64,000 nt of DNA, from positions 62,001-126,000 of IMG/VR virus record IMGVR_UViG_3300029914_000002; one strand, written 5' to 3'. Position numbers and translations under genes: made by a program. The notes beneath the pieces were generated by a model, which saw only the letters and a program-made list of their open reading frames with translations, was not told where the DNA came from and did no database searches. Of this stretch, positions 1-64,000 are shown in pieces; the first letter of the stretch is position 1; every line of letters starts with the position of its first letter. The stretch is from a virus.

Positions 1-179
1 CTGATAATATATCATATAGAAATATTAACTATAATTATAAATATATTTTAATTAATAGCACTAAATTTATTTTAGATGATGATGACACTAGAATAGATCC
101 AAAATTATATGAATATTTTAGTAATATTCAAGAACTACGAAAACTTAAATTAAAAAAATTAGATGAAATATCTATGTAA
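1..179 (+). CDS. Partial small protein of the MKYLCKK family (3' end only)
   Basis: The frame is open from the left edge and stops at 177-179; the start lies outside the window. The residues match those of the next gene almost exactly and end in the basic tail LRKLKLKKLDEISM. It is therefore the left copy of a recent tandem duplication with a period of about 238 nt. Its last 17 nt overlap out of frame with the start of the gene at 163. Function unknown. Confidence 0.7.
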   Translation, partial: DNISYRNINYNYKYILINSTKFILDDDDTRIDPKLYEYFSNIQELRKLKLKKLDEISM

Positions 180-414
180 AAAAGCATATAATGAAAATTT
201 TATTGTAGGAAAGTATTATTATTCTGATAATAATATTCATTCTGATAATATGTCATATAGAAATATTAACTATAATTATAAATATATTTTAATTAATAGC
301 ACTAAATTTATTTTAGATAATAACACTATAATAGATCCAAAATTATATGAATATTTTAGTAATATTCAAGAACTACGAAAACTTAAATTAAAAAAGTTAT
401 ATGAAATATCTATG
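1..414 (+). repeat. Recent tandem gene duplication, unit about 238 nt
   Basis: Bases 1-176 and about 239-414 are nearly identical; the main difference is a short stretch after TTAGAT, where the left copy is 3 nt longer (one extra codon). The repeat unit equals one complete small gene including its overlap with the next. Read directly from the sequence. Confidence 0.85.
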
Positions 415-417
415 TAA
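163..417 (+). CDS. Small protein, MKYLCKK family with basic C-terminal tail
   Basis: An 84-residue protein starting MKYLCKKAY and rich in Tyr and Asn. It ends in the amphipathic basic tail LRKLKLKKLYEISM, which recurs on many otherwise different genes in this window. The start codon lies inside the previous gene and the last 17 nt overlap the next gene, so one stretch encodes YEISM-stop in one frame and MKYLC in the other. The core resembles the genes at 401, 2274 and, more weakly, 17536. I do not recognise a known domain; the FxxGKYYxS core could be a small barrel, which is a guess. Confidence 0.7.
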   Translation: MKYLCKKAYNENFIVGKYYYSDNNIHSDNMSYRNINYNYKYILINSTKFILDNNTIIDPKLYEYFSNIQELRKLKLKKLYEISM

Positions 418-610
418 AAAATCATATCCAGATTTTATTGTAGGAAAATATTATTATAGTGAGAACTATGATTATGAAGGTTTTATAATAATAAATCAAC
501 ATATGTTTTTTGACTTTCCTGAAATTAAAACAGGAAATATTCATGACTATTTTGAAACAATGCCAGAAATTAGAAGAAAAAAGCTAGCAAAATTACAAGA
601 ATTCAAATAA
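401..610 (+). CDS. Small protein, MKYLCKK family
   Basis: A 69-residue paralogue of the preceding gene (MKYLCKKSY, then FIVGKYYYSE) with the tail IRRKKLAKLQEFK. It is the last member of the three-gene tandem set. It is followed by a short AT-rich gap and then a convergent methyltransferase gene. Function unknown. Confidence 0.7.
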   Translation: MKYLCKKSYPDFIVGKYYYSENYDYEGFIIINQHMFFDFPEIKTGNIHDYFETMPEIRRKKLAKLQEFK

Positions 611-664
611 TTTAAACATTCGTTTATTTTTTGTATATAATACAAATTTAAATCGGTTTTTTAT

Positions 665-2110
665 TTAATAATTTATCAATGATGTTGTAGTTAATGTCAA
701 CCATATTTTTTCTTTATCAGTATCAAATAATACTTTATTATTTTTTTCTAAATAATTATGAAAATCTTCACTTTCTATAATTTCAATAAATGAGTCAACA
801 TTTTTTTTATCCATAACAACAGATAATCCAGATAATATTAACGTAGGAGATTTCATTATTTTATAATGAATTTTGCCCTTTATAAATGTAATAGGTAATA
901 TTATCTGAATCTCATTTTCATTCAGTTCTTTTAATAAGCCTTGTTTTCTACCGTATCCGTACCATGCATCATATTTAGATAATTTAGTAATATTACCATT
1001 ATCTCTTTTATTTAATTCATATTTATTATCTAATAGATATTTATATGCTAACGGAAAATCTTCAATTAAAATATCTTTAGTTATAATTTTATTATTAATA
1101 TAAGGATATATGAACCAATAATCTTTTTTAGTAGTTGATTTATATGCCTTTTTACAAATATTTTTTTCTATTTTAATATTAGAATCATTTTTATAAACAT
1201 AATTATCATCAGAATAATCAAATTTGTAAATTTTATCTCTAAGTGTTGCTATTCCGCCATTTGCATATTTAATTATATTTTTTAAATTATTTGATGTCTC
1301 TTGTTTAAACCAATTACAATTTTTCTTACTTAATATCTGTGAAACTGATTCTGTTTCATATTCAAAAGTATCATTAATTATATCATTACAAATTATTATA
1401 CATGTATAAGCTGAAATATTATCCCAAATTTTATTATTTTTATTATCATATATTTTTAATAATCTATTATTTATAATTTCTCTTAATATTTCTCCTGTTT
1501 TATTTATTAAAAATGAATTAGGTATAATAAATCCTACTTTCTTACTAATTTTTAATGATTTTTCAATAAATGCATAATATAAATCTATATTTCCTTTTTT
1601 AATAGTTTCAAAATTTAATTCTTTTAATTTATTAACATAATCATTTTCTAAATTTTGAATTCTTACATATGGAGGATTTCCAAATATGATATCAAATTTC
1701 ATGTCAACAAATAAAAAATCACTATTTTGTATATTTACTAATAATAATTGATTATTATATCCTAATACATTAAAATATCTATTTAATAATTCTTTTAAAA
1801 TATTTATAAAATTAATATCGATATCATAACAATATAATCTATTTTCAACAAAAAATATCATATCATTTAATTCGACATTTTGTTTTCTAAAATATTCTAA
1901 AAGACTAAACACAAAAGAACCTTTACCAACACTTGGTTCACAAATAATATCTGTTATTTTTGGCTCTAAATATTCAATTATTTGTTCACATACTATACTT
2001 TTTGTAAATACAACTCCTTGTTTTTTTATTAATTCAATATCATTTGAATCAAAATTATTACTTTCATTTATTATTTCACTTATTATTTCACTTATTTCAT
2101 TTTCATTCAT
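665..2110 (-). CDS. Orphan N6-adenine DNA methyltransferase (gamma class, M.TaqI/Eco57I-like)
   Basis: A 481-residue protein with the methyltransferase motifs in gamma-class order. A motif X-like GVVFTKSIV lies near residue 32, the SAM-binding motif I CEPSVGKGSF near 57-66, and the catalytic motif IV NPPYVR near 145. The C-terminal half would hold the target-recognition domain. Length fits stand-alone TaqI-type enzymes. No restriction endonuclease lies beside it, so it probably modifies phage DNA to evade host restriction, or regulates; that role is inference. It converges on the MKYLCKK cluster and is divergent from the gene at 2274. Confidence 0.88.
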   Translation of the reverse strand: MNENEISEIISEIINESNNFDSNDIELIKKQGVVFTKSIVCEQIIEYLEPKITDIICEPSVGKGSFVFSLLEYFRKQNVELNDMIFFVENRLYCYDIDINFINILKELLNRYFNVLGYNNQLLLVNIQNSDFLFVDMKFDIIFGNPPYVRIQNLENDYVNKLKELNFETIKKGNIDLYYAFIEKSLKISKKVGFIIPNSFLINKTGEILREIINNRLLKIYDNKNNKIWDNISAYTCIIICNDIINDTFEYETESVSQILSKKNCNWFKQETSNNLKNIIKYANGGIATLRDKIYKFDYSDDNYVYKNDSNIKIEKNICKKAYKSTTKKDYWFIYPYINNKIITKDILIEDFPLAYKYLLDNKYELNKRDNGNITKLSKYDAWYGYGRKQGLLKELNENEIQIILPITFIKGKIHYKIMKSPTLILSGLSVVMDKKNVDSFIEIIESEDFHNYLEKNNKVLFDTDKEKIWLTLTTTSLINY

Positions 2111-2251
2111 TCATGTTAATTATTTTTATCTATTTAGTATATTTTCAACATTTTGTTTATATATTTAATATGAATTTGTTAATATATTTTACATCGTAAT
2201 AATATTTATAATAATAATTTATAAAAAAGTCATATTTTTAAAAATTTATTG

Positions 2252-2259
2252 TATCTTTG
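2252..2259 (+). promoter_or_regulatory. Bacteroidota-type -7 box TATCTTTG
   Basis: TATCTTTG matches the known Bacteroidota primary sigma -7 consensus TAnnTTTG. It lies 14 nt upstream of the ATG at 2274, in the divergent gap after the methyltransferase. The transcript would have a leader of fewer than 10 nt. Confidence 0.6.
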
Positions 2260-2273
2260 TAAAAAAGATTAAT

Positions 2274-2486
2274 ATGAAATATCTATGTAAAAAGACATAT
2301 TTATCATATTTTATATTTGGTGAATATTATGAAAGTGAATTAGGTAGAGATAATACTATAAACATGATCATTGATAGTAACTCATGGATACATTTTAAGT
2401 TAGATAAAAATTCAAAGTTATATGAGTATTTTTATGATGAAAATCAAATTAGAAAAATGAAATTAAAAAAATTAAAAATATTTTAA
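2274..2486 (+). CDS. Small protein, MKYLCKK family
   Basis: A 70-residue protein starting MKYLCKKTY with a YEYF segment before the tail IRKMKLKKLKIF. It is a diverged paralogue of the genes at 163 and 401, separated from them by the methyltransferase gene. It has its own TATCTTTG promoter and is followed after 1 nt by the zinc-finger gene at 2488. Function unknown. Confidence 0.7.
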   Translation: MKYLCKKTYLSYFIFGEYYESELGRDNTINMIIDSNSWIHFKLDKNSKLYEYFYDENQIRKMKLKKLKIF

Positions 2487-2487
2487 T

Positions 2488-3177
2488 ATGAAAGTAAGAA
2501 TGTCAAGCAAAAATGATTATGATTCTAAATATGATTGGAATTGTTTTTGTCAAGGTGGAGAATCTGGAATCGTTTTACCATCAGGTAGTTTTGATAAATT
2601 ATTTTCTGGAAATCCAATAGAAGGATTATCAGAAGGAATATCAAGTAAAGAAACTTATACTACCGCATTTTTTGAAGCATTTCCTAAAACTCCAGATTGC
2701 TTTATTCGTGGAGAAGGTAAAACAATTGAAGAAGCTGAAGAAAGTGCTTGGAAAAAATTTCAAAAGATTATAACTTGTAATCATGAAATGGAACGTAGAG
2801 ATAGAACAGATGGTTATGCATATTGTAAACATTGCTCATATTCAGCGACTGTATTTGAACCTTTAACTAAATGTTGTAAATGTGGTAAACCAACCGCATA
2901 TAGTACTGATTATAAAGGTAATTATTATTGTAAAAAACATCACTTTACAAAGCCAAAAAATCCAAATCATTCAATGTGGGAGATTGAGCATAAAAGACTT
3001 TCAAGAAAGCATAAGAAATTATTAAAAATATGTGCTAAAAAAATGTTTGAATCAGAAGGTCATTATGGTAAAATTAAATTTAAATACTTTGCAGGAAAAA
3101 TTCTTACTTGTGATGGGTATAGATTAGATATTTTATTTAGAAGTCAAGAAATAAAGTTTATACAAAAATGGAAATAA
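2488..3177 (+). CDS. Conserved phage-type zinc-finger protein
   Basis: A 229-residue protein. The N-terminal part holds FFEAFPKTPDCFIRGEGKT followed by an EEAEESAWKKF helix. The middle has metal-binding pairs, with CNHE and CKHC near residues 98-117, CCKCGK near 130 and CKKHH near 150. The N-terminal segment looks like a conserved phage hypothetical family, but I cannot name it. Zinc binding is a confident reading of the Cys/His spacing; nucleic-acid binding is inferred. It ends at a hairpin terminator. Confidence 0.7.
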   Translation: MKVRMSSKNDYDSKYDWNCFCQGGESGIVLPSGSFDKLFSGNPIEGLSEGISSKETYTTAFFEAFPKTPDCFIRGEGKTIEEAEESAWKKFQKIITCNHEMERRDRTDGYAYCKHCSYSATVFEPLTKCCKCGKPTAYSTDYKGNYYCKKHHFTKPKNPNHSMWEIEHKRLSRKHKKLLKICAKKMFESEGHYGKIKFKYFAGKILTCDGYRLDILFRSQEIKFIQKWK

Positions 3178-3180
3178 TTA

Positions 3181-3211
3181 AAAAAAGCATCAATTAAATT
3201 GATTCTTTTTT
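3181..3211. terminator. Bidirectional hairpin terminator
   Basis: An A-run, the stem ATCAA/TTGAT and a T-run form a symmetric hairpin between the convergent genes ending at 3177 (+) and 3210 (-). Confidence 0.7.
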
Positions 3212-3716
3212 ATAAGTTAAAGTTTGAAGATGCTAAATGAAGAGGTAAATTTTCAGTTATAACATCATATAAAATTTTGAATTCATCAATTATATCACCC
3301 ATTGTTTTAGATTTTTTAATAATATTTTCTATTATAGGTGAATATATTTCAGTTAATTCAGTGTATACGTTATCTGGCATTTTCCTAATCTCAATTTTTG
3401 ATGGACCTCCTATAAATCCATTAATTGGTGATGTATGATATTTAATTCTATTAACTGAATATTTTGGATTCATTGATTGCATAGCTGATTCCCTCTCTTT
3501 TTCTGTTATTATAATTTTTCTTAATTCAGGATCATTTAAGCATTCAGATTTTTCTATTATTTGTTCAATAATACCATAAATTGGAGAGCATGACCGATAA
3601 TTAGTACCATAAGTCATATTTCCGTTACTGTTATTTATAGTAATATTAAAATCTTTATTCTTATATAAAGTAATTTCTCTCTCTTTCTGTTTTTCAAACG
3701 TTTTTAAATATTTCAT
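3210..3716 (-). CDS. Double-tagged small protein (MKYLKTFE...SSNFNL)
   Basis: A 168-residue protein of unknown function. It begins MKYLKTFEKQ and ends LASSNFNL, so it carries both conserved ends of the family described in the findings. The core has no recognised domain. It is the last gene of the minus-strand block, just before the shared terminator, so its C-terminal motif is not there to serve a downstream start codon. Confidence 0.7.
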   Translation of the reverse strand: MKYLKTFEKQKEREITLYKNKDFNITINNSNGNMTYGTNYRSCSPIYGIIEQIIEKSECLNDPELRKIIITEKERESAMQSMNPKYSVNRIKYHTSPINGFIGGPSKIEIRKMPDNVYTELTEIYSPIIENIIKKSKTMGDIIDEFKILYDVITENLPLHLASSNFNL

Positions 3717-3725
3717 ATAAATAGT

Positions 3726-3935
3726 TTATGATAATTTTTTATATTGATTATCTGTTATTATTAATATATAATCACCTTCAGTGGTTGATATATTATATAC
3801 ACTCTGATTATTATTTATAGCAGATAAGATATCAAGATATTCATCTATCATATCCAAATCTAAATTTTTTTCAGATAATTTAGATGTCACGATTTCTTTA
3901 GTTATTTGTGATAACTCTAATATTCTAACTTTCAT
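3726..3935 (-). CDS. Small hypothetical protein
   Basis: A 69-residue protein starting MKVRILELSQITKEIV. It lacks both family end motifs and lies 9 nt upstream of the tagged gene at 3210. No recognised domain. Confidence 0.55.
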   Translation of the reverse strand: MKVRILELSQITKEIVTSKLSEKNLDLDMIDEYLDILSAINNNQSVYNISTTEGDYILIITDNQYKKLS

Positions 3936-3998
3936 TAGTGTATATTAATATTAATTTTTAATTGTAATACTTTGTTAATGATTATTATATATTAATTT

Positions 3999-4337
3999 TT
4001 ATAAGTTGAATTTATCTGATGTCAGTTCAAAATCTTGAAGTTTAACCTTTCCCATAAATAATGCATGATCTCTATTATCTGGTTCTAATTTTAAAATCCA
4101 TTCAAAATATTCATCATAATCATCTGTTAAGCTATTATATTGTTTAACTTTTTCTTTATAAATATATACAAGAACATTTTCATTAGTATACCAAAGGCAC
4201 CAATCTTCAATTAAATCATCTGGTACTCCTATCTTTTTTAAAGACAATCTAAAATATGGTTGCAATAATGTTACTTGCCAATATTTATCCTCATATTTCC
4301 AATCACCATATTTTTCAAATGTATTTATATATTTCAT
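3999..4337 (-). CDS. Double-tagged small protein (MKYINTFE...SDKFNL)
   Basis: A 112-residue protein rich in Trp and Tyr (for example DWCLWYTNENV). It starts MKYINTFEKY and ends TSDKFNL. It is the last of a chain of minus-strand genes joined by 4-nt ATGA overlaps, which suggests coupled translation. The core is unlike the neighbouring members. Function unknown. Confidence 0.7.
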   Translation of the reverse strand: MKYINTFEKYGDWKYEDKYWQVTLLQPYFRLSLKKIGVPDDLIEDWCLWYTNENVLVYIYKEKVKQYNSLTDDYDEYFEWILKLEPDNRDHALFMGKVKLQDFELTSDKFNL

Positions 4338-4669
4338 AGATTAAAATTTTTTGCTTTTATTTTATATTCTAAATCTTCTTTATTTTCAGAATAATCAATA
4401 ATACTACTATATAAAAATTCTCTAAATCCAATATTATGATTAAGATTATAATTCTCATATCCAAATAAACTTGCAATCTCCATAGGTATATCTTCGTATT
4501 CAACACTTACTGTATTGAAATGATATTTTATTTCAATTTTTATAATTTTACCAATAGTATTATCAATAAAATCAGTCATTTCTTTATTCTGCATGGAAGA
4601 TTTCATTAATACATAATCTCCTACTTTTGGTTCATCTTTAATATTTTCAAATTTCTTTATATATTTCAT
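4334..4669 (-). CDS. Double-tagged protein, DYVL/SH3-like core
   Basis: A 111-residue protein starting MKYIKKFENI and ending KAKNFNL. The core reads VGDYVL, then NTIGKIIKI, a tyrosine-rich strand and YEDIP. This is the commonest core in the family (also 4666, 20389, 21124, 21902, 22234, 35978, 41535). The pattern of short beta strands suggests a small SH3-like barrel; that is inference. It overlaps both neighbours by 4 nt. Confidence 0.72.
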   Translation of the reverse strand: MKYIKKFENIKDEPKVGDYVLMKSSMQNKEMTDFIDNTIGKIIKIEIKYHFNTVSVEYEDIPMEIASLFGYENYNLNHNIGFREFLYSSIIDYSENKEDLEYKIKAKNFNL

Positions 4670-4977
4670 AAGTTAAATTTATTTGCTTGTAATTTCAATT
4701 TTAATTCTTCAATTGTTTTTCCATATTCCACTAATAATTCGATATCAAAAATTCTTGTACCATCATGAAAAAATAAATCTATATTATCTGGTATATTTTC
4801 ATATCTAACTCTACATTTATATTTTTTTAAATTTGGATCGAATTCTACAGCTGTTAATCTACCAAAATTTTTAGTTACAAAATTTATAACGCTATTAGTA
4901 CTATAACTATTCATTAAAACATAATCACCAACTTCTGGTAAATCAATATTATTTTCAAATTTCTTTATATATTTCAT
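4666..4977 (-). CDS. Double-tagged protein, DYVL/SH3-like core
   Basis: A 103-residue paralogue of the gene at 4334. It starts MKYIKKFENN and has VGDYVLMNS, NFGRLTAVE, YENIPDNI and KTIEELKLKLQANKFNL. The last segment is almost identical to the ends of the proteins at 35978 and 41535. Four-nt overlaps on both sides. Confidence 0.72.
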   Translation of the reverse strand: MKYIKKFENNIDLPEVGDYVLMNSYSTNSVINFVTKNFGRLTAVEFDPNLKKYKCRVRYENIPDNIDLFFHDGTRIFDIELLVEYGKTIEELKLKLQANKFNL

Positions 4978-5225
4978 AAATTAAATTTATTGGTATTTAA
5001 TAATAATTCAAAATTTTCAATTTCTAATGAAGTTAAAAATCTTAAAATTTGTTCTTTAATAATTCCAATTTTACATATTTCATTTTGAACTAAATAAAAT
5101 GACTCGTCTTTTTTAATTATTTTAGCATCAAATGTATAGTTATTTTGTCTATATTTTATATAATCACCAACTTTACAATCGTTAGGATTAAATAATTTCT
5201 TTTCAAATCTTTTTATATATTTCAT
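4974..5225 (-). CDS. Double-tagged small protein (MKYIKRFE...NTNKFNL)
   Basis: An 83-residue protein with CKVGDYIKYRQNNYTF near the N-terminus and LTSLEIENFELLLNTNKFNL at the end. The LTsxEIExxEL helix before the tag is shared with 12818 and 18388, defining a second core subfamily. Four-nt overlaps on both sides. Confidence 0.7.
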   Translation of the reverse strand: MKYIKRFEKKLFNPNDCKVGDYIKYRQNNYTFDAKIIKKDESFYLVQNEICKIGIIKEQILRFLTSLEIENFELLLNTNKFNL

Positions 5226-5719
5226 AAGTTAAATTTATCTATATTATTATATAATCCAGGAATACTATAAATATTTCTAAAATATTTCGGAGTCATAAAT
5301 TTTTCCTTCTTACAATCATAAACAAAAACTACTTCAATTTTTCTATAATCTTTTAAAAATACATGAATATCTCCAAATTCTGCTGATTCACCATCGTAAT
5401 TGACTCCTAATACAAAATCTGGTCCTTCACTTACATAATCAAATTCATATTGATTGATAGCATTTACTCCATCTTTTATTGATTTTGGAGTACCATCAAA
5501 CCAATCGCAAACATCTATAGCAGCAGAGATATAATCATTATCTGTTACATCATCAGCCATTCCAAATGCATATTCTAAAATTTGATGATTTAATGGTATA
5601 GGATCATCAGAAGGTAACGGCTTACCATTACAAAAACTAAGTGCAATTTCTGGTGTAACTTCTAAATAAAATTCAGCATCATTTTGATCTAAACTTTCAA
5701 ACCTTTTTATATATTTCAT
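5222..5719 (-). CDS. Double-tagged protein (MKYIKRFE...NIDKFNL)
   Basis: A 165-residue acidic protein starting MKYIKRFESL and ending NNIDKFNL. The core (for example ITPEIALSF-like and DVCDWFDG segments) does not resemble the other members and I do not recognise it. It overlaps its neighbours by 4 nt. Confidence 0.7.
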   Translation of the reverse strand: MKYIKRFESLDQNDAEFYLEVTPEIALSFCNGKPLPSDDPIPLNHQILEYAFGMADDVTDNDYISAAIDVCDWFDGTPKSIKDGVNAINQYEFDYVSEGPDFVLGVNYDGESAEFGDIHVFLKDYRKIEVVFVYDCKKEKFMTPKYFRNIYSIPGLYNNIDKFNL

Positions 5720-5961
5720 AAGTTAAATTTAATTGTTTGATTAACTTGTTCAGGATCTTTTAATATTCTATATAATTCTAACCATCTTGTTATTTCTTCA
5801 TATTCATCATCATCATATCTCCATTCATTTGGTAAAGTTGGATCATGAACTATTTCGTCATCATCATAAAGAATTTCAAATTTTTCTCCTATTAATACAT
5901 TGAGTTCTTCCTTCGTAACTCTTATTATTTTTTTGCTACTCAAAGCATATAACGCTATCAT
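5716..5961 (-). CDS. C-terminal half-tagged paralogue (ends TIKFNL, lacks MKYIK)
   Basis: An 81-residue protein whose core (IIRVTKEELNVLIGEKFEIL, then NEWRYDDDE) is paralogous to the adjacent gene at 5936. It keeps the C-terminal KFNL but starts MIALYALSSKK instead of the usual motif. It overlaps the upstream gene by 26 nt. Together the two look like a tandem duplication in which one inner pair of tags was lost. Confidence 0.65.
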   Translation of the reverse strand: MIALYALSSKKIIRVTKEELNVLIGEKFEILYDDDEIVHDPTLPNEWRYDDDEYEEITRWLELYRILKDPEQVNQTIKFNL

Positions 5962-6205
5962 GCCTTCTAAATGATTTTAAAAACTTTTTTATATCATCTT
6001 CTTCATCTGAATCATATCTCCATTCATCTAGATGATTTGAATCATATCTAATTCTTTCATTATCATAAAGAACTGTAAAATCATTGTCTATTAATGCATC
6101 AAGTTCTTCTTGAGTTACTTTTATAATTTTAGAATCATTATCTAAATTTATTAAATTAATCATATTTTCTTTTTTCCTTGATTCAAATGTTTTTATGTAT
6201 TTCAT
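5936..6205 (-). CDS. N-terminal half-tagged paralogue (MKYIKTFE, lacks KFNL)
   Basis: An 89-residue protein that starts MKYIKTFESRK and has the core IIKVTQEELDALIDNDF and DEWRYDSDEE. It ends RHDSVICFE, with no KFNL. It is the N-terminal partner of the duplicated pair with 5716. Stop codon is TAG, so TAG is used as a stop in this genome. Confidence 0.65.
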   Translation of the reverse strand: MKYIKTFESRKKENMINLINLDNDSKIIKVTQEELDALIDNDFTVLYDNERIRYDSNHLDEWRYDSDEEDDIKKFLKSFRRHDSVICFE

Positions 6206-6516
6206 AAGTTAAATTTATTTGCACTATCATTAAGTTCAATTCGGTTATATAATTCTTCTGTTGTTATTTCTTTACCAAATTCATCAACTAATTTATATGA
6301 AAAATTTAATAATCCTTCTTCAAGAATAATATGCTCAATTGTATATTGTATTAACGATTTTTTATCATTTTTATAATCCTTTTCATATTGTATATAATAA
6401 CTATCTTTAATCAAATCATCAAAAGGAATATGACGTTTATCAACTGGTATAGTAACAATAGCGAATATTCCTGTAATGCTATCAGTTGAATTTTCATTAA
6501 ATTTTTTTATTTTCAT
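6202..6516 (-). CDS. Double-tagged small protein (MKIKKFNE...SANKFNL)
   Basis: A 104-residue protein with a variant N-terminus MKIKKFNENS and the standard end SANKFNL. It is the first gene of the minus-strand cassette and is divergent from the ankyrin gene at 6576. No recognised core. Confidence 0.7.
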   Translation of the reverse strand: MKIKKFNENSTDSITGIFAIVTIPVDKRHIPFDDLIKDSYYIQYEKDYKNDKKSLIQYTIEHIILEEGLLNFSYKLVDEFGKEITTEELYNRIELNDSANKFNL

Positions 6517-6557
6517 ATTAATAATTGATTTTATCTATATATAAAATTTATAAGTTA

Positions 6558-6570
6558 TTTTTTATATATA
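6558..6570 (+). promoter_or_regulatory. TTTTTTATATATA element upstream of ankyrin gene
   Basis: A T-run followed by ATATATA ends 5 nt before the ATG at 6576. The same element lies just upstream of many genes here and differs from the TATCTTTG class. It could be a phage-specific promoter. Confidence 0.4.
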
Positions 6571-6575
6571 AAGAT

Positions 6576-7091
6576 ATGAAACATTTGAAATTATATGAGG
6601 AATTAAAATTCAATGAGAAACAATACCATACTTATGAACTATTGAATCTTGTTCAGATGCATGATTTAGGTTCAAAAGGAGAAGCTGAAATGATTGATAT
6701 GATAAATTCTGGACAAATAGATTTAAATTTACAAGATCAACTAAGTTATAGAACAGCTTTAATATATTCTATGATTAATAGATATGAAAAAGTATTTGAT
6801 GAATTGATAAAATCAGATGTGAATTTAGATTTACAAGATGATAATGGAAATACAGCATTAATAATCTCAGCAATAGGTAGCACTGGAAGTAGTAGTGATT
6901 ATTATAAATCTATAATGGAAAAATTAATTGATGCAGGAGCAGATTGGAATAAAACACAAAATTATGGACGTGAAAAAGATTTTCTTGAACATATACAAGA
7001 TAACGAATTTAAAAGACATATATTAAAGAAATATCATAAACAATATGAAATATATTTAATGATAAAAACTTCTGAAAAATTTAATATATGA
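6576..7091 (+). CDS. Double-tagged ankyrin-repeat protein
   Basis: The start is taken at MKHLKLYEEL (6576) rather than the in-frame ATG at 6525, because this restores the family N-terminus and follows the promoter-like element. The protein is 171 residues. Ankyrin-like units are visible (NLDLQDDNGNTALIISA; KLIDAGADWNK). It ends TSEKFNI. Ankyrin repeats bind proteins, so this would be an interaction module. It overlaps the next gene by 4 nt. Confidence 0.8.
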   Translation: MKHLKLYEELKFNEKQYHTYELLNLVQMHDLGSKGEAEMIDMINSGQIDLNLQDQLSYRTALIYSMINRYEKVFDELIKSDVNLDLQDDNGNTALIISAIGSTGSSSDYYKSIMEKLIDAGADWNKTQNYGREKDFLEHIQDNEFKRHILKKYHKQYEIYLMIKTSEKFNI

Positions 7092-7561
7092 AATATATAA
7101 AAACATTTGAACAAAATTTAGATTTAAATAATGAATTAATAGACTCTTGTATAAATAATAATATAAAAAAAGTTGAAAGTTTAATAAAACAAGGAGCTGA
7201 TGTTAATTATATCAATAAAGATGGTTTCAACTCATTAATATATTCTGTTAATAATATTGATATTTTAAAAATATTAATTAAAAACGGAGCGGATGTAAAT
7301 ATCCAAGATACTACAAATCAAGGTTATACACCATTATTACTAGCATCCTCTAATAGATTTATGTTTCCTTATATCGAAAATTATGATACTATAAAATTAT
7401 TAATAGATTCAGGAGCTGATTGGAATGTTAAAGGTAGAATTGTTAAAATTACTTTTTTTGATTATTTACCTACTGAAATTAAAGAAAAAATTAAAAAAGA
7501 TTATCCAGATAAATATGAAGATTATTTATTACAACAAGAAGCTGAAAAATTCAACATATAA
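7088..7561 (+). CDS. Double-tagged ankyrin-repeat protein
   Basis: A 157-residue protein starting MKYIKTFEQN with ankyrin units (KQGADVNYINKDGFNSLIYS; KNGADVNIQD...GYTPLLLAS; DSGADWNVKG). It ends EAEKFNI and the stop is followed at once by a terminator, so the C-terminal motif is kept although no gene follows. Paralogue of 6576 and, in fold, of 36319. Confidence 0.82.
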   Translation: MKYIKTFEQNLDLNNELIDSCINNNIKKVESLIKQGADVNYINKDGFNSLIYSVNNIDILKILIKNGADVNIQDTTNQGYTPLLLASSNRFMFPYIENYDTIKLLIDSGADWNVKGRIVKITFFDYLPTEIKEKIKKDYPDKYEDYLLQQEAEKFNI

Positions 7562-7592
7562 AAAAAGACTCAATTAAATTGAGTCTTTTTTA
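7561..7592. terminator. Hairpin terminator
   Basis: GACTCAATT/AATTGAGTC with flanking A- and T-runs, directly after the ankyrin gene. Likely bidirectional. Confidence 0.8.
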
Positions 7593-7614
7593 AATTTTAG
7601 AAATATATTAATTT

Positions 7615-7815
7615 TTAATTTATTACTTCTACATTAGAACAATTCAGTCCTTTTTTACCTTCAACTAGATCAAAACTGACTTCGTCATTTTCATATATTT
7701 TGTCTATCAAATTTGTGATGTGAACAAAATATTCCTTACCTGTTTCTTTTTCGGCTACGAACCCATATCCTTTTTCCGAATTGAAAAATTTTACGGTGCC
7801 ATTTAATTTACTCAT
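7615..7815 (-). CDS. cspA-like: Cold-shock domain protein
   Basis: A 66-residue single cold-shock domain. It has the RNA-binding motifs KGYGFVA (RNP1) and EYFVHIT (RNP2) and the NGTVKFFN start typical of CspA. It binds single-stranded RNA or DNA in the cytoplasm and could act as an RNA chaperone during infection. The phenylalanine cluster is intact. A short inverted repeat TGTGG/CCACA lies 20-35 nt upstream of the start, in the leader. Cold-shock proteins occur in some phages. Confidence 0.93.
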   Translation of the reverse strand: MSKLNGTVKFFNSEKGYGFVAEKETGKEYFVHITNLIDKIYENDEVSFDLVEGKKGLNCSNVEVIN

Positions 7816-7882
7816 TATTTATTATTATTTTTATTATTGTGGATAAATTCCACATTCTATATAGTAATAAAAAATAATAAGT

Positions 7883-8758
7883 TTATAAATATTTGAAATA
7901 ATTATTTTTATAAGATTTTTTGTTACCTGATAATACTTCCCATATTCTATTAGTTTTAGTATTAAAATACGACGCACAATTTTTTACACTATTAAATTCT
8001 TTAATTATTTCTCCACTTTCTGATATTTGAGCAACTTTTTTAGATCTTAATAATTTATATTCTTCAGTCATAGGTCTTTTTTTTACACCAATCATAGCTT
8101 TACTCATTTTCAATTTAACTTCATCTGTTCTTTTTTGACCAGTATTCTTTTTTACCCTTTTTTCAATAGTTTCTTTACTTTGCTGTTTACCTTTTTTTGA
8201 AATGCTTATTTTTAATTTAGCTTCATCACTCATTTTTTTACCTTTATTTAATATACTTAATTTTAATTTAGTTTCATCACTTGTTATTCTACCTTTTTGT
8301 GATTTACTCATTTTTAATTTAGTTTCATCTGAAATATTTATTCCTTTTAATTTTTCTGATATTATTTTTTTTGTTTCTTCACTTTGTTTTATACCAAAGT
8401 GACTTTTGTTTCCAATACTTTTTTGCCTTAATATATCTTTTGTTTTGTCACTATGTTTCATTCCTAAATTATGTCCAGCATTAGGTAAAATATTATATCC
8501 ATTTTTACAGCAATCAAAAAAATCAATATAATATTGTTCTCTAATTAAAATTTCATTAATACTACATTCTTCTAAAATTGTATATGTAAAATTTTCAATA
8601 CCATATTTATCATAAGCTCTTTGTAATTTAATAGAATGATGTTTATTCTTTTTTAATTGATTCTTATGTTGAGTAAATCTTCCTTTAACATTTATTGATG
8701 ATCCAACATAACATTTATTATTTATTAAATTTGTTATTTTATATACACCAATAATCAT
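7883..8758 (-). CDS. GIY-YIG homing endonuclease with NUMOD repeats
   Basis: A 291-residue protein. The N-terminal GIY-YIG nuclease domain reads GVYKITN then CYVGSS, followed by an R at GRF and the KYGIENFTYTILE segment. The middle contains several NUMOD3-type DNA-binding repeats (SDETKLKMSKSQKG and close variants). A NUMOD1-like C-terminus reads AQISESGEIIKEFNSV. This is the architecture of free-standing phage homing endonucleases such as the Seg family. It overlaps the upstream ribbon-helix-helix gene by 4 nt. Selfish mobility is known for the family; its target here is unknown. Confidence 0.92.
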   Translation of the reverse strand: MIIGVYKITNLINNKCYVGSSINVKGRFTQHKNQLKKNKHHSIKLQRAYDKYGIENFTYTILEECSINEILIREQYYIDFFDCCKNGYNILPNAGHNLGMKHSDKTKDILRQKSIGNKSHFGIKQSEETKKIISEKLKGINISDETKLKMSKSQKGRITSDETKLKLSILNKGKKMSDEAKLKISISKKGKQQSKETIEKRVKKNTGQKRTDEVKLKMSKAMIGVKKRPMTEEYKLLRSKKVAQISESGEIIKEFNSVKNCASYFNTKTNRIWEVLSGNKKSYKNNYFKYL

Positions 8759-8898
8759 TTTTGATTTATTATTTTTTCAATAAAATCTTTCATAGCATTT
8801 TCTATGAATAATGATTTATTAATTGATTTCTCTTTTGAAATCTTATCAAATTCTTTTGATATTTCTTTTTCTATTGTAAATGTTTTTTGAACTTTCAT
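8755..8898 (-). CDS. Ribbon-helix-helix small DNA-binding protein
   Basis: The start is taken at MKVQKTFTIEKEI (8898); an in-frame ATG at 8937 would add 13 hydrophobic residues upstream. The 47-residue protein has a strand-helix-helix layout (KTFTIEKEISKEFDKIS, then SLFIENAMKDFIEK) like Arc/CopG regulators. It overlaps the homing endonuclease gene by 4 nt and may repress it. Function inferred from fold. Confidence 0.65.
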   Translation of the reverse strand: MKVQKTFTIEKEISKEFDKISKEKSINKSLFIENAMKDFIEKIINQK

Positions 8899-8945
8899 AT
8901 ATTGTTTTATCTGTATATATAAATATAATAAAGTCAAAAACAGGC

Positions 8946-8982
8946 AAAAAAAAAGACTACAGATATTTCTGTAGTCTTTTTA
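8946..8982. terminator. Hairpin terminator
   Basis: GACTACAGA/TCTGTAGTC flanked by A- and T-runs. It ends the minus-strand gene at 9000. Confidence 0.8.
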
Positions 8983-8999
8983 AATAAATAATAAGTTTA

Positions 9000-9356
9000 T
9001 TATATTTTAGATATTTTATTTAATTCGTTTAATTTGAATTTTCTTTCTAATTGTTTAGGAATTTCATATTTGAATTCGTAACCTTGACTTCTCAAATAAT
9101 CTATTGCTATTAAAGGAGATATACTTTCAGTTATCATTCCGCCCCAATTGCCATTGTTTCTATGTAAGTTAATAATACCATTATAATATATTGTGATATA
9201 AGAATCATTCACATTATTATATGCAGTTGATGTTGTATTAATTTGAACTGCTAATCCATAATTCCATTCACCTGCAAGATAATCAATAAATGGCTCACCG
9301 TACATTTCGCATATTATTTCAACTTCTTCTTTGGTTATATTTTTTAAATCTTTCAT
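9000..9356 (-). CDS. Hypothetical protein
   Basis: A 118-residue protein starting MKDLKNITKEEVEII. It has a beta-rich centre (YITIYYNGIINLHRNNGNW) and a helix-rich end. It forms an ATGA-coupled pair with the membrane protein upstream. Not recognised. Confidence 0.55.
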   Translation of the reverse strand: MKDLKNITKEEVEIICEMYGEPFIDYLAGEWNYGLAVQINTTSTAYNNVNDSYITIYYNGIINLHRNNGNWGGMITESISPLIAIDYLRSQGYEFKYEIPKQLERKFKLNELNKISKI

Positions 9357-9544
9357 TTTTTAGGTTTTTTATTTTTTATTATTAATTCAACTATATAAAA
9401 AAAACTTACAATTATTATAATATCAAATGTTAAGCAGAATCTCCACCATTCAAAAGAATATGCTTTTATATTTATAAAAATAGCAATTTTACTTATAATC
9501 ATGCCTATAATAATGCTAAAAATATACATTGTTTTATTTTTCAT
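9353..9544 (-). CDS. Small two-helix membrane protein
   Basis: A 63-residue protein with two hydrophobic segments (IFSIIIGMIISKIAIFI and IIIIVSFFYIVELII) and a lysine-rich end. It probably sits in the inner membrane. It overlaps both neighbours (4 nt and 11 nt). Function unknown. Confidence 0.6.
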   Translation of the reverse strand: MKNKTMYIFSIIIGMIISKIAIFINIKAYSFEWWRFCLTFDIIIIVSFFYIVELIIKNKKPKK

Positions 9545-9803
9545 AACTATTTTTTAATTTTAAATAAATTTGATAATATTCTTCTTCTGAAATTTTATCA
9601 ATTTCATTATTTATCAATTTAGAATCTTTAGGTTCAGATATTACGTTATCACGTTCAATTTGTTTTTCCTCATATTTCTTCAATTTTACTTGAATTGCAT
9701 CATGTTCATTTTTTTGTTTAAGACGTCTTTTTTCATGATAATCTATTGAATTAATCAAATGATTATATAATTTAGTTTCTTTATATCTTAAAAATCTATT
9801 CAT
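9534..9803 (-). CDS. Small helical protein, start set by promoter
   Basis: The frame is open further upstream, but the TATCTTTG box at 9829-9836 lies inside that extension. The start is therefore placed at MNRFLRYKE (9803), giving 89 residues. The protein is charged and mostly helical (YHEKRRLKQKNEHD). Function unknown. Confidence 0.6.
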   Translation of the reverse strand: MNRFLRYKETKLYNHLINSIDYHEKRRLKQKNEHDAIQVKLKKYEEKQIERDNVISEPKDSKLINNEIDKISEEEYYQIYLKLKNSYEK

Positions 9804-9828
9804 ATTATTAGTATTTAAAGTTAATGTG

Positions 9829-9836
9829 CAAAGATA
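9829..9836 (-). promoter_or_regulatory. Bacteroidota-type -7 box TATCTTTG
   Basis: The reverse complement reads TATCTTTG, 25 nt upstream of the ATG at 9803. It decides the start of that gene. Confidence 0.6.
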
Positions 9837-9904
9837 CAAATAAAAATTGAATATAATATAAAAATTAATAATATTTAATATAATAGGACAGCAATAAAAA
9901 TATA

Positions 9905-10036
9905 TATAATAATGTCGCACTTAAAGTGACGAGGTTCATTTTTTGGGTTATGTTAGTTTAGAGTCATTATGACTTTGGAATTGTTGAAAAGCAATGAATG
10001 AATTAGCAAACTAAAAATAAAAAAAATAAAAAAATT
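9905..10036 (+). promoter_or_regulatory. Structured leader before the zinc-ribbon/VWA operon
   Basis: The gap holds several inverted repeats: GTCGCACTT/AAGTGAC near 9914, AGTCAT/ATGACT near 9961, and TAGTTT/AAACTA bracketing about 9954-10014. The gene starts at 10037. It looks like a folded 5' untranslated region, but I recognise no known riboswitch. Confidence 0.35.
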
Positions 10037-10924
10037 ATGACAAACAACAAACTGTTGGACAGGAACCCTTCTGTTCAAATTTCTAGCAAAAGAAACGAAT
10101 TGAAAATTTATCAAGGTAACATTATTTACTTAAATAATGGTGATAACTTTGAACTTAATTTTTTCAATCCAACAAATGAAAAAATTGGAGTTAGTATCGA
10201 ATTTAACGGAATCAAAAAAGGAGATTCTTATTTAATTTTAAATCCTGGTCAAAATGTATTTTTAGATCGGTTTTTAGATGAACAACGTAAAATGTTATTT
10301 GAAACTTATAACATTGATGGTAATAATAAAGAAGCGTTAGAAGCGATTGAAAAAAATGGATTAATTACCTTTAATTTCTATAAAGAATATTGGAGAAGTA
10401 ATAATACTAATGAAGTAAATGTAAATTATGAATTTCCACCTAAGCCTTATAATTATAATAATCTTAATAACACTGGAACATATTATGGAAATTATTTTGG
10501 AAATTCTTCAATAACATCATTAACTGGAAATTCTATAAGTTTTTCTGGATTTTTTGATACTAATAATTCTAATTCTAAATATAATTCAGATACTAGTTGT
10601 GTTTATACTCAAAGTTGCAATTCATTAAATAATAATATATTTAATTCATCAAGTAATATTGGAGGATCAACATTTACATCTAGTTTAAATATTAATTCTA
10701 TTGAAACTGGTAGAGTTGAAAAAGGAGAATTATCAGATCAAAAATTAAAAAATGTAAACGTCGAATTTTCAAATACATCATTCTATTCAATATCTTATAA
10801 ACTTATGCCTTATTCTTCTAAATCTCAGAGTATCAATGAGATACGTGAATATTGTAATGAGTGCGGATATCGTTTAAGAAAAAGTTCTTGGAAATTCTGT
10901 CCGAAATGCGGAACTAAAATTTAA
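10037..10924 (+). CDS. Conserved phage protein with C-terminal zinc ribbon
   Basis: A 295-residue protein. The N-terminal beta-rich domain contains NPGQNVFLDRFLDEQRKMLF and FETYNID, which I recall as a pattern conserved in T4-like phage hypothetical proteins. A low-complexity Asn/Ser linker follows (about 145-225). The C-terminus is a zinc ribbon with CNECGY and CPKCGT near 273-293. Virion association is possible but unproven. The gene is followed by the VWA protein, 8 nt downstream. Confidence 0.7.
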   Translation: MTNNKLLDRNPSVQISSKRNELKIYQGNIIYLNNGDNFELNFFNPTNEKIGVSIEFNGIKKGDSYLILNPGQNVFLDRFLDEQRKMLFETYNIDGNNKEALEAIEKNGLITFNFYKEYWRSNNTNEVNVNYEFPPKPYNYNNLNNTGTYYGNYFGNSSITSLTGNSISFSGFFDTNNSNSKYNSDTSCVYTQSCNSLNNNIFNSSSNIGGSTFTSSLNINSIETGRVEKGELSDQKLKNVNVEFSNTSFYSISYKLMPYSSKSQSINEIREYCNECGYRLRKSSWKFCPKCGTKI

Positions 10925-10932
10925 TTTATAAT

Positions 10933-11541
10933 ATGAATAAGGTAGATATAGTTTGCATATTGGATATGTCTGGCTCAATGGGGTCGATAATAGTAAAAGC
11001 GAGAGAAGGATTTAACAAATTCTTAACGGAACAAAAGGAAAATGGAAATAAAATAAATTTTTCATTGATGTTTTTTGATACAAGTTTTTATATGCCATAT
11101 AAAAACGTTGACATTAAAGAAGTAAATGAACTTAATGAAAACACTTATTATGCTAATGGTGGTACTAGTTTATATGATGCGTTAGGATTTGCTTCAGATA
11201 ATTATATAAAGCAACTAGGATCAACTAAAAAAAGTAAAAGAAGTGATAAAACATTATTTGTTATATTAACAGACGGAGAAGAAAATTCTTCTACTATATA
11301 TAGTCGTGATATGATTAAATTAATGGTGACAGATATGAGAGAAAATTTAAATATTGAATTTATTTATTTAGGTGCAAATCAAGATTCATGTTTTGTCGCA
11401 GAATCAATGGGAATGAGTAGAAGCAATTCATTTAATTATGATGCTACGAATGACGGAATAATAGTAGCATATTCAAATATTTCTGCTGCAACGACTTATT
11501 ATACCGAAAATAATGTAAAGGATAATCTTTTCCAAAAATAA
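10933..11541 (+). CDS. von Willebrand factor A (VWA) domain protein
   Basis: A 202-residue single VWA domain. The MIDAS metal site is complete: DMSGSMGS near residue 10-17, the Thr of GGTSLYDA, and the Asp of LTDGEENSS. VWA domains bind protein ligands through a divalent metal. It is transcribed with the zinc-ribbon protein, so the two may act together. No signal peptide, so probably cytoplasmic or virion-borne. Confidence 0.9.
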   Translation: MNKVDIVCILDMSGSMGSIIVKAREGFNKFLTEQKENGNKINFSLMFFDTSFYMPYKNVDIKEVNELNENTYYANGGTSLYDALGFASDNYIKQLGSTKKSKRSDKTLFVILTDGEENSSTIYSRDMIKLMVTDMRENLNIEFIYLGANQDSCFVAESMGMSRSNSFNYDATNDGIIVAYSNISAATTYYTENNVKDNLFQK

Positions 11542-11577
11542 AGATAAAATAGTGAGATTTAATGAACCTTAAATAAC

Positions 11578-11609
11578 AAAAAAGAGAATCAATTGATTCT
11601 CTTTTTTTA
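11578..11609. terminator. Bidirectional hairpin terminator
   Basis: GAGAATCAATTGATTCTC flanked by A- and T-runs, between the VWA gene (+) and the tagged gene ending at 11607 (-). Confidence 0.8.
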
Positions 11610-12017
11610 TAAATTAAATTTTAATGCATTTAGATAAATTTCGTAATTTTCTTTTGATATATCATTTATAATATTATCTATTTCTGTGATTTTTATTCTA
11701 CCTAATTCTGAATATTTATCCATTATATATTTTATAAATTTTGATATTTTTTCTATTTCTGAATCTATCCATCCTGGATTATCTAGTATAGTATTAATAT
11801 CAAACAAAAAATAATCATTATTTGTGGATAATCTTAAATTTAAAAAATAATTTCTTTGTATATCATTTTTATTATAACTAAACGCATAATCACAATTATA
11901 TTCATATGAATAAATAATTTCATTTTGATTTTTATTTATAAAATTATGTATATAATAAGCGAGTTCTTGAATTTTCTCTTTACTATTTGATTTTTCAAAC
12001 TTTTTAATATATTTCAA
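11607..12017 (-). CDS. Double-tagged protein (MKYIKKFE...NALKFNL)
   Basis: A 136-residue protein starting MKYIKKFEKS and ending LNALKFNL. The core (YYIHNFINKNQNEIIYSYEYN...IDNIINDIS) resembles the proteins at 21468 and the broken gene at 20715 in layout. It is the last gene before a terminator. Function unknown. Confidence 0.7.
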   Translation of the reverse strand: MKYIKKFEKSNSKEKIQELAYYIHNFINKNQNEIIYSYEYNCDYAFSYNKNDIQRNYFLNLRLSTNNDYFLFDINTILDNPGWIDSEIEKISKFIKYIMDKYSELGRIKITEIDNIINDISKENYEIYLNALKFNL

Positions 12018-12018
12018 T

Positions 12019-12264
12019 TTATTTAAATTTTATTTTTCCTTTTGCATTGGTTTTTTTATCTATTTCTTCTTCATCGATCCATATTTTAACTATTTCTTGA
12101 GTTTTAATATTAAATGCTTCAATATAATAATCTGGTGATTTTAACTCATCATTTACATCTAAAATATGTACTAAATTTTCAACTTTCAAATTATTCTCAA
12201 TCAACTTAACGAAATCTCCTTTCTTATATTTAGGATTTTTTTCTATGTATTTAGCATTTTTCAT
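12019..12264 (-). CDS. Small protein with a KGDFVKL core and decayed tags
   Basis: An 81-residue protein. KKGDFVKLIENN and IVKIWIDEEEIDKKT match the second core subfamily (12818, 18388), but it starts MKNAKYIEKN and ends GKIKFK, so both end motifs are degenerate. Next to tagged paralogues. Confidence 0.62.
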   Translation of the reverse strand: MKNAKYIEKNPKYKKGDFVKLIENNLKVENLVHILDVNDELKSPDYYIEAFNIKTQEIVKIWIDEEEIDKKTNAKGKIKFK

Positions 12265-12288
12265 AAGATATTATTTTTTTAAAATATG

Positions 12289-12813
12289 TTATAAATTAAA
12301 TTTATTTACTGTTTTATCAAATTCTATTTTCTTTTTATATTCATCTACATTAAAAGTTTTATATTTATCATTTGAATGATGATATATATTACCATCATCT
12401 CCTATTTCAGCATCTACATTTCCTAAAACATCACATAATTTAGTAATGATTGTTAAGTTTTCACTATCATTTATTCTTTCAAAAAATCCAGATCCATGTC
12501 CATTTCTTGTCAACCATAAATCATTACCAATTTGGTCATCTGTCATATCTTCAAAAACATCTCCTGCTGAATTAATAAACCATTCAACTTCTTTTACAAT
12601 CTCATCTTTAGAATTTTCATCGATATCATATATATTTTTTCCTTCCCATGGATCATAATCTGTTTCATGACCTTCTTCAGTCCAAATTAATGCTGTTATA
12701 TAGCTATCAACAGCAGTATCTATATCGTAATCATTTTCAAATTCATTAATATCATGATATTCTTCGAAATCTTCATCATCGTCAAATTCTTCAAATATTT
12801 TTAAATGTTTCAT
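12289..12813 (-). CDS. Double-tagged acidic protein (MKHLKIFEEF...TVNKFNL)
   Basis: A 174-residue, strongly acidic protein. Its first residues MKHLKIFEEFDDDED match those of the neighbour at 12818, although the rest differs. It ends KTVNKFNL. The shared ends with unlike middles argue for cassette shuffling or for selection on the ends. Function unknown. Confidence 0.7.
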   Translation of the reverse strand: MKHLKIFEEFDDDEDFEEYHDINEFENDYDIDTAVDSYITALIWTEEGHETDYDPWEGKNIYDIDENSKDEIVKEVEWFINSAGDVFEDMTDDQIGNDLWLTRNGHGSGFFERINDSENLTIITKLCDVLGNVDAEIGDDGNIYHHSNDKYKTFNVDEYKKKIEFDKTVNKFNL

Positions 12814-12817
12814 AGTT

Positions 12818-13180
12818 TTACATATTAAATTTGTTTGCTGTTAATAATAGTTCAAGTTCTTCAATTTCACTTGAAGTTAAATCTCTATCAATCTCACTTT
12901 CACCTATCCAAAATTCTTTTAATTCTCTTGTCTTTTTATGAATAGATATTACTTTATATCTTGGCTCATACATATCATCATCATTTTCATCAAAATCTGT
13001 ATCGTTAACTTCAATAATTTTAACAAATGGACCTACAACATTCAATTCACTTTCAGAATCATCTAATTTTACATAATCTTCTAATTTTACATAATCTCCT
13101 ACATGTTGAGATGTATAATGTCCTACTGGTGATAATTCGTCATCATCGTCAAATTCTTCAAATATTTTTAAGTGTTTCAT
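12818..13180 (-). CDS. Double-tagged protein (MKHLKIFEEF...ANKFNM)
   Basis: A 120-residue protein with HVGDYVKLEDYVKLDD, ELKEFWIGESEIDRDLT and SSEIEELELLLTANKFNM. It belongs with 4974, 12019 and 18388 in a second core subfamily. Four nt upstream of the gene at 12289. Confidence 0.7.
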   Translation of the reverse strand: MKHLKIFEEFDDDDELSPVGHYTSQHVGDYVKLEDYVKLDDSESELNVVGPFVKIIEVNDTDFDENDDDMYEPRYKVISIHKKTRELKEFWIGESEIDRDLTSSEIEELELLLTANKFNM

Positions 13181-13185
13181 AATTT

Positions 13186-14568
13186 TTACATATTAAATTT
13201 ATCTACATTTACAATATAACTATATTCATTTATAATTTCAGGATTCAATATATTTGATTTCATTATTAATTTATAATTTTCATTATCATTTTCAATTAAG
13301 TATTTTTGAAATTCATAAGTTTTAAACCATTCTAATATTTTTCCATTATATAATTTAGCAATTTCTAATAAATTTATATGCTTTCTATAATATTTAAACC
13401 AAATATCATAGTCATAATCATAAAATGCATATTTTTTTTCCATTTTTTTAAACATTTCTAAATTATCTGTTTTAATCCAAATCGGAAATATATCATCAGG
13501 ACTGTCTACATATTTACTAACTACATCATCAATAGAGTTTTTTAAATTATCAAAATTAAGATGACTATAACTATCTTCATATTCAATAGTTTCATATCTT
13601 AAGTCATCAGAATCATATATATTAGATAAAAATTCTTTAATAGTTTTAACATTTAATTTATATTTTATCATATACTTAATCATAGTTTTATACTCAAAAA
13701 CCAATTCTATCTGATATTTTTTTGTGTCACTATCATGATTAGTATTATCATTAATATTAAAAGGCATTTTTTCTAATGCTTTCTTTGCTGCTATTTCTAC
13801 TGCACGTTCATGAGCCATTGAAATTTCACTTTCAAATGTTTCTAAATCATCAGTTAAATCTAAATATTTAAATAAGTCTGCTATTTTACCTTGTTCTGTA
13901 GGATCTATATTATCGTCAAAATAAAATAACTTGGATAATTCTATAATTTTATCATTAGTTTCTTTTTTTGTATAATTACCCAAATAATCTAATTCTTCTT
14001 TATCAACATAGAATTCATAATTATTATTATCTCGAGTTAATTGTAAAATAGAACTTATAGAACCATTTTCGATATCAAGTAAATTTTCAAGAACCTCAAT
14101 ATTAATAATTAAAGTGAATCCTTTCTCATCATATGAAAATTCTTTTTCATATGGATAATGATAATTTTTTTCTGAATTTATTATTGCTTCATCTTCATCG
14201 AATCCAATATATTTGTTGATATCTTCTGGTTTAAATTTCTTTGATGATAATACTTTTATTAAATTTGGTATATTATCTATATTATCTTCAACATCAGAAC
14301 TTTCTGTTATTGGATTATTTTTTAAATATGCAACTTGTTTAGTTTGTTTAAATGTTAAGTCACTAAGTTTTTTAACTTTAATATTTATTTCATTATTTAA
14401 TTCTGCTTGTGTTTTTCTATCTTTTTCGTTTTGAACTCTCTTTCTAAGTTTTTTGAGACTATCTTGCATATATGCAATCTTATCTGCAATGTTATCATCA
14501 ATTTTGAAAGGTTTTTCGTTATTTATTTTGATTGGAGTAAAATATTCATAATTTTTAATATATCTCAT
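13186..14568 (-). CDS. Large double-tagged protein (MRYIKNYE...NVDKFNM)
   Basis: At 460 residues, the largest tagged protein in the window. It starts MRYIKNYEYF, has an N-terminal coiled-coil-like stretch (about 25-75, LKKLRKRVQNEKDRKTQAE), a mixed middle and the end NVDKFNM. No recognised enzyme motif. It sits between tagged neighbours with short gaps. Confidence 0.7.
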   Translation of the reverse strand: MRYIKNYEYFTPIKINNEKPFKIDDNIADKIAYMQDSLKKLRKRVQNEKDRKTQAELNNEINIKVKKLSDLTFKQTKQVAYLKNNPITESSDVEDNIDNIPNLIKVLSSKKFKPEDINKYIGFDEDEAIINSEKNYHYPYEKEFSYDEKGFTLIINIEVLENLLDIENGSISSILQLTRDNNNYEFYVDKEELDYLGNYTKKETNDKIIELSKLFYFDDNIDPTEQGKIADLFKYLDLTDDLETFESEISMAHERAVEIAAKKALEKMPFNINDNTNHDSDTKKYQIELVFEYKTMIKYMIKYKLNVKTIKEFLSNIYDSDDLRYETIEYEDSYSHLNFDNLKNSIDDVVSKYVDSPDDIFPIWIKTDNLEMFKKMEKKYAFYDYDYDIWFKYYRKHINLLEIAKLYNGKILEWFKTYEFQKYLIENDNENYKLIMKSNILNPEIINEYSYIVNVDKFNM

Positions 14569-14586
14569 AATAATATATATAATTTT

Positions 14587-15036
14587 TTATAGATTAAATT
14601 TTTTTGCACTTATTTTAATTAAAAGGTTATTAATATATTCTTTTAATTCTATCATATCGTCTGAGGTTTTAATTGTAAAATCTCTAAATATAACATCAGG
14701 ATTATATTTTTGAAATTTATTTTTATACCAATTCAATTGTAATTTACTCAATATATCATCTCTATTATAATCATCCGATAACGGAATTATATGTTCCATA
14801 CTATTATAGTTATATGGTAATAAATTAATATCATCAACATGATTTAATATTATAAAAAAATATATATCATTAGTAAATAATTCAAATTTTATTTTTTTTG
14901 AATTTAAAAAATTAATAATATATGGTATTTTTTCAAAAAATTTATCACTAATAATTACTCCTGGTAATTTACCATATTCTCCTCCAACTTTAATATCGGA
15001 CGGTTCTATTACTTTATAACTTTCTAAATATTTCAT
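14587..15036 (-). CDS. Double-tagged protein (MKYLESYK...SAKKFNL)
   Basis: A 149-residue protein starting MKYLESYKVI and ending KISAKKFNL. The core (IIPLSDDYN..., WYKNKFQKYNPD) is not recognised. It is the first gene of this minus-strand block. A TATATA element lies 26-39 nt upstream. Confidence 0.68.
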   Translation of the reverse strand: MKYLESYKVIEPSDIKVGGEYGKLPGVIISDKFFEKIPYIINFLNSKKIKFELFTNDIYFFIILNHVDDINLLPYNYNSMEHIIPLSDDYNRDDILSKLQLNWYKNKFQKYNPDVIFRDFTIKTSDDMIELKEYINNLLIKISAKKFNL

Positions 15037-15061
15037 ATATAAACTTTATTTTATTATATTA

Positions 15062-15075
15062 TTATATATAAAAAA
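15062..15075 (-). promoter_or_regulatory. TTTTTTATATATA-type element
   Basis: The reverse complement has a T-run followed by TATATAA, about 26 nt upstream of the ATG at 15036. Same class as 6558. Confidence 0.35.
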
Positions 15076-15139
15076 TATAAAATCATTTGTGGGTATGCAA
15101 ATTAATTTATATATTTGCTTAAATAAAAATAAAATAAAA

Positions 15140-15415
15140 ATGGCTAAGAAAAAAGATTCATATGTCTGTTCAGAGTGTTTAAATGAATTTCCTTCAAAGG
15201 AAATTTTTGCTGCATTAGTGCCCAATAGAGAGTATTATACAAATTATTGTAAAAAATGTTTAATTGATTTAGAAATTGATAAATGTAAAGCATATACAAG
15301 TAGTACATTCAAAGGTCCTTATATTTTAGTTAAAGATATTGGCAGTGAAAAAAAAGTAACGAAAAAGAAAACAACAACGAAAAAAACTACTAAAAAGATT
15401 ATTAAAGAAAAATAA
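15140..15415 (+). CDS. Small zinc-finger protein with lysine-rich tail
   Basis: The start is placed at MAKKKDSYVC (15140); the open frame extends upstream to 15089 but the added part is hydrophobic and unlikely. The 91-residue protein has CSECLNEF and YCKKCLID zinc-binding pairs, then a basic tail of Lys and Thr. The pattern suggests a nucleic-acid-binding protein. Specific role unknown. Confidence 0.65.
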   Translation: MAKKKDSYVCSECLNEFPSKEIFAALVPNREYYTNYCKKCLIDLEIDKCKAYTSSTFKGPYILVKDIGSEKKVTKKKTTTKKTTKKIIKEK

Positions 15416-15423
15416 TTATTTTT

Positions 15424-15849
15424 ATGAAAGATAATAAAGAGAAAATAAAAAAATTACGAAAATATTATTGGGATAATTGTAGTCATGCATCAAGAGAAGA
15501 GTGGTCAAATGAAGAAAATGATTTAAAAAATGATATATCTTCAATATTTGGCAAATTTGATGTCACGGAAGAAAATATTAGTGATGATGAAATAGATAAT
15601 TTAAAAAACTTAATAGATAATTGTGCTATAGAAGTTAAAAAAAGCAAAATAAATAGTTATTTAAAATATTTAGATGAAAAAATTATATGGAGATGTGAAT
15701 CACCATATAACATTATTGAAAAAGAAAAAATTCAAACAAAATTTGATTATTTTTATAATTTAGATTATGATAAGATAGAAGAATCAGAATTGGATGATTT
15801 TTATGATTTAATTCAAAATTTTATGTGGAGTAAAAATGAAAAGAATTAA
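15424..15849 (+). CDS. Acidic hypothetical protein
   Basis: A 141-residue helical, acidic protein. It precedes gmhA and overlaps it by 14 nt out of frame. No recognised domain. Confidence 0.58.
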   Translation: MKDNKEKIKKLRKYYWDNCSHASREEWSNEENDLKNDISSIFGKFDVTEENISDDEIDNLKNLIDNCAIEVKKSKINSYLKYLDEKIIWRCESPYNIIEKEKIQTKFDYFYNLDYDKIEESELDDFYDLIQNFMWSKNEKN

Positions 15850-16411
15850 AAATATAATAAGAGAATCAATAAATGTAAAAGAATTAATTTATTCTGATGA
15901 TACTTTAATTAAAACAATAGAAGATATTACTAATTTGATGATTAAGTGCTTTAAAAATGACGGTAAAGTTCTTTTATGTGGAAATGGTGGAAGTGCTGCT
16001 GATGCTCAGCACATTGCTGCAGAATTATCAGGTAGATTTTATATAGATAGAGATCCATTATTTGCTGAAGCATTACATGTAAATACATCATATTTGACTG
16101 CTGTTGCAAACGATTATTCCTTTGATAATATATATTCAAGATTAATAAAAGGAATGGGTAGAAAAAATGATATTCTAATTGCAATCTCAACCTCAGGTAA
16201 CTCTAATAATGTTTTTAATGCTTGTTATGAAGCTAATAAATTAGGAATGATAACTATTGCATTAACAGGTAAAGATGGTGGAAAACTCAAAGGAATAAGT
16301 AATTACACAATTAATGTTCCATCTGATAATACACCAAGAATACAAGAATCTCATATTATGATTGGACATATCATATGTGAAATGGTAGAAGAAATAATGT
16401 TTAAAAAATAA
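15836..16411 (+). CDS. gmhA: Phosphoheptose isomerase (sedoheptulose-7-phosphate isomerase)
   Basis: A 191-residue SIS-domain protein that matches GmhA along its full length. It has VLLCGNGGSAADAQHIAAEL, then GRF, ALHVNTSYLTAVANDY, the phosphosugar loop ISTSGNSNNV, and QESHIMIGHIICE near the C-terminus with the catalytic His/Glu region. The enzyme converts sedoheptulose 7-phosphate to D-glycero-manno-heptose 7-phosphate, the first step of heptose nucleotide synthesis. In a phage it could feed surface-sugar remodelling or DNA or virion glycosylation; that is inference. No other heptose-pathway gene is in the window. Confidence 0.93.
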   Translation: MKRIKNIIRESINVKELIYSDDTLIKTIEDITNLMIKCFKNDGKVLLCGNGGSAADAQHIAAELSGRFYIDRDPLFAEALHVNTSYLTAVANDYSFDNIYSRLIKGMGRKNDILIAISTSGNSNNVFNACYEANKLGMITIALTGKDGGKLKGISNYTINVPSDNTPRIQESHIMIGHIICEMVEEIMFKK

Positions 16412-16420
16412 TAAAATCAA

Positions 16421-16819
16421 ATGAAAATACGAAATGGATTTGTAAGTAACTCATCATCAAGCAGTTTTGTAGTAATTAAAGATTCTTTAACTAATAAACA
16501 AAAAGAAATGATTTATGATTATCAAAGTTATGTTGAGTTTTTTAAAACTATTGATGAAATATGTATAGATAAATTCGAATATTGTGATACTGATCCATGG
16601 AGAATAGTTGATTATAATGATTTTATATTTGGTGAAACTTCAATGGATAATTTTAGTATGCAAGATTTTTTAGATTATATAAAAGTTGATCCAGATTCAA
16701 TTAATTGGAACGAAGGATATAATGACGAGCCATATCAAAGTCAATTAGATTTTATAACTGAGTCAAAAAAAAAGTTTCGTAAAAAAAAACTTATTAAATT
16801 AAAATATAAAAAATATTAA
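16421..16819 (+). CDS. MKIRNGFVSNSSSSSF-type protein
   Basis: A 132-residue protein. Its N-terminus MKIRNGFVSNSSSSSFVV is a motif I recall from many short proteins of phages and bacteria with otherwise different bodies. The body continues LTNKQKEMIYDY and YNDFIFGETS, and the end is a basic tail (RKKKLIKLKYKKY). It is the tandem paralogue of the gene at 16825. The function of the serine-rich leader is not known to me. Confidence 0.68.
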   Translation: MKIRNGFVSNSSSSSFVVIKDSLTNKQKEMIYDYQSYVEFFKTIDEICIDKFEYCDTDPWRIVDYNDFIFGETSMDNFSMQDFLDYIKVDPDSINWNEGYNDEPYQSQLDFITESKKKFRKKKLIKLKYKKY

Positions 16820-16824
16820 AATAG

Positions 16825-17301
16825 ATGAAAATTGAACCAAGTAGTTTTGTAGTTTCAAAAAAAGCGTTAAGTAAGAGACAAAAAGATATGATTATTAATT
16901 ATGTTGATTGGATAAATATATTTATAACAAATGAAGATGATATTGATAAATTTAAAAATTATGAACCAAAATCTTGGAATATAACAGAATATAATGATTT
17001 AATATTTGGTGAAACATCTAAATATATATTTGATATGATTGAATATTTAAAATATATAAGTGTTGATAGTAATTATATAATGTTTGATGACGGATGTACT
17101 GAACCAAGTGAAAATCAACTTGAATTTATTAGTAATATTAAACAAGTAATTAAAAGTTCTGAAATTGAAAAAAATGAAAACATAAAAAAAGATTTTAAAA
17201 CATCAGTAAATAGTTTAGATTTTAGTAAATCAAAACCTAGTATTAATGGCATAATTTTTAATCAATCTAAGTCAAAAAGGCACGAAAAAAAGAAAAAATG
17301 A
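16825..17301 (+). CDS. Paralogue of the preceding gene with shortened leader
   Basis: A 158-residue protein. LSKRQKDMIINY, YNDLIFGETS and ENQLEFI align with the gene at 16421. The leader is reduced to MKIEPSSFVV, as if GFVSNSSS had been lost. It carries a C-terminal extension of about 50 residues ending in lysines. It overlaps the next gene by 4 nt. Confidence 0.66.
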   Translation: MKIEPSSFVVSKKALSKRQKDMIINYVDWINIFITNEDDIDKFKNYEPKSWNITEYNDLIFGETSKYIFDMIEYLKYISVDSNYIMFDDGCTEPSENQLEFISNIKQVIKSSEIEKNENIKKDFKTSVNSLDFSKSKPSINGIIFNQSKSKRHEKKKK

Positions 17302-17561
17302 GTCAAAAATTTTTAAAATATAATTTTAATGAGGTTGATAATTCATCAAATCTACATAAGTATATTGATAAATATAATAGTTTAGTACTTTATATTTTCA
17401 AATCTAGTTGGGAAAAATATTATATTTGTGTAGAAGAATGGGGTGATGAAGAAAAATCAGAATTAAAATGCTTAACAGTAAAAGATATTAATAAAATTTA
17501 TGGAATAAATAATTTTTTAAGAAAGGAAAAAATAAATGAAATTAATGAAAGCTCATTGTAA
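17298..17561 (+). CDS. Small hypothetical protein with basic C-terminal tail
   Basis: An 87-residue protein (YKYNFNEVDN-like start, LYIFKSSWEKYYICVEEW) ending LRKEKINEINESSL. The tail resembles the RKxKLxKL tail of other plus-strand genes. Its last 26 nt overlap the next gene out of frame. Confidence 0.58.
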   Translation: MSQKFLKYNFNEVDNSSNLHKYIDKYNSLVLYIFKSSWEKYYICVEEWGDEEKSELKCLTVKDINKIYGINNFLRKEKINEINESSL

Positions 17562-17814
17562 AAATAATTTTTATCAATTTGAAAAAAATAAATATTATAT
17601 TATTAATAACATTTATTCAGTATTTGATAAAGATGATTTTATATCAATTGAAGATAATGAACATTTGGTATTTAGATTTAGATTAAATAAATCTATGACA
17701 TATGTTGATGATTTTATAGGTGATAATGAATATTATTTTTATGACTATTTTTGTTTTTTAAATGAAGAAAGAAAGAAAAAATTAGAAAAACTATCTGAGT
17801 TAGAAAAAAGTTAG
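17536..17814 (+). CDS. Small protein with basic C-terminal tail
   Basis: A 92-residue protein starting MKLMKAHCKNNFYQF and ending YDYFCFLNEERKKKLEKLSEL. The FxxxKYY and YDYF segments suggest a distant relative of the MKYLCKK family at 163-610. It is followed by a terminator. Confidence 0.6.
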   Translation: MKLMKAHCKNNFYQFEKNKYYIINNIYSVFDKDDFISIEDNEHLVFRFRLNKSMTYVDDFIGDNEYYFYDYFCFLNEERKKKLEKLSELEKS

Positions 17815-17836
17815 TAATTTTTACTAACTTTTTTTT
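17803..17836. terminator. Hairpin terminator
   Basis: AAGTTAGT/ACTAACTT with flanking A-run and eight Ts. The hairpin overlaps the last codons of the gene at 17536. Confidence 0.75.
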
Positions 17837-17844
17837 ATATATAT
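17831..17844 (+). promoter_or_regulatory. TTTTTTATATATAT element
   Basis: T-run plus ATATATAT ending 4 nt before the ATG at 17849. It is fused to the T-run of the upstream terminator, so one site may both end and start transcripts. Confidence 0.4.
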
Positions 17845-17848
17845 TAGT

Positions 17849-18391
17849 ATGAAATATTTGAAAAAATTTGAAAATTATGATTTAAGAGGAGAATATCCTG
17901 ATATGTTTGAACCAAGAACAGAAGAGGACGAGCCTCAAATTGTACCAGGGTTTGAAGATGGTACAATAGATCCAGATGATGATGAGGTATATCATATTAG
18001 TAGTGAAGTTAGTGAGAAGGAACAATATGAAAATTTTAAAAAAATAACAAAAGAAAGAAATTTCAAAGAAACTAATAATGAAATAATTATAAACATTCAC
18101 AAATTATATCATGATTTTTATATGTCTATTTATAATCCTAATAAGCATTATTCAAAATTTCTAAGAGAAGAAATTATAGGTAAATATATATCAGATGGAG
18201 TAATTGATTTTATGACTGATATAAAATATCATGGTATAATAAAAGGATTAAACTTTCAATATATTAATGAAAGTGCTCTTGTTTCTGCTGAATTAGTCGG
18301 AATAGATGAGTTAAAATACGAAAATTCAATATGTATGAATATTATTACTATTGATAAACTAAAGACTAATGCAAATAAATTCAATTTATGA
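17849..18391 (+). CDS. Double-tagged protein (MKYLKKFE...NANKFNL)
   Basis: A 180-residue protein starting MKYLKKFENY, with an acidic proline-containing stretch to about residue 50, a helical middle, and the end TNANKFNL. It overlaps the next gene by 4 nt (TTTATGA). The core is not recognised. Confidence 0.7.
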   Translation: MKYLKKFENYDLRGEYPDMFEPRTEEDEPQIVPGFEDGTIDPDDDEVYHISSEVSEKEQYENFKKITKERNFKETNNEIIINIHKLYHDFYMSIYNPNKHYSKFLREEIIGKYISDGVIDFMTDIKYHGIIKGLNFQYINESALVSAELVGIDELKYENSICMNIITIDKLKTNANKFNL

Positions 18392-18675
18392 AACATATTA
18401 ATAAATTTAAAATGAATGAGAAAAAGTCAGATAATATACAGAAATATAATATAGGAAATTATGTTAAATTAAAAGCAATAATTTTTATTGATAATATTCC
18501 AAGATATACAAAAATAATAAAAATAGATCCAACTGTTAATGGCTATTATTATTTATGTAATGATCCTAATAACAAAACAATTTGGGTATCGAATGATGAA
18601 ATTGAAAGAAAATTAACAACTAATGAGATTGAAAAATATGAATTAGATTCAAATGTAAATAAATTTAATTTATGA
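18388..18675 (+). CDS. Double-tagged protein (MKHINKFK...VNKFNL)
   Basis: A 95-residue protein with YNIGNYVKLKAI, IWVSNDEIERKLT and TNEIEKYELDSNVNKFNL. It belongs to the second core subfamily with 4974 and 12818. ATGA overlaps on both sides. Confidence 0.7.
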   Translation: MKHINKFKMNEKKSDNIQKYNIGNYVKLKAIIFIDNIPRYTKIIKIDPTVNGYYYLCNDPNNKTIWVSNDEIERKLTTNEIEKYELDSNVNKFNL

Positions 18676-19007
18676 ATAACCACAAATCAGATATAGTAAT
18701 AGAGCATGAAATAGAATATCATTCATTAAAATTTAATTCTATAGATAAAGATGATGTTAAATTTATTACTAAATTTATACAAAAATATAAATATGTGAAA
18801 ATAATACATGAATTAAATAATAATATTGAAATATCATATTATAAAAATAATGCATTTCATAATGATTTCGGACCATCTATATTATATAAAAAAGATAATG
18901 AAATAATTATTAATAAAAAATATTATTTGAATGGAGTTGAATTAAGTTATGATACTTGGAAAAATGGATTTCGTAAATACAAATTATTAAAATTAAAAGA
19001 ACTATAA
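18672..19007 (+). CDS. Repeat-type small protein with basic tail (FHNDFGPSILYK...YYLNGVELS)
   Basis: A 111-residue protein. FHNDFGPSILYKKDNE and KKYYLNGVELSYDTW resemble the phage repeat usually written HREDGPAxxY...YYLNGKxxS, here reduced to one unit. It ends FRKYKLLKLKEL, the basic tail motif. The segment after it is a partial duplicate of its own 3' end. Function unknown. Confidence 0.65.
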   Translation: MNNHKSDIVIEHEIEYHSLKFNSIDKDDVKFITKFIQKYKYVKIIHELNNNIEISYYKNNAFHNDFGPSILYKKDNEIIINKKYYLNGVELSYDTWKNGFRKYKLLKLKEL

Positions 19008-19025
19008 TTAAATTATAGATTTTTA
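19002..19025 (+). terminator. Hairpin terminator, copy 1
   Basis: CTATAATT/AATTATAG followed by a T-run. The stem contains the stop codon of the gene at 18672. Confidence 0.7.
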
Positions 19026-19122
19026 TTTAGATGGAGTTGAATTAAATTATGAAAAATGTAAAAATAAATTTCGTAATTATAAGTTATTAAAATTAAAAAA
19101 TCTATAATTAAATTATAGATTT
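19021..19122 (+). pseudogene. Remnant: duplicated 3' end of the gene at 18672 plus its terminator
   Basis: The segment repeats the preceding gene from LDGVELNYEKCKNKFRNYKLLKLKNL through the CTATAATT/AATTATAG hairpin, with substitutions. It has no start codon. It is a decaying tandem duplication, and the second hairpin (19102-19118) now lies next to the convergent gene at 19123. Confidence 0.75.
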
Positions 19123-19782
19123 TTATAAATTAAATTTGTTGGTAGATTTTTTTATCTTTAAATAATCTTCAACCTCTTTTTTGCTTTTAGAATATAATTT
19201 AATATCTTTAATTCTAAATTCATGTTTTCCTAGATTTTTAATAATAGGATTTGTATCATTATAAAACTGATTTATCTCTCCTATCATTTTTTTAGGTATA
19301 TCTCTATATTCAATTACATATGTATTTTTCTCGTTTTGTCTAATAACTCTTCCAATGTTATTATTTATATATTCATCAAAAATATTGTCGTCATCACTAT
19401 ATCTATTACTATTTATTTCGCATAATACATAATCTCCTATCATTGGTTCATCTGGAATCTTCCAGTCAGATTTCAATGTAAACATATATGCATTTTTCAT
19501 AGTTATTATTTCATCTGTTTTAATATCTTGAACATCTACATAAGCATTATATAATAAATTAGTTGTTACATTCCTATAACCTCTTCCACTCCAATATATT
19601 TGTATAACTTTATATTCTCTACCATATTTAATTTCTTTTTCATTACCATATTCTAATTCACCATACTGAGTTATTCTACCTGTATAGTCACGATATGCGT
19701 CAAATTTTGTAGAACAAATTACAATATCATTTACTGAATATACAATATCATCGTTACTCTCATATTTTTTTATATATTTCAT
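19123..19782 (-). CDS. Double-tagged two-domain protein (MKYIKKYE...STNKFNL)
   Basis: A 219-residue protein, apparently a fusion of two units. The first half has VNDIVICSTKFDAYRDYTG. The second half has MIGDYVLCEINS, NNNIGRVIRQ and IEYRDIPKKM, which match the DYVL core. It ends KKSTNKFNL and is the last gene of its block, so the end motif again has no downstream gene. Confidence 0.7.
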   Translation of the reverse strand: MKYIKKYESNDDIVYSVNDIVICSTKFDAYRDYTGRITQYGELEYGNEKEIKYGREYKVIQIYWSGRGYRNVTTNLLYNAYVDVQDIKTDEIITMKNAYMFTLKSDWKIPDEPMIGDYVLCEINSNRYSDDDNIFDEYINNNIGRVIRQNEKNTYVIEYRDIPKKMIGEINQFYNDTNPIIKNLGKHEFRIKDIKLYSKSKKEVEDYLKIKKSTNKFNL

Positions 19783-19785
19783 AAT

Positions 19786-19974
19786 TTAAAATTTTGTTTG
19801 AAATGATACCATATCTTTTGTTTTATTGGGCATTACATCAACTGGCTCAAGTGTACCTCCACCTTTTTTCTTTTTCTTTTTCTTTTTCTCTTCATTTTTA
19901 TATGATTTGTGCTGTGGTTTATATGGAACATATTCAACACCAACATATTCTTCAAATGTTTTTAAATTTTTCAT
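19786..19974 (-). CDS. Lysine-run protein with frameshifted C-terminal tag
   Basis: A 62-residue protein starting MKNLKTFEEY with a run of lysines then glycines. It ends FQTKF at an AAATTTTAAATTATG sequence. Removing one T would give KFKL, close to the family end. The tag therefore seems to have been broken by a single-base insertion. Confidence 0.58.
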   Translation of the reverse strand: MKNLKTFEEYVGVEYVPYKPQHKSYKNEEKKKKKKKKGGGTLEPVDVMPNKTKDMVSFQTKF

Positions 19975-19993
19975 AAATTAAATTTTTTTTGTA

Positions 19994-20392
19994 TCATATA
20001 TTATATTTTTTAGATTTAATATAAAGTAATATATTATCATCTTCAATATCTACATTGTAAAAATTTATAATAATTCCTGGAGAACCTTTTTCGTTTAATG
20101 CTCTTAAATAACCATAACTAAAACCATAATCACCTATTCTTAATCCAATTGAATCACCATCATTAATATAAAAATCATTATGTATATTTATTTCAAGCAT
20201 CTCAATATTATCAGATTTTTTATAATAATGTTTATTTGTATTAATATTAATAGTAAATCCAACTGCTTTTGAATTATCTTTTAATATTATTAATTTTTTA
20301 ATAGCTTCATGCATACCAAAAAATTCACAAAAATCAAATAATTCAATAGTTATTTTTGTTTCTAATGATTCAAATGTTTTTAAATATTTCAT
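19994..20392 (-). CDS. Double-tagged protein (MKYLKTFE...KSKKYNI)
   Basis: A 132-residue protein starting MKYLKTFESL and ending YIKSKKYNI, a diverged form of the end motif. The core (FDFCEFFGMHEAIKKLIILK, then GIIINFYNVDI) is not recognised. It overlaps the upstream gene by 4 nt. Confidence 0.68.
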   Translation of the reverse strand: MKYLKTFESLETKITIELFDFCEFFGMHEAIKKLIILKDNSKAVGFTININTNKHYYKKSDNIEMLEINIHNDFYINDGDSIGLRIGDYGFSYGYLRALNEKGSPGIIINFYNVDIEDDNILLYIKSKKYNI

Positions 20393-20718
20393 ATGTTAAA
20401 TTTATTTGCAATAATATTCAATTTATATTTTTTTATTTCTTTATCAGTTGCTAATTTTAACTCATTTGAATATGCTTTATATAAATTTTTATTTCTACCA
20501 TTAAATGCCCATTTTATATCATCTGGAATATTTTCATATTTCACATTATATATAATATATTTTGGTATTTCAAAATGCTCAGTTATACTAACAATTTTTC
20601 CTATATTGTTATTTAAAAAATCATATAATTGTGGAGTATATGATATGTATTTAACTATTACATATTGACCAACTTTAAATTTTTTACTTATATTTTCAAA
20701 TGTTTTAATATATTTCAT
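20389..20718 (-). CDS. Double-tagged protein, DYVL/SH3-like core
   Basis: A 109-residue paralogue of 4334: MKYIKTFENI, KVGQYVIVKYIS, NNNIGKIVSI, VKYENIPDDI, KYKLNIIANKFNI. Overlaps both neighbours by 4 nt. Confidence 0.72.
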   Translation of the reverse strand: MKYIKTFENISKKFKVGQYVIVKYISYTPQLYDFLNNNIGKIVSITEHFEIPKYIIYNVKYENIPDDIKWAFNGRNKNLYKAYSNELKLATDKEIKKYKLNIIANKFNI

Positions 20719-21127
20719 AAGTTAAATTTACTTGTCATTTTATATATTTCATATTTAGAGTCAAAATCATCATTTGTTATTTGTTCAATAATATCATTTA
20801 TATTACCAATTATATCAAATTTTATTCTATTTGAATATTCAGAATAAATTTCTAATCCTTTTATAGTTTTAAAATATTCTAATATATATTTATAAAATGA
20901 TTCATTATTCTCTATTCTAATAGATAAATGTTTACCAAGAATATTATCTACTGATATATCAAATAATAATCTTCTATCTGAAATAAAATATTCTGTTTCA
21001 TATGTTCTATTTTCAAAATAATTTGAATAATTAATTCCATAAAAACTAAAAAATTTATTTAAATGACTTAATATTTTTTTATATCAGTGACTTCATTAAT
21101 GTCTTCATATATTTTTAAATGTTTCAT
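20715..21127 (-). pseudogene. Frameshifted double-tagged gene (MKHLKIYE...TSKFNL)
   Basis: The frame starts MKHLKIYEDINEVTDIKK at 21127 and stops after about 19 codons. A one-base shift in the run of seven As near 21078 restores a frame that runs to MTSKFNL and the stop at 20715-20717. The shifted part (ILSHLNKFFSFYG..., GNINDIIEQITNDD) is homologous to the intact neighbour at 21468. It is either a real pseudogene, a programmed slip, or a sequencing error in the homopolymer. Both ends keep the normal 4-nt overlaps. Confidence 0.8.
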
Positions 21128-21471
21128 ATATTAAATTTTTTTGCCGCTATTATTGCTTCTAACTCTTCTTTATTTTTAGAATTATAATTTATTTCATTTC
21201 TAGACATTACTCTACAATATTTATCTATATCGCCTTCTTTCATAAAAAATTTATCTTTAAATTTTTGAGGTAAATCATCATAATAAATAGCATATTTGAA
21301 TTTTCCATTATCAGGAATATATTTTACATATTTACCTATATTATTTTTTTCAAATTCAATAATATCTTTATAATTTTCTTTATCAAACATATCAGGAATT
21401 TCCTTGCATATAACATAGTCTCCTAAATTGAGTCTTTTATTACTAGTTTCAAATGTTTTTATATATTTCAT
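21124..21471 (-). CDS. Double-tagged protein, DYVL/SH3-like core
   Basis: A 115-residue paralogue: MKYIKTFETS, NLGDYVICKEIP, KNNIGKYVKYI, YYDDLPQKF, KNKEELEAIIAAKKFNI. Overlaps both neighbours by 4 nt. Confidence 0.72.
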   Translation of the reverse strand: MKYIKTFETSNKRLNLGDYVICKEIPDMFDKENYKDIIEFEKNNIGKYVKYIPDNGKFKYAIYYDDLPQKFKDKFFMKEGDIDKYCRVMSRNEINYNSKNKEELEAIIAAKKFNI

Positions 21472-21905
21472 ATGTTAAATTTATTTGTAATTGCGAACAA
21501 TTTTATTTTTTCATTATCTATTTGATTAATAATATCATTAACATTTCCTTCAATATAAAATTCATATTCATCACTTACTTTTTTATTAAATCTTATTCCT
21601 TTTATTGTTTTCATATATTCAGGTATAGATGAAATAATAATATCGTTACTATTATTAAATGAATCTAAAACAAAGTATTCATCATTTCCCGTCATTATAG
21701 AAAATAACACTTTTTCAGTATTCTTTAAATAAAATGAGAATTGAATATCTTCGTCTTCACTAAAATTAACGCACTCATAACCAAAATTCATGATAATTTT
21801 CCTAATATATTTTGCAAATTTAGGTAAATTATCTTTCATACGTTTAATATCATCGTCTGTATAATATTCTCCTTCAAATATGGTATATTCTTTAATATGT
21901 TTCAT
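21468..21905 (-). CDS. Double-tagged protein (MKHIKEYT...ITNKFNI)
   Basis: A 145-residue protein with KFAKYIRKIIMNFGYECV and GNVNDIINQIDNEK. It is the intact paralogue of the frameshifted gene at 20715, and more distantly of 11607. It ends AITNKFNI. Function unknown. Confidence 0.7.
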   Translation of the reverse strand: MKHIKEYTIFEGEYYTDDDIKRMKDNLPKFAKYIRKIIMNFGYECVNFSEDEDIQFSFYLKNTEKVLFSIMTGNDEYFVLDSFNNSNDIIISSIPEYMKTIKGIRFNKKVSDEYEFYIEGNVNDIINQIDNEKIKLFAITNKFNI

Positions 21906-22237
21906 ATGTTAAATTTATTTGATTGTAATATAAGTTTTAATTCTTTTTTATTTTTAGACCAATATTTTATATCTTCTTTATTTAATGCTAATATATTATC
22001 TCCATATTCAGCAAATTTAAAAAAACTTAATTCATCTGGTATATGATAATATTCTATCAAATAAGAATCATCAATATCATCATATTTACTCTCTAATATT
22101 TCAATTAGTTTACCAATATTATTTTTAGTAAAATCGTTAACTTCAGTAAAAAATTCAAGATTACTATATCCTATTACATAATCACCAACTTCTGGTTCAT
22201 TTACATTCAATTTTTCGTATTCTTTTATATATTTCAT
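21902..22237 (-). CDS. Double-tagged protein, DYVL/SH3-like core
   Basis: A 111-residue paralogue: MKYIKEYEKL, PEVGDYVIGYSN, KNNIGKLIEIL, IEYYHIPDEL, KNKKELKLILQSNKFNI. Four-nt overlaps. Confidence 0.72.
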   Translation of the reverse strand: MKYIKEYEKLNVNEPEVGDYVIGYSNLEFFTEVNDFTKNNIGKLIEILESKYDDIDDSYLIEYYHIPDELSFFKFAEYGDNILALNKEDIKYWSKNKKELKLILQSNKFNI

Positions 22238-22566
22238 ATGTTAAATTTATTTGTTTGTAATATCATTTCTAAATATTCTTTATTTTTTGAATATTTTATT
22301 AAATCTTCTTTTTTAAATCTAAACGAAGTATCATTATTCATAGATTTATATATATCTATTTCTTTTGGTATATTATTATATTTTACTAAATATGTAACAA
22401 TATTATACATATCTTTTTCTATTTTAATTAATTGCCCTATATTATTTGTTACAAAAATATTCGCAGGATGATCATCATCAGCGTTTTTCCATTTTGCTAA
22501 TATATAATCACCAACTTCTGGCTCATTTGAATCTTCATACTCCTCATATAATTTCAAATGCTTCAT
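22234..22566 (-). CDS. Double-tagged protein, DYVL/SH3-like core
   Basis: A 110-residue paralogue: MKHLKLYEEY, PEVGDYILAKWK, TNNIGQLIKIE, VKYNNIPKEI, EYLEMILQTNKFNI. First tagged gene of the block; it directly follows the NUDIX gene. Confidence 0.72.
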   Translation of the reverse strand: MKHLKLYEEYEDSNEPEVGDYILAKWKNADDDHPANIFVTNNIGQLIKIEKDMYNIVTYLVKYNNIPKEIDIYKSMNNDTSFRFKKEDLIKYSKNKEYLEMILQTNKFNI

Positions 22567-23147
22567 TATGATTCAATTCTTTTTAGTAATTTTGTTATTA
22601 AACATTTAGTAATTAAGTCATTATTTACTATTTGATTAACATCAGCAATAGAAACTCGTATACATTTAGATAATTTTTCATTTTTTGATCCATCAGTAGG
22701 TGGTTTCATTTGACGATAAGTATTTACTGGTAGCTCTAAAAAACAAAGATATACTTGATTAGTACTATATTTATCTGTAAAAAAAGGTCCTTCAATATCA
22801 AATGGATATAAATTATTTAAAACTATACCACCTTCTTCATATAATTCTCTTCTTATTGTTTGTTCTGGAGTTTCATTTTTTTCTATACTTCCTGTAATTA
22901 CGGTTAAATAATTAGTTACATTTCTAAGATTTGGTATTTCTCTATTTTTATGTTGATATGCTGTAAGATATTCTAATCTCATAAGAAATGTTGCCTCATC
23001 TCTGAAATATGGTAATATAGCAACACAATCATGACCTTTTAGTATTTCATTTTCTTTATATTGAATCATATCTAAATATTTACCATTAAATAATACTTCT
23101 TCATCTGGTATAACTGGTATGTCTTTTATTTGTGTAAATTTTTCCAT
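22566..23147 (-). CDS. NUDIX hydrolase
   Basis: A 193-residue protein with a complete Nudix box: GSIEKNETPEQTIRRELYEE followed by GG, matching Gx5Ex7REUxEExGU. The flanking layout (substrate loop LRNVTNYLTVITGS, then FFTDKYSTNQVYLCF) resembles ADP-ribose or nucleoside-diphosphate-sugar pyrophosphatases. It may remove or recycle NAD-derived or nucleotide metabolites during infection; the substrate is not determined. It heads the minus-strand block and shares a divergent gap with 23225. Confidence 0.9.
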   Translation of the reverse strand: MEKFTQIKDIPVIPDEEVLFNGKYLDMIQYKENEILKGHDCVAILPYFRDEATFLMRLEYLTAYQHKNREIPNLRNVTNYLTVITGSIEKNETPEQTIRRELYEEGGIVLNNLYPFDIEGPFFTDKYSTNQVYLCFLELPVNTYRQMKPPTDGSKNEKLSKCIRVSIADVNQIVNNDLITKCLITKLLKRIES

Positions 23148-23224
23148 TAATATTCTTTTTTCTTTATATATTAAAAAACTAAAAGCTTTTTTTTATCTAT
23201 AAAAATAAAAAATAATTTATAAAA

Positions 23225-23488
23225 ATGAAAGATAATAATGTAGTTCAAAAATTAGAAAAATATGCTGAATATTTTAGTGATGCAATAGAATCTAAATTTA
23301 TAAATTTTTCAGAATCTAAATATAATGAAGCATTAAAATATATTAATAATATAATTTCTAATAAAAATAATTATGATTCTACAGTATTTTTATATGCCGA
23401 ATATTTATTATCTATATTAACACATAATAAAATATTTAGAAAATATAAATTAAAAATATTAAACCAATACTATGAATCCAATAATTAA
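23225..23488 (+). CDS. Small helical protein with basic tail
   Basis: An 87-residue helical protein ending FRKYKLKILNQYYESNN. The tail fits the RKxKLxxL pattern. The last 17 nt overlap the start of the next gene out of frame. Confidence 0.58.
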   Translation: MKDNNVVQKLEKYAEYFSDAIESKFINFSESKYNEALKYINNIISNKNNYDSTVFLYAEYLLSILTHNKIFRKYKLKILNQYYESNN

Positions 23489-24326
23489 TATATCAGAACT
23501 AGATAATGATTTATTCTCTATATCTCCTGTAAATAATTTAAAATGCGAGATTAATTATATAGATATGCAAAATTATGTAAATCCTATGACTACTCCAGCT
23601 AGTTTAACTAGGATGTCATATCCAAATCTAAGTGTAAATCTTTGTAGTAAAACTATAAATCTTATAAAATTAACATTTGATATAAATAAAAAATATAATG
23701 AAGAACAAATAACTAAATATTTAAAATCTGGTATAATTAATGAACTAAAAAATAAATTTATACCTATAATTTTAGAATTAGGTAATAAAAATAGAGAAAA
23801 TTTAAAATTAGATTCAAAAAATGATGATTACTTTGATATTATTATAGATAAAATAGAAAAAAAATATAATCAAGAATTACCTAATGATAAACAAAAAAAA
23901 ATAAAAAATAATATTTGTTCTAGAATTATAAGTGCTAGTAATTATATAACAACAAAAGGTAGATATGGTCATCCTAATTTTTATATTTCAAATTATAAAA
24001 CTCATAATTGTATAAACAAATATATTTATGATATAAATAATATTAAATATGAAATAGTTAATTCAATTAAAGAAAATTATATTATTCTAGGTAGAAAAAA
24101 TTCAATAGATAATAATGGAGTTCATTGCTTTATATATTCAGATAATAATAAAAATATAATATTTAACAAAATTGAAACTCCATATAATATAACATATGAA
24201 ATGTATTATTCAATTGAAACTATTGGTGGTTCTGCAGAAAATCAATTTTTAGTAATAGATACAAAAGACATATCATATTATCGACGTGAAAAAATTAAAA
24301 AAATAAATGATAGCATAAATGATTAA
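23472..24326 (+). CDS. Hypothetical protein with basic tail
   Basis: A 284-residue protein starting MNPIINISELDNDLF and ending YRREKIKKINDSIND. The middle has GRYGHPNFYISNYKTH and IETIGGSAENQFLVID. No domain recognised. Overlaps the next gene by 8 nt. Confidence 0.58.
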   Translation: MNPIINISELDNDLFSISPVNNLKCEINYIDMQNYVNPMTTPASLTRMSYPNLSVNLCSKTINLIKLTFDINKKYNEEQITKYLKSGIINELKNKFIPIILELGNKNRENLKLDSKNDDYFDIIIDKIEKKYNQELPNDKQKKIKNNICSRIISASNYITTKGRYGHPNFYISNYKTHNCINKYIYDINNIKYEIVNSIKENYIILGRKNSIDNNGVHCFIYSDNNKNIIFNKIETPYNITYEMYYSIETIGGSAENQFLVIDTKDISYYRREKIKKINDSIND

Positions 24327-24783
24327 AGATTTTAAACTTGAAATTGTAGAAAATAAATATTCAATCAAAATAGAAAATATAGAATATTTTATTTATGAAT
24401 CTTATATTAAAAATGGTACTGGCTATACCTTTAGAATATATACAAATTCTAAATGTAGAACTAAACGTGAAAATTATTTTATTACAGAAAATTATGATAA
24501 TATTGTTGTGGTTGGTAAAAAATATAATTATTTATTAATTAAGAAAAAAGATAGTTTTGAATATGATATCACATTATATAATAAGGATATATTAAAACTC
24601 GAACTTGATTATACTCACGTTAATGCACTATTTATGTATATTTATATCAATGATAAAAATATTGCTTCATACTATGGAGATATAAATAATCCAGATAAAA
24701 TATTTTTGAATGAAATTGAATTATGTAAAAAAATTATCAGAAAGAAAAAAATAATTAAATTAAATGACAATATGGTTTTATAA
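24319..24783 (+). CDS. Hypothetical protein with basic tail
   Basis: A 154-residue beta-rich protein ending IRKKKIIKLNDNMVL. Out-of-frame overlaps of 8 and 20 nt with its neighbours. Function unknown. Confidence 0.58.
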   Translation: MIKDFKLEIVENKYSIKIENIEYFIYESYIKNGTGYTFRIYTNSKCRTKRENYFITENYDNIVVVGKKYNYLLIKKKDSFEYDITLYNKDILKLELDYTHVNALFMYIYINDKNIASYYGDINNPDKIFLNEIELCKKIIRKKKIIKLNDNMVL

Positions 24784-25051
24784 AAAAATAGGAAGTAAAA
24801 AAATATATTGTAGTAAATCTATAACTATAAATTTTCATATAAAATATTTTTTCAAATTCAAATGTTATACAAATGGTGCTAAAAAAGGAAATATAAAAGA
24901 TATATGTTTTGATTTAAATATTCATTTATTTGGAATATTATTATCGTATACTAATTGGGATTATAATTCTGAATATAAAATTGATAATATTAAAACTATA
25001 CGCTTGAAAAAATTAAAAAAATTAAAAAAGATAAATGATAGAAATAAATAA
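24764..25051 (+). CDS. Small protein with basic tail
   Basis: A 95-residue protein with aromatic N-terminal half and the tail IRLKKLKKLKKINDRNK. Its last 17 nt overlap the methyltransferase start in another frame, the same overlap length as at 163/401 and 401/417. Confidence 0.56.
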   Translation: MTIWFYKKIGSKKIYCSKSITINFHIKYFFKFKCYTNGAKKGNIKDICFDLNIHLFGILLSYTNWDYNSEYKIDNIKTIRLKKLKKLKKINDRNK

Positions 25052-25802
25052 AATATATAATGAGGATAATTTGATCACTATGAACAGAATGTCTAATCAA
25101 TTTTTAAATGGAATTATATGCAGTCCGCCTTATAATTTAGGCAAAAATCCTAATCATAGACGAAAAGATCAAGATGATTTCAATTTATATGAAAATAATA
25201 TTGATAATCTTACTATTAAAGAATATTTAAAAATAAGATTAAATGAATTTAAAGAATTTGATAGAATACTTAAATATGATGGAGTAATTTGTTATAATAT
25301 GTCATATTCAGGAGATAACCCTATTTTACCAACTCTTCTTTTAAATAAGATTAATGAAGAAACTAATCTAACACTTACAGATATTGTAATATGGAAAAAG
25401 AACTCAGCCAGTCCATTTCAAACAAGTCCAAACAAAGTAACAAGACTATGTGAATTGGTTTATATAATTGTACATAAAGATTATTTAAATACATTTAAAG
25501 CTAATAAAGAAGTAAGTTCGATAAATGAAAGAACTGGCCAGAAATTTTATAAAAATTATACTAATCTTATTGAAGCAAAAAATAATGACGGATTTAAATC
25601 TGAACTTAAAGCATCATACTCAAGTGAATTTGTAGAAAAATTAATAAATATATATTTTCCTGAAAATTCTTTAATTTATGATCCTTTTATGGGCATCGGA
25701 ACAACAGCAAAAGGATGTATTAATAAAAAATGTGATTTTATTGGTAGTGAAAGAGTTGAAAAATTTTATAATGATTCTAAAATAAATGTAAAATATGATT
25801 AA
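25035..25802 (+). CDS. Beta-class DNA methyltransferase (N4-cytosine or N6-adenine)
   Basis: A 255-residue protein with the catalytic motif first (CSPPYNLG, SPPY at about 30-33) and the SAM-binding motif near the C-terminus (IYDPFMGIGTTAKGC near 214-228). This order is that of the PF01555-type beta class; SPPY is common in N4-cytosine enzymes but also occurs in N6-adenine ones. No cognate nuclease is adjacent. It probably protects phage DNA from restriction. Confidence 0.9.
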   Translation: MIEINKIYNEDNLITMNRMSNQFLNGIICSPPYNLGKNPNHRRKDQDDFNLYENNIDNLTIKEYLKIRLNEFKEFDRILKYDGVICYNMSYSGDNPILPTLLLNKINEETNLTLTDIVIWKKNSASPFQTSPNKVTRLCELVYIIVHKDYLNTFKANKEVSSINERTGQKFYKNYTNLIEAKNNDGFKSELKASYSSEFVEKLINIYFPENSLIYDPFMGIGTTAKGCINKKCDFIGSERVEKFYNDSKINVKYD

Positions 25803-26163
25803 AGAACTAGCATTACAATATAATTATATTGCAATTATATGTAAAAAATATAATAATTTTTTAGATTTTATTGACATGGCAACAAAAGAAATAGATTTTT
25901 CTAAAACCTTATCTGAACATGATAGATTTTTTGAAAATAGAGAATATATTTTAAAAAATTTCCAAAAAGGATTAAATAAAAAAGAAACAATTGCGTTAAT
26001 TGATGTTGAAAGATATGATAATTATACTGAATTTAGATTTTATTGTAGAAATTATAGTGATTATAATGATTATCCTGATTGGAATATGTATAAATTTATA
26101 GATTATAATATCTTAAAACGGAAAGAAAAATTGGAAAAATTAAAACAAATTTGTAATAATTGA
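25795..26163 (+). CDS. Small hypothetical protein with basic tail
   Basis: A 122-residue protein with RFYCRNYSDYNDYPDWN and the tail LKRKEKLEKLKQICNN. Overlaps the methyltransferase by 8 nt. Function unknown. Confidence 0.56.
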   Translation: MIKELALQYNYIAIICKKYNNFLDFIDMATKEIDFSKTLSEHDRFFENREYILKNFQKGLNKKETIALIDVERYDNYTEFRFYCRNYSDYNDYPDWNMYKFIDYNILKRKEKLEKLKQICNN

Positions 26164-26188
26164 ATATAAATAAAAAAGAAAATATAAA

Positions 26189-26512
26189 ATGAATTTTAGA
26201 TTAAAATATAAAAAAATGACTATTGTAGATATTGAAGTATATAAAAATGATAACTATATTGAAATAGATTCTGTAGTTTGTATTGAACCGTATTCTAATT
26301 TGCTAATTGAAGTATATTTAGATGATTCAAATAGGGTTACAGAATTTATTGAAACTTTTGATAATTTACAAGAATTAAGAGGCTGGTTATGGGAAGTATA
26401 TTTTATGGATAATAAAAATACGATTGATAAATATGATGATGTAGTTGATGATATTAATAAAAGATTAACAGATATAGCAGGCGAATATAATTTATTTTTT
26501 ATGAAAGATTAA
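26189..26512 (+). CDS. Hypothetical protein
   Basis: A 107-residue acidic protein (LLIEVYLDDSNRVTEFIE, LQELRGWLWEVYF). It lacks the basic tail of its neighbours. Not recognised. Confidence 0.55.
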   Translation: MNFRLKYKKMTIVDIEVYKNDNYIEIDSVVCIEPYSNLLIEVYLDDSNRVTEFIETFDNLQELRGWLWEVYFMDNKNTIDKYDDVVDDINKRLTDIAGEYNLFFMKD

Positions 26513-26538
26513 TATATTCAAAAAAATAAAATTCAATA

Positions 26539-26739
26539 ATGTATAATTTTTTTACTTTACCTGGAATTATCATATATTGCGATTTATATATGGAAGATAA
26601 TAAAATAATGATTTCTAATGATTCTTCTTATATTATAGTCAATCCTAAAACAGCATTATCAATAAAAAATACATTTCTGAAAAAAGAAAGAAAAAATAAA
26701 TTATTAAATATTAGAAGTTTAGATAATAATATATCATGA
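26539..26739 (+). CDS. Small protein with basic tail
   Basis: A 66-residue protein ending KERKNKLLNIRSLDNNIS. Function unknown. Confidence 0.52.
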   Translation: MYNFFTLPGIIIYCDLYMEDNKIMISNDSSYIIVNPKTALSIKNTFLKKERKNKLLNIRSLDNNIS

Positions 26740-26800
26740 AAAACTAATGACAGCACATCATGAAAAACTAATAACAGCACATCATAAAAAACTAATGAAT
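26733..26800 (+). repeat. Short tandem repeat, period 24 nt
   Basis: CATGAAAAACTAATGACAGCA is present in nearly three imperfect copies of 24 nt, in frame with the following gene, giving repeated TAHHEKL/TAHHKKL. A replication-slippage site. Confidence 0.75.
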
Positions 26801-27010
26801 ATGCATAGAATGTTTGGAGAAATAAAAGAAAATAATGTCTATTATTGCAAAGAATGCAATAAAATTTATAATAGTTGTTATGAATTAGAAGGTGATTATA
26901 TGTGCTCAAATTGCTGGTCTGAAGTTAAAGTTATTGAAGAAAAAAATATAACAGCTTTCATACGAAATAAAAGATTAAAAAGATTAAAAGAAATATCTAA
27001 TAATGAGTAA
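26747..27010 (+). CDS. Small zinc-ribbon protein with basic tail
   Basis: An 87-residue protein. Repeated TAHHEKL units are followed by a zinc ribbon (YCKECNKIY and MCSNCWSE) and the tail IRNKRLKRLKEISNNE. The exact start is uncertain because the repeats carry several ATGs. Overlaps the Dam gene by 8 nt. Confidence 0.6.
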   Translation: MTAHHEKLITAHHKKLMNMHRMFGEIKENNVYYCKECNKIYNSCYELEGDYMCSNCWSEVKVIEEKNITAFIRNKRLKRLKEISNNE

Positions 27011-27824
27011 TTATATAAACACAGCACTAAATTTCACTGGATCTAAATATAAAATTTTAGATCCAATATTAATAGAGATGGATTATGAAAAAGATTATTT
27101 TATAGATTTGTTTGCAGGTAGCGGAGTTGTAGGATTTAATGTTGTTGATAAATATAAAAAAGTATTACTTAATGACATTATAAAAGATTTAATCGATATA
27201 CATAAAGAAACAATTTATAATTCTGAAATGTTCATAAATAAAGTTAAAAATTTATGTGTAGAAAAAGATGATCAAGACGGATTTAATAAATTAAGAAAAG
27301 AATACAATGAAAATAATACACCAGAAGGTTTATATGCTTTGATGTTATGCTCAACTAATAATATGATGAGATTTAATAAAAAATTTGAATATAATCAGAC
27401 TTTTGGTCGTAGAAATTTTTCAAATAGTACACAAAAAAAATTAGATTTATTTATTGATTATATTCAACCATATAAAGATAAAATATTATTTTCATCAAAA
27501 CATTTTTCTGATGTTAAAATATTAAAACCTTGTATGGTATATTTAGATCCACCATATTTAGAAACTGAAGCTGGATATAATAATTATTTTTCTAATAGTG
27601 ATGGTAATAAATTATATGATTATTGTAAAGAGTTAGATAAAAAAGGATGTTCTTTTATGATGTCTGGAGTTGTAGGCGAGCATAAAAATGGCAAAAGATC
27701 TAAACTTATAGATGATCTAATATCTGATGGCTATAGATATAAAATTTTAGATTTCGACTATGAAAAAGTTGCTAGAAATAAAAATACAAAAAATTCAAAA
27801 GAAATAATAATAATGAATTATTAA
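27003..27824 (+). CDS. dam-like: Dam-like N6-adenine DNA methyltransferase (D12 class)
   Basis: A 273-residue alpha-class enzyme. It has the N-terminal NFTGSKYK, SAM motif FIDLFAGSGVVGFN (about 33-46), the mid-region target segment, and the catalytic motif YLDPPYLET (DPPY about 182-185). Length and order match T4 Dam and other phage Dam proteins, which methylate short adenine sites. It is the third methyltransferase in the window and ends at a strong terminator. Confidence 0.93.
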   Translation: MSNYINTALNFTGSKYKILDPILIEMDYEKDYFIDLFAGSGVVGFNVVDKYKKVLLNDIIKDLIDIHKETIYNSEMFINKVKNLCVEKDDQDGFNKLRKEYNENNTPEGLYALMLCSTNNMMRFNKKFEYNQTFGRRNFSNSTQKKLDLFIDYIQPYKDKILFSSKHFSDVKILKPCMVYLDPPYLETEAGYNNYFSNSDGNKLYDYCKELDKKGCSFMMSGVVGEHKNGKRSKLIDDLISDGYRYKILDFDYEKVARNKNTKNSKEIIIMNY

Positions 27825-27860
27825 AAAACTCAGTAAAAATTAAATTTTACTGAGTTTTTT
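27823..27860. terminator. Hairpin terminator
   Basis: ACTCAGTAAAAATT/AATTTTACTGAGT-type stem with A- and T-runs after the Dam gene; also the end of the minus-strand remnant at 27840. Confidence 0.8.
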
Positions 27861-27965
27861 AAGTTTTTCTTCTCTTAACATTATAATTGATTTATCATAA
27901 TATTTTTGATATTTATCACGATGTTCAAAATTATTAGTTATCCAAATATAACTATTTATAAATTA
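27840..27965 (-). pseudogene. Remnant of a basic-tail gene
   Basis: On the minus strand a frame without a usable start reads SYIWITNNFEHRDKYQKYY and ends MLREEKLKKLSKI before TAA. The end is the RKxKLxKL tail. A stop lies just upstream, so only a 3' fragment is left. Confidence 0.5.
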
Positions 27966-28005
27966 CCTACCAAATAAATATAGATATTATTATTTGAAAT
28001 TAATA

Positions 28006-28019
28006 TTTTTTATATATAA
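28006..28019 (+). promoter_or_regulatory. TTTTTTATATATAA element
   Basis: Located 20 nt upstream of the GTG start at 28040. Same class as 6558. Confidence 0.4.
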
Positions 28020-28039
28020 GAAAAATAATATTTTATATC

Positions 28040-29344
28040 GTGCCAACAATAAAAATAGCAGCAAATAGAGTAACAATAAATACATCTGGAGTATCATCAT
28101 CAAATGTATCATCATCATTGAATGGTAATATGAATTTAATAAAATCCCAAGTGACTCAAAAAACTAATGATTATATTAATGTTAAAAATGCTGTTAATAT
28201 ATTAGAAATTTATTCTAATTGGAATGGTTATATAAAACTTTATACCGAAGTTCAAAGTAATTTTATAGTTGGTGACACTGCATATATTACTTATACTTCA
28301 ACAAATACAGAGCCAAATATATTTAATCTTGAAAATCCTTCTATACCTGATGAGGGAAGTAATAGATTTTATTTAGGATATAAAATATTATACGTTAATC
28401 AATTTAAAAATGAAATAGTAATAAATAGACATTATAATGATATACCGATTGGTTATTCATTAGCAAATCAACAAATCAGTAAAATATCATGTAGAGGTGG
28501 ATATTTATATAACTCTGTATCTGATGGAGTTGTATTTTATAACTGTAGTATTCTTAATGCTGGATTTGCTACAATTAGTGGTATTATTAGTATAGGAAAT
28601 ATACCGATATCAGGAGCATTAATTACAGTATCAGGAACAAAAATAATACATACAACAGATTCAAATGGATATTATATCATAAATGCGGCATCAGGAGATA
28701 ATTTAATAAAATGTTATTCTCCTGGATTTATAATAAATACTATTAATGTGCATATCAATTTAGATGAGAAAGTAACTCAAAATATTTCAATGATTGAAGG
28801 TAATAATAGTATAACTATATCATCTATTAATATACAACCTAATTTTGGTACAAATATTATTTCTACATGTTCAACTAATATTATTAACTTTACATCAACA
28901 AATTTAGGATATTCACAAAATATTAATTATAAATGGTTTATAACAAGAACTGGAATTAATATACCAGTTGGATCTAATAATAGTAATTTTTCATATAATA
29001 ATTTTAATAACAATGATATGATTTATTGTACAATTATAGATAATGATTTTATTGATGTTTTAACTGGATATACCAGTAATGTTATTTATATTAATATATT
29101 ACAACCAATATTTGAAATTACCGCAGATAAATATACTATAAATAGTAGTGATAGTGTTACATTTTACGCAAATATTCAATGTTATTCAAATCCAACATTT
29201 CAATGGTATATACATAATACACCTGTCGGTACAAATAGTAATATATTTATTTCTGTTCCAGGTGAAATAGCTAATAATGATATAATAAGTTGTTATATGG
29301 GATCTATTTCTAGTACTAATAATATAAGAATGATTGTTATATAA
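28040..29344 (+). CDS. Tail/adhesin-like protein with Ig-like domains
   Basis: A 434-residue protein with a GTG start. After an N-terminal beta-rich part, residues about 178-250 resemble a carboxypeptidase-regulatory or transthyretin-like fold (ISGIISIGNIPISGALITVSG...TTDSNGYYII). Two PKD/Ig-like units follow (ISTCSTNIINFT..NYKWFITRTG and INSSDSVTFYA..FQWYIHN). Such domains are usual in phage tail and baseplate proteins that touch the cell surface. No Thr-rich linker. Exact role is inferred. Confidence 0.65.
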   Translation: MPTIKIAANRVTINTSGVSSSNVSSSLNGNMNLIKSQVTQKTNDYINVKNAVNILEIYSNWNGYIKLYTEVQSNFIVGDTAYITYTSTNTEPNIFNLENPSIPDEGSNRFYLGYKILYVNQFKNEIVINRHYNDIPIGYSLANQQISKISCRGGYLYNSVSDGVVFYNCSILNAGFATISGIISIGNIPISGALITVSGTKIIHTTDSNGYYIINAASGDNLIKCYSPGFIINTINVHINLDEKVTQNISMIEGNNSITISSINIQPNFGTNIISTCSTNIINFTSTNLGYSQNINYKWFITRTGINIPVGSNNSNFSYNNFNNNDMIYCTIIDNDFIDVLTGYTSNVIYINILQPIFEITADKYTINSSDSVTFYANIQCYSNPTFQWYIHNTPVGTNSNIFISVPGEIANNDIISCYMGSISSTNNIRMIVI

Positions 29345-29347
29345 TTC

Positions 29348-29380
29348 AAAAAAAATCTTTACAATTTGTAAAGATTTTTT
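29348..29380. terminator. Bidirectional hairpin terminator
   Basis: AAATCTTTACAA/TTGTAAAGATTT between the convergent genes ending at 29344 and 29359. Confidence 0.8.
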
Positions 29381-29667
29381 ATATTTTCTAACTTATATTT
29401 TCTCATATATTTTAATCCTTCTGATTTATTTTTAACTAAATTATATAATTTAGTTGATGATAATGATTCAGGTATTTTAATTATTCTTTCATATTTCGCA
29501 ATACCAACTTTATTTATAAATCCAACATGTTTCATTAGTAATATATAATTTTCTCCAGTAGTATAAAAACCATTTTTATATAAATCTTTTCTTGTGAATT
29601 TTTCATGTGAATTTACAAAATCTTTAATATCTCTCCATATAGTACTACACAAATCATTAGTTACCAT
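29359..29667 (-). CDS. Small protein, possible winged helix, basic tail
   Basis: A 102-residue protein (FTRKDLYKNGFYTTGENYILLMKHVGFI), compatible with a winged-helix unit. It ends YMRKYKLENIKNLYKL, close to the basic tail motif. Overlaps the upstream gene by 7 nt. Confidence 0.55.
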   Translation of the reverse strand: MVTNDLCSTIWRDIKDFVNSHEKFTRKDLYKNGFYTTGENYILLMKHVGFINKVGIAKYERIIKIPESLSSTKLYNLVKNKSEGLKYMRKYKLENIKNLYKL

Positions 29668-30467
29668 TGAAATATACTATATTGTATACCAAATCCTATA
29701 CTCCATCCAAATTGTGGATTACCTAAATTAGGTAAAGTATTCAATCCAAATCCTACATAAGGACCAAATCCCCATTTTTTTGCTTTAATTGGAGCTTGAA
29801 TTTGTTTATCAATAAAATATCCTCCAGTTAAATCAGTTATTTTAATATTTGGAGATTTAGATATTGCAAATACTTGATATTTATTTTTCAAATCTTTAAA
29901 TCCATAAGTTACACTAATACTAGTTAAATTAGTATCAAGAACAGTAACATCAGGTTTTAATGTCCATTTCTTGGTATCTTCATTTGGAATAGCATAAAAT
30001 TTGCTCATACCAACAATTTTTTGCTGAAATCCACTATCAACATAATTAGTTGAAAACTTCAATCCATAATGATTTGTTGTACTATCTAAAACAGCTAAAT
30101 TGTTAGATCCTTGTATACCACCAAGATTACCTTCAACATTAGTTTGTATTGCAGATAAAACATCTCCTTTAACATTTTTTAATTCATTTGATAATGATTT
30201 ATTATATTGTTCTAAATCAGATAATTTATTTAAAACTAAATTATCTTTAGTAAATTCATAAGCATTTAATTTAGTATTAAATACTTTTGTAATACTATCA
30301 GTCATTGCTTTAACATTTTGAGTATATAATTTTTGTTGAAATTCTGCGTTTGCTTTTTCATTTTTAAGATTTGAGCAAGTCTTAAAAAGAAATATTGATA
30401 ACAAAATGATAACAACAAAAAATAACAAAGGGTAATATTTTTTTATAAAAGTTAAAAAATTTTCCAT
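29661..30467 (-). CDS. Membrane-anchored coiled-coil protein
   Basis: A 268-residue protein. Residues about 11-30 form one transmembrane segment (YYPLLFFVVIILLSIFLF), followed by a coiled coil (about 35-110). The C-terminus is glycine- and aromatic-rich (KKWGFGPYVGFGLN, GWSIGFGIQYSIFQW), which looks like a short outer-membrane-type beta segment. The layout is seen in Bacteroidota phage and prophage proteins near lysis or tail genes; a spanin-like role is possible but unproven. Confidence 0.6.
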   Translation of the reverse strand: MENFLTFIKKYYPLLFFVVIILLSIFLFKTCSNLKNEKANAEFQQKLYTQNVKAMTDSITKVFNTKLNAYEFTKDNLVLNKLSDLEQYNKSLSNELKNVKGDVLSAIQTNVEGNLGGIQGSNNLAVLDSTTNHYGLKFSTNYVDSGFQQKIVGMSKFYAIPNEDTKKWTLKPDVTVLDTNLTSISVTYGFKDLKNKYQVFAISKSPNIKITDLTGGYFIDKQIQAPIKAKKWGFGPYVGFGLNTLPNLGNPQFGWSIGFGIQYSIFQW

Positions 30468-30512
30468 ATTTATTTTTTATTTTTTTATTATTAAAAAACA
30501 GATAAGTTTAAT

Positions 30513-30875
30513 TTAAATGAGTTTTTCAATAAAAGTTTTTTTATTTATATTTATTTGATTGATATCATAGCCATTTAATGTACCATAATTAAATGTTCCT
30601 CCTCCAAAAAATCCTTCAAATGTTCCACCATAAAAATTACCGCCAGTCCAAGATTCAGGATAATTAGATACATCTAATGATATTGAAAAATCTCCGATAT
30701 CACTAAATATTACAGTACATCCACTATTAGTACTTATTAAAGTCGTTGTACTACCTGATACTAAATACCATTGATAAGTTGAATATGCAGTATATCCACT
30801 AACTATAAAAAATGTTACTGGTTGACCAATATCAATATTACCTGATGGTAATCTATCTATTATTATTTCTGACAT
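30513..30875 (-). CDS. Small tail/adhesin-like protein
   Basis: A 120-residue protein. An Ig-like strand region (TFFIVSGYTAYSTYQWYLVSG) is followed by glycine-aromatic repeats (TGGNFYGGTFEGFFGGGTF). The repeats match the NGGTF units of the next gene. Probably part of the same tail-fibre or adhesin set. Confidence 0.6.
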   Translation of the reverse strand: MSEIIIDRLPSGNIDIGQPVTFFIVSGYTAYSTYQWYLVSGSTTTLISTNSGCTVIFSDIGDFSISLDVSNYPESWTGGNFYGGTFEGFFGGGTFNYGTLNGYDINQININKKTFIEKLI

Positions 30876-30913
30876 TTATTTTTATTTTTATTTTTATTTT
30901 TATTATATCAACA

Positions 30914-32779
30914 TTAAACTATTCCACAATATCCATCGACTACAATTGTTATATAATTACCTGTTGGATATGTATAAGAGCAAAGTGTTAATGTACCTAG
31001 TTTCTCTAAAAATTGACTTTGAGTTTGATGTGTATAATTTGTCCAATATACATAAGTATTATTTGGACTATTATTGGTGACAATATATTGTATCATTTGA
31101 ATTACTGTGGTTGTAGTTGTTGTAGTTGGAGGAATATATGAAGAATTATCATAAAAGTATGAATTCGAATATACAGGAATCATACTACCTATACCTGTTG
31201 CTAATAATATAAATGTTAATCCTGTACTAGGAACTCCAACCAAACTAAATTGTCTTGGAGAGATAGTATTTCCAGCTAATTGCTTATCAGATGTTGAACC
31301 TGTAGAATATTCATAAATTATGATATTATTTGCTCCAGATGGACATCCATTAAAATAAATATTAAGATTATTTTCTAATGAATTATAATAAATTCCAGTT
31401 ATATTAAATCCTTCTGATGTAGTAGTTGTAGTTGTTGTAATTGGAATATAAGTTGTAGTAGTTGTAGTATAAGTTGTAGTAGTTGTGGTTGTTCCAGTTA
31501 TAGGATATATTACAGATATAGATAATGAATTAGATATACCAGAATTTATTAAAGTTGATATAAATGTTCCATCATTCCAATAACCGTCATTCCAAACGCA
31601 ATCAAGCATATTACCATCACTATATACACTATAATCAAAAATACAATTATTTGAATAACAATTAGTAAAATTACCATTTTTAATATTTGCATATGTAAAA
31701 TTACTATTTTTAAAAATTCCATTATGAATTTTTAATCCTAATGAATTATTCATACTTTCCATCGTTTCAATATTATTATCTTCCATAATTAATATATTAC
31801 CATCTTCACTTAGCATATTAAAACTTAAAGATTTTATATTAACATAAAATCCATTATATATATCTCCACCATAAAAATTTACATTATTATATTTACCATT
31901 ATAAAAACTACCTCCAATAATATTTAAATTTGATATATTTGCATTATATATATTTGCATTATATATAGTATAAGTATCTGAATCATTTTCAATATATCCG
32001 CCATTAATATCTACATTTCCATCAATATTACAATTAAAAATTGTACCATTATTAATGACTACATTTGTAGTATCACCAGAAATATTTGAATTCGTCATAG
32101 CGCCACCATTAAAATATCCTCCATTAAATGAACCATCAGTAAATGTACCATCATTAAAAACTCCATCTTCAAATGTACAATCAATAAAATCAGCATAACG
32201 AACTAAACCATCACTCCATATAATACCGTTAAATGTTCCTCCATTAGCTGTTCCACCAGACCAAAAAGTATTTTGAAATGTTCCTCCATTAAATGTACCA
32301 CCATACCATCCATATGGATTATCAAATACTCCACTATTCCAAATTCCACTAGTCCATGGTTGAGTCCATTTAATATCTGAATTTATATTATTCCAAAATC
32401 CATTATTAAAATAATTAGTATCATCTAAAATACAATCAATAAACTTACCATCATCTATAGTATAATTTAAAAATGTACAACCACTAAAATATCCATTTTT
32501 TATATAATTAGATTTATTAGTATTACCATTTATATTACAATTAATAAATCTACCAGTTTCAATATTACAATTTGTTAATGTACAACTTTCAACTATATTA
32601 TAATATGTAGTATCATCTGATATTATAGTAGATGTTTGAGATGTATTTGTATTAATATTACTTAAAAATTGTGAATTATATCCTTCACTTGTAATAATAG
32701 TTTTTATTCCTGCATATTTATCTATAAATGTCATTCCATAGATATTAGTATTTTTAAAACCCCCTTGAGTTACGTTCAT
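30914..32779 (-). CDS. Large repeat-rich tail fibre/adhesin-like protein
   Basis: A 621-residue protein. Most of it is a right-handed beta-helix-like run of repeats (NGGTFNGGTF, SGGTANGGTF, DGVFNDGTFTDGSF and NCNIDGN variants), resembling pentapeptide or GGTF-repeat adhesins. Threonine-only linkers near 430 and 560 separate C-terminal Ig-like modules. Poly-Thr linkers also end the protein at 34383. Such proteins bind surface sugars or receptors in phage tails. Role inferred. Confidence 0.72.
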   Translation of the reverse strand: MNVTQGGFKNTNIYGMTFIDKYAGIKTIITSEGYNSQFLSNINTNTSQTSTIISDDTTYYNIVESCTLTNCNIETGRFINCNINGNTNKSNYIKNGYFSGCTFLNYTIDDGKFIDCILDDTNYFNNGFWNNINSDIKWTQPWTSGIWNSGVFDNPYGWYGGTFNGGTFQNTFWSGGTANGGTFNGIIWSDGLVRYADFIDCTFEDGVFNDGTFTDGSFNGGYFNGGAMTNSNISGDTTNVVINNGTIFNCNIDGNVDINGGYIENDSDTYTIYNANIYNANISNLNIIGGSFYNGKYNNVNFYGGDIYNGFYVNIKSLSFNMLSEDGNILIMEDNNIETMESMNNSLGLKIHNGIFKNSNFTYANIKNGNFTNCYSNNCIFDYSVYSDGNMLDCVWNDGYWNDGTFISTLINSGISNSLSISVIYPITGTTTTTTTYTTTTTTYIPITTTTTTTSEGFNITGIYYNSLENNLNIYFNGCPSGANNIIIYEYSTGSTSDKQLAGNTISPRQFSLVGVPSTGLTFILLATGIGSMIPVYSNSYFYDNSSYIPPTTTTTTTVIQMIQYIVTNNSPNNTYVYWTNYTHQTQSQFLEKLGTLTLCSYTYPTGNYITIVVDGYCGIV

Positions 32780-32803
32780 TTAATTTATTAATTTTTTCAT
32801 TAT

Positions 32804-32817
32804 TATATATAAAAAAA
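32804..32817 (-). promoter_or_regulatory. TTTTTTTATATATA element
   Basis: Read on the minus strand, the T-run plus ATATATA lies about 25 nt upstream of the ATG at 32779. Same class as 6558. Confidence 0.4.
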
Positions 32818-32853
32818 TATAACTTATAAATAAAAATATTTATATATACTAAT

Positions 32854-33210
32854 ATGAGAATAAATGAAAGAAAAAAAGTTATAAAAGAAGCGTTAATAAA
32901 CTCATTTGTTGAAGAACATAACTCTTATAAAAATACTGTCAATATTATTAATAAAGAATTATCTGATAATGGTATTAAATATCAATATTCATATGACGAG
33001 TTTTGTATCGAATTTTTAAATCAAACATTAAAAGAAATTGAAAATGTAGATATATTTAATTTTGATGAATATGATTCTTTTTATTCAAACTTTTGGGTAT
33101 TTAATTTATACAATTTAAAAAATATGTTATCTAATAAACTAGATACACTTGGATATAAATATGAAGATATTTATAAAAAAGATGTTAATATGAATATTTT
33201 ATCAGAATAA
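32854..33210 (+). CDS. Hypothetical protein
   Basis: A 118-residue helical acidic protein starting MRINERKKVIKEALINSF. It lies upstream of the SSB leader. Not recognised. Confidence 0.56.
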   Translation: MRINERKKVIKEALINSFVEEHNSYKNTVNIINKELSDNGIKYQYSYDEFCIEFLNQTLKEIENVDIFNFDEYDSFYSNFWVFNLYNLKNMLSNKLDTLGYKYEDIYKKDVNMNILSE

Positions 33211-33236
33211 TTATATTTTTTGAAATTAAATAAAAC

Positions 33237-33248
33237 TTTTTATATATT
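33237..33248 (+). promoter_or_regulatory. TTTTTATATATT element before the SSB leader
   Basis: About 84 nt upstream of the SSB start and about 19 nt upstream of a micro-ORF. Same class as 6558. Confidence 0.35.
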
Positions 33249-33266
33249 CTCATATATAAATTATAA

Positions 33267-33335
33267 ATGTTGCAGGAATTAAAAAAATTGAAACATTTAA
33301 AGCTAAAAGGCTATAAAAAAAAATTAAAGGCATGA
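33267..33335 (+). CDS. 22-residue leader peptide upstream of SSB
   Basis: ATG to TGA encodes MLQELKKLKHLKLKGYKKKL plus KA. The stop overlaps the SSB start as ATGA. The peptide looks like a free-standing copy of the basic C-terminal tail (compare QELRKLKLKKL at 163). It may couple or regulate SSB translation. Confidence 0.5.
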   Translation: MLQELKKLKHLKLKGYKKKLKA

Positions 33336-34306
33336 AAGAATTTGAAAATGTCGATTTATTCGACGCAATTGACGCACAAAGCGAAACTCTAGATTTTCTA
33401 GAAAAAAAAGGTGGTAGTTTAGATGGTATTTATCGTCCTAAAATTACAGACAAAAAGAAAGGTTATGTTTCTACTATTAGATTTTTACCAAATCTTACAA
33501 AAGATGGTAAAGTATCATTATCAGCAATTGAAAAACATCAGCATTATGTTGATTTTAAAAATCATCCAGAACTTCAAGGTTACTATGATTGTATGAAAAA
33601 TTTCACAGATAAATGTGATATTTGTACTATGTACTGGAAGTTGAAGAACTCAAAAAACGCATCAGATGTTGAAAAAGCAGATTTGATTAGTAGAAGTACT
33701 AAATATTATTCTTATATTTTAGTAATTGAAGATGAACAAAATCGTGATTTAGAAGGCAAAATTTTAATTTATCCTTATGGTTACAAAATCAAAGAAAAAA
33801 TTAAAGATCAAAAAGATGGTATATCATCAGATGCTTGTAATGTTTTTGATTTGGCAAATGGTAAAGACTTCAAATTGGTTATGAAGCAATTAGGAGAATT
33901 TCCTAATTATGATTCTAGTACTTTTTTAGAAGTATCTCCTATTAAAATTATGACTCCAAAAGGTTTGGTTAAAGTTCCAATTGAAGTTGATGAAAAAACA
34001 GGAAAAAATAAAATTACTAATCCTAAAGTTAAAGAAAAAGTAATGACGTTTTTAAAGGAACGTACAATTGATCTTGAAGATCATCAACCAAAAGAATGGA
34101 CTTCTGAAGATAGATTTAAAGTAACTCAAATACTTGATATTATTTCAGGTAATGAAACATCTTTTGCTAAAAAAGAAGCTGAAAATTCATCTAATGATAA
34201 TGTATCAACAAAAGAATCAAAATCTAGTAAAATTAATGATGAAGCATTTGGAGATGACGATGATGACGCTAACAATTTTTTTGATATTGATTCATCAGAA
34301 GAATAA
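33332..34306 (+). CDS. gp32-like: Single-stranded DNA-binding protein, T4 gp32-like
   Basis: A 324-residue protein with the gp32 layout. An N-terminal basic region (about 38-50) is followed by the OB-fold with a zinc site: His at about 71/78, then C87, C95 and C98 in CMKNFTDKCDIC. Further gp32-like segments are KYYSYILVIEDEQN, GKILIYPYGYKI and LVMKQLGEFPNYDSS. The C-terminus is acidic (GDDDDDANNFFDIDSS), as needed for contacts with replication proteins. It coats single-stranded DNA in replication and recombination. T4 gp32 controls its own mRNA; the micro-ORF and AT-rich leader here could serve that purpose. Confidence 0.92.
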   Translation: MKEFENVDLFDAIDAQSETLDFLEKKGGSLDGIYRPKITDKKKGYVSTIRFLPNLTKDGKVSLSAIEKHQHYVDFKNHPELQGYYDCMKNFTDKCDICTMYWKLKNSKNASDVEKADLISRSTKYYSYILVIEDEQNRDLEGKILIYPYGYKIKEKIKDQKDGISSDACNVFDLANGKDFKLVMKQLGEFPNYDSSTFLEVSPIKIMTPKGLVKVPIEVDEKTGKNKITNPKVKEKVMTFLKERTIDLEDHQPKEWTSEDRFKVTQILDIISGNETSFAKKEAENSSNDNVSTKESKSSKINDEAFGDDDDDANNFFDIDSSEE

Positions 34307-34325
34307 TTAAACTCACATATAAATT

Positions 34326-34364
34326 AAAAAAATAAGTTACTATAAATAGTAACTTATTTTTTTT
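34326..34364. terminator. Hairpin terminator
   Basis: AATAAGTTACTA/TAGTAACTTATT with a long T-run after the SSB gene. Confidence 0.8.
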
Positions 34365-34382
34365 TGCTTAATTATTAAATAA

Positions 34383-34736
34383 TTATGCTGTTGTAGTTGT
34401 TGTAGTTGTAGGAGCATGAGTTGTAGTTGTTGTAGTTGTAGGAGCATTAGTTGTAGTTGTAGTTGTAGTTGGATATGCATAAATACTAATTGTTCCTGAT
34501 ACAACAGTAACGCCAGATAAATAAGTATAATCAACATAAACATCGTTATCAACAGGAATTGTAGTACCTGTAATAAAATTATCTGTAATTGTTCTAATTC
34601 CAGTAATTGTAAATCCTGGATAAGATAAAATTGCTGAATCGTCTACGTGAAATGAATATCCTTCACCGTAAGGAGCTGTATTACCAGTTGGTTGATAGCT
34701 ATAAAATGCTCCGTCTATAATTTTTGTTTGTTTCAT
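34383..34736 (-). CDS. Small virion-type protein with poly-Thr tail
   Basis: A 117-residue protein with a beta-rich body (YGEGYSFHVDDSAILSYPGF) and three runs of seven threonines separated by NAP and HAP. The tail matches the linkers of the protein at 30914. Probably a structural or decoration protein; role unknown. Confidence 0.58.
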   Translation of the reverse strand: MKQTKIIDGAFYSYQPTGNTAPYGEGYSFHVDDSAILSYPGFTITGIRTITDNFITGTTIPVDNDVYVDYTYLSGVTVVSGTISIYAYPTTTTTTTNAPTTTTTTTHAPTTTTTTTA

Positions 34737-34813
34737 ATTTTTTAATTTATTTTTTAATTTCTATTATATATTAAATAAAAAAACTGATTTTTTTATAAAT
34801 ATTTTTATTTTCT

Positions 34814-34829
34814 TTTTTTATATATATAA
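34814..34829 (+). promoter_or_regulatory. TTTTTTTATATATATAA element
   Basis: About 20 nt upstream of the ATG at 34850. Same class as 6558. Confidence 0.4.
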
Positions 34830-34849
34830 TTATAAAAAAATGATATTTT

Positions 34850-35119
34850 ATGATAACTAATTTCAAATTATTTGAAAATAATGAACAAATAAAAATAGGA
34901 GATGTGGTTAAATGTATAGATCATTCAGATACTGAAGAGTTATTAGAATATGGCAAATTTTACAAAATTGAAAATATTATAACATATAGGAGTGGTGTTA
35001 CACAATACAATTTTTATAATATTAATTATGATTGGAATGATAATAGATTTAGATTAGCAACGCCAGAAGAAAAAATACAATATGAATTAGAACAATCAGC
35101 AAATAAATTTAACATATGA
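34850..35119 (+). CDS. Double-tagged protein (MITNFKLFEN...ANKFNI)
   Basis: An 89-residue protein with a variant start MITNFKLFEN (shared with 48718) and the end SANKFNI. Core: IKIGDVVKCIDHSD, GKFYKIENI, RFRLATPEEKIQYEL, probably a small barrel. Overlaps the next gene by 4 nt. Confidence 0.7.
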   Translation: MITNFKLFENNEQIKIGDVVKCIDHSDTEELLEYGKFYKIENIITYRSGVTQYNFYNINYDWNDNRFRLATPEEKIQYELEQSANKFNI

Positions 35120-35976
35120 TACATATAAAAACATATAAAATTTTTGAAAAAACATCCCTTATTAATATAGGAGTGCCATATTCTGTTATGAAAAGTATGC
35201 AGAAAAATTATGAAATATCAAGTGATGCAGAATGGAAATTATTAAAAGTAAAAAAAGATATTATAAAATATTTAACAGAACCTACTAATAATCTAATAGT
35301 TTCAATTTGTAAAAATAATATATTTGTTTCATTCTCTTATGAATCAGAATATTATATAGAAACATTTAAGTTAATTGAAAAAGATGATTTTGGAAATGAA
35401 GATTGGGGAAAAGTAGATAGAGTAAAAACAACAATATCTGATATTTTAAGTAAAATTAAAAGAGGATGTAAATCATATGTTATAGTATCAGGAGGTTGGT
35501 TACCTGAATATTCATCTGAACGAAAATTAAAAAAATCTGAAGTTGAATTTGATGAGGTTACAAATCAATTCAAAAGAGATTTTGCTGAAAACTTTACAAG
35601 AATTGTTAAAAATATGTACGGTAAAAAAGCTAATATAGTATCAGATATTATTGTAAATCATTTAAAAAATGTGCAATTTAATATAAGTGATAAAGAAATT
35701 CGTGAAATTTTATTTCTAAATGTAGAAAGAGCAAAAAATGTAGATGAATTTAAACAAAAATCAAAAGATAAAGATCCATATAAACTTTATAATGAGATAA
35801 TTATGAATAACAGCCTGACAATTTTTGATGAATATATTGTCACATTTGAAGATGAAATGTCAGATAAATATAAAGAATATTTAAATATTCCTATTATGAT
35901 AGAAAATTATACCAGAGATAAGGTATTTACCGCTTTTTTATATTATCTTTACTGTAAAAAACTGATGAAACTATAA
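35116..35976 (+). CDS. N-terminally tagged hypothetical protein
   Basis: A 286-residue protein starting MIHIKTYKIFEK, a form of the family N-terminus, but ending KKLMKL without KFNL. Mixed alpha/beta core (KSYVIVSGGWLPEYS). Followed after 1 nt by the next tagged gene. Confidence 0.62.
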   Translation: MIHIKTYKIFEKTSLINIGVPYSVMKSMQKNYEISSDAEWKLLKVKKDIIKYLTEPTNNLIVSICKNNIFVSFSYESEYYIETFKLIEKDDFGNEDWGKVDRVKTTISDILSKIKRGCKSYVIVSGGWLPEYSSERKLKKSEVEFDEVTNQFKRDFAENFTRIVKNMYGKKANIVSDIIVNHLKNVQFNISDKEIREILFLNVERAKNVDEFKQKSKDKDPYKLYNEIIMNNSLTIFDEYIVTFEDEMSDKYKEYLNIPIMIENYTRDKVFTAFLYYLYCKKLMKL

Positions 35977-35977
35977 A

Positions 35978-36322
35978 ATGAAATATATTAAAGAATTTGA
36001 AAATATTAGTAATGATGATATAAAAGTAGGAGATTATGTTTTAATAAATATTAATTATAATTCTACAGTTGTTGGTTCAAAAGAATTTATGAAATTTATA
36101 AATAATAATATTGGTAAAGTTATAGAAATATTTAGTCCTAATAAGTTATATAATAATATAACAATAGAATATAATAATGTTCCAGAACGTATACGTAAGA
36201 TATGGTTTATAGAAGAAAATGGTAAAATAATAAAAAATGTTAGATATAATAGAATAGTTGAACATGGTAAAACAATTGAAGAATTAGAATTAAAATTACA
36301 AGCAAATAAATTTAATTTATGA
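35978..36322 (+). CDS. Double-tagged protein, DYVL/SH3-like core
   Basis: A 114-residue paralogue: MKYIKEFENI, KVGDYVLININ, NNNIGKVIEIF, IEYNNVPERI, KTIEELELKLQANKFNL. Overlaps the next gene by 4 nt. Confidence 0.72.
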   Translation: MKYIKEFENISNDDIKVGDYVLININYNSTVVGSKEFMKFINNNIGKVIEIFSPNKLYNNITIEYNNVPERIRKIWFIEENGKIIKNVRYNRIVEHGKTIEELELKLQANKFNL

Positions 36323-36849
36323 AATACGTAAAAACCTTTGAAAATATAATAGAAGGAAAACGTCGAAACGATGTACTTGATATTATTATTGAAGATAATT
36401 CATTAAAAATGAAGAAGCTATTAGATAAAAACAAGATAAATATAAATGATAGAATTTATAAACTTAATGGTATAATTTTTGGAGTATCTTATGATATTAA
36501 ACGTACATTAGATATAATTCCAGATATCGATAATGCAAATTGGACATTATTAATGATTGCATCTTATATTGGAAAAATTGATATAATTGAAACATTAATA
36601 GAATTTGGAGATGAAGAATATATAAATGAAAATTATAAAGGATTAACAGCGTTAATGTTAGCTTCTATGAATAATAAAATATTAGCAGTTGAAACATTAA
36701 TTAAATTAGGTTCTAATATATATTTAACTAATGATAAAGGTCAAGATTTCTTGGATATTTCAACAAAAGAATTTAGAAAAGAAATTATTGATACTATTGA
36801 TGATGAAAATGTTATACGATTTATTACAGCAAAAAAATTTAACATATAA
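36319..36849 (+). CDS. Double-tagged ankyrin-repeat protein
   Basis: A 176-residue protein starting MKYVKTFENI. Two or three ankyrin-like units are visible (ANWTLLMIASYIGKIDIIETLI; YKGLTALMLASMNNKILAVETL). It ends ITAKKFNI. Third ankyrin core within the tagged family. Confidence 0.75.
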   Translation: MKYVKTFENIIEGKRRNDVLDIIIEDNSLKMKKLLDKNKININDRIYKLNGIIFGVSYDIKRTLDIIPDIDNANWTLLMIASYIGKIDIIETLIEFGDEEYINENYKGLTALMLASMNNKILAVETLIKLGSNIYLTNDKGQDFLDISTKEFRKEIIDTIDDENVIRFITAKKFNI

Positions 36850-36863
36850 AAATAAATAAAAAT

Positions 36864-37316
36864 ATGAAACACGTTAAAGCATTTGAGTCATTAACAGAAA
36901 AAGAACAAGAAAAAGTTGATTTATTAGCAGATTTGATGAGTAGAAATCCAAAAAGTGAAGACAATGATTTTTATATTTTTCTTGCAAAAGATACATTTAA
37001 AGAAACTAAAGGAGGATTATATAAAAAAGAATTAGAAATCGAAAATATGATTAGAATTACTCCTGATTATCATGGATTATTTTCAATTCATGGATTAGAA
37101 ATGAGAGAAAAATTTCAAATTGATAGTAAAATATATCATATATGGTTACCAAAAGAAATGAGAACGGATATTGAAGGTAAATCTGACGGTGATATGAAGC
37201 CTTGGCTATTAAAAATGATAAATAAAAATAAAAGTTACGGAGCTGATGAATATGGTAAAAAAGTTTATAAAGATGCAATTGATATGAGAAAAAATGCTTC
37301 AAAATTTAACATATAA
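36864..37316 (+). CDS. Double-tagged protein (MKHVKAFE...ASKFNI)
   Basis: A 150-residue protein starting MKHVKAFESL and ending KNASKFNI. The core (IHGLEMREKFQIDSKIYHIW) is not recognised. It is followed by 37319. Confidence 0.68.
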   Translation: MKHVKAFESLTEKEQEKVDLLADLMSRNPKSEDNDFYIFLAKDTFKETKGGLYKKELEIENMIRITPDYHGLFSIHGLEMREKFQIDSKIYHIWLPKEMRTDIEGKSDGDMKPWLLKMINKNKSYGADEYGKKVYKDAIDMRKNASKFNI

Positions 37317-37318
37317 AT

Positions 37319-37696
37319 ATGGAAAAATATACTAAAATATTTGAAGAAGCAAGCAAAGAAAAATGGAATAATTATTGCACAATTATAAGTTATATTGATG
37401 AAGATGACAATAATCCAGATGTTTATCTTTGTGATAATGAATATCAAGGATTTATTTATCTTAAAAATTTAATTTATGATGAATATGCTGAAAAATATAA
37501 TTCAGAATATTGTAGCAAGATATTAATAGAATTTAGTACTGCTGATAATCTTAATGATTTATATGAAATTTTTTGTAGTAAAAATCATAGAATGAGAGTA
37601 TATTTAATTTATTGTGAATTGAATGAAAAAGTTGAACTTAATGACTGGATAAAAGATTGGGAATTAAAAAATACAGCAAGCAAATTTAACGTATAA
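37319..37696 (+). CDS. Double-tagged protein (MEKYTKIFEE...ASKFNV)
   Basis: A 125-residue acidic protein with a variant N-terminus MEKYTKIFEE and the end NTASKFNV. It is the last complete gene of the plus-strand cassette. Confidence 0.67.
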   Translation: MEKYTKIFEEASKEKWNNYCTIISYIDEDDNNPDVYLCDNEYQGFIYLKNLIYDEYAEKYNSEYCSKILIEFSTADNLNDLYEIFCSKNHRMRVYLIYCELNEKVELNDWIKDWELKNTASKFNV

Positions 37697-37697
37697 T

Positions 37698-37721
37698 ATG
37701 AAATATTTAAAATATTTATGA
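37698..37721 (+). pseudogene. Seven-residue remnant of a tagged gene (MKYLKYL)
   Basis: ATG AAA TAT TTA AAA TAT TTA TGA follows the KFNV end of the previous gene at the usual position. It looks like the fused first and last codons of a deleted tagged gene. Confidence 0.45.
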
Positions 37722-37734
37722 AACACTGAATAAT

Positions 37735-37763
37735 AAAAAACTATTCATTTTTTGAATAGTAAT
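37735..37763. terminator. Bidirectional hairpin terminator
   Basis: CTATTCA/TGAATAG with flanking A-run, between the cassette and the convergent polymerase-like gene. Confidence 0.65.
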
Positions 37764-38947
37764 TATAAATTTTTAATCAATTCTTTAAAATGTTTATCAA
37801 ATATGATTTTAACTTTATCGTAATTAGATTTAGAACATACAATTGAATCATGTACAGTAAATAATATTATATCTGGATAGGTATCATAAATTTCTTTTAT
37901 AACAGTATTAAATATAAAATCACTCTCCATTTTCTGAAGTTCATGTGATAATTCTTTATAATTATTTCTTTTATCTTTAAATTCTAAAATGTACTCATAA
38001 ACAGATGGATACAAATTTTGAAATATTCTATTTAATTTCTTATTTGTTTTTAAATTATTACCGAACAGAACTTTATAAATAAGTTCTTTAGCTTCATATC
38101 TTTCTTTTAATTTTGAATTTTTAATAATATCTTCATATATTAATCCTTCTTTTACTAATTCAAAATATCTTTTAGTATCACCATTTATATATGACAATTC
38201 TTTTTTTAATAGAACAGCAAAAAATAATGGCTGAGAATTATTAATATCAATTTCTGAAAGATTCTCATTATTAATACTTAAATATTGATTACGAATTTCT
38301 TTTTTAAGAATTGTAAAATTTGTATGGAATCTACCATAATCATCAAAATTAAAATAAATACTTTTGGAATTTATATTTTCAATTGATATTAAATTTTTTT
38401 GATATTTAGGCTCACACATTTCACCACTTTTTCGTCTACAATCAAGTAGTTTTAAAGCTCCTTCATAATCAATATCTATCTTGTTTAATGATTCTATTAA
38501 CCTTGCTCTAATATCTACTTGGATAGAGCTAAAACTCATCTCTGTAATAGATGTCTCATACCTATTATTGATTTTTTTCAATAACATATTATCGTAATTT
38601 TTCCATCTTAATACATCATAAGTATAATCAATACACAATTTATATGTCTTAGTTTTTTTACCTACACAATAATTAGATATCATAGTCATGAAACCTTGCT
38701 CACATAAATAATTTATATAATAATTATAATATTCTCCATATCGTTTTTTTAATATTATTGATGATAATTTAAATTTAGAATCTGTATTGTTACTGAAATA
38801 ATATTTGATAATAAGTTCATGTACTATATTAATAAGGTACGAACATTTCAAATTTATACCTTTATATTCTAATTTTTTTTGCTGAGTTAAATAATTTAAG
38901 TCCTTTGAAACAAATTGCCAAATATAATCACTAGATTTTGAAACCAC
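37763..38947 (-). CDS. Reduced family A polymerase-like protein
   Basis: A 394-residue protein (GTG start). The C-terminal half carries the signature of family A DNA polymerases and related single-subunit polymerases: GRFHTN near 205, motif A EIDINNSQP near 232-240, motif B AKELIYKVLFG near 286-296, and motif C TVHDS near 364-368. A QKMESD segment near 338 also fits. The size is far below PolA (over 550 residues even for T7 pol), and no exonuclease domain is visible. It may be a small polymerase, primase-like or an inactive derivative; activity is unproven. It stands alone on the minus strand. Confidence 0.7.
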   Translation of the reverse strand: MVSKSSDYIWQFVSKDLNYLTQQKKLEYKGINLKCSYLINIVHELIIKYYFSNNTDSKFKLSSIILKKRYGEYYNYYINYLCEQGFMTMISNYCVGKKTKTYKLCIDYTYDVLRWKNYDNMLLKKINNRYETSITEMSFSSIQVDIRARLIESLNKIDIDYEGALKLLDCRRKSGEMCEPKYQKNLISIENINSKSIYFNFDDYGRFHTNFTILKKEIRNQYLSINNENLSEIDINNSQPLFFAVLLKKELSYINGDTKRYFELVKEGLIYEDIIKNSKLKERYEAKELIYKVLFGNNLKTNKKLNRIFQNLYPSVYEYILEFKDKRNNYKELSHELQKMESDFIFNTVIKEIYDTYPDIILFTVHDSIVCSKSNYDKVKIIFDKHFKELIKNL

Positions 38948-39087
38948 TGAACGTTATTTTTTCTTTCATATATAAGATTTATGAGTGTTTGTTTTCTTAT
39001 ATTATTTTTATTTTTAAAATAAATATTTATAACAAAATATAAACTTTTAATTATAAATAATATACGAATTAAAAACAATTAATAATA

Positions 39088-39273
39088 ATGGATACATTTA
39101 TATTTATATTAAATATTTTATATTTAGTAATAATGATGACTTTAGTTTCATTAAACATAAAATATGGTAATAAATCACCAATATATGAAATATTTGGAAT
39201 AATAATAATATCAATACTTATATTAACAGTATTATCATATGCAATATTAATAACCCCAATTATAGCGATATAA
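39088..39273 (+). CDS. Small two-helix membrane protein
   Basis: A 61-residue protein with two hydrophobic helices (IFILNILYLVIMMTLVSL and IFGIIIISILILTVLSYAIL). Function unknown. Confidence 0.55.
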   Translation: MDTFIFILNILYLVIMMTLVSLNIKYGNKSPIYEIFGIIIISILILTVLSYAILITPIIAI

Positions 39274-39344
39274 ATAAAAAATCATTTTATTTTGTATATT
39301 TGAAAAAATATATTATCTTTACACAAAATTTAAAATATATCACA

Positions 39345-39779
39345 ATGAAAAGATTTATAACTATCAATCAAAAAGACAAAGATTTCTTTAAAATGATTAA
39401 TCAATCTGAACATGGATTTGATTTAATTATTACGGCAGATTCAAAAATGAAATCATTATTAGATATTATAAATTTTAATAATCAAGAAGATGAAATTTAT
39501 ATATCTTGGCAACAAAAATTCAAAAATGAGAATTTTACATTATATAAAAAATGTATATTTTCAAATCCAGAAGATAATTATTTTAAAGAACAAGGATTTT
39601 TTTCAATACAAAAAAAATGTGGTACTAAAATTCATGTTAGTTGTTCAGGAATATCTTATTTTACTTCGAATAAAATGTTTATAAATAAAAATGTAAAATA
39701 TTCTACATATTCATTTAAAGATTCTAAATCATTAATTAGAATGTTAAAAATTGGAGAATTAAACTCAATTGAATTATGA
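39345..39779 (+). CDS. Hypothetical protein
   Basis: The start is placed at MKRFITINQKDK (39345), because a TATCTTTA promoter-like box lies at about 39313-39321, inside the upstream open frame. 144 residues, beta-rich with KKCGTKIHVSCSG. Overlaps the next gene by 4 nt. Confidence 0.55.
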   Translation: MKRFITINQKDKDFFKMINQSEHGFDLIITADSKMKSLLDIINFNNQEDEIYISWQQKFKNENFTLYKKCIFSNPEDNYFKEQGFFSIQKKCGTKIHVSCSGISYFTSNKMFINKNVKYSTYSFKDSKSLIRMLKIGELNSIEL

Positions 39780-40114
39780 AAATAACTATAAATCAAGTAA
39801 ATCCTCCTATTAATATTATTAGAAAAATTAAACTTAATAAGATTAATAGAAATAAAATTCAAACAGATTATATAAAATATAATTGGAAAATTACTACTGA
39901 AAATATAAACGAAGATTTGAGAGATTTTCATTTATTTTGTTTATCTATTGCAATGGAGTTAATTGATGATAATTCAAAAACAAACGAAATAGGAAAAATT
40001 GAATACATTAAAATAAAAAAGTCAAAAAAAGACATTTCAAAAATTAAAGAATTATTTGAATATATTGCTAATGATAAAAAAAAATATCCTGATAAATACA
40101 AAAAAAATAAATAA
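39776..40114 (+). CDS. Hypothetical protein
   Basis: A 112-residue lysine-rich protein coupled by ATGA to the previous gene. No recognised domain. Confidence 0.52.
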   Translation: MKITINQVNPPINIIRKIKLNKINRNKIQTDYIKYNWKITTENINEDLRDFHLFCLSIAMELIDDNSKTNEIGKIEYIKIKKSKKDISKIKELFEYIANDKKKYPDKYKKNK

Positions 40115-40179
40115 ATATTAAAAAATATTAAATGTTCAATAAAAATATCATTTAATTTTCATATATCATTAAAAAACTA

Positions 40180-40187
40180 TATCTTTG
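40180..40187 (+). promoter_or_regulatory. Bacteroidota-type -7 box TATCTTTG of the micro-ORF locus
   Basis: TATCTTTG lies about 47 nt before the first micro-ORF and about 245 nt before a terminator, so it defines a short transcript. Confidence 0.6.
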
Positions 40188-40233
40188 TACTGTAATTAAA
40201 ACTTAATATATTTACTTTAAAAAAATATTTAAT

Positions 40234-40269
40234 ATGGAAGATAGTTGCAATTCACCGCCGATACAATAA
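40234..40269 (+). CDS. Micro-ORF 1 (MEDSCNSPPIQ)
   Basis: ATG to TAA encodes 11 residues. The 30-nt core from ATG to ATA is nearly identical to micro-ORF 2, 98 nt downstream, and is far richer in G and C (CACCGCCG) than its surroundings. It could be a real micropeptide, a regulatory leader, or a repeated RNA motif that happens to read as an ORF. Confidence 0.45.
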   Translation: MEDSCNSPPIQ

Positions 40270-40331
40270 TAGATAAAAATATAATAGATAAAATATAAAT
40301 AAATTAGATAAAATATAAATAATATAATAAT

Positions 40332-40364
40332 ATGAAAGATAGTTGCAATTCACCGCCGATATAA
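40332..40364 (+). CDS. Micro-ORF 2 (MKDSCNSPPI)
   Basis: ATG to TAA encodes 10 residues. It differs from micro-ORF 1 only in codon 2 (AAA for GAA) and in the end. See 40234. Confidence 0.45.
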   Translation: MKDSCNSPPI

Positions 40365-40408
40365 CAAAATATAAGATATATAATCGAAAAATATAGATAA
40401 AAATATAA

Positions 40409-40444
40409 ATGAAAGCCATAAAAGCAAAAAGTCATTCTTTTTAA
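40409..40444 (+). CDS. Micro-ORF 3 (MKAIKAKSHSF) ending in the terminator
   Basis: An 11-residue frame whose last codons and stop lie in the terminator stem. Low support; given because it completes the transcript unit. Confidence 0.2.
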   Translation: MKAIKAKSHSF

Positions 40445-40460
40445 AGAATGACTTTTTATT
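40426..40460. terminator. Hairpin terminator
   Basis: AAAAAGTCATTCTTT/AAAGAATGACTTTTT with T-run; also ends the minus-strand gene at 40480. Confidence 0.82.
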
Positions 40461-40479
40461 TTATAATACATTTTAATAT

Positions 40480-40953
40480 TTAAACTTCTTCAGCGGCTTC
40501 TTTAGCATTAGTTACTTTTTTAGCAAGATTTACACCTTCTTCACCTAATTCACCATTATTTAATTGTCCAATAACATCTTGATATTTACTAAATTCACTA
40601 TTAACTTGTTCAGGAAAAGATTCGTCTTTTTGCTTAGTTTTAAATAATTCTGCTCCTTTTTTGCCCAATTCTATGACTTTTTCAGCGAATTCTTTACCAC
40701 GCTCTCCTAATTTATTATTTTTTAATAATTCTAAAACTCCACTTGTTGTAACTTTAACGATACCTGTTCCAATTGCTCCTACTGCTAATGCATCAATTGC
40801 TATTCCAGCCCAATAATACACTTGTTCAAGAGCACCTAATGATGCTGCATTAGAAAATAATTCAGACCATATATTTTCATTTAAGTTATTTTCTTCGTTA
40901 TTAGTTTTTACTTTTTCAGTTATAAATGAACCAAAATCTTTAAGTTTTTTCAT
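40480..40953 (-). CDS. Alanine/glycine-rich protein, possible internal virion protein
   Basis: A 157-residue protein starting MKKLKDFGSFITEKVK. The first residues resemble the T4 capsid-targeting peptide pattern MKxYxEFIxE. A hydrophobic segment lies at about 47-68 (WAGIAIDALAVGAIGTGIV), followed by charged helices with repeated LGERGKEFAEKV / LGKKGAELF / LGEEGVNLAKKV units. Packaging into the head is speculative. Confidence 0.6.
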   Translation of the reverse strand: MKKLKDFGSFITEKVKTNNEENNLNENIWSELFSNAASLGALEQVYYWAGIAIDALAVGAIGTGIVKVTTSGVLELLKNNKLGERGKEFAEKVIELGKKGAELFKTKQKDESFPEQVNSEFSKYQDVIGQLNNGELGEEGVNLAKKVTNAKEAAEEV

Positions 40954-41025
40954 ATAATTTATTTTTTTATTTTTTATTTATTATTTATTCTATATATAAT
41001 TTTTATTTATTCTTTTTTATTTACA

Positions 41026-41538
41026 TTATATATTAAATTTATCAGTATTAAATATATATGAAAATGCATTTTTTACTTTAGATGTAAAATAATAAGAATA
41101 TTCGTTGTAATATTTTTTAATTATTTCTAAATTCGGAATATTTGATAATAATTCAATTATTTTATTGTCTAATTTATTAGTAAATTCAGGTTTATAATAT
41201 TTATAAATATTATCTTCTATTTTAAATATAGATTTACGATTAATTAAACTAGAAGAATTAATGTTTTTTTCTTTAATAAATTTGTCTATATTTTTATAAA
41301 AACTATTAGTATCAGTATATGAATTATTTATTCCAATAAGATTATTGAAAATTGTTCTATGTTGAAACCTATCTGATTCAAGTTCTGTTAATGTTAAATC
41401 ATCAATTTTATCTAAAATATTTAATCTTTTTATATAATCAGTGATAAACACTGAAAGTAAAGATTCTTCTTCTTTTGTTAAATATTGATTATTATAATCA
41501 GATGATTTTCTTTCTTCAAATGTTTTTACGTATTTCAT
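41026..41538 (-). CDS. Double-tagged protein (MKYVKTFE...NTDKFNI)
   Basis: A 170-residue helical protein starting MKYVKTFEER and ending FNTDKFNI. Core not recognised. Overlaps the upstream gene by 4 nt. Confidence 0.68.
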   Translation of the reverse strand: MKYVKTFEERKSSDYNNQYLTKEEESLLSVFITDYIKRLNILDKIDDLTLTELESDRFQHRTIFNNLIGINNSYTDTNSFYKNIDKFIKEKNINSSSLINRKSIFKIEDNIYKYYKPEFTNKLDNKIIELLSNIPNLEIIKKYYNEYSYYFTSKVKNAFSYIFNTDKFNI

Positions 41539-41864
41539 AAATTAAATTTATTTGCTTGTAATTTTAATTCTAATTGCTCTTTTGTTTTACCATGCTCAAC
41601 TATTCTATTAATATCAAAAGTTCGAATATCTAATCCATTATTAATATTAAAATAAGATTTAATAGTTTCAGGCACATTTTCATATAACACAACAACATCA
41701 TTACGGTCAGTAATAATATCAATTATTTTACCAATAGTATTATTTATAAAATTCTCTGTATCTATTTGTTTTTGAGTATAAGGAAGTATATTAATTTTAA
41801 TTAATACATAATCACCAACTTCTAAATTATCTTCTATATTTTCATAATATTTTAAATATTTCAT
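41535..41864 (-). CDS. Double-tagged protein, DYVL/SH3-like core
   Basis: The start is taken at MKYLKYYENI (41864), which restores the family N-terminus; seven upstream in-frame residues are not needed. 109 residues with EVGDYVLIKIN, NNTIGKIIDII, VLYENVPETI and KTKEQLELKLQANKFNL. Confidence 0.72.
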   Translation of the reverse strand: MKYLKYYENIEDNLEVGDYVLIKINILPYTQKQIDTENFINNTIGKIIDIITDRNDVVVLYENVPETIKSYFNINNGLDIRTFDINRIVEHGKTKEQLELKLQANKFNL

Positions 41865-41869
41865 ATTAT

Positions 41870-41880
41870 TATATATAAAA
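41870..41880 (-). promoter_or_regulatory. TTTTATATATA element
   Basis: On the minus strand, 6 nt upstream of the ATG at 41864. Same class as 6558. Confidence 0.4.
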
Positions 41881-41916
41881 ATCATTATATCATTTTTTTA
41901 TTTCAAAATAATGTAT

Positions 41917-41924
41917 TATCTTTG
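41917..41924 (+). promoter_or_regulatory. Bacteroidota-type -7 box TATCTTTG
   Basis: 36 nt upstream of the ATG at 41961. It sets that start, since the open frame extends into the box. Confidence 0.6.
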
Positions 41925-41960
41925 TTGAAAATATTATATAACCTATTCAATAAAAATATC

Positions 41961-42137
41961 ATGAAAAAAATATTAATTTTAATTGCATATCCTATTATTT
42001 TTGCTATATTAGGATTATTAGTATTTTCTTATGTTGGATTGATATTTGGATTCCTATTTGGTTTAATTATTGATTTTTTTTGGTTCGAAATATCAAAATC
42101 AATTATACACGGAGAAACATTATATGATGAATATTAA
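41961..42137 (+). CDS. Small membrane protein
   Basis: A 58-residue protein starting MKKILILIAYPIIFAIL. One long or two short transmembrane segments (to about residue 40) and a short acidic end. Start chosen after the TATCTTTG box. Confidence 0.58.
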   Translation: MKKILILIAYPIIFAILGLLVFSYVGLIFGFLFGLIIDFFWFEISKSIIHGETLYDEY

Positions 42138-42453
42138 AACATTAGTAATACGACTTAAAGAATCATGTAAAAATGCGATAATTCAATGTTCAACAAGAAC
42201 ATTTGAAATTAATAATTGGTCAACATTATATAATAAAGATAGAACAAATTTTAGGGAGTATAAGTTAACTGATAGAGGATGGATTAATTTAAATCTTTCT
42301 GATTTTCAATTTTCAAATATTAAACCTATTAATATTAAACTTCAAAGAAATATGAAAATAAAATCATTAGAATTAATACCAGAATATGATTATAAAATTT
42401 GGACTGATGATGAAGTTTATAAACATTCTAGATTTAAAGAATTACCATTTTAA
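42127..42453 (+). CDS. Hypothetical protein
   Basis: The start is placed at MNIKTLVIRLKE (42127; ATG also at 42124), overlapping the previous gene by 11 nt. About 108 residues. An earlier ATG at 42070 lies deep inside the upstream gene. Function unknown. Confidence 0.52.
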   Translation: MNIKTLVIRLKESCKNAIIQCSTRTFEINNWSTLYNKDRTNFREYKLTDRGWINLNLSDFQFSNIKPINIKLQRNMKIKSLELIPEYDYKIWTDDEVYKHSRFKELPF

Positions 42454-42465
42454 AAATAATAAAAA

Positions 42466-42774
42466 ATGAAAACAGAAATTGAAAAAATTAAAGAAGAAAT
42501 TGAACTCAAGAAAAAAGAACTTGAACAATTAGAGCTAAAAGCTGAATTAAAAAATAAAGAAGTAGCAATCAAAAATTTATCTGAATTTACAGATTTAGAA
42601 AAATGTAATTTTTTTGATAAATTATACAAATTAGCATCAGATCAATTTGAAACATCAAAAGAAAATGGTGATCGAAATGATGATGATGAACATTATGCAT
42701 GGGAAGTATGCATGGAAATATTAGCACGTGATAGTACTACATTTTGGAATTATTATAATTCATTATTTTATTAA
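42466..42774 (+). CDS. Small coiled-coil protein
   Basis: A 102-residue protein. Residues 1-38 form a clear coiled coil (EIKKKELEQLELKAEL-like heptads), followed by an acidic helical domain. Function unknown. Confidence 0.58.
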   Translation: MKTEIEKIKEEIELKKKELEQLELKAELKNKEVAIKNLSEFTDLEKCNFFDKLYKLASDQFETSKENGDRNDDDEHYAWEVCMEILARDSTTFWNYYNSLFY

Positions 42775-42790
42775 AAAATAAAATATCTAA

Positions 42791-42803
42791 TATTTTATAT
42801 ATA
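42791..42803 (+). promoter_or_regulatory. TATTTTATATATA element
   Basis: 21 nt upstream of the ATG at 42825. Same class as 6558. Confidence 0.35.
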
Positions 42804-42824
42804 CAAAAAAATATTAGATACTTA

Positions 42825-43559
42825 ATGAAAAGCTATAATAACTTCATAACAGAAAGAAAAATATCATATAAAAAATTACTTTGCCCTGATATTTGGGAAA
42901 ATAAAGTAATTATACCAAGAATCGAAGAAAAATTATTAAGAATTGCAAGAGATTTTTATAAAGAGTTAGATGTAGAAGCAGAAATAAAAGATATTATATT
43001 AACAGGATCAATTACCAATTTTAATTATACAAAATTATCAGATTTAGACGTACATATTATAATTGATTTTTCTGAAGTAGATGATAATGTTGAATTAGTT
43101 AAAAAAGCATTTGATGGGCAAAGATTCATGTGGAACATAAGACATAACATTATTATAAAAGAACATGATGTTGAGTTATATGTACAAGATGTAAATGAAG
43201 AAAATATATCATCAGGTAGTTATTCATTAATGAATCATATATGGTTAAAAGAGCCATCTTATAGTCAGCCAAATGTAGACAATAAAGAAGTTAATTCTAA
43301 ATATGAACTAAGAGCATCAGATATTAATGAATTTGAAAAATTATCAAAACAAAATTTAGATCCTTATGATTCTGAGCAATATTATAACAAAGCAAAAGAA
43401 TTAAAAACTAAGATAATGAAATCTAGAAAAGATGGATTATCAGAAAGTGGAGAATTTTCAATTGAAAATTTAGTATTCAAAAAATTAAGAAATGAAGGAA
43501 AATTTAAAAAATTAATTGATATAATAGGCATTTTATATGATAAAATATATTCTCAGTAA
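42825..43559 (+). CDS. Nucleotidyltransferase-fold protein of T4-like phages
   Basis: A 244-residue protein with the polymerase-beta-type nucleotidyltransferase signature: LTGSITNFNYTKLSDLDVHI (GS then DxD) near 61-80 and a third acidic residue in HDVELYVQD near 125. I recall close relatives in T4-like phages. It starts MKSYNNFITER, very like the T4 capsid-targeting leader MKTYQEFIxE. Substrate unknown; it may act in the virion or on host RNA or protein. Confidence 0.78.
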   Translation: MKSYNNFITERKISYKKLLCPDIWENKVIIPRIEEKLLRIARDFYKELDVEAEIKDIILTGSITNFNYTKLSDLDVHIIIDFSEVDDNVELVKKAFDGQRFMWNIRHNIIIKEHDVELYVQDVNEENISSGSYSLMNHIWLKEPSYSQPNVDNKEVNSKYELRASDINEFEKLSKQNLDPYDSEQYYNKAKELKTKIMKSRKDGLSESGEFSIENLVFKKLRNEGKFKKLIDIIGILYDKIYSQ

Positions 43560-43579
43560 TTAAATTGTTAAAAAAGAAT

Positions 43580-43610
43580 AAAAGTTAATCATTTTTGATT
43601 AACTTTTTTA
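43580..43610. terminator. Hairpin terminator
   Basis: AAAGTTAATCA/TGATTAACTTT with T-run after the nucleotidyltransferase gene. Confidence 0.78.
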
Positions 43611-43629
43611 GTATGCCAATATTTATTAT

Positions 43630-43637
43630 TATCTTTG
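43630..43637 (+). promoter_or_regulatory. TATCTTTG box 4 nt before a start codon
   Basis: The box is followed by TACT and then ATG (43642). With usual Bacteroidota spacing the transcript would begin at or inside the start codon, which predicts a leaderless mRNA. Confidence 0.55.
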
Positions 43638-43641
43638 TACT

Positions 43642-43911
43642 ATGAAAACAGAAGATAAAATACAACAAGTAATTGATTTATCAGAACAGAAAACAAGTCT
43701 TTTAAAAGAATTGAAAGAATCTGTTATATATGAACAAAAATCATATGACTTAATTAAATTCAATATTGGATTTGAAAATACATATCTTCTGATCCGTATT
43801 TCTGATAAAATAGAAGTTTCATCAGGAGGAATTAATATAATTAAATCTTTCATAAAAATAAGAAATATTGATATTGATACTATATATAACAATAAATGTT
43901 TAATCAACTAA
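43642..43911 (+). CDS. Hypothetical protein, probably leaderless mRNA
   Basis: An 89-residue protein starting MKTEDKIQQVIDLSEQK. Helical first half, beta-rich second half. First gene after the promoter at 43630. Function unknown. Confidence 0.56.
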   Translation: MKTEDKIQQVIDLSEQKTSLLKELKESVIYEQKSYDLIKFNIGFENTYLLIRISDKIEVSSGGINIIKSFIKIRNIDIDTIYNNKCLIN

Positions 43912-43923
43912 ATTATTAAAATC

Positions 43924-44286
43924 ATGAAAGTAAGTTTTGAAAAAGTTAGTGCTATTGCACTTGATGAAGTATCAAAAAGCAAATACATTTATTTTAATCA
44001 AATGACAGGTGTTATAGCCACAGTATTAGACAGATCAGGCGTAGAAAAAATTAATCCTATTCCTGAAGATTATTTTATTGCAATTAAAAATGCTCTCGCA
44101 GATGAATTTCATGGTGGAATGGAGCCAGAATTTAAAACTGAAGAAGAATTTAATAATTGGAATAATTTAGATTCTAACCATTTTTTCTATATCACAATAG
44201 AAGAAGCAAAAATTGATCCAAGATTCAGATTTACTCATTCTCCTTATCAAGATAAAAAACTTCCTTTTTTAGTTTACTCTAAATAA
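43924..44286 (+). CDS. Hypothetical protein
   Basis: A 120-residue protein (MKVSFEKVSAIALDEVSKS, DEFHGGMEPEFKTEEEF). Part of the plus-strand run from 43642 to 46412. Not recognised. Confidence 0.56.
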   Translation: MKVSFEKVSAIALDEVSKSKYIYFNQMTGVIATVLDRSGVEKINPIPEDYFIAIKNALADEFHGGMEPEFKTEEEFNNWNNLDSNHFFYITIEEAKIDPRFRFTHSPYQDKKLPFLVYSK

Positions 44287-44289
44287 TAT

Positions 44290-44892
44290 ATGGCAACTAT
44301 AAAATTAACAAATAAACAGCTTACTTTAATTCAAAGGGCTTTAGATTTATATTCAAGAATTGGAATTTTACAACTAAATGAAATTGTATCACATCCAACT
44401 ATTGATAAATGTATAACTGATCAATTTACAGTTAAAAAAACTCTTGAAGTTGGTGATGATACTATGAGAGGAAAAATAGTTGAAATAGGTGAAGATTTTA
44501 TAAAAACAGAAGGTAGTTGGGGTAATGGAAATGAAATAAGAACTTGGAATGACATTAAAAATATAAAAATGTCGCCAGATTGGTCAAAATTGCAATTTAC
44601 TCGTGATGAAATTGATAAAAAATTAAAAGAAATTAAATATTTAATTACGGGAGATATCACTTTTTATAATGGAGATTTTGGAATTTATAATCCACAAACT
44701 GATGAAACATGTAGAGAAGCTTATGATATTTTACAAGTTATAAGATACGAATTCTGGAAAAATCAAAAAGATAAAAGTAATTATACAGTAGACTCATCTA
44801 TTACTAAATCTACAATGGATTATTCTGTTGAAGTTAAATTAGATACATTACAAGAATTAAGAAAAAGAAAAATTAACAAATTAAATCAATAA
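44290..44892 (+). CDS. Hypothetical protein with basic tail
   Basis: A 200-residue protein. The region about 55-90 (VGDDTMRGKIVEIGEDFIKTE...WNDIK) could be a small barrel. It ends LQELRKRKINKLNQ, the basic tail motif. Confidence 0.58.
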   Translation: MATIKLTNKQLTLIQRALDLYSRIGILQLNEIVSHPTIDKCITDQFTVKKTLEVGDDTMRGKIVEIGEDFIKTEGSWGNGNEIRTWNDIKNIKMSPDWSKLQFTRDEIDKKLKEIKYLITGDITFYNGDFGIYNPQTDETCREAYDILQVIRYEFWKNQKDKSNYTVDSSITKSTMDYSVEVKLDTLQELRKRKINKLNQ

Positions 44893-44893
44893 T

Positions 44894-45064
44894 ATGAATT
44901 ACTACTTTTTTTTATACGGAGAAACCTTAATTTGGTGTGCATCAGAGAAAGATTTTAATATTATGCTTCATGATAATAAATATAAATACATGGGAACAAT
45001 ATTAGAACGTGGAATTAGTACTGGACCAAATATTGAACCATTTAACGGAAAAAACTTATGCTAA
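44894..45064 (+). CDS. 56-residue hypothetical protein
   Basis: A short frame, MNYYFFLYGETLIWCASEKD onward to NGKNLC, begins 1 nt after the previous stop and overlaps the next gene by 7 nt. Its fit to the gene spacing supports it. Function unknown. Confidence 0.5.
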   Translation: MNYYFFLYGETLIWCASEKDFNIMLHDNKYKYMGTILERGISTGPNIEPFNGKNLC

Positions 45065-45489
45065 ATTTAATTTTTATTTTATTTATTGGAATATTTCTTT
45101 CATTTGAAATTCATAAACTGTTCAGAGCTAATCTATTTTATAGAATTACCACAATTTCAGTTTATTATGGTAAAAATATACAAAAAAAATTGAATTCTAA
45201 TATGTTATCGTTATTTTCTAAAATAGCACTTGCTGATATTATTTATTCAATTATAACACTGATAGGAATATTTACAATAAATTTTGAATTGTTCTTTATT
45301 TTAATATTAATGTCATTTATAAAAACATTTTCTTTTAAATATTTAAAAAATATAAATATAAGAAAATTAATTTTAATAATTGACTCAGTTTTATCAATAT
45401 TAATATTAACTATAATACTAATAAATTTATTATTCTATAAAATACCTGATATAGTATTACTTACAAATTTATATAAACAAATATTTTAA
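45058..45489 (+). CDS. Multi-pass membrane protein
   Basis: A 143-residue protein with about four hydrophobic segments (LIFILFIGIFLSF; IIYSIITLIGIFTI; FFILILMSFI; SVLSILILTIILINLLF). Probably inner membrane. Function unknown. Confidence 0.58.
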   Translation: MLNLIFILFIGIFLSFEIHKLFRANLFYRITTISVYYGKNIQKKLNSNMLSLFSKIALADIIYSIITLIGIFTINFELFFILILMSFIKTFSFKYLKNINIRKLILIIDSVLSILILTIILINLLFYKIPDIVLLTNLYKQIF

Positions 45490-45495
45490 TAAATT

Positions 45496-45702
45496 ATGAA
45501 TATAGAATCTGAAGCAATTTATCGTGAAATAAAGAAAGTAATACCAACTCTAAATATAATAATTACTTATAACACTGGAATTGTAATGATTGAAAATAAT
45601 ATTAAATATTCTACTCAAGTACCAATGACAGAAGATATGATACAATGCTATTTAGCAGGATTATATGAAGGTACAGTAGGTGGACTTAAATATTTAAAAT
45701 AA
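45496..45702 (+). CDS. Small hypothetical protein
   Basis: A 68-residue protein (MNIESEAIYREIKKVI). The stop and the next ATG share a base. Not recognised. Confidence 0.52.
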   Translation: MNIESEAIYREIKKVIPTLNIIITYNTGIVMIENNIKYSTQVPMTEDMIQCYLAGLYEGTVGGLKYLK

Positions 45703-46412
45703 TGAATGATCAAATAAAATTAATAAATTCTCCAATTAAAGTAATTTGTATTGATACAAAAGATGCAATAAATTTAATAAAAGGTGGAATATATTATGCT
45801 ATTAATTTATATCAATATGATAATGAAACAAATAAGCGTGTTGTTATAAAAGGATTGAGTACTTATTCTGCAGAAAAATTCAAATTAGAAAATGATGAAT
45901 TATTAATTAATCATGAATTGTTTCGTATTACTGATAAATATTTAGATAGTTATAATATTAATTATGTTGGACAATATATTAGAAGTAGATATAGCTCAAA
46001 ATTAATTAAAGAAAATGAAATATACTACGTAGAAAAACAATATTCTAATGATTATATAAAAGTTAAAGGAATAAAAAATAAATTATCAACATATAATTTT
46101 TGTGAAGTTAGTATAAGAGAGCAAAGAGAATTAAAATTAAATCAAATAAACGGAAATATTATAAAAATATCTCGTACTCCAAATGATTTTGAAAGTTATT
46201 CAGAAATAGAAAAACTTAATATTTTTTTAAAATCGTTAACAATGTCATTATCAGATATTAATAAAATAGAAAATTCTGACACTTTAAAAATAGATATTAA
46301 GCAAATGATATTAAATAGATTAAAAAAATATAGTAATATTGAAGAATTTTCTGAAAAATTTTTTAACCTTAATATAAAAAGCATAATTGATAAATATAGC
46401 AAAACCACATAA
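45702..46412 (+). CDS. Two-unit protein with internal basic tail motif
   Basis: A 236-residue protein. Two similar units (KVICIDTKDAINLIKGGIYY and YIRSRYSSKLIKENEIYY) suggest an internal duplication. REQRELKLNQING near 144 looks like a C-terminal tail now followed by a helical extension, as if two genes fused. Function unknown. Confidence 0.56.
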   Translation: MNDQIKLINSPIKVICIDTKDAINLIKGGIYYAINLYQYDNETNKRVVIKGLSTYSAEKFKLENDELLINHELFRITDKYLDSYNINYVGQYIRSRYSSKLIKENEIYYVEKQYSNDYIKVKGIKNKLSTYNFCEVSIREQRELKLNQINGNIIKISRTPNDFESYSEIEKLNIFLKSLTMSLSDINKIENSDTLKIDIKQMILNRLKKYSNIEEFSEKFFNLNIKSIIDKYSKTT

Positions 46413-46440
46413 TTTCTATATCATAATAATGTTTGTTGAA

Positions 46441-46495
46441 TAAGTACTAAGTTAGTATATCTGTGAAGATAAAAAACTTAGTACTTATTTTTTAT
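46441..46495 (+). terminator. Long hairpin terminator
   Basis: AAGTACTAAGTT and AACTTAGTACTT flank a 22-nt loop and a T-run follows. Confidence 0.7.
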
Positions 46496-46501
46496 ATATA
46501 A
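46488..46501 (+). promoter_or_regulatory. TTTTTTATATATAA element
   Basis: 17 nt upstream of the ATG at 46519. As at 17831, it is continuous with a terminator T-run. Confidence 0.4.
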
Positions 46502-46518
46502 CATAAAAAAAATAAAGC

Positions 46519-46797
46519 ATGAAATTTATTAAAACTTATGAATTTTTCGAATATAACATTCCTGAAAAAATTAAAAAATTAGCAATTGAATTAGAGTTTA
46601 AATTTAGAACTACAAGTAAAGAAGATATGAAAAATAAAACTATCTTCCAAATTATAAAAGAACTTGGATTTGATTCAGGTGAATTATCTGGAGCTGAATT
46701 AGGACAAATTCTAATGTACCAAATGAAATTTAATAAACAAACAGATGAAGAATATCTTAAATTCTATAATGATTATAAAAAAAATCCTGAAATTTAA
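46519..46797 (+). CDS. N-terminally tagged small protein (MKFIKTYEFF)
   Basis: A 92-residue helical protein with the family N-terminus MKFIKTYEFF but no KFNL; it ends YKKNPEI. The stop lies in the following terminator stem. Confidence 0.62.
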   Translation: MKFIKTYEFFEYNIPEKIKKLAIELEFKFRTTSKEDMKNKTIFQIIKELGFDSGELSGAELGQILMYQMKFNKQTDEEYLKFYNDYKKNPEI

Positions 46798-46813
46798 ATT
46801 TCAGGATTTTTTT
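46779..46813. terminator. Hairpin terminator
   Basis: AATCCTGAAATTTAAATTTCAGGATT with a T-run. It closes 46519 and, on the other strand, the tRNA transcript. Confidence 0.82.
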
Positions 46814-46814
46814 G

Positions 46815-46885
46815 TTCTTTCTCTAAGATTTGAACTTAGTCATTCATTGTCAGAAAATGATATGCTATCATTACATCAAGAAAGA
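46815..46885 (-). tRNA. tRNA with CUG anticodon (Gln-type), compact
   Basis: On the minus strand a 71-nt cloverleaf folds. Acceptor TCTTTCT pairs with AGAAAGA (7 bp). The D-stem ATGT/GCAT has a 7-nt loop lacking the usual GG. The anticodon stem TCATT/AATGA holds the loop TTCTGAC, with anticodon CTG. The variable loop is 4 nt. The T-arm CTAAG/CTTAG has loop TTCAAAT, and the discriminator is A. No CCA is encoded. Confidence 0.72.
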
Positions 46886-46891
46886 ATATTG

Positions 46892-46977
46892 TCGCCTTGG
46901 TGGGGTTCGAACCCACAAGCTCACAATGAGCATCAGTTTCAAAGACTGAAATGTTTAGCCAATTCCATCACAAGGCA
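46892..46977 (-). tRNA. Class II (long variable arm) tRNA with UUG anticodon
   Basis: On the minus strand an 86-nt cloverleaf folds. The acceptor is TGCCTTG/CAAGGCG (first pair T-G). The D-arm is Leu-like with GGAATTGG and a G13/A22 mismatch. The anticodon stem TCAGT/ACTGA holds the loop CTTTGAA, giving anticodon TTG. A variable arm GCTCA/TGAGC of 5 bp and the T-arm GTGGG-TTCGAAC-CCCAC follow; the discriminator is A73. A long variable arm is normal only for Leu, Ser and Tyr, while TTG is a glutamine anticodon, so the charging identity is unclear. Confidence 0.82.
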
Positions 46978-47171
46978 GTATATTAACAAAAAACCCAACA
47001 TAAAATGTTGGGCACAAAAAAACCCAAACCATTTCAGGATTGGGTAAAAAACAGACATGACTCTAACCCAATCAAACGTAAGTTTGTTGTTGTTGCTGAA
47101 TCATGTTTGAAATATTATTATTCATAAGAATTTTAATTTTTGTTTGTAATGTATATAGTAATATAATTTTA

Positions 47172-47375
47172 TTAAGTTTTTTCTATTTTTAAATTTTCTA
47201 AATCTTTTTTTGTTGCAATTTCGAATAATTGAATATATTCATGTAATTCCAAATCACATAATCTTTTTTTATCAAATAATCTTAGCATAGTTTCCCATCT
47301 ATCGGCTTCATTCCAATCTAATAAATAATAATATCCTCTATCTGGAACCTGAGTATCATCTATTAATTCTTTCAT
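47172..47375 (-). CDS. Small hypothetical protein
   Basis: A 67-residue protein (MKELIDDTQVPDRGYYYLLDWNEADRWETMLRLF). It lies between the tRNAs and the paired small RNAs. Not recognised. Confidence 0.52.
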   Translation of the reverse strand: MKELIDDTQVPDRGYYYLLDWNEADRWETMLRLFDKKRLCDLELHEYIQLFEIATKKDLENLKIEKT

Positions 47376-47394
47376 ATTTTTAATTTTTTAATTT

Positions 47395-47516
47395 ATTAAA
47401 CTTCCTTACTGAATATATCAGTAAGGAAGTCTTTCTAAAAACTAAGTAATACAACTAACAAAATTTAACAAAAAGAAACATCTTTTGCTTCACAGCAAAT
47501 TGTAGATGTAAAAAGA
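47395..47516 (-). ncRNA. Structured small RNA, copy 1
   Basis: A TATCTTTG box (47521-47528, minus) lies just upstream. The RNA would have a 5' hairpin at 47478-47509 (basal stem ACAUCU/AGAUGU, inner stem UUUGC/GCAAA, loop UGUGAA), an AU-rich linker, and a 3' hairpin at 47401-47429 with a 12-bp stem. A second copy 210 nt away keeps the layout with compensatory changes. No known RNA family recognised. Confidence 0.65.
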
Positions 47517-47520
47517 AATC

Positions 47521-47528
47521 CAAAGATA
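47521..47528 (-). promoter_or_regulatory. -7 box TATCTTTG of small RNA copy 1
   Basis: Reverse complement of CAAAGATA, 12 nt upstream of the 5' hairpin. Confidence 0.55.
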
Positions 47529-47609
47529 AGTAAAATATTTTATTCCTACAATAGGAAAATGATTTTATTTATAAAAATATTATATATTGATGTCTTTTAA
47601 TATTTTAAT

Positions 47610-47722
47610 TTTATTAAACTCTCTTACTGATAAACAGCAAGAGAGTTTTTTATAAAACAATATAACTAATAAAATTAAAAATTAAATATCTCTTGCTTCA
47701 CAACAAATAGATATTAAAATCA
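47610..47722 (-). ncRNA. Structured small RNA, copy 2
   Basis: Same layout as copy 1. A TATCTTTG box lies at 47727-47734, the 5' hairpin at 47685-47715 (AAUAUCU/AGAUAUU with inner UUGU/GCAA and loop UGUGAA), and the 3' hairpin at 47617-47647. Two positions pair as G-U only when read on the minus strand; on the plus strand they would be A-C mismatches. This supports a minus-strand RNA. Confidence 0.65.
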
Positions 47723-47726
47723 AATA

Positions 47727-47734
47727 CAAAGATA
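47727..47734 (-). promoter_or_regulatory. -7 box TATCTTTG of small RNA copy 2
   Basis: Reverse complement of CAAAGATA, 12 nt upstream of the 5' hairpin, the same spacing as in copy 1. Confidence 0.55.
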
Positions 47735-47758
47735 ATATAAATATTTTTATTGTGCAAG

Positions 47759-47772
47759 TTTTTTATATATAA
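47759..47772 (+). promoter_or_regulatory. TTTTTTATATATAA element
   Basis: 15 nt upstream of the ATG at 47788. Same class as 6558. Confidence 0.4.
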
Positions 47773-47787
47773 ATAAAAAATATTTTT

Positions 47788-48228
47788 ATGAAACATTTAA
47801 AAACATTTAAAATATACGAAACAGGAGAATGGAGTAGAGATGTAAATTGGAACTATGTTAAAGATAATCCTGATGATGATAGTGAAGAAGCAAGTTTAAT
47901 TAGGTATTTAGAAGAAAGATTAGATTATATAATTTCAAATTTAGATAATGATACTATATTAAAAATAAAAGATATTAGAGGACACGATTTATATCAAGGT
48001 GCTTATGCTATAGTTAGTATATTTGGGAAAACATATAAAATTTGGAGTATGGAAAGTTCTGGATTAGAAGATGAATTATATATTGAAGGATTTCCAATTA
48101 ACAATTTAGATGAAAATTCTAATCCTGGATATGTTGGTGACACAGAAAATATAGCAGAATTATTAAATAGTATTAATGAAGTTGGAGGAATTGAAATATA
48201 TAAAACAACAAATAAATTTAACATATAA
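47788..48228 (+). CDS. Double-tagged protein (MKHLKTFK...TTNKFNI)
   Basis: A 146-residue acidic protein starting MKHLKTFKIYE and ending KTTNKFNI. Core (YQGAYAIVSIFGKTYKIWSM) not recognised. One base separates its stop from the next start. Confidence 0.68.
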   Translation: MKHLKTFKIYETGEWSRDVNWNYVKDNPDDDSEEASLIRYLEERLDYIISNLDNDTILKIKDIRGHDLYQGAYAIVSIFGKTYKIWSMESSGLEDELYIEGFPINNLDENSNPGYVGDTENIAELLNSINEVGGIEIYKTTNKFNI

Positions 48229-48229
48229 T

Positions 48230-48721
48230 ATGATAACAAAATTTAATATATTTACTCTAAATGAGACTATGATATCTCATGATACACGTGAGTTACGCAG
48301 TGGTAATTATTTAACATTAGAAAGATTAGAAAATGGGAATCTTAAAATATCATTAACTGAAGAAGGAAAAGAAAAAGTTGAAGAAGATATTGATATAAAG
48401 GAAGCAGATTTTTTTGATTATTTTGAAAATATATCTTCAAACTCTGAATTATTATATATTTATAATATTTCTGATATTGGTATTATGATGGAAGCTCCTT
48501 GTATTACAATAGGATATTATATTGATGATTCTGGTGAATTAACTGACGAAGGTAATGAAGATTACTCAGAAATTTTTTATTATGCTGATTATGCTATTAA
48601 AAATTTCACAGAAGAATTAAAAAATAACGGATTTGTAATATTCCAAACATCTGGTGTATTAACTCCAGAAGAATTTGAAGAATTTAAATTAAATAAATCA
48701 GCAAACAAATTTAACATATGA
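48230..48721 (+). CDS. Double-tagged protein (MITKFNIFTL...SANKFNI)
   Basis: The start is taken at MITKFNIFTL (48230), since the in-frame ATG at 48176 lies inside the previous gene and this choice gives the MITxF variant of the family start. 163 residues, acidic, ending KSANKFNI. Overlaps the next gene by 4 nt. Confidence 0.68.
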   Translation: MITKFNIFTLNETMISHDTRELRSGNYLTLERLENGNLKISLTEEGKEKVEEDIDIKEADFFDYFENISSNSELLYIYNISDIGIMMEAPCITIGYYIDDSGELTDEGNEDYSEIFYYADYAIKNFTEELKNNGFVIFQTSGVLTPEEFEEFKLNKSANKFNI

Positions 48722-49050
48722 TAACAAATTTTAAAATATTTGAAGAAAATGACGATATATATTTTTCAGTAGGTGATGAAGTAATATGCATTCACGGTGA
48801 AAAAAGGAAAAATTATAATAGTACTGAACCAAAAGAAGGTAAAAAATATTTAGTATTAAAAATATATGAGGAAAATTTTGATGATGAAGGAAATCCATTT
48901 ATAATTGATCATCAATATGTAACAGAAAAATATAAAGGGGATTGGTGGATTGACGTTAAAGACATAAAACATAATATAATTTTAAATCAATGCTTAGCTA
49001 ATGATTTTAAATCAGAAATTATATTAGCATCAAACAAATTTAATTTATAA
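48718..49050 (+). CDS. Double-tagged protein (MITNFKIFEE...SNKFNL)
   Basis: A 110-residue protein with FSVGDEVICIHG and KYLVLKIYEE, a small-barrel pattern. It ends LASNKFNL and is directly followed by a terminator. Confidence 0.7.
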   Translation: MITNFKIFEENDDIYFSVGDEVICIHGEKRKNYNSTEPKEGKKYLVLKIYEENFDDEGNPFIIDHQYVTEKYKGDWWIDVKDIKHNIILNQCLANDFKSEIILASNKFNL

Positions 49051-49080
49051 AAAAAGCTACTAAATTTTTAGTAGCTTTTT
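49049..49080. terminator. Hairpin terminator
   Basis: AAAGCTACTAAA/TTTAGTAGCTTT with T-run, starting in the stop codon of the gene at 48718. Confidence 0.82.
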
Positions 49081-49124
49081 AATTAATCTAATTTTTTACT
49101 TAGTAATAGTTGTATATATTACAA

Positions 49125-49676
49125 TTATACAGCTTTCACAGGTACTGTTGTAGTATCTGTTACAGTTTCTACTACTTTAACAGGTACTGTTGTAGCATCT
49201 GTTATTAAAGCGTCTACTACTTTAACAGGCTCTTCTGTTGTAGTTTTTTCTGCATCTGATTTAACATCAGATATAATTTTTTCAATATTAGCAACAAAAG
49301 TTTTAACGTCATCAACGGTAGTAACAATTGAATTTTTTGATTTTTCTTTAAAATCTAAAATAATTTTCTCAATTTTAGAAACAATATCTTCAACATTAGC
49401 AACTTCTGTGACAAATGTCTTTTTAACATTATCAACATCTGTTACAATTGAATCTTTAATTTCATCAACTTTAGTAACAATTGAATCTTTTACATCAATA
49501 ACATCTTTAACGATATCATCGACTTTAGTAACAACTGAATCTTTTACATTATCAACGTCTTTTACGACATTATCTGCATTAGTAATAATTGTTTTAGAAT
49601 TATTTTTATACCAACCAATTCCAAAAATAAGTGCTAACACACCAAAAACAATAGTCAAAATTTGAAATATTCCCAT
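49125..49676 (-). CDS. Membrane-anchored amphipathic repeat protein
   Basis: A 183-residue protein. An N-terminal transmembrane helix (FQILTIVFGVLALIFGIGW) is followed by about ten 11-residue-type repeats (VDNVKDSVVTK, VDDIVKDVIDVKDSIVTK), which would form a long amphipathic helix. The end is Thr/Val-rich (ATTVPVKVVE, twice). Function unknown; a membrane-associated rod is likely. Confidence 0.62.
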   Translation of the reverse strand: MGIFQILTIVFGVLALIFGIGWYKNNSKTIITNADNVVKDVDNVKDSVVTKVDDIVKDVIDVKDSIVTKVDEIKDSIVTDVDNVKKTFVTEVANVEDIVSKIEKIILDFKEKSKNSIVTTVDDVKTFVANIEKIISDVKSDAEKTTTEEPVKVVDALITDATTVPVKVVETVTDTTTVPVKAV

Positions 49677-49742
49677 AATCTTTTTTCTTTTTTATATTAT
49701 AATAATTTGAATAAGTTTAAAATTTAATCAAAATAATTATAT

Positions 49743-50339
49743 TTATTTCCAAATATATAATCCTTTATTATCTATAAATCCTTTACAATAGTCAATTTTT
49801 ATATTATAATTAGGAAAAACATAAATCATAAATTTTTTATATAATAATATCTTTTTTTCTAAAAAAGTATTACCTATTATAAATATTTTATCAACTGTAA
49901 AATTATTTAATATATCACTAATTCTAAGCAGAACTTCTTTTTCTTCATTTAATCCAGTTAATTCTTCATAATTTATATCATCAATATCATATTTACTTAA
50001 TGTAAAAGATATATACCAAACAAAATCTGATGATATATCTTTATTGTAATTTTTTATAGGAATTAAATCTATTCTATATTCAGTGTTAGAATTTGTTAAA
50101 AAATATATTTTATATCCATTAGAAGGTATATAATTTGTATATTGTTTATCAAATTTAAACTTTTCAACTCTATATTTAGTATTTGTATATAATTTATCAA
50201 ATGATTCAATTATAATATTTTCATTAAATTTTTCAAATGTATAAATTTTCAAAAACCTATCTATTCTATCAGTATTATATTTACTGATATATTTTTTATA
50301 TGTTTCATTAGTTACTATTATGCTCTTAGTTTTTATCAT
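49743..50339 (-). CDS. Hypothetical protein
   Basis: A 198-residue protein (YISKYNTDRIDRFLKIYTF, VDKIFIIGNTFLEKK). It follows the gene at 50340 with no gap. Not recognised. Confidence 0.57.
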   Translation of the reverse strand: MIKTKSIIVTNETYKKYISKYNTDRIDRFLKIYTFEKFNENIIIESFDKLYTNTKYRVEKFKFDKQYTNYIPSNGYKIYFLTNSNTEYRIDLIPIKNYNKDISSDFVWYISFTLSKYDIDDINYEELTGLNEEKEVLLRISDILNNFTVDKIFIIGNTFLEKKILLYKKFMIYVFPNYNIKIDYCKGFIDNKGLYIWK

Positions 50340-51674
50340 TTAAAATTTACCTTTTTTTATATCAAAAGGTTTACCTCCTTTTAATTCTTCTTTAGGATTT
50401 TCTTTCTTTTTTTCTCCACCTGAAGGTATTTCTGCTCCTAATTTTTTTACGTCAGGATAAATATTTTTTTCTGAATCAGTATTAAAATTAACATTAAAAT
50501 AATCTTTAAAATTCAATAAATCATTATTTCTCAATAAATATTCACGATTCACTTTCAGCATATTATCCAAATAAATAGAAATTTTATCTACTTCTCTATT
50601 AAACATTTCTAAAGTTTTTTCGTTAAAAATGCCAATAGGCTTCTTTAATTTTTTATTAAATGAACTCAATATAAGTTTAAAAATATACTCAATTTTATCA
50701 TCAGATTTTATATAATCAATTGTTTTATCATTCTTCAATAAAAATGTATTGATTTTAAATTTATCCTCTGAAAAAAATGTAGGTATTGATAAATTCCAAT
50801 CTTTTATTTCTTTAGTAATATTCTCAACATAATCATTAAATATTGCTGAAATTAATTCAATATATAATTCTTCTTTTGTAATCTCTTTTAGTTTTATTTT
50901 ATCAAAACTAATAAGTTGTAAAAATTCTAAGAAATTTAATAATATTAACGAATAATTCTCTAAATAATCTGTTCTACTATCAAGATTCATTTTTTCATAC
51001 GACGGATTTAATATCTCAAATGAAAATTCATCATCTCCGTTTATTCTAACTATTATCTTTTCTAAATTATCATTGAAACTATCCATTAAAAATGAATTGT
51101 TTAATTGAGGATTTAATATCTTATAAAAAAAATATGCAAAATTAGATTCTCCATATACATAATCTAAATCTTCTTTTGATGTATGTAAGAACAAGTTAAT
51201 TACCTCTAACTGCTTATCATTCAATTTACCTTTAAATATCACTGGTAATGCATCTACGTTGAATAATTTAGCATATTCTAATATCTCATTGTAATTATAT
51301 TTATATTTTGTACCTTTAACTATACACGTTAATATTAAATTATTCTTCGGAATTTTCTTATATTCAATATTACCTGGCTGATTATCTGGAAAATATTCAA
51401 AACAAAACCACCAAGTTTTTGATAATAAATTAGTTACAAAATCCGGTAATGTGTAAAAATATTGAAATACGAAATTATAATATTTTTGTATAGCTAAATC
51501 TACAAAATTTAGATCTGTATTATTAATTGATTTTGGTCTTATTGAGAATTTATTTCCGTCCCATTGTACAAATACTTGAGATCCTTGAATATCTTCATAT
51601 ATTAATAATTCTTTATCTTTTAATTGACTTATTAAGTCATCAGGTTGGTTGTTTAATTTGATTATTTGTGTCAT
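50340..51674 (-). CDS. Conserved large-phage protein, possibly ligase-fold
   Basis: A 444-residue protein. LIYEDIQGSQVFVQWDGNKF, WWFCFEYFPDNQPG and DEFSFEILNP recall the layout of covalent nucleotidyltransferases (RNA ligase-like), but the position of the catalytic lysine in KxDG is occupied by Gln (QWDG). It would therefore be inactive as a ligase or a different fold. I recall similar proteins in large phages. C-terminal tail is lysine-rich. Confidence 0.55.
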   Translation of the reverse strand: MTQIIKLNNQPDDLISQLKDKELLIYEDIQGSQVFVQWDGNKFSIRPKSINNTDLNFVDLAIQKYYNFVFQYFYTLPDFVTNLLSKTWWFCFEYFPDNQPGNIEYKKIPKNNLILTCIVKGTKYKYNYNEILEYAKLFNVDALPVIFKGKLNDKQLEVINLFLHTSKEDLDYVYGESNFAYFFYKILNPQLNNSFLMDSFNDNLEKIIVRINGDDEFSFEILNPSYEKMNLDSRTDYLENYSLILLNFLEFLQLISFDKIKLKEITKEELYIELISAIFNDYVENITKEIKDWNLSIPTFFSEDKFKINTFLLKNDKTIDYIKSDDKIEYIFKLILSSFNKKLKKPIGIFNEKTLEMFNREVDKISIYLDNMLKVNREYLLRNNDLLNFKDYFNVNFNTDSEKNIYPDVKKLGAEIPSGGEKKKENPKEELKGGKPFDIKKGKF

Positions 51675-51730
51675 AATAATTCTTTTGTTTTTTGAATTTT
51701 TATTTATATAGTTATTTATAAAGGTTCATT

Positions 51731-52480
51731 TTAAAATAAATCAGGAGTCCAGTTGAACAATTCAGGTTTAAATATAAGTTTTTTTGTACCTAATTCATTT
51801 TCAAAGAAATCTATTTCAATTAAATTTCCATTAACAGATATCACATCTCCTCTACCAAATTTTTTATGATTAAGAATATCACCAACTTGAACAAATGATT
51901 GTTCATCTGATTTTATATCATTAAGTTTTGATATTGGTCTACCATATGAATCAGTTGAATCATCTACTGGTATATTTTTTATTTCTATATCACTAGAACT
52001 TGGTCTTCCTATTCTTCTACCTGGATTCATTTCTTTTGCCTTTCTTTTAGATTCTCTTCTTTTAAGAACTTCTTTTCTTTGATTTTCTGCTTGTGATACA
52101 TTCTTAAATATTTGAGATTCAGTTGTATTATCTATAATATTCTCTACAACTTCTCTTAATTCTGGTTCAGAAAAACTATCGTATTCATTTATAACTTTCA
52201 CATGTAATTTTGAAAATCTAGATAATCCTTCTGGTTCTTCATTATATTTTAATCCTAATGCATATCTTATGTTCAATGCTTCCATTTTTAATGATGATTC
52301 ATTTGAACCAATATATTCATTTACAAATTTTTCAATTTTATCATCTTTAATACCAAGTTTACTAAATCCAAATTTTTCATAATATAATGCTATAATTACA
52401 TCATTTTCTGTCCATCTGGTTTTTATTTTTTCACCTGTGGCATATTCAAACATTTTTTGAAAACTTATCAAGTTTCTCAT
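51731..52480 (-). CDS. Protein with C-terminal UvrD-tail-like (Tudor-type) domain, copy A
   Basis: A 249-residue protein. The N-terminal region (TRWTENDVIIALYYEKFG ... MEALNIRYALGLKYN) is followed by a charged linker and the C-terminal VGDILNHKKFGRGDV...IEIDFFENELGTKKLIF. The last part matches the pattern of the PcrA/UvrD C-terminal domain (GDxVxHxxFGxGxV...VxFxxxGxKxL), which contacts RNA polymerase in bacteria. It is a full-length paralogue of the gene at 54977. Binding to RNA polymerase is inference. Confidence 0.66.
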   Translation of the reverse strand: MRNLISFQKMFEYATGEKIKTRWTENDVIIALYYEKFGFSKLGIKDDKIEKFVNEYIGSNESSLKMEALNIRYALGLKYNEEPEGLSRFSKLHVKVINEYDSFSEPELREVVENIIDNTTESQIFKNVSQAENQRKEVLKRRESKRKAKEMNPGRRIGRPSSSDIEIKNIPVDDSTDSYGRPISKLNDIKSDEQSFVQVGDILNHKKFGRGDVISVNGNLIEIDFFENELGTKKLIFKPELFNWTPDLF

Positions 52481-52550
52481 ATTTAACTATTATTTTTTAG
52501 TATATATATTTTTTTGAAAACATAATAAATATTTTATACTAATATAAAAA

Positions 52551-52838
52551 ATGGAATACGACGAAAAAGAAACTGAGCTTGCTAAATATCTTAAAAATAG
52601 CACAGCATTAAGAAATTTATATAGACAATGTATATCTTACGGACTTAATAATTCAGGTGAAGAATGGACAGATTGGATAAATGCAGGTGATGAATTTGCA
52701 AAAATTTCATTTGATATTTATCACCACGGATTTAAATTTAAACAAGAAACTTTAACTAAATTATATAATATGAAATTACCAAATAATATAATAGTCGTAA
52801 ATAGAGTACTAAAATTAATAAAACTTGATAATGAGTAA
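52551..52838 (+). CDS. Hypothetical protein
   Basis: A 95-residue helical protein ending KLDNE. GATAATGAGTAA joins it to the next gene through an 8-nt overlap. Not recognised. Confidence 0.55.
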   Translation: MEYDEKETELAKYLKNSTALRNLYRQCISYGLNNSGEEWTDWINAGDEFAKISFDIYHHGFKFKQETLTKLYNMKLPNNIIVVNRVLKLIKLDNE

Positions 52839-53592
52839 AAAAGAAATTAAAAATAAATATTTTGAATTTACTCCAGAGTGGAGTGGATTTAGTATACAAT
52901 ATCATTTAGCAGGATATTATGATACAAAGCCAATACTTCAAATATATTTTATTTGGGGTAAATTATTTTTATATTTACCTTGGAAGCATTATAAAAAAGT
53001 TGAAGTTGAAAAAAATATTAAAGAAAAAAGAAAAGATAAAATTTCTATTTTATCTAATAAAAATATAAAAATAAAGAAAAAATTTGATAAGGTTCTTTAC
53101 GATCAATGTACTGCGCCAACATATGGAGTATATATTCTTGAAAGAAAAATATGGTTTAGTTGTGGAATGAAACACAAAGTTTTTTATTTACCTTGGAATT
53201 GGGAATGGATAAGAACAAGTTGCCTTGCTAAAAATGATACTTGGATTAATGAAACAAAGAAAAATAGAAATATGGAGTTTTGGAATAAAAACAAATGGAA
53301 AGATATTATTTTTTCAGAAACATATCCGTATACATATAACACAAAATATGATGATGAACAAAATTGTTTAGCAACAATTAGAGTACAAGAACGTGAATGG
53401 AGATGGAAATGGTTCACTTGGTTGAAGTTTCCTAGATTAATAAGTAAAGACATTGAAATAGAATTTAGTGATGATATAGGTGAAAGGAAAGGTACCTGGA
53501 AAGGTGGTACAACTGGCTGTAATTATAAAATGAAAAAAGGTGAAACTCCATATGATACTTTAAAAAGAATGGAACGTGAAAGAAAATTTTAA
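52831..53592 (+). CDS. Conserved phage protein, Trp-rich
   Basis: The start is placed at MSKKEIKNKYF (52831; an ATG at 52825 would add two residues). 253 residues, very rich in Trp and Tyr: FYLPWNWEWIRTS, DTWINETKKNR, RVQEREWRWKW and GTWKGGTTGCNYKM. This pattern recurs in phage proteins of unknown function, as far as I recall. Confidence 0.68.
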   Translation: MSKKEIKNKYFEFTPEWSGFSIQYHLAGYYDTKPILQIYFIWGKLFLYLPWKHYKKVEVEKNIKEKRKDKISILSNKNIKIKKKFDKVLYDQCTAPTYGVYILERKIWFSCGMKHKVFYLPWNWEWIRTSCLAKNDTWINETKKNRNMEFWNKNKWKDIIFSETYPYTYNTKYDDEQNCLATIRVQEREWRWKWFTWLKFPRLISKDIEIEFSDDIGERKGTWKGGTTGCNYKMKKGETPYDTLKRMERERKF

Positions 53593-53594
53593 AT

Positions 53595-53849
53595 ATGAAT
53601 GATAATTGTTTAAATTGCATGTATTCAAAATACTCAGAAACATCAATATTTCTTGATGATATATTAAAAGAATGTAATCAACAAGATAATCAGCATACAA
53701 CATGTGATAATATAAATAGTCCATATTTTAATGAAATTGTTGACTATAATAATTCTTGTAGATTATTTGTAGATGAATATAATTATTTCTTATTAAAAGA
53801 TAGAAAAGACAAAATAGATAAATTAAATTCAAATGATTTAGATTATTAA
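53595..53849 (+). CDS. Small cysteine-containing protein with basic tail
   Basis: An 84-residue protein with CLNCMYS near the start, two further Cys, and the tail LKDRKDKIDKLNSNDLDY. The Cys spacing could bind metal. Converges on 53846. Confidence 0.56.
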   Translation: MNDNCLNCMYSKYSETSIFLDDILKECNQQDNQHTTCDNINSPYFNEIVDYNNSCRLFVDEYNYFLLKDRKDKIDKLNSNDLDY

Positions 53850-54088
53850 ATTTTATTTATAACATCTTTAATCAATTTCATTCTTTCTTCTTCAGTCATA
53901 TCAATCCATTTAGTTTGATTAATAAGATGATATTTAGTACAATATTTAGATTCTGAATTTTTACACAATTTAATTTCATCTGAATCTTTTCCATATTTAC
54001 CTAAATATGCTAAATATGTCGGACAATATTCATATTGATCACATTCAATGTGAATAGGTTTTTTCTTAAACCAATTAAATAATTTCAT
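53846..54088 (-). CDS. Small cysteine-containing protein
   Basis: An 80-residue protein starting MKLFNWFKKKPIHIECDQYEYC, with two further Cys (KLCKNSESKYC). Possible metal site. Not recognised. Confidence 0.56.
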   Translation of the reverse strand: MKLFNWFKKKPIHIECDQYEYCPTYLAYLGKYGKDSDEIKLCKNSESKYCTKYHLINQTKWIDMTEEERMKLIKDVINKI

Positions 54089-54106
54089 ATATTTGATTTT
54101 TTACAG

Positions 54107-54120
54107 TATATATAAAAAAA
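54107..54120 (-). promoter_or_regulatory. TTTTTTTATATATA element
   Basis: Read on the minus strand, 18 nt upstream of the ATG at 54088. Same class as 6558. Confidence 0.4.
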
Positions 54121-54132
54121 CTATAATAATGA

Positions 54133-54501
54133 TTATTCTACTTTTTCAATTTCAATTAATTTTTTCTTACGTGATATTATTGTTATATATTCATCAATGC
54201 ACCCATTGTACCAATTTAATATATAAATTAACATCATATCAAAATTTGAAAATTTACTACCATAATTATCATATTCAGACACAAATTTAATATCATAATA
54301 TATACGTTTATTATTTATACACGAACGTCCACAACAAGTTTCAATTACTACAGAATTTATGATATCACGATAAATTCTCCAATCAATCAATTCTGTTTTA
54401 TTTTTATTTCTAGTTGTGAATGCTGATATTCTACCATATTTTAATCGTTTAACAAGATCATATATTTCTTTCTCATCTTTATTTAAATTTTTTTTCAACA
54501 C
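54133..54501 (-). CDS. Hypothetical protein
   Basis: A 122-residue protein (MLKKNLNKDEKEIYDLVKRLKYG, VIETCCGRSCINNKRIYY). The CCGRSC cluster is unusual. Not recognised. Confidence 0.56.
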   Translation of the reverse strand: MLKKNLNKDEKEIYDLVKRLKYGRISAFTTRNKNKTELIDWRIYRDIINSVVIETCCGRSCINNKRIYYDIKFVSEYDNYGSKFSNFDMMLIYILNWYNGCIDEYITIISRKKKLIEIEKVE

Positions 54502-54516
54502 TTTTTTAATATCATA

Positions 54517-54870
54517 TTAATATATTTCAGTATTTATAAATCTATTAGTTTCATTATCTGTATTTTTTTCGACATCAGTTACATCTTCACCAGTTTTCAT
54601 ATTAAAATATCCTTCAGTATGAGTTTCATCTTTAAATCCATATATATCAACACTATTATAATTTAAAATATAATATCTTATGCTATCATTTACTTTTGAA
54701 TGTTTCACATTTTCATAATTTATTATATTCAAATTACCATTATTATACTCATTAATTTGAGATTTTAGAGAAACTATAATAGATTTTTCTATTTTATTTT
54801 TATCATTCTTACATAAGCATAGCATAAATATTACACACACAGAAATAAAAATCATATACATTTTTTTCAT
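54517..54870 (-). CDS. Predicted lipoprotein
   Basis: A 117-residue protein with a signal peptide (KKMYMIFISVCVIFMLCLC) ending in a lipobox-like MLCLC near residue 20. The rest is a small soluble domain. A phage lipoprotein could act in superinfection exclusion or lysis; that is inference. Confidence 0.6.
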   Translation of the reverse strand: MKKMYMIFISVCVIFMLCLCKNDKNKIEKSIIVSLKSQINEYNNGNLNIINYENVKHSKVNDSIRYYILNYNSVDIYGFKDETHTEGYFNMKTGEDVTDVEKNTDNETNRFINTEIY

Positions 54871-54917
54871 ATTATTTATTTATTATCTTATAAAGATAAT
54901 CAAAAAAATTTGTATAA

Positions 54918-54949
54918 CAAAAAAGAGAAGAATAAATCTTCTCTTTTTA
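54918..54949. terminator. Hairpin terminator
   Basis: AAAAGAGAAGA/TCTTCTCTTTT after the gene at 54977 (minus). Confidence 0.75.
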
Positions 54950-54976
54950 TATTAATATAACGATTATAAATAATAA

Positions 54977-55735
54977 TTATTCTGAAAAAATAAAAAACTT
55001 TTCATCAAATAACATAACCTTACTGCCTATTTTACTATCACGAAAATTTATAGTAAGTCTATTACCATCTATTTCTTTTACTGCGCCTTTACCATATGCT
55101 TTATGATCAAGAACATCTCCGATACTAGCAAATACATTATTAACAACAGTTTGAACATATGCTACTTTTGAAGGATTCATTTGTTTAAATGTCATTGGTT
55201 TACAATCTCCTGATAATTTAGCATATTTTTCTTTCTGAGCTTTCTTAACAAGAGCTTTTCTTTTTTTCTCTTCTTTTTTTGCAAGAACTTCTAACCTATG
55301 TTTTTCTTTTTCTGCATTAAGTTCTGCATTTATACCTTCTGCAATTGATAAATTAATCTTTTTTTCTTCTTCGGTCATATTATCTAATATTAAGTTTACA
55401 ATTTCTGCTAATTCATTTTCATCACATTTATCATATTCATTTACAACTTCTTCTTGTATTTTTGAATAATGTGCTAATCCTTCTACTTTTTCGTTATGTT
55501 TTATGCACAATGCATATTTTATATTTAATGCTTCCATTTTTATTGAATTCGCAATTGAACCAATATATTCATTAACAAAACTTTCAAGTTGAGTATCATC
55601 ATCAGTTACTCCAACCTTTCTTAATGTAAATTTAGTATATAAAAAAGCTATAATGACATCATTTTTTGTCCATCTAGTTTTAATCTTTGAACCTGCTACG
55701 TGTTCAACTCTTTGTTCAATTTGTGTTTTTTCCAT
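54977..55735 (-). CDS. Protein with C-terminal UvrD-tail-like (Tudor-type) domain, copy B
   Basis: A 252-residue paralogue of 51731. IKTRWTKNDVIIAFLYTKF and MEALNIKYALCIKHNEKVEG align with copy A. The linker is a long basic helix (KEEKKRKALVKKAQKEKY). The C-terminal domain reads IGDVLDHKAYGKGAVKE...NRLTINFRDSKIGSK. Transcribed from the TATCTTTG box at 55767. Confidence 0.66.
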   Translation of the reverse strand: MEKTQIEQRVEHVAGSKIKTRWTKNDVIIAFLYTKFTLRKVGVTDDDTQLESFVNEYIGSIANSIKMEALNIKYALCIKHNEKVEGLAHYSKIQEEVVNEYDKCDENELAEIVNLILDNMTEEEKKINLSIAEGINAELNAEKEKHRLEVLAKKEEKKRKALVKKAQKEKYAKLSGDCKPMTFKQMNPSKVAYVQTVVNNVFASIGDVLDHKAYGKGAVKEIDGNRLTINFRDSKIGSKVMLFDEKFFIFSE

Positions 55736-55766
55736 GTTTAAATGTTTTTATTAATATTTTTATATG

Positions 55767-55774
55767 CAAAGATA
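55767..55774 (-). promoter_or_regulatory. -7 box TATCTTTG
   Basis: 31 nt upstream of the ATG at 55735, minus strand. Confidence 0.6.
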
Positions 55775-55835
55775 TAAAAAAACATTTAATTGGACAAATA
55801 AAAAATAGATTTTTTTGGTTAATTGTAGTTAATAA

Positions 55836-56087
55836 TTAATTAGAACTCAAGCATTCAATATCATCACTTAGCATGTCATATAAATCATTTTCTATATCCA
55901 TATCTAAGTATTTCAAATCTCCACTATTTAATGATTCTATTAACTTCTTTACTTTATTTTGAATTGAAATTGATTCCGTATCATTTTCATTTTCATCATA
56001 AAAAAAACACCATTTTTTATCATCATTAAAATAATAAACATTTTCACAATATTTTCTTAATTTTTCTTTTGATTCTAATATATTCAT
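55836..56087 (-). CDS. Small acidic hypothetical protein
   Basis: An 83-residue protein (MNILESKEKLRKYCENVYYF). 2 nt separate it from the upstream gene. Not recognised. Confidence 0.54.
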   Translation of the reverse strand: MNILESKEKLRKYCENVYYFNDDKKWCFFYDENENDTESISIQNKVKKLIESLNSGDLKYLDMDIENDLYDMLSDDIECLSSN

Positions 56088-56089
56088 AA

Positions 56090-56545
56090 TTATATAGTTG
56101 ATTTTAATTCTATTGTTTTTATAACATTATTGGTATTAATTCCTGGTAAAATAGTAATTATTTTTATTGTATTATCATTTTTGATTACAACAACGGAAAA
56201 ATTATATTCAGAAAACCATAATGAATATTTACCATTCATCATAGCTCCTATTAAATGTGTAGTATATAATTCTTCTATTCCATCTCCAATTAATTTATTT
56301 AATTCTTTAATACTTTTTAAATTAGTTCTTTTTTCTATTCTACCTTTCAAATCATGTAATAAAGAATCATTCCATAAAATAGATATTCTAATTTTTTTAT
56401 TATTTATTCTTGCTGAAATTGTTTTATATTTTATAAATTCATCAGAATAATCACTTGAATTATTATAGGAAATTTCAGAATCTATATTTTTATATACATC
56501 TGAAAATCTTGCTTCTTTAAATAATTCATAATTATATATGTACAT
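56090..56545 (-). CDS. Hypothetical protein
   Basis: A 151-residue alpha/beta protein (KKIRISILWNDSLLHDLKG, NGKYSLWFSEYNFSVVVI). Its promoter box lies at 56616. Not recognised. Confidence 0.55.
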   Translation of the reverse strand: MYIYNYELFKEARFSDVYKNIDSEISYNNSSDYSDEFIKYKTISARINNKKIRISILWNDSLLHDLKGRIEKRTNLKSIKELNKLIGDGIEELYTTHLIGAMMNGKYSLWFSEYNFSVVVIKNDNTIKIITILPGINTNNVIKTIELKSTI

Positions 56546-56615
56546 ATCTAAAATTTATTTATTCATATATATTAATATTTTACTTGATTAAAATATTAAT
56601 TATATATTTAAAGTA

Positions 56616-56623
56616 CAAAGGTA
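56616..56623 (-). promoter_or_regulatory. -7 box TACCTTTG
   Basis: A TAnnTTTG match on the minus strand, about 70 nt upstream of the ATG at 56545. Confidence 0.5.
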
Positions 56624-56644
56624 CTATAAATTATTTAATTACGC

Positions 56645-56674
56645 AAAAAAAGAAGATATAATCTTCTTTTTTTA
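56645..56674. terminator. Hairpin terminator
   Basis: AAAAGAAGAT/ATCTTCTTTT with T-run, downstream of the helicase gene on the minus strand. Confidence 0.75.
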
Positions 56675-56681
56675 TAATTTA

Positions 56682-58634
56682 TTAAAATTCAAATTCTAAT
56701 AAATCAATAAATTTTTTACCATTTTTAGTTTTAATATCATTTATTGTTATTTTTGATGATATAAGTTGACAGTAATATGTTAATGCATTTTTTACATCAA
56801 TTAAATTTGCACAAGGAGTTTTAATATCAGAAATAACAACATAATCTTCAATATATGATGCAAGAAAATTTGTTTCTACTTTTGATTTTTTAGATAATAC
56901 TAAATTTTTATCTTTATCTAAATATATTGTTATGATATTATTATTTAATTCTATATAACCTTCATTCGGTGTATTATGTACAATTTTTAATGAAAAATCA
57001 TTTGTATGTGATGAATCATTTTGATCACTATATGATGAAGCTTGTTCTTTTATACCATTTTTAAAATTAAATTTATTTTTCTTAATTACATGTTTACATG
57101 GAGGAACATTATATTTATTTTTTAAATATGAAAGATGAAGTTTGATGTGTTTTATTTCTGTATAAATTATAAAATTATAATTATGATATCCACATGATCT
57201 ACCTGCAAAACTTTGAACAATAAAACTTGTTCTATATGTAGAATCATTAACTGTAGTTCTATCAAATAACATTACAATATTTTCTTTCTCTAATTGATAT
57301 GATTGCTTCATTTTCTCCTTAATAAATATTATGGTAGGAGCATCTGGTGCATTTTTTAATACATCATTAATAACTTCTTTATCTTTCTCATAATATGTCA
57401 AAGTTTTAAATCCATCAGGTATTAGATTATTTGTATTTGTATTTTTATTTATTCTAACAATATAATATCCTATTTTATTATTAAAGCTTTCTGCTTCATT
57501 TATAAAATGTTTTTCACCTTCTGTTGTTGATAAATCAAATGATTCTCTTAAAAAATTATTTTTTAAAAAATATTCTAAGCCTTTGTAATTAGGTCCGTGA
57601 GATAATTCAATAGTGTTCTTTCTTTTATATAAAATATTACCAACATGTTCTTCATACGGAGTTGCTGATATAGAAAATAAGAAAATATTTTTTTTTGATA
57701 AATCAGTTGAACCATTTAAATTTATACCATTTTTTTGAAGATAACTATTCATAGCACTATCAACATTTGATGCTAAATGAGCTTCATCAATAAATATAAT
57801 ACAATTATTTAAATCACCTACTTTATTTTTTCTTGACCAACGAATTAAATCTGGATTATGCATAATACCATTCCTCTTTAATATTTTTTGATCATCTTGC
57901 CGACACTCTCCATGAGATATGTCAGTTTTTAATTGTTCTTTATTTGAATTATCACACATTGGAGTTATTAATACACTACTTCTAAATTTCAAATTTAGAT
58001 ATTCTCTTAATTCTTGATAAGTTTCTAATAAATATATTATATTACGTACAACACCAGTTTTACCTGCTTGAGTTTCTGCAGTTAACATATTATACCTACT
58101 ATGTTTTGAATTAAGTTTTGATGATAACATATTATATATGCAACTTAATGATGCAAAAATCTGATCATCAAATACGTGTGATTTATCATTAATATTATCA
58201 GTTCTATTTAATTTTTCTAATTTGATGCCAGTTAGACGATATATTTCAGAAATCAATTTATTAATACGAAATTTTATACTATGAGCTAAATTAGTATTTG
58301 CTGGAATAGTTGTGGTGGTGGTAGTTGTTTTACTATTACTATTAGCAGATTTTATTAATTGGTGTTTTTTATTATATACAATATCTTTTAGATTTTCAAT
58401 ATCATATTTAGTACATTTATCATTTTTAATTCTAATATCTATTAATTTATTAATTGCAATAAGTGCTTTTTTTCGATTAGTATTCCATTTCTTACTATAT
58501 AAAGCATCAACTAATTGATCATTGCTATAACGACTAAAATCAAATTTTCTTACGTATGGTTTATTATTTTTAGTAAGTTGACCATTAATTAAATTTCTTT
58601 TAGCTTTAACACTAATAATGTTATTATTTACCAT
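56682..58634 (-). CDS. SF2 DEAH-type helicase
   Basis: A 650-residue protein with SF2 helicase motifs: Walker A TQAGKT at 188-193, motif II IIFIDEAH with DEAH at 283-286, motif III SATP at 323-326, and a motif VI-like QSFAGRSCGY at 474-483. The N-terminal 100 residues are basic and helical, linked by a run of seven threonines. No HD domain or Cas signature is seen. It lies 92 nt downstream of cas3 on the same strand, but a terminator-like hairpin and its own TATATTTG box suggest separate expression. Role unknown; a DNA or RNA remodelling or defence role is possible. Confidence 0.82.
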   Translation of the reverse strand: MVNNNIISVKAKRNLINGQLTKNNKPYVRKFDFSRYSNDQLVDALYSKKWNTNRKKALIAINKLIDIRIKNDKCTKYDIENLKDIVYNKKHQLIKSANSNSKTTTTTTTIPANTNLAHSIKFRINKLISEIYRLTGIKLEKLNRTDNINDKSHVFDDQIFASLSCIYNMLSSKLNSKHSRYNMLTAETQAGKTGVVRNIIYLLETYQELREYLNLKFRSSVLITPMCDNSNKEQLKTDISHGECRQDDQKILKRNGIMHNPDLIRWSRKNKVGDLNNCIIFIDEAHLASNVDSAMNSYLQKNGINLNGSTDLSKKNIFLFSISATPYEEHVGNILYKRKNTIELSHGPNYKGLEYFLKNNFLRESFDLSTTEGEKHFINEAESFNNKIGYYIVRINKNTNTNNLIPDGFKTLTYYEKDKEVINDVLKNAPDAPTIIFIKEKMKQSYQLEKENIVMLFDRTTVNDSTYRTSFIVQSFAGRSCGYHNYNFIIYTEIKHIKLHLSYLKNKYNVPPCKHVIKKNKFNFKNGIKEQASSYSDQNDSSHTNDFSLKIVHNTPNEGYIELNNNIITIYLDKDKNLVLSKKSKVETNFLASYIEDYVVISDIKTPCANLIDVKNALTYYCQLISSKITINDIKTKNGKKFIDLLEFEF

Positions 58635-58656
58635 GGTTATATATTTTAATTACAGA

Positions 58657-58664
58657 CAAATATA
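58657..58664 (-). promoter_or_regulatory. -7 box TATATTTG
   Basis: A TAnnTTTG match 22 nt upstream of the helicase ATG on the minus strand. Confidence 0.5.
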
Positions 58665-58684
58665 AGGATAATATTTGAAACAAA

Positions 58685-58720
58685 CAAAAAAAGAAAGTAT
58701 TTTTAACCTTCTTTTTTAAA
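58685..58720 (-). terminator. Imperfect hairpin terminator after cas3
   Basis: AAAAGAAAG/CCTTCTTTT-type imperfect stem with flanking A- and T-runs, just downstream of the cas3 stop. Confidence 0.55.
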
Positions 58721-58726
58721 ATTTAA

Positions 58727-61024
58727 TTATATTAAATTATCGTAAATATCATTTTTTACTAATCCTAATTTTTCACAATAAACTTTATCAAATGCAATAT
58801 ATGGGGTTTCTTTTTTCCTGGCATAATCTTTAAGTATAGGTAAAGTATATTGATTATTTTTAAATAACGAATATTTATTATAAAAAAATCTATCATCCTT
58901 AATTTTTATAATATTCTTTATTATTCTCTTAATTTTACTATCTAAACCTGTTATTGGTTCAGATTTTTTAATATCTCGATTAAAATCTACACTAAATGAG
59001 TCCGTCATTTGTCTTTTTTTTGCATATTTATATATACAATATATATCTCCTCCACTTCTTAATTTAGTATTATTATTTTTAATTGTATTGTTTTTAGATT
59101 TCTCCATCATCTTATACGGTTCAATTTTACATAAATTTAATAAACTTGTTTTTAGTTTAGATGTGATAAACTTTTTTAAATTTTCATTATTTTCATTATT
59201 AAACATATTATAATATTCATATAATTCATTTATTGAATATAAATTTCCGTTAATAATATGTTTTTTAATAAATGAAATCCATAATTTATTTAATTCTAAA
59301 TCATATTGATTTGATATACTAGTGTTTTCTGAGTTTCTAAATTCACTTTTATTTTCATTAAAAAATAAATTTATTTTTGGAGTTTTATTTTTTTTATAAT
59401 AAAAATGTCCCCACCTATCACATCGACCTATTCTTTGTAAAGTAGTTTCTGGAGACATCACACTATCTGTTAAATTTAAAAATGATATATCCATAGATGC
59501 TTGTAAAATAGGTGCTGATATAATACTATCTTTATTCAAAATATTTTTATTTTCTTTGCCATATAAATGAATAATTTTATTCATTATTTTTTCTTTATCA
59601 GAATCTATATATCTACTATGTATTAAAATATCGCCTTTTTTATAACAATATAATCTTTGAGAATTTGAAATAGAATTCATAATAACAACTGAATCTTTTT
59701 CATTAGTTATTGTATCAATATCATCAATATAATTAATCAAATATTTACCATTATGTGCAGATGTATAATGAGAATTTTTATTTGGTAAAATTTTAGTTTT
59801 TTTATCTATATTTGTTCCATCCCATAAATATTCCATTATAGTTTGTGTAGCACTTAATAATAATGTGTGACTATTTGTTAACATATGTCTAGATTTCATG
59901 ATATTAATAAAACATGCAAATAGTGCATCATCTTTAATTAATTCATGATATTCATCAAAAATCACATCACAATAATTAATAACAAATAATCTATTTCTAA
60001 TAGAATTATTCACATTAGGAGATAAATAATTATCTATATTAGTTATTATAATATCAGATGTAAATTCTTTAGTGTTTTCATTATTTGTTTTCTGTCTATT
60101 ACCTGTTAAATATAACTCAACTGATAATTCAACTGATATATTTTTTAATTCTTGTAAAACAGAATTATATACATTTTCAGCAATAATATTTCTAGGGCAT
60201 ACCCATATTAATTTTTTATTAGATTTTAATGACCATAATAACCCCAATAATGTTTTACCAAAACCGGCTGGGGCTTTCATTATTGTAGTTCGATTATTTA
60301 ATGATTGATTTGCGTAATCAACTTGAGAATCAAAACGAATAGAATCATAATTAATAGGTTTGCTATATACTTTAGTATCTTTATATGATAAATTGTTTAT
60401 TAATTCTTCACAATAATCATCATCATACAATATTTTTTCTTGATCTGATGCTGATACAAGTCTATCAGCAGTTATAACACAAGATCTTACTAATGAATTT
60501 TTAGAATTTGTTAAACTATTTGGTTCATTTAAATAATATAATGGAGTATTGATAGATTTTTCAAAATTTATATCTTCAAATAATATATTTTCATTCATTA
60601 AAAAATTATACATTGATAAAATATTTTTTTTATCATCATCACACATATCACTTAAAATTAATGATATATTATCATTACTTATATAATTTATTTTTGGTTT
60701 AGAATGATGCCAATATATTGAATCTAAAGAATATCTATATTCATCATTATTTAAAATACATGACACAAATGCCCAACTTATTTCATGATGAAATATTGGA
60801 GAATTAATAAAAGAAATTGTTTTACTTTTTGATTTTATATAATTTTGAAAATCTAAATTACATTTACCTAAATCATGCAATAAACAAGCTATTGAAATTT
60901 GTTTTTCAAGGTCTTCATTTAATGATAACTTTTTTGATAACATCATTCCTATTTTTTTAACTGCTTTTGAATGAGTTATTAATGATATTCCACTACTATT
61001 TGATACAATTTCTTCTAATTTCAT
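58727..61024 (-). CDS. cas3: CRISPR-associated helicase-nuclease Cas3 (type I)
   Basis: A 765-residue protein with the two Cas3 domains. The N-terminal HD nuclease has H18, HD at 50-51 (LLHDLGK), H79/H80 (FHHEISW) and H106/H107 (WHHSKP). The SF2 helicase has Walker A APAGFGKT at 251-258, motif II DEYH at 357-360, SAT at 391-393 and motif VI QRIGRCDRW at 530-538. All catalytic residues look intact, so the enzyme should unwind and degrade target DNA when recruited by a Cascade complex. It lies directly beside the array. The subtype cannot be fixed from Cas3 alone; I-B is a reasonable guess. Confidence 0.92.
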   Translation of the reverse strand: MKLEEIVSNSSGISLITHSKAVKKIGMMLSKKLSLNEDLEKQISIACLLHDLGKCNLDFQNYIKSKSKTISFINSPIFHHEISWAFVSCILNNDEYRYSLDSIYWHHSKPKINYISNDNISLILSDMCDDDKKNILSMYNFLMNENILFEDINFEKSINTPLYYLNEPNSLTNSKNSLVRSCVITADRLVSASDQEKILYDDDYCEELINNLSYKDTKVYSKPINYDSIRFDSQVDYANQSLNNRTTIMKAPAGFGKTLLGLLWSLKSNKKLIWVCPRNIIAENVYNSVLQELKNISVELSVELYLTGNRQKTNNENTKEFTSDIIITNIDNYLSPNVNNSIRNRLFVINYCDVIFDEYHELIKDDALFACFINIMKSRHMLTNSHTLLLSATQTIMEYLWDGTNIDKKTKILPNKNSHYTSAHNGKYLINYIDDIDTITNEKDSVVIMNSISNSQRLYCYKKGDILIHSRYIDSDKEKIMNKIIHLYGKENKNILNKDSIISAPILQASMDISFLNLTDSVMSPETTLQRIGRCDRWGHFYYKKNKTPKINLFFNENKSEFRNSENTSISNQYDLELNKLWISFIKKHIINGNLYSINELYEYYNMFNNENNENLKKFITSKLKTSLLNLCKIEPYKMMEKSKNNTIKNNNTKLRSGGDIYCIYKYAKKRQMTDSFSVDFNRDIKKSEPITGLDSKIKRIIKNIIKIKDDRFFYNKYSLFKNNQYTLPILKDYARKKETPYIAFDKVYCEKLGLVKNDIYDNLI

Positions 61025-61093
61025 ATTTTTTATTTTAATTGTGAATAAAAATAATTTTTTAATTATTTATAATATAAATCATAAATTTAATTA

Positions 61094-61115
61094 CTGATTT
61101 ATATAAATATAATAA
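61094..61115 (-). repeat. Degenerate terminal CRISPR half-repeat
   Basis: GATTTATATAAATATAAT resembles the second half of the repeat and lies one spacer length (28 nt) before the first full repeat. It is probably a decayed repeat at the old end of the array. Confidence 0.5.
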
Positions 61116-61143
61116 ACACATATTTAAATAGTGTCACTATTTT

Positions 61144-63551
61144 GTTGAGATTCCCTTACGGATTTATATAAATAATATCGAATTCGACTTCTGTGCGACC
61201 TTGTTCGTCGTTGAGACTCCCTTACGGATTTATATAAATAATATCTTCACTTAATGTAATAAATTCTAAATCATGTTGAGACTCCCTTACGGATTTATAT
61301 AAATAATATCTTATCATTTTTTTCAAAAATAGAAAGAGAAGTTGAGATTCCCTTACGGATTTATATAAATAATATCTTATCATTCAGAATTATTTTTTCT
61401 TCTTTAGTTGAGACTCCCTTACGGATTTATATAAATAATATCAACTATAGAAACAATAGAAAGAGATTTATTGTTGAGACTCCCTTACAGATTTATATAA
61501 ATAATATCAATATTTGTCATTTGTTTTTCTTCTATATATGTTGAGACTCCATTACGGATTTATATAAATAATATCTAAACTGTCATCTAAATGATCATTT
61601 GATTTGTTGAGACTCCCTTACGGATTTATATAAATAATATCATTATCTGAATATGCTGCAAATCATAAACTGTTAAGACTCCTTTACGGATTTATATAAA
61701 TAATATCTGCATACAGAATTCACCGTTGTAATTCATTGTTGAGACTCCATTACGGATTTATATAAATAATATCTTTAACAAGTGTCTTCCCTCCTTTTCT
61801 ATAGTTGAGATTCCCTTACGGATTTATATAAATAATATCTAAATACTCTGAATATTCAACTGGTAAGAAGTTGAGATTCCCTTACGGATTTATATAAATA
61901 ATATCAAAATCATCTGTGAAAATTGGAGTTACACCGTTGAGACTCCCTTACGGATTTATATAAATAATATCAAATTATTTTATAACTGAATATCAATCAA
62001 TGTTGAGACTCCCTTACGGATTTATATAAATAATATCTGTTGTACCTAAAACTAAAACTGTTTCTCTGTTGAGACTCCCTTACGGATTTATATAAATAAT
62101 ATCTAATTCTAATTCTAAATCTGTATAATCACCGTTGAGACTCCCTTACGGATTTATATAAATAATATCTTATTTGAAAATCTTTACAAGAAAATCAGGG
62201 TTGAGACTCCCTTACGGATTTATATAAATAATATCTTACCAATTAAGAAAAAGAATTGATACCTTGTTAAGACTCCCTTACGGATTTATATAAATAATAT
62301 CTTATTAATAGATGTGCTGGCACCACCTTCGTTGAGACTCCCTTACGGATTTATATAAATAATATCTTTTGTATTTGAAATAATATCACTTCCTTTGTTG
62401 AGACTCCCTTACGGATTTATATAAATAATATCTTATATTACTATATTTATTAAATATGATAAGTTGAGACTCCCTTACGGATTTATATAAATAATATCTG
62501 AATCACTTTTTGTTTTACGTAGTAATTCGTTGAGACTCCCTTACGGATTTATATAAATAATATCATCAAGAACTTCGGTTGCCTTTAATTCATTGTTGAG
62601 ACTCCCTTACGGATTTATATAAATAATATCCTATAACCTCCCTATTTTTTTCATCAACTGTTGAGACTCCCTTACGGATTTATATAAATAATATCATATA
62701 ATCACTTCTTTTCCTGCTCTGCTTTGTTGAGACTCCCTTACGGATTTATATAAATAATATCATTGCACTAAAAATGTCATTAATAGGGTTCGTTGAGACT
62801 CCCTTACGGATTTATATAAATAATATCGCACTTTTCCCATTTTTTCTGGCTACACTTGTTGAGACTCCCTTACGGATTTATATAAATAATATCATTTCTT
62901 CTTTGAATGATTTGTAGAAATATGTTGAGACTCCCTTACGGATTTATATAAATAATATCTAGCGTATTTGATTCTAATAAGCAATATGTGTTGAGACTCC
63001 CTTACGGATTTATATAAATAATATCACCGATTAACTCTTTTCTTAATTGACTATAGTTGAGACTCCCTTACGGATTTATATAAATAATATCTAGCGTATT
63101 TAATGTAAATAAGCAATATGTGTTGAGACTCCCTTACGGATTTATATAAATAATATCAAAAGCGAATTCAACATTGACTGACGCTCGTTGAGACTCCCTT
63201 ACGGATTTATATAAATAATATCGACAAATTAAATACATATATATAACATATGTTGAGACTCCCTTACGGATTTATATAAATAATATCTGATATAATTGAA
63301 AGTCAATCATTTTATTTGTTGAGACTCCCTTACGGATTTATATAAATAATATCCTGTTATGTTAGAATAAGTAATTGCACTATGTTGAGACTCCCTTACG
63401 GATTTATATAAATAATATCAAATCTATTTAAAGAGATTGAACAGCTAGAGTTGAGACTCCCTTACGGATTTATATAAATAATATCTAGCAGAACAGGATA
63501 GACATCAATTCATTGGTTGAGACTCCCTTACGGATTTATATAAATAATATC
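61144..63551 (-). CRISPR. CRISPR array: 37 repeats of 36 nt, 36 spacers
   Basis: On the plus strand the repeat starts GTTGAGACTCCCTTACGG and ends TATATAAATAATATC. Thirty-six spacers are 29-31 nt (mostly 30). Variant repeats cluster at the left: GATTC at 61144, 61341, 61804 and 61870; CAGATT at 61473; CCATT at 61540 and 61738; GTTAAG/CTTT at 61672. On the right only the repeat at 62266 (GTTAAG) differs. Decay marks the old end, so the array grows from the right and should be read leftward, with cas6 and cas3. The processed 5' handle would then be near GTCTCAAC. The repeat contains the palindrome ATTTATATAAAT. Confidence 0.97.
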
Positions 63552-63652
63552 AGGATATTTATAATTAATTGATATTGAGTTATTTATAGTATATATTAAT
63601 AAATAAAAATGAGTTATTAATATACGTATATCATTATATTTATTCATTTTTA
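63552..63652 (-). promoter_or_regulatory. Probable CRISPR leader
   Basis: About 100 nt of AT-rich sequence between the youngest repeat (63516-63551) and the cas6 stop codon. It holds TATA-like runs and TTATTAATA repeats. Leader identity is inferred from repeat polarity. Confidence 0.5.
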
Positions 63653-64000
63653 TCATACTAATTTATATTTATCTTTATTTTCTGTTTTATAAATTGTACC
63701 AAATCCAGAACCAGTTGATTGTCCTATACCTAAATTATAAATTTTTTCTGCCACATCAGATGAACAAAATATACTAATGTGACATTGATTAGCTTCATTT
63801 TTGACATTTTTAACCATTATTTTCTTTACTTTATGTGAAGGATGATTTATTATTTTAACATCAAAATCTTTTAAATTAATACCGTTATAAATTTTACTCA
63901 ATTTTTTTATAATATGGTTTTTTACAATATATACGAAATCAGAATCATTTAAAGTTGAATAAGTATATTTCTTTTTATTAATATGCTTTCTAATAATAAA
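63653..64000 (-). CDS. cas6: Cas6 crRNA endoribonuclease, C-terminal part (runs off the edge)
   Basis: The frame stays open from the stop at 63653 to the right edge, giving at least 115 residues; a TTG at 63899-63901 is not the real start. The C-terminus carries the glycine-rich Cas6 loop NLGIGQSTGSGFGTIY, preceded by a beta-rich segment (HKVKKIMVKNVKNEANQCHI). Cas6 cuts the repeat RNA and stays on the crRNA 3' end in type I systems. The catalytic His region lies outside the window. Other cas genes are expected upstream, beyond 64000. Confidence 0.82.
   Translation of the reverse strand, partial: FIIRKHINKKKYTYSTLNDSDFVYIVKNHIIKKLSKIYNGINLKDFDVKIINHPSHKVKKIMVKNVKNEANQCHISIFCSSDVAEKIYNLGIGQSTGSGFGTIYKTENKDKYKLV

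Follow-up and report, generated by a model that had tools for sequence, protein, structure and literature searches.

A large set of two-ended phage genes with unrelated cores as candidate capsid-targeted cargo

Two-Ended Genes of the Window

The window analysed here, a stretch of 64,000 nucleotides (64 kb), contains 33 intact genes whose products carry both a conserved N-terminal leader and a conserved C-terminal tag (C-tag), as well as one frameshift-split gene and one pseudogene, and the 216,921-base record (217-kb contig) to which it belongs has 65 intact genes of this kind. Their consensus is M-K-[Y/H]-[I/L]-K-x-[F/Y]-E ... [A/S/T]-x-K-[F/Y]-N-[I/L], in which the Asn was demanded by the search expression, so that its invariance comes partly from the selection of the set. 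The large family proposed in the original prediction from first and last residues is therefore real and exceeds the first count. The source phage is huge and of the Bacteroidota type; the T4-type gp32 ascribed to it was confirmed at 33332–34306 (PF08804, 4e-20).

The first cluster, on the minus strand, includes genes at 3210–3716 (168 aa, MKYLKTFE...SNFNL), 3999–4337 (112 aa, MKYINTFE...DKFNL, in a core sequence cluster of 23), 4334–4669 (SH3-like (DYV) core, MKYIKKFE...KNFNL), 4666–4977 (SH3-like core), 4974–5225 (83 aa) and 5222–5719 (165 aa). The frameshift-split gene (5716–6205) has its leader half at 5936–6205 and its KFNL half at 5716–5961; the next gene by coordinate, at 6202–6516, has an FNE-type leader (MKIKKFNE...NKFNL). 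Two ankyrin-core genes lie on the plus strand at 6576–7091 and 7088–7561, the latter having no following gene. Further minus-strand genes are found at 11607–12017 (136 aa, TTG start), 12289–12813 (acidic core), 12818–13180 (SH3-like cluster, KFNM end), 13186–14568 (460 aa, MRYIKNYE...DKFNM) and 14587–15036 (leader MKYLESYKVIE, with Glu at 11).

A plus-strand pair at 17849–18391 and 18388–18675 (SH3-like cluster) precedes a minus-strand array with genes at 19123–19782 (219 aa, no following gene), 19994–20392 (KYNI end), 21468–21905 (leader MKHIKEYTIFE) and, belonging to the SH3-like cluster, 20389–20718, 21124–21471, 21902–22237 and 22234–22566. This array also contains a leader-only gene at 19786–19974, with MKNLKTFEEY, a poly-Lys stretch and an incomplete C-tag (TKF end), and the pseudogene at 20715–21130, which has a broken frame and retains the leader MKHLKIYED and the KFNL end. 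The remaining plus-strand genes are at 34850–35119 (leader MITNFKLFE), 35978–36322 (SH3-like cluster), 36319–36849 (ankyrin core), 36864–37316, 37319–37696 (leader MEKYTKIFEE, KFNV end), 47788–48228 (leader MKHLKTFKIYE), 48230–48721 (leader MITKFNIFTLNE) and 48718–49050 (leader MITNFKIFEE, no following gene), and two genes on the minus strand are at 41026–41538 and 41535–41864 (SH3-like cluster).

Association of the Ends and Diversity of the Cores

The two ends are paired almost one to one, with 57 genes having both, 6 the start only, 9 the end only and 313 neither (Fisher odds ratio 330, p = 3e-51). At least two of the six start-only genes are broken, and the nine end-only genes, obtained with a broad expression, mostly have leader variants. 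Where 0.16 genes with KFN at positions −4 to −2 would be expected, 58 were observed. The 65 two-ended proteins fall into 32 core sequence clusters (barrel, ankyrin, LRR and singletons), which upholds at the sequence level the earlier claim that the cores are unrelated, and a wider set of 426 proteins falls into 112 core clusters. A short conserved leader is thus carried by proteins that are otherwise unrelated, as in T4-type cargo with a capsid-targeting sequence (CTS).

Besides MK[YH][IL]Kx[FY]E, the leader has the variants MITNFKxFE, MK(I/V)xxFNE and MKxYxxFINE, and leader types interchange on homologous cores. The resemblance to the T4 CTS (MKTYQEFIxE) noted previously is close in a minor group of tagged proteins, whose leaders are near-T4 (MKKYNQFINES, MKTYLQYIKEA, MKNFIEFINES); the majority leader MKYIKxFE shares its hydrophobic spacing only, and the leader of the head module of the Sphingomonas phage PAU is intermediate.

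Selection on the Ends

Selection at the protein level is supported for both ends by their association, by reading frames without a downstream start, by a comparison of ATGA overlaps and by codon divergence. Among 39 reading frames picked by the leader only and without an ATG within 30 nt downstream, 30 end in [KNQR][FY]N, so that the end motif persists without a next gene, as had been proposed. The synonymous variation claimed for the end codons (TTT/TTC and AAT/AAC) was likewise observed in genes without a downstream ATG, together with an F/Y change. In homologous pairs ending in TAA or TAG, with a core identity of 38%, residues −4, −3 and −2 are retained at 92, 90 and 100%, the Asn being fixed by the choice of these pairs by their C-tag. 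For the same residue, codon agreement in these pairs is 65% for F and 57% for N, compared with 69% in the cores; synonymous divergence of the C-tag codons thus keeps pace with that of the core codons, which indicates that the protein is what is selected. The hydrophobic last residue, offered earlier as evidence of protein selection, carries little weight: a coupled gene has to end in NTA-TGA, and all NTA codons specify hydrophobic residues.

These observations bear on two explanations at the nucleotide level. If AAATTTAAYNTATGA drove initiation of the next gene by translation coupling, the protein motif would be a by-product; NTA is indeed almost always the last codon, and AAC is used for the tag Asn in 25 of 37 coupled genes, against 5 of 19 uncoupled genes and 8.6% genome-wide. 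However, the genome has 21 further ATGA overlaps that lack KFN, the element precedes the start in only 2 of the 33 tagged genes without coupling to a tagged gene upstream, and the tag is retained, with its synonymous and F/Y changes, where no start follows. Uncoupled genes could be regarded as recent relics of coupled ones, but their synonymous divergence argues otherwise. Since the motif is not tied to a following start codon, coupling as the sole cause of the C-tag was rejected, and as an account of the protein motif it is the least probable of those considered here. The enrichment of AAC in genes coupled by ATGA does reveal a further layer at the nucleotide level, which the earlier description had missed.

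It is also very improbable that the ends are recombination sites conserved as DNA, through which cores are shuffled as cassettes. The tandem arrays, the many unrelated cores and the swapping of leader types between homologous cores would be in keeping with this; however, the end codons diverge synonymously at the core rate and leader codons also vary synonymously, and this explanation was rejected for want of any excess nucleotide conservation at the ends. Core shuffling at the ends may be a consequence rather than the cause.

Promoters and Predicted Structures

The genome has a second C-terminal signature, RKxKLxKL, in 66 genes, none of which is a two-ended gene; it was overlooked in the earlier description. 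A late-like TTTTTATATATA element lies upstream of 44 of the 79 tagged operons, compared with 1 of the 22 operons of the RKxKLxKL signature and 73 of 340 in the other comparison, and within the window it precedes the genes at 6202–6516, 34850–35119, 41535–41864 and 47788–48228. The host-type TAnnTTTG precedes 1 of the 79 tagged operons and 6 of the 22 with the RKxKLxKL signature. The late-like element was also found upstream of several large, probably structural genes, and on this shared motif the tagged operons appear to carry late-like promoters.

AlphaFold models of an SH3-like protein (4666–4977; residues 1–9 and the last 3 of low confidence) and an ankyrin protein (7088–7561) place both ends as low-confidence tails outside the folded core. 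Pairing of the N- and C-ends as a single structural element was rejected on these tails in two folds. A fold search with the barrel core returned only weak SH3/Tudor-like matches, and PADLOC matches were mostly weak or ankyrin-driven.

Lineage and Relatives

No head genes were found on the contig of the window. The Gp23 Pfam model retrieved no capsid gene, after which homologues from the 735-kb LR756501 were used in the capsid and portal search. Related contigs of the lineage (G016/G018) have a T4-type portal (phrog_213) and prohead protease (phrog_207), the portal of tagged contigs being 64–66% identical to that of LR756501, and a 1061-aa protein of the contig of the window has 40% identity to LR756501. 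Portal and structural proteins homologous to those of the Mahaphage/PAU-Lak group are thus present. In two related contigs, a two-ended gene lies between the portal and the prohead protease.

In the related phage PAU, MKTLxxLYE[AS] leaders occur on the annotated scaffold gp152, on gp142, gp154 and gp270, which are annotated as "internal capsid protein", and on neighbours of the portal and protease. PAU lacks the C-tag, and 462–735-kb relatives with leader-type proteins have it only at background level, which indicates that packaging in this clade does not need it. The C-tag is thus restricted to one lineage and the N-terminal leader is wider, a point missed previously. With one tagged protein as the query, tblastn gave no match in named phages, and the literature searched, which took in only a minority of subscription journals, yielded no paper on such a two-ended tag. 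No counterpart of the KFN[LI] C-tag is known.

Proposed Function of the Two-Ended Proteins

Here it is proposed, with somewhat more confidence than doubt, that the two-ended genes encode a large set of cargo proteins akin to the T4 internal proteins. The leader and its variants would act as a capsid-targeting sequence bringing each protein to the growing prohead core. Production would be late, and the proteins would enter the head along with the DNA and be injected when the next host is infected; there the diverse cores, among them SH3-like barrels, ankyrin, LRR and orphan folds, would act early, probably against host defences. The C-tag [AST]xK[FY]N[IL] would be a second recognition element specific to the cargo class of this lineage and, like a cargo-loading tag, would most likely serve as a docking peptide for a partner in the core, the shell or the portal. 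Head packaging, localisation, proteolysis and partner docking had all been offered for a two-ended signal, a reading that is partly supported; among these functions, comparison favours head packaging most, because of the PAU leaders, the T4-like leaders, the promoter class and the head-operon neighbour.

Proteolysis, with the prohead protease trimming the leader or KFN[LI] serving as a C-degron for turnover, is improbable. Most leaders have Glu at 8 and, where it is absent, often at 9 or 11, and [FY]IxE, with a gp21-type [LI]xE site, occurs within the near-T4 leaders. In the majority leader, however, [LI]xE shows no excess over chance (77 observed, 64 expected) and the residue following Glu 8 is small in only 50 of 226, so that gp21 cleavage after the leader is unsupported for this class; KFN[LI] is not known to resemble any degron. 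A two-part address to another destination (a phage compartment, the replication complex, a membrane or a shared partner) without virion packaging is a stronger contender, although still an unlikely one. It would fit a C-tag for which no counterpart in capsids is known and which relatives with the same head type lack. It would also fit the mutually exclusive RKxKLxKL signature, given which this phage may make general use of C-terminal labels for sorting. Against it, the leader resembles that of the PAU head module and, in a small class, the T4 CTS, and the tagged operons have late-like promoters.

Under the capsid-cargo proposal, the closest known system is that of the T4 internal proteins, which have only the leader in common, are injected and act in anti-restriction (PMC3012670; PMC12373910). 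As with IPI, IPII and IPIII, a short N-terminal leader is shared by otherwise unrelated cores, the accessory genes are variable, and the lineage has a T4-type head with a prohead protease. Unlike T4, with three such proteins (about ten reported across relatives), at least 65 are present in one genome fragment; the majority leader has no clear gp21 site, a conserved C-terminal KFN[LI] is added, and their presence in the virion is predicted. In PAU, many diverse proteins (gp142, gp149, gp150, gp152–154, gp270) likewise carry an M-K-x-[IL]-x-x-[LF]-[YF]-E leader, but this has LYE-[AS], which resembles a gp21 site, and a C-terminal tag is absent. For DarB of phage P1, the N-terminal peptide suffices for head entry and the cargo guards against restriction (PMC9024508), a similar use of an N-terminal peptide as packaging signal; however, the P1 Dar proteins have no common consensus and no reported C-tag (PMC9024508).

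A possible functional analogy for the other end lies in the short C-terminal cargo-loading peptides of encapsulins, by which proteins with nothing else in common are directed into a shell of the HK97 fold; their sequence differs from KFN[LI] and there is no encapsulin here. If the capsid-cargo proposal holds, searching the ends alone would list a packaged, injected arsenal in phages related to the largest ones known, where hardly any gene has a known function, and a two-ended tag could be tried for loading proteins into a phage head. What in T4 is a system of a few internal-protein genes would then become a genome-scale strategy. More speculatively, KFN[LI] and a capsid-targeting leader might load tens of unrelated effectors into one head and RKxKLxKL might label another class with a different promoter type, terminal peptides thereby sorting much of the proteome.

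Two-ended genes and their cores

Six-frame reading gave 33 intact two-ended genes in the window (record positions 62001-126000; GC 21.7%) and 65 across the 216,921-base IMG/VR virus record. The family claimed in the original prediction is thus real, although the count of at least 34 in the window becomes 33 intact genes plus a split gene and a pseudogene. The proteins (83 to 460 aa, median 127) start with the consensus M-K-[Y/H]-[I/L]-K-x-[F/Y]-E and end with [A/S/T]-x-K-[F/Y]-N-[L/I], these N- and C-terminal tags being strongly associated (odds ratio 330, p = 3e-51). Internal frequencies predict 0.16 occurrences of KFN at positions -4 to -2, whereas 58 were observed. The pattern AARTTYAAYHTATRA had 58 matches in the record versus one for its reversed control; three related contigs gave 93/0, 71/0 and 67/0. 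Six genes have the start tag only, at least two of them broken (5936-6205; 19786-19974, terminating in KF). The window also contains a decaying tagged gene (5716-6205), tandem-duplicated and frameshift-split with its ends retained, and a tagged pseudogene (20715-21130) whose two ends outlast the reading frame.

After trimming 12 N-terminal and 10 C-terminal residues, sequence clustering (E < 1e-4) separated the 65 cores into 32 clusters, in agreement at the sequence level with their proposed unrelatedness, and 426 proteins including relatives into 112. The 32 comprise an SH3-like (DYV) barrel with 21 members, ankyrin (9), LRR (3) and small groups, with 27 clusters having a single member from the record. 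The Pfam matches were ankyrin, LRR and one ExoX-like domain, while the PHROGs search of the two-ended proteins listed no named function; a fold search gave weak SH3/Tudor-like matches for the barrel. The AlphaFold model of a barrel gene (4666..4977, minus strand) has a mean pLDDT of 86, with residues 1-9 mostly <50 and the final three ~52, and that of an ankyrin gene (7088..7561, plus strand) 88.6, with the first ten residues ~60 and helical and the final seven ~73. Both ends are predicted to be tails outside the folds.

Selection on the C-terminal tag

When ORFs were selected by the leader only, 39 had no ATG in the 30 nt that follow, and 30 of these end in [KNQR][FY]N; the tag therefore persists where no gene follows, as had been proposed, and its codons vary (Phe TTT 18 and TTC 10, plus two Tyr; Asn AAT 22, AAC 8). 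Homologous TAA/TAG-ended genes were compared in 239 pairs, whose cores are on average 38% identical; residue agreement at -4/-3/-2 was 92/90/100%, figures biased upward because the proteins were picked by the C-tag with Asn fixed. Codon agreement given an identical residue, which is free of this bias, was 65% for Phe and 57% for Asn, no higher than the 69% in the cores, in line with the synonymous variation noted in the original prediction. Coupling, in which the stop overlaps the next start (ATGA), also occurs without the tag: 21 other such overlaps in the genome terminate in non-tag residues. Of 33 tagged genes that follow no coupled tagged gene, just 2 are preceded by the coupling element. 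These three tests favour selection at the protein level. The hydrophobic last residue, also put forward as evidence, is indeed hydrophobic but weighs little, since in coupled genes the NTA-TGA junction alone forces such a codon. There is an added nucleotide layer: the tag Asn is AAC in 25/37 coupled and 5/19 uncoupled genes, compared with 8.6% genome-wide, and therefore the same stretch serves as protein tag and, if coupled, as the next gene's leader.

Leaders, head genes and possible packaging

The proposed likeness to T4 capsid-targeting leaders is limited to hydrophobic spacing in the majority leader and is close in a small class of KFN-tagged proteins with near-canonical leaders (MKKYNQFINES, MKSFDQYINEN, MKTYLQYIKEA, MKNFIEFINES). 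The majority leader showed no excess over expectation of the site ([LI]xE) of gp21, the T4-type prohead protease. A 1061-aa protein of the record is related to Sphingomonas phage PAU and to the 735-kb huge phage LR756501, which comes from the study defining Mahaphages, the largest of which have Bacteroidetes as their predicted hosts (PMC7162821). PAU carries the leader MKT[LI]xxLYE[AS] on the annotated scaffold gp152, on the internal capsid proteins gp142, gp154 and gp270, and on many genes adjoining the portal and maturation protease. Leader-type N-termini also occur in LR756500/501/504. Leader types look equivalent, because they are exchanged on homologous cores.

The window's own contig yielded no head genes. 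Two tagged contigs of the same lineage, G016 and G018, encode a portal (phrog_213; 64-66% identical to that of LR756501) accompanied by a head closure protein and followed by a two-ended gene (MKVNRFNES...DKYNL and MKIAKFNET...EKYNL). In G018 this gene lies immediately before one whose 781-aa product includes a head maturation protease domain (phrog_207); the G016 contig stops short of its protease. At L166:16462-18807 and L150:23914-26337, a head maturation protease forms the N-terminal part of a protein of 780-810 aa, possibly a protease-scaffold fusion.

T4 internal proteins, which have only the leader in common, are packaged into the head, enter the host by injection and block a range of restriction enzymes (PMC3012670; PMC12373910), and P1 DarB is packaged by an N-terminal signal (PMC9024508). 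By analogy, the two-ended proteins are probably packaged as head cargo. Within the lineage the C-tag marks the putative accessory cargo but is missing from leader-only proteins encoded close to head genes. It may therefore be a second determinant beside the leader, for instance one that binds a partner in the core, shell or portal. The existence of relatives without the C-tag and the lack of a gp21-site excess count against this reading.

Expression class and other genes

A T-rich element, ATATATA, is found no more than 60 nt from the starts of 44/79 tagged operons, 73/340 others and 1/22 of a second class, with RKxKLxKL-like ends, before which this late-like element is almost absent; the Bacteroidota-type TAnnTTTG precedes 1/79, 70/340 and 6/22, respectively. 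The ATATATA element is likewise found in the record ahead of several large genes that are probably structural (157527, 176155, 185119, 197813), and from this motif sharing the tagged operons are read as putatively late.

RKxKLxKL-like ends occur in 66/385 genes (0.38 expected), with zero overlap with the KFN-tagged genes. Many of these genes start with GDKVxC or GDKV/L-x-C and stand in tandem arrays (record 627-10826, 61694-64486, 128390-132291 and elsewhere; in the window, e.g., 2274-2486), and they could partly be one homologous family.

The window does encode the expected T4-type gp32, a single-strand DNA-binding protein (33332-34306; PF08804, 4e-20; phrog_224). It also has three DNA methyltransferase-like genes (665-2110, 25035-25802, 27003-27824), a zinc-ribbon protein adjoining a von Willebrand factor A domain protein (10037-11541) and a GIY-YIG homing endonuclease-like gene (7883-8758; phrog_314, 3e-44).
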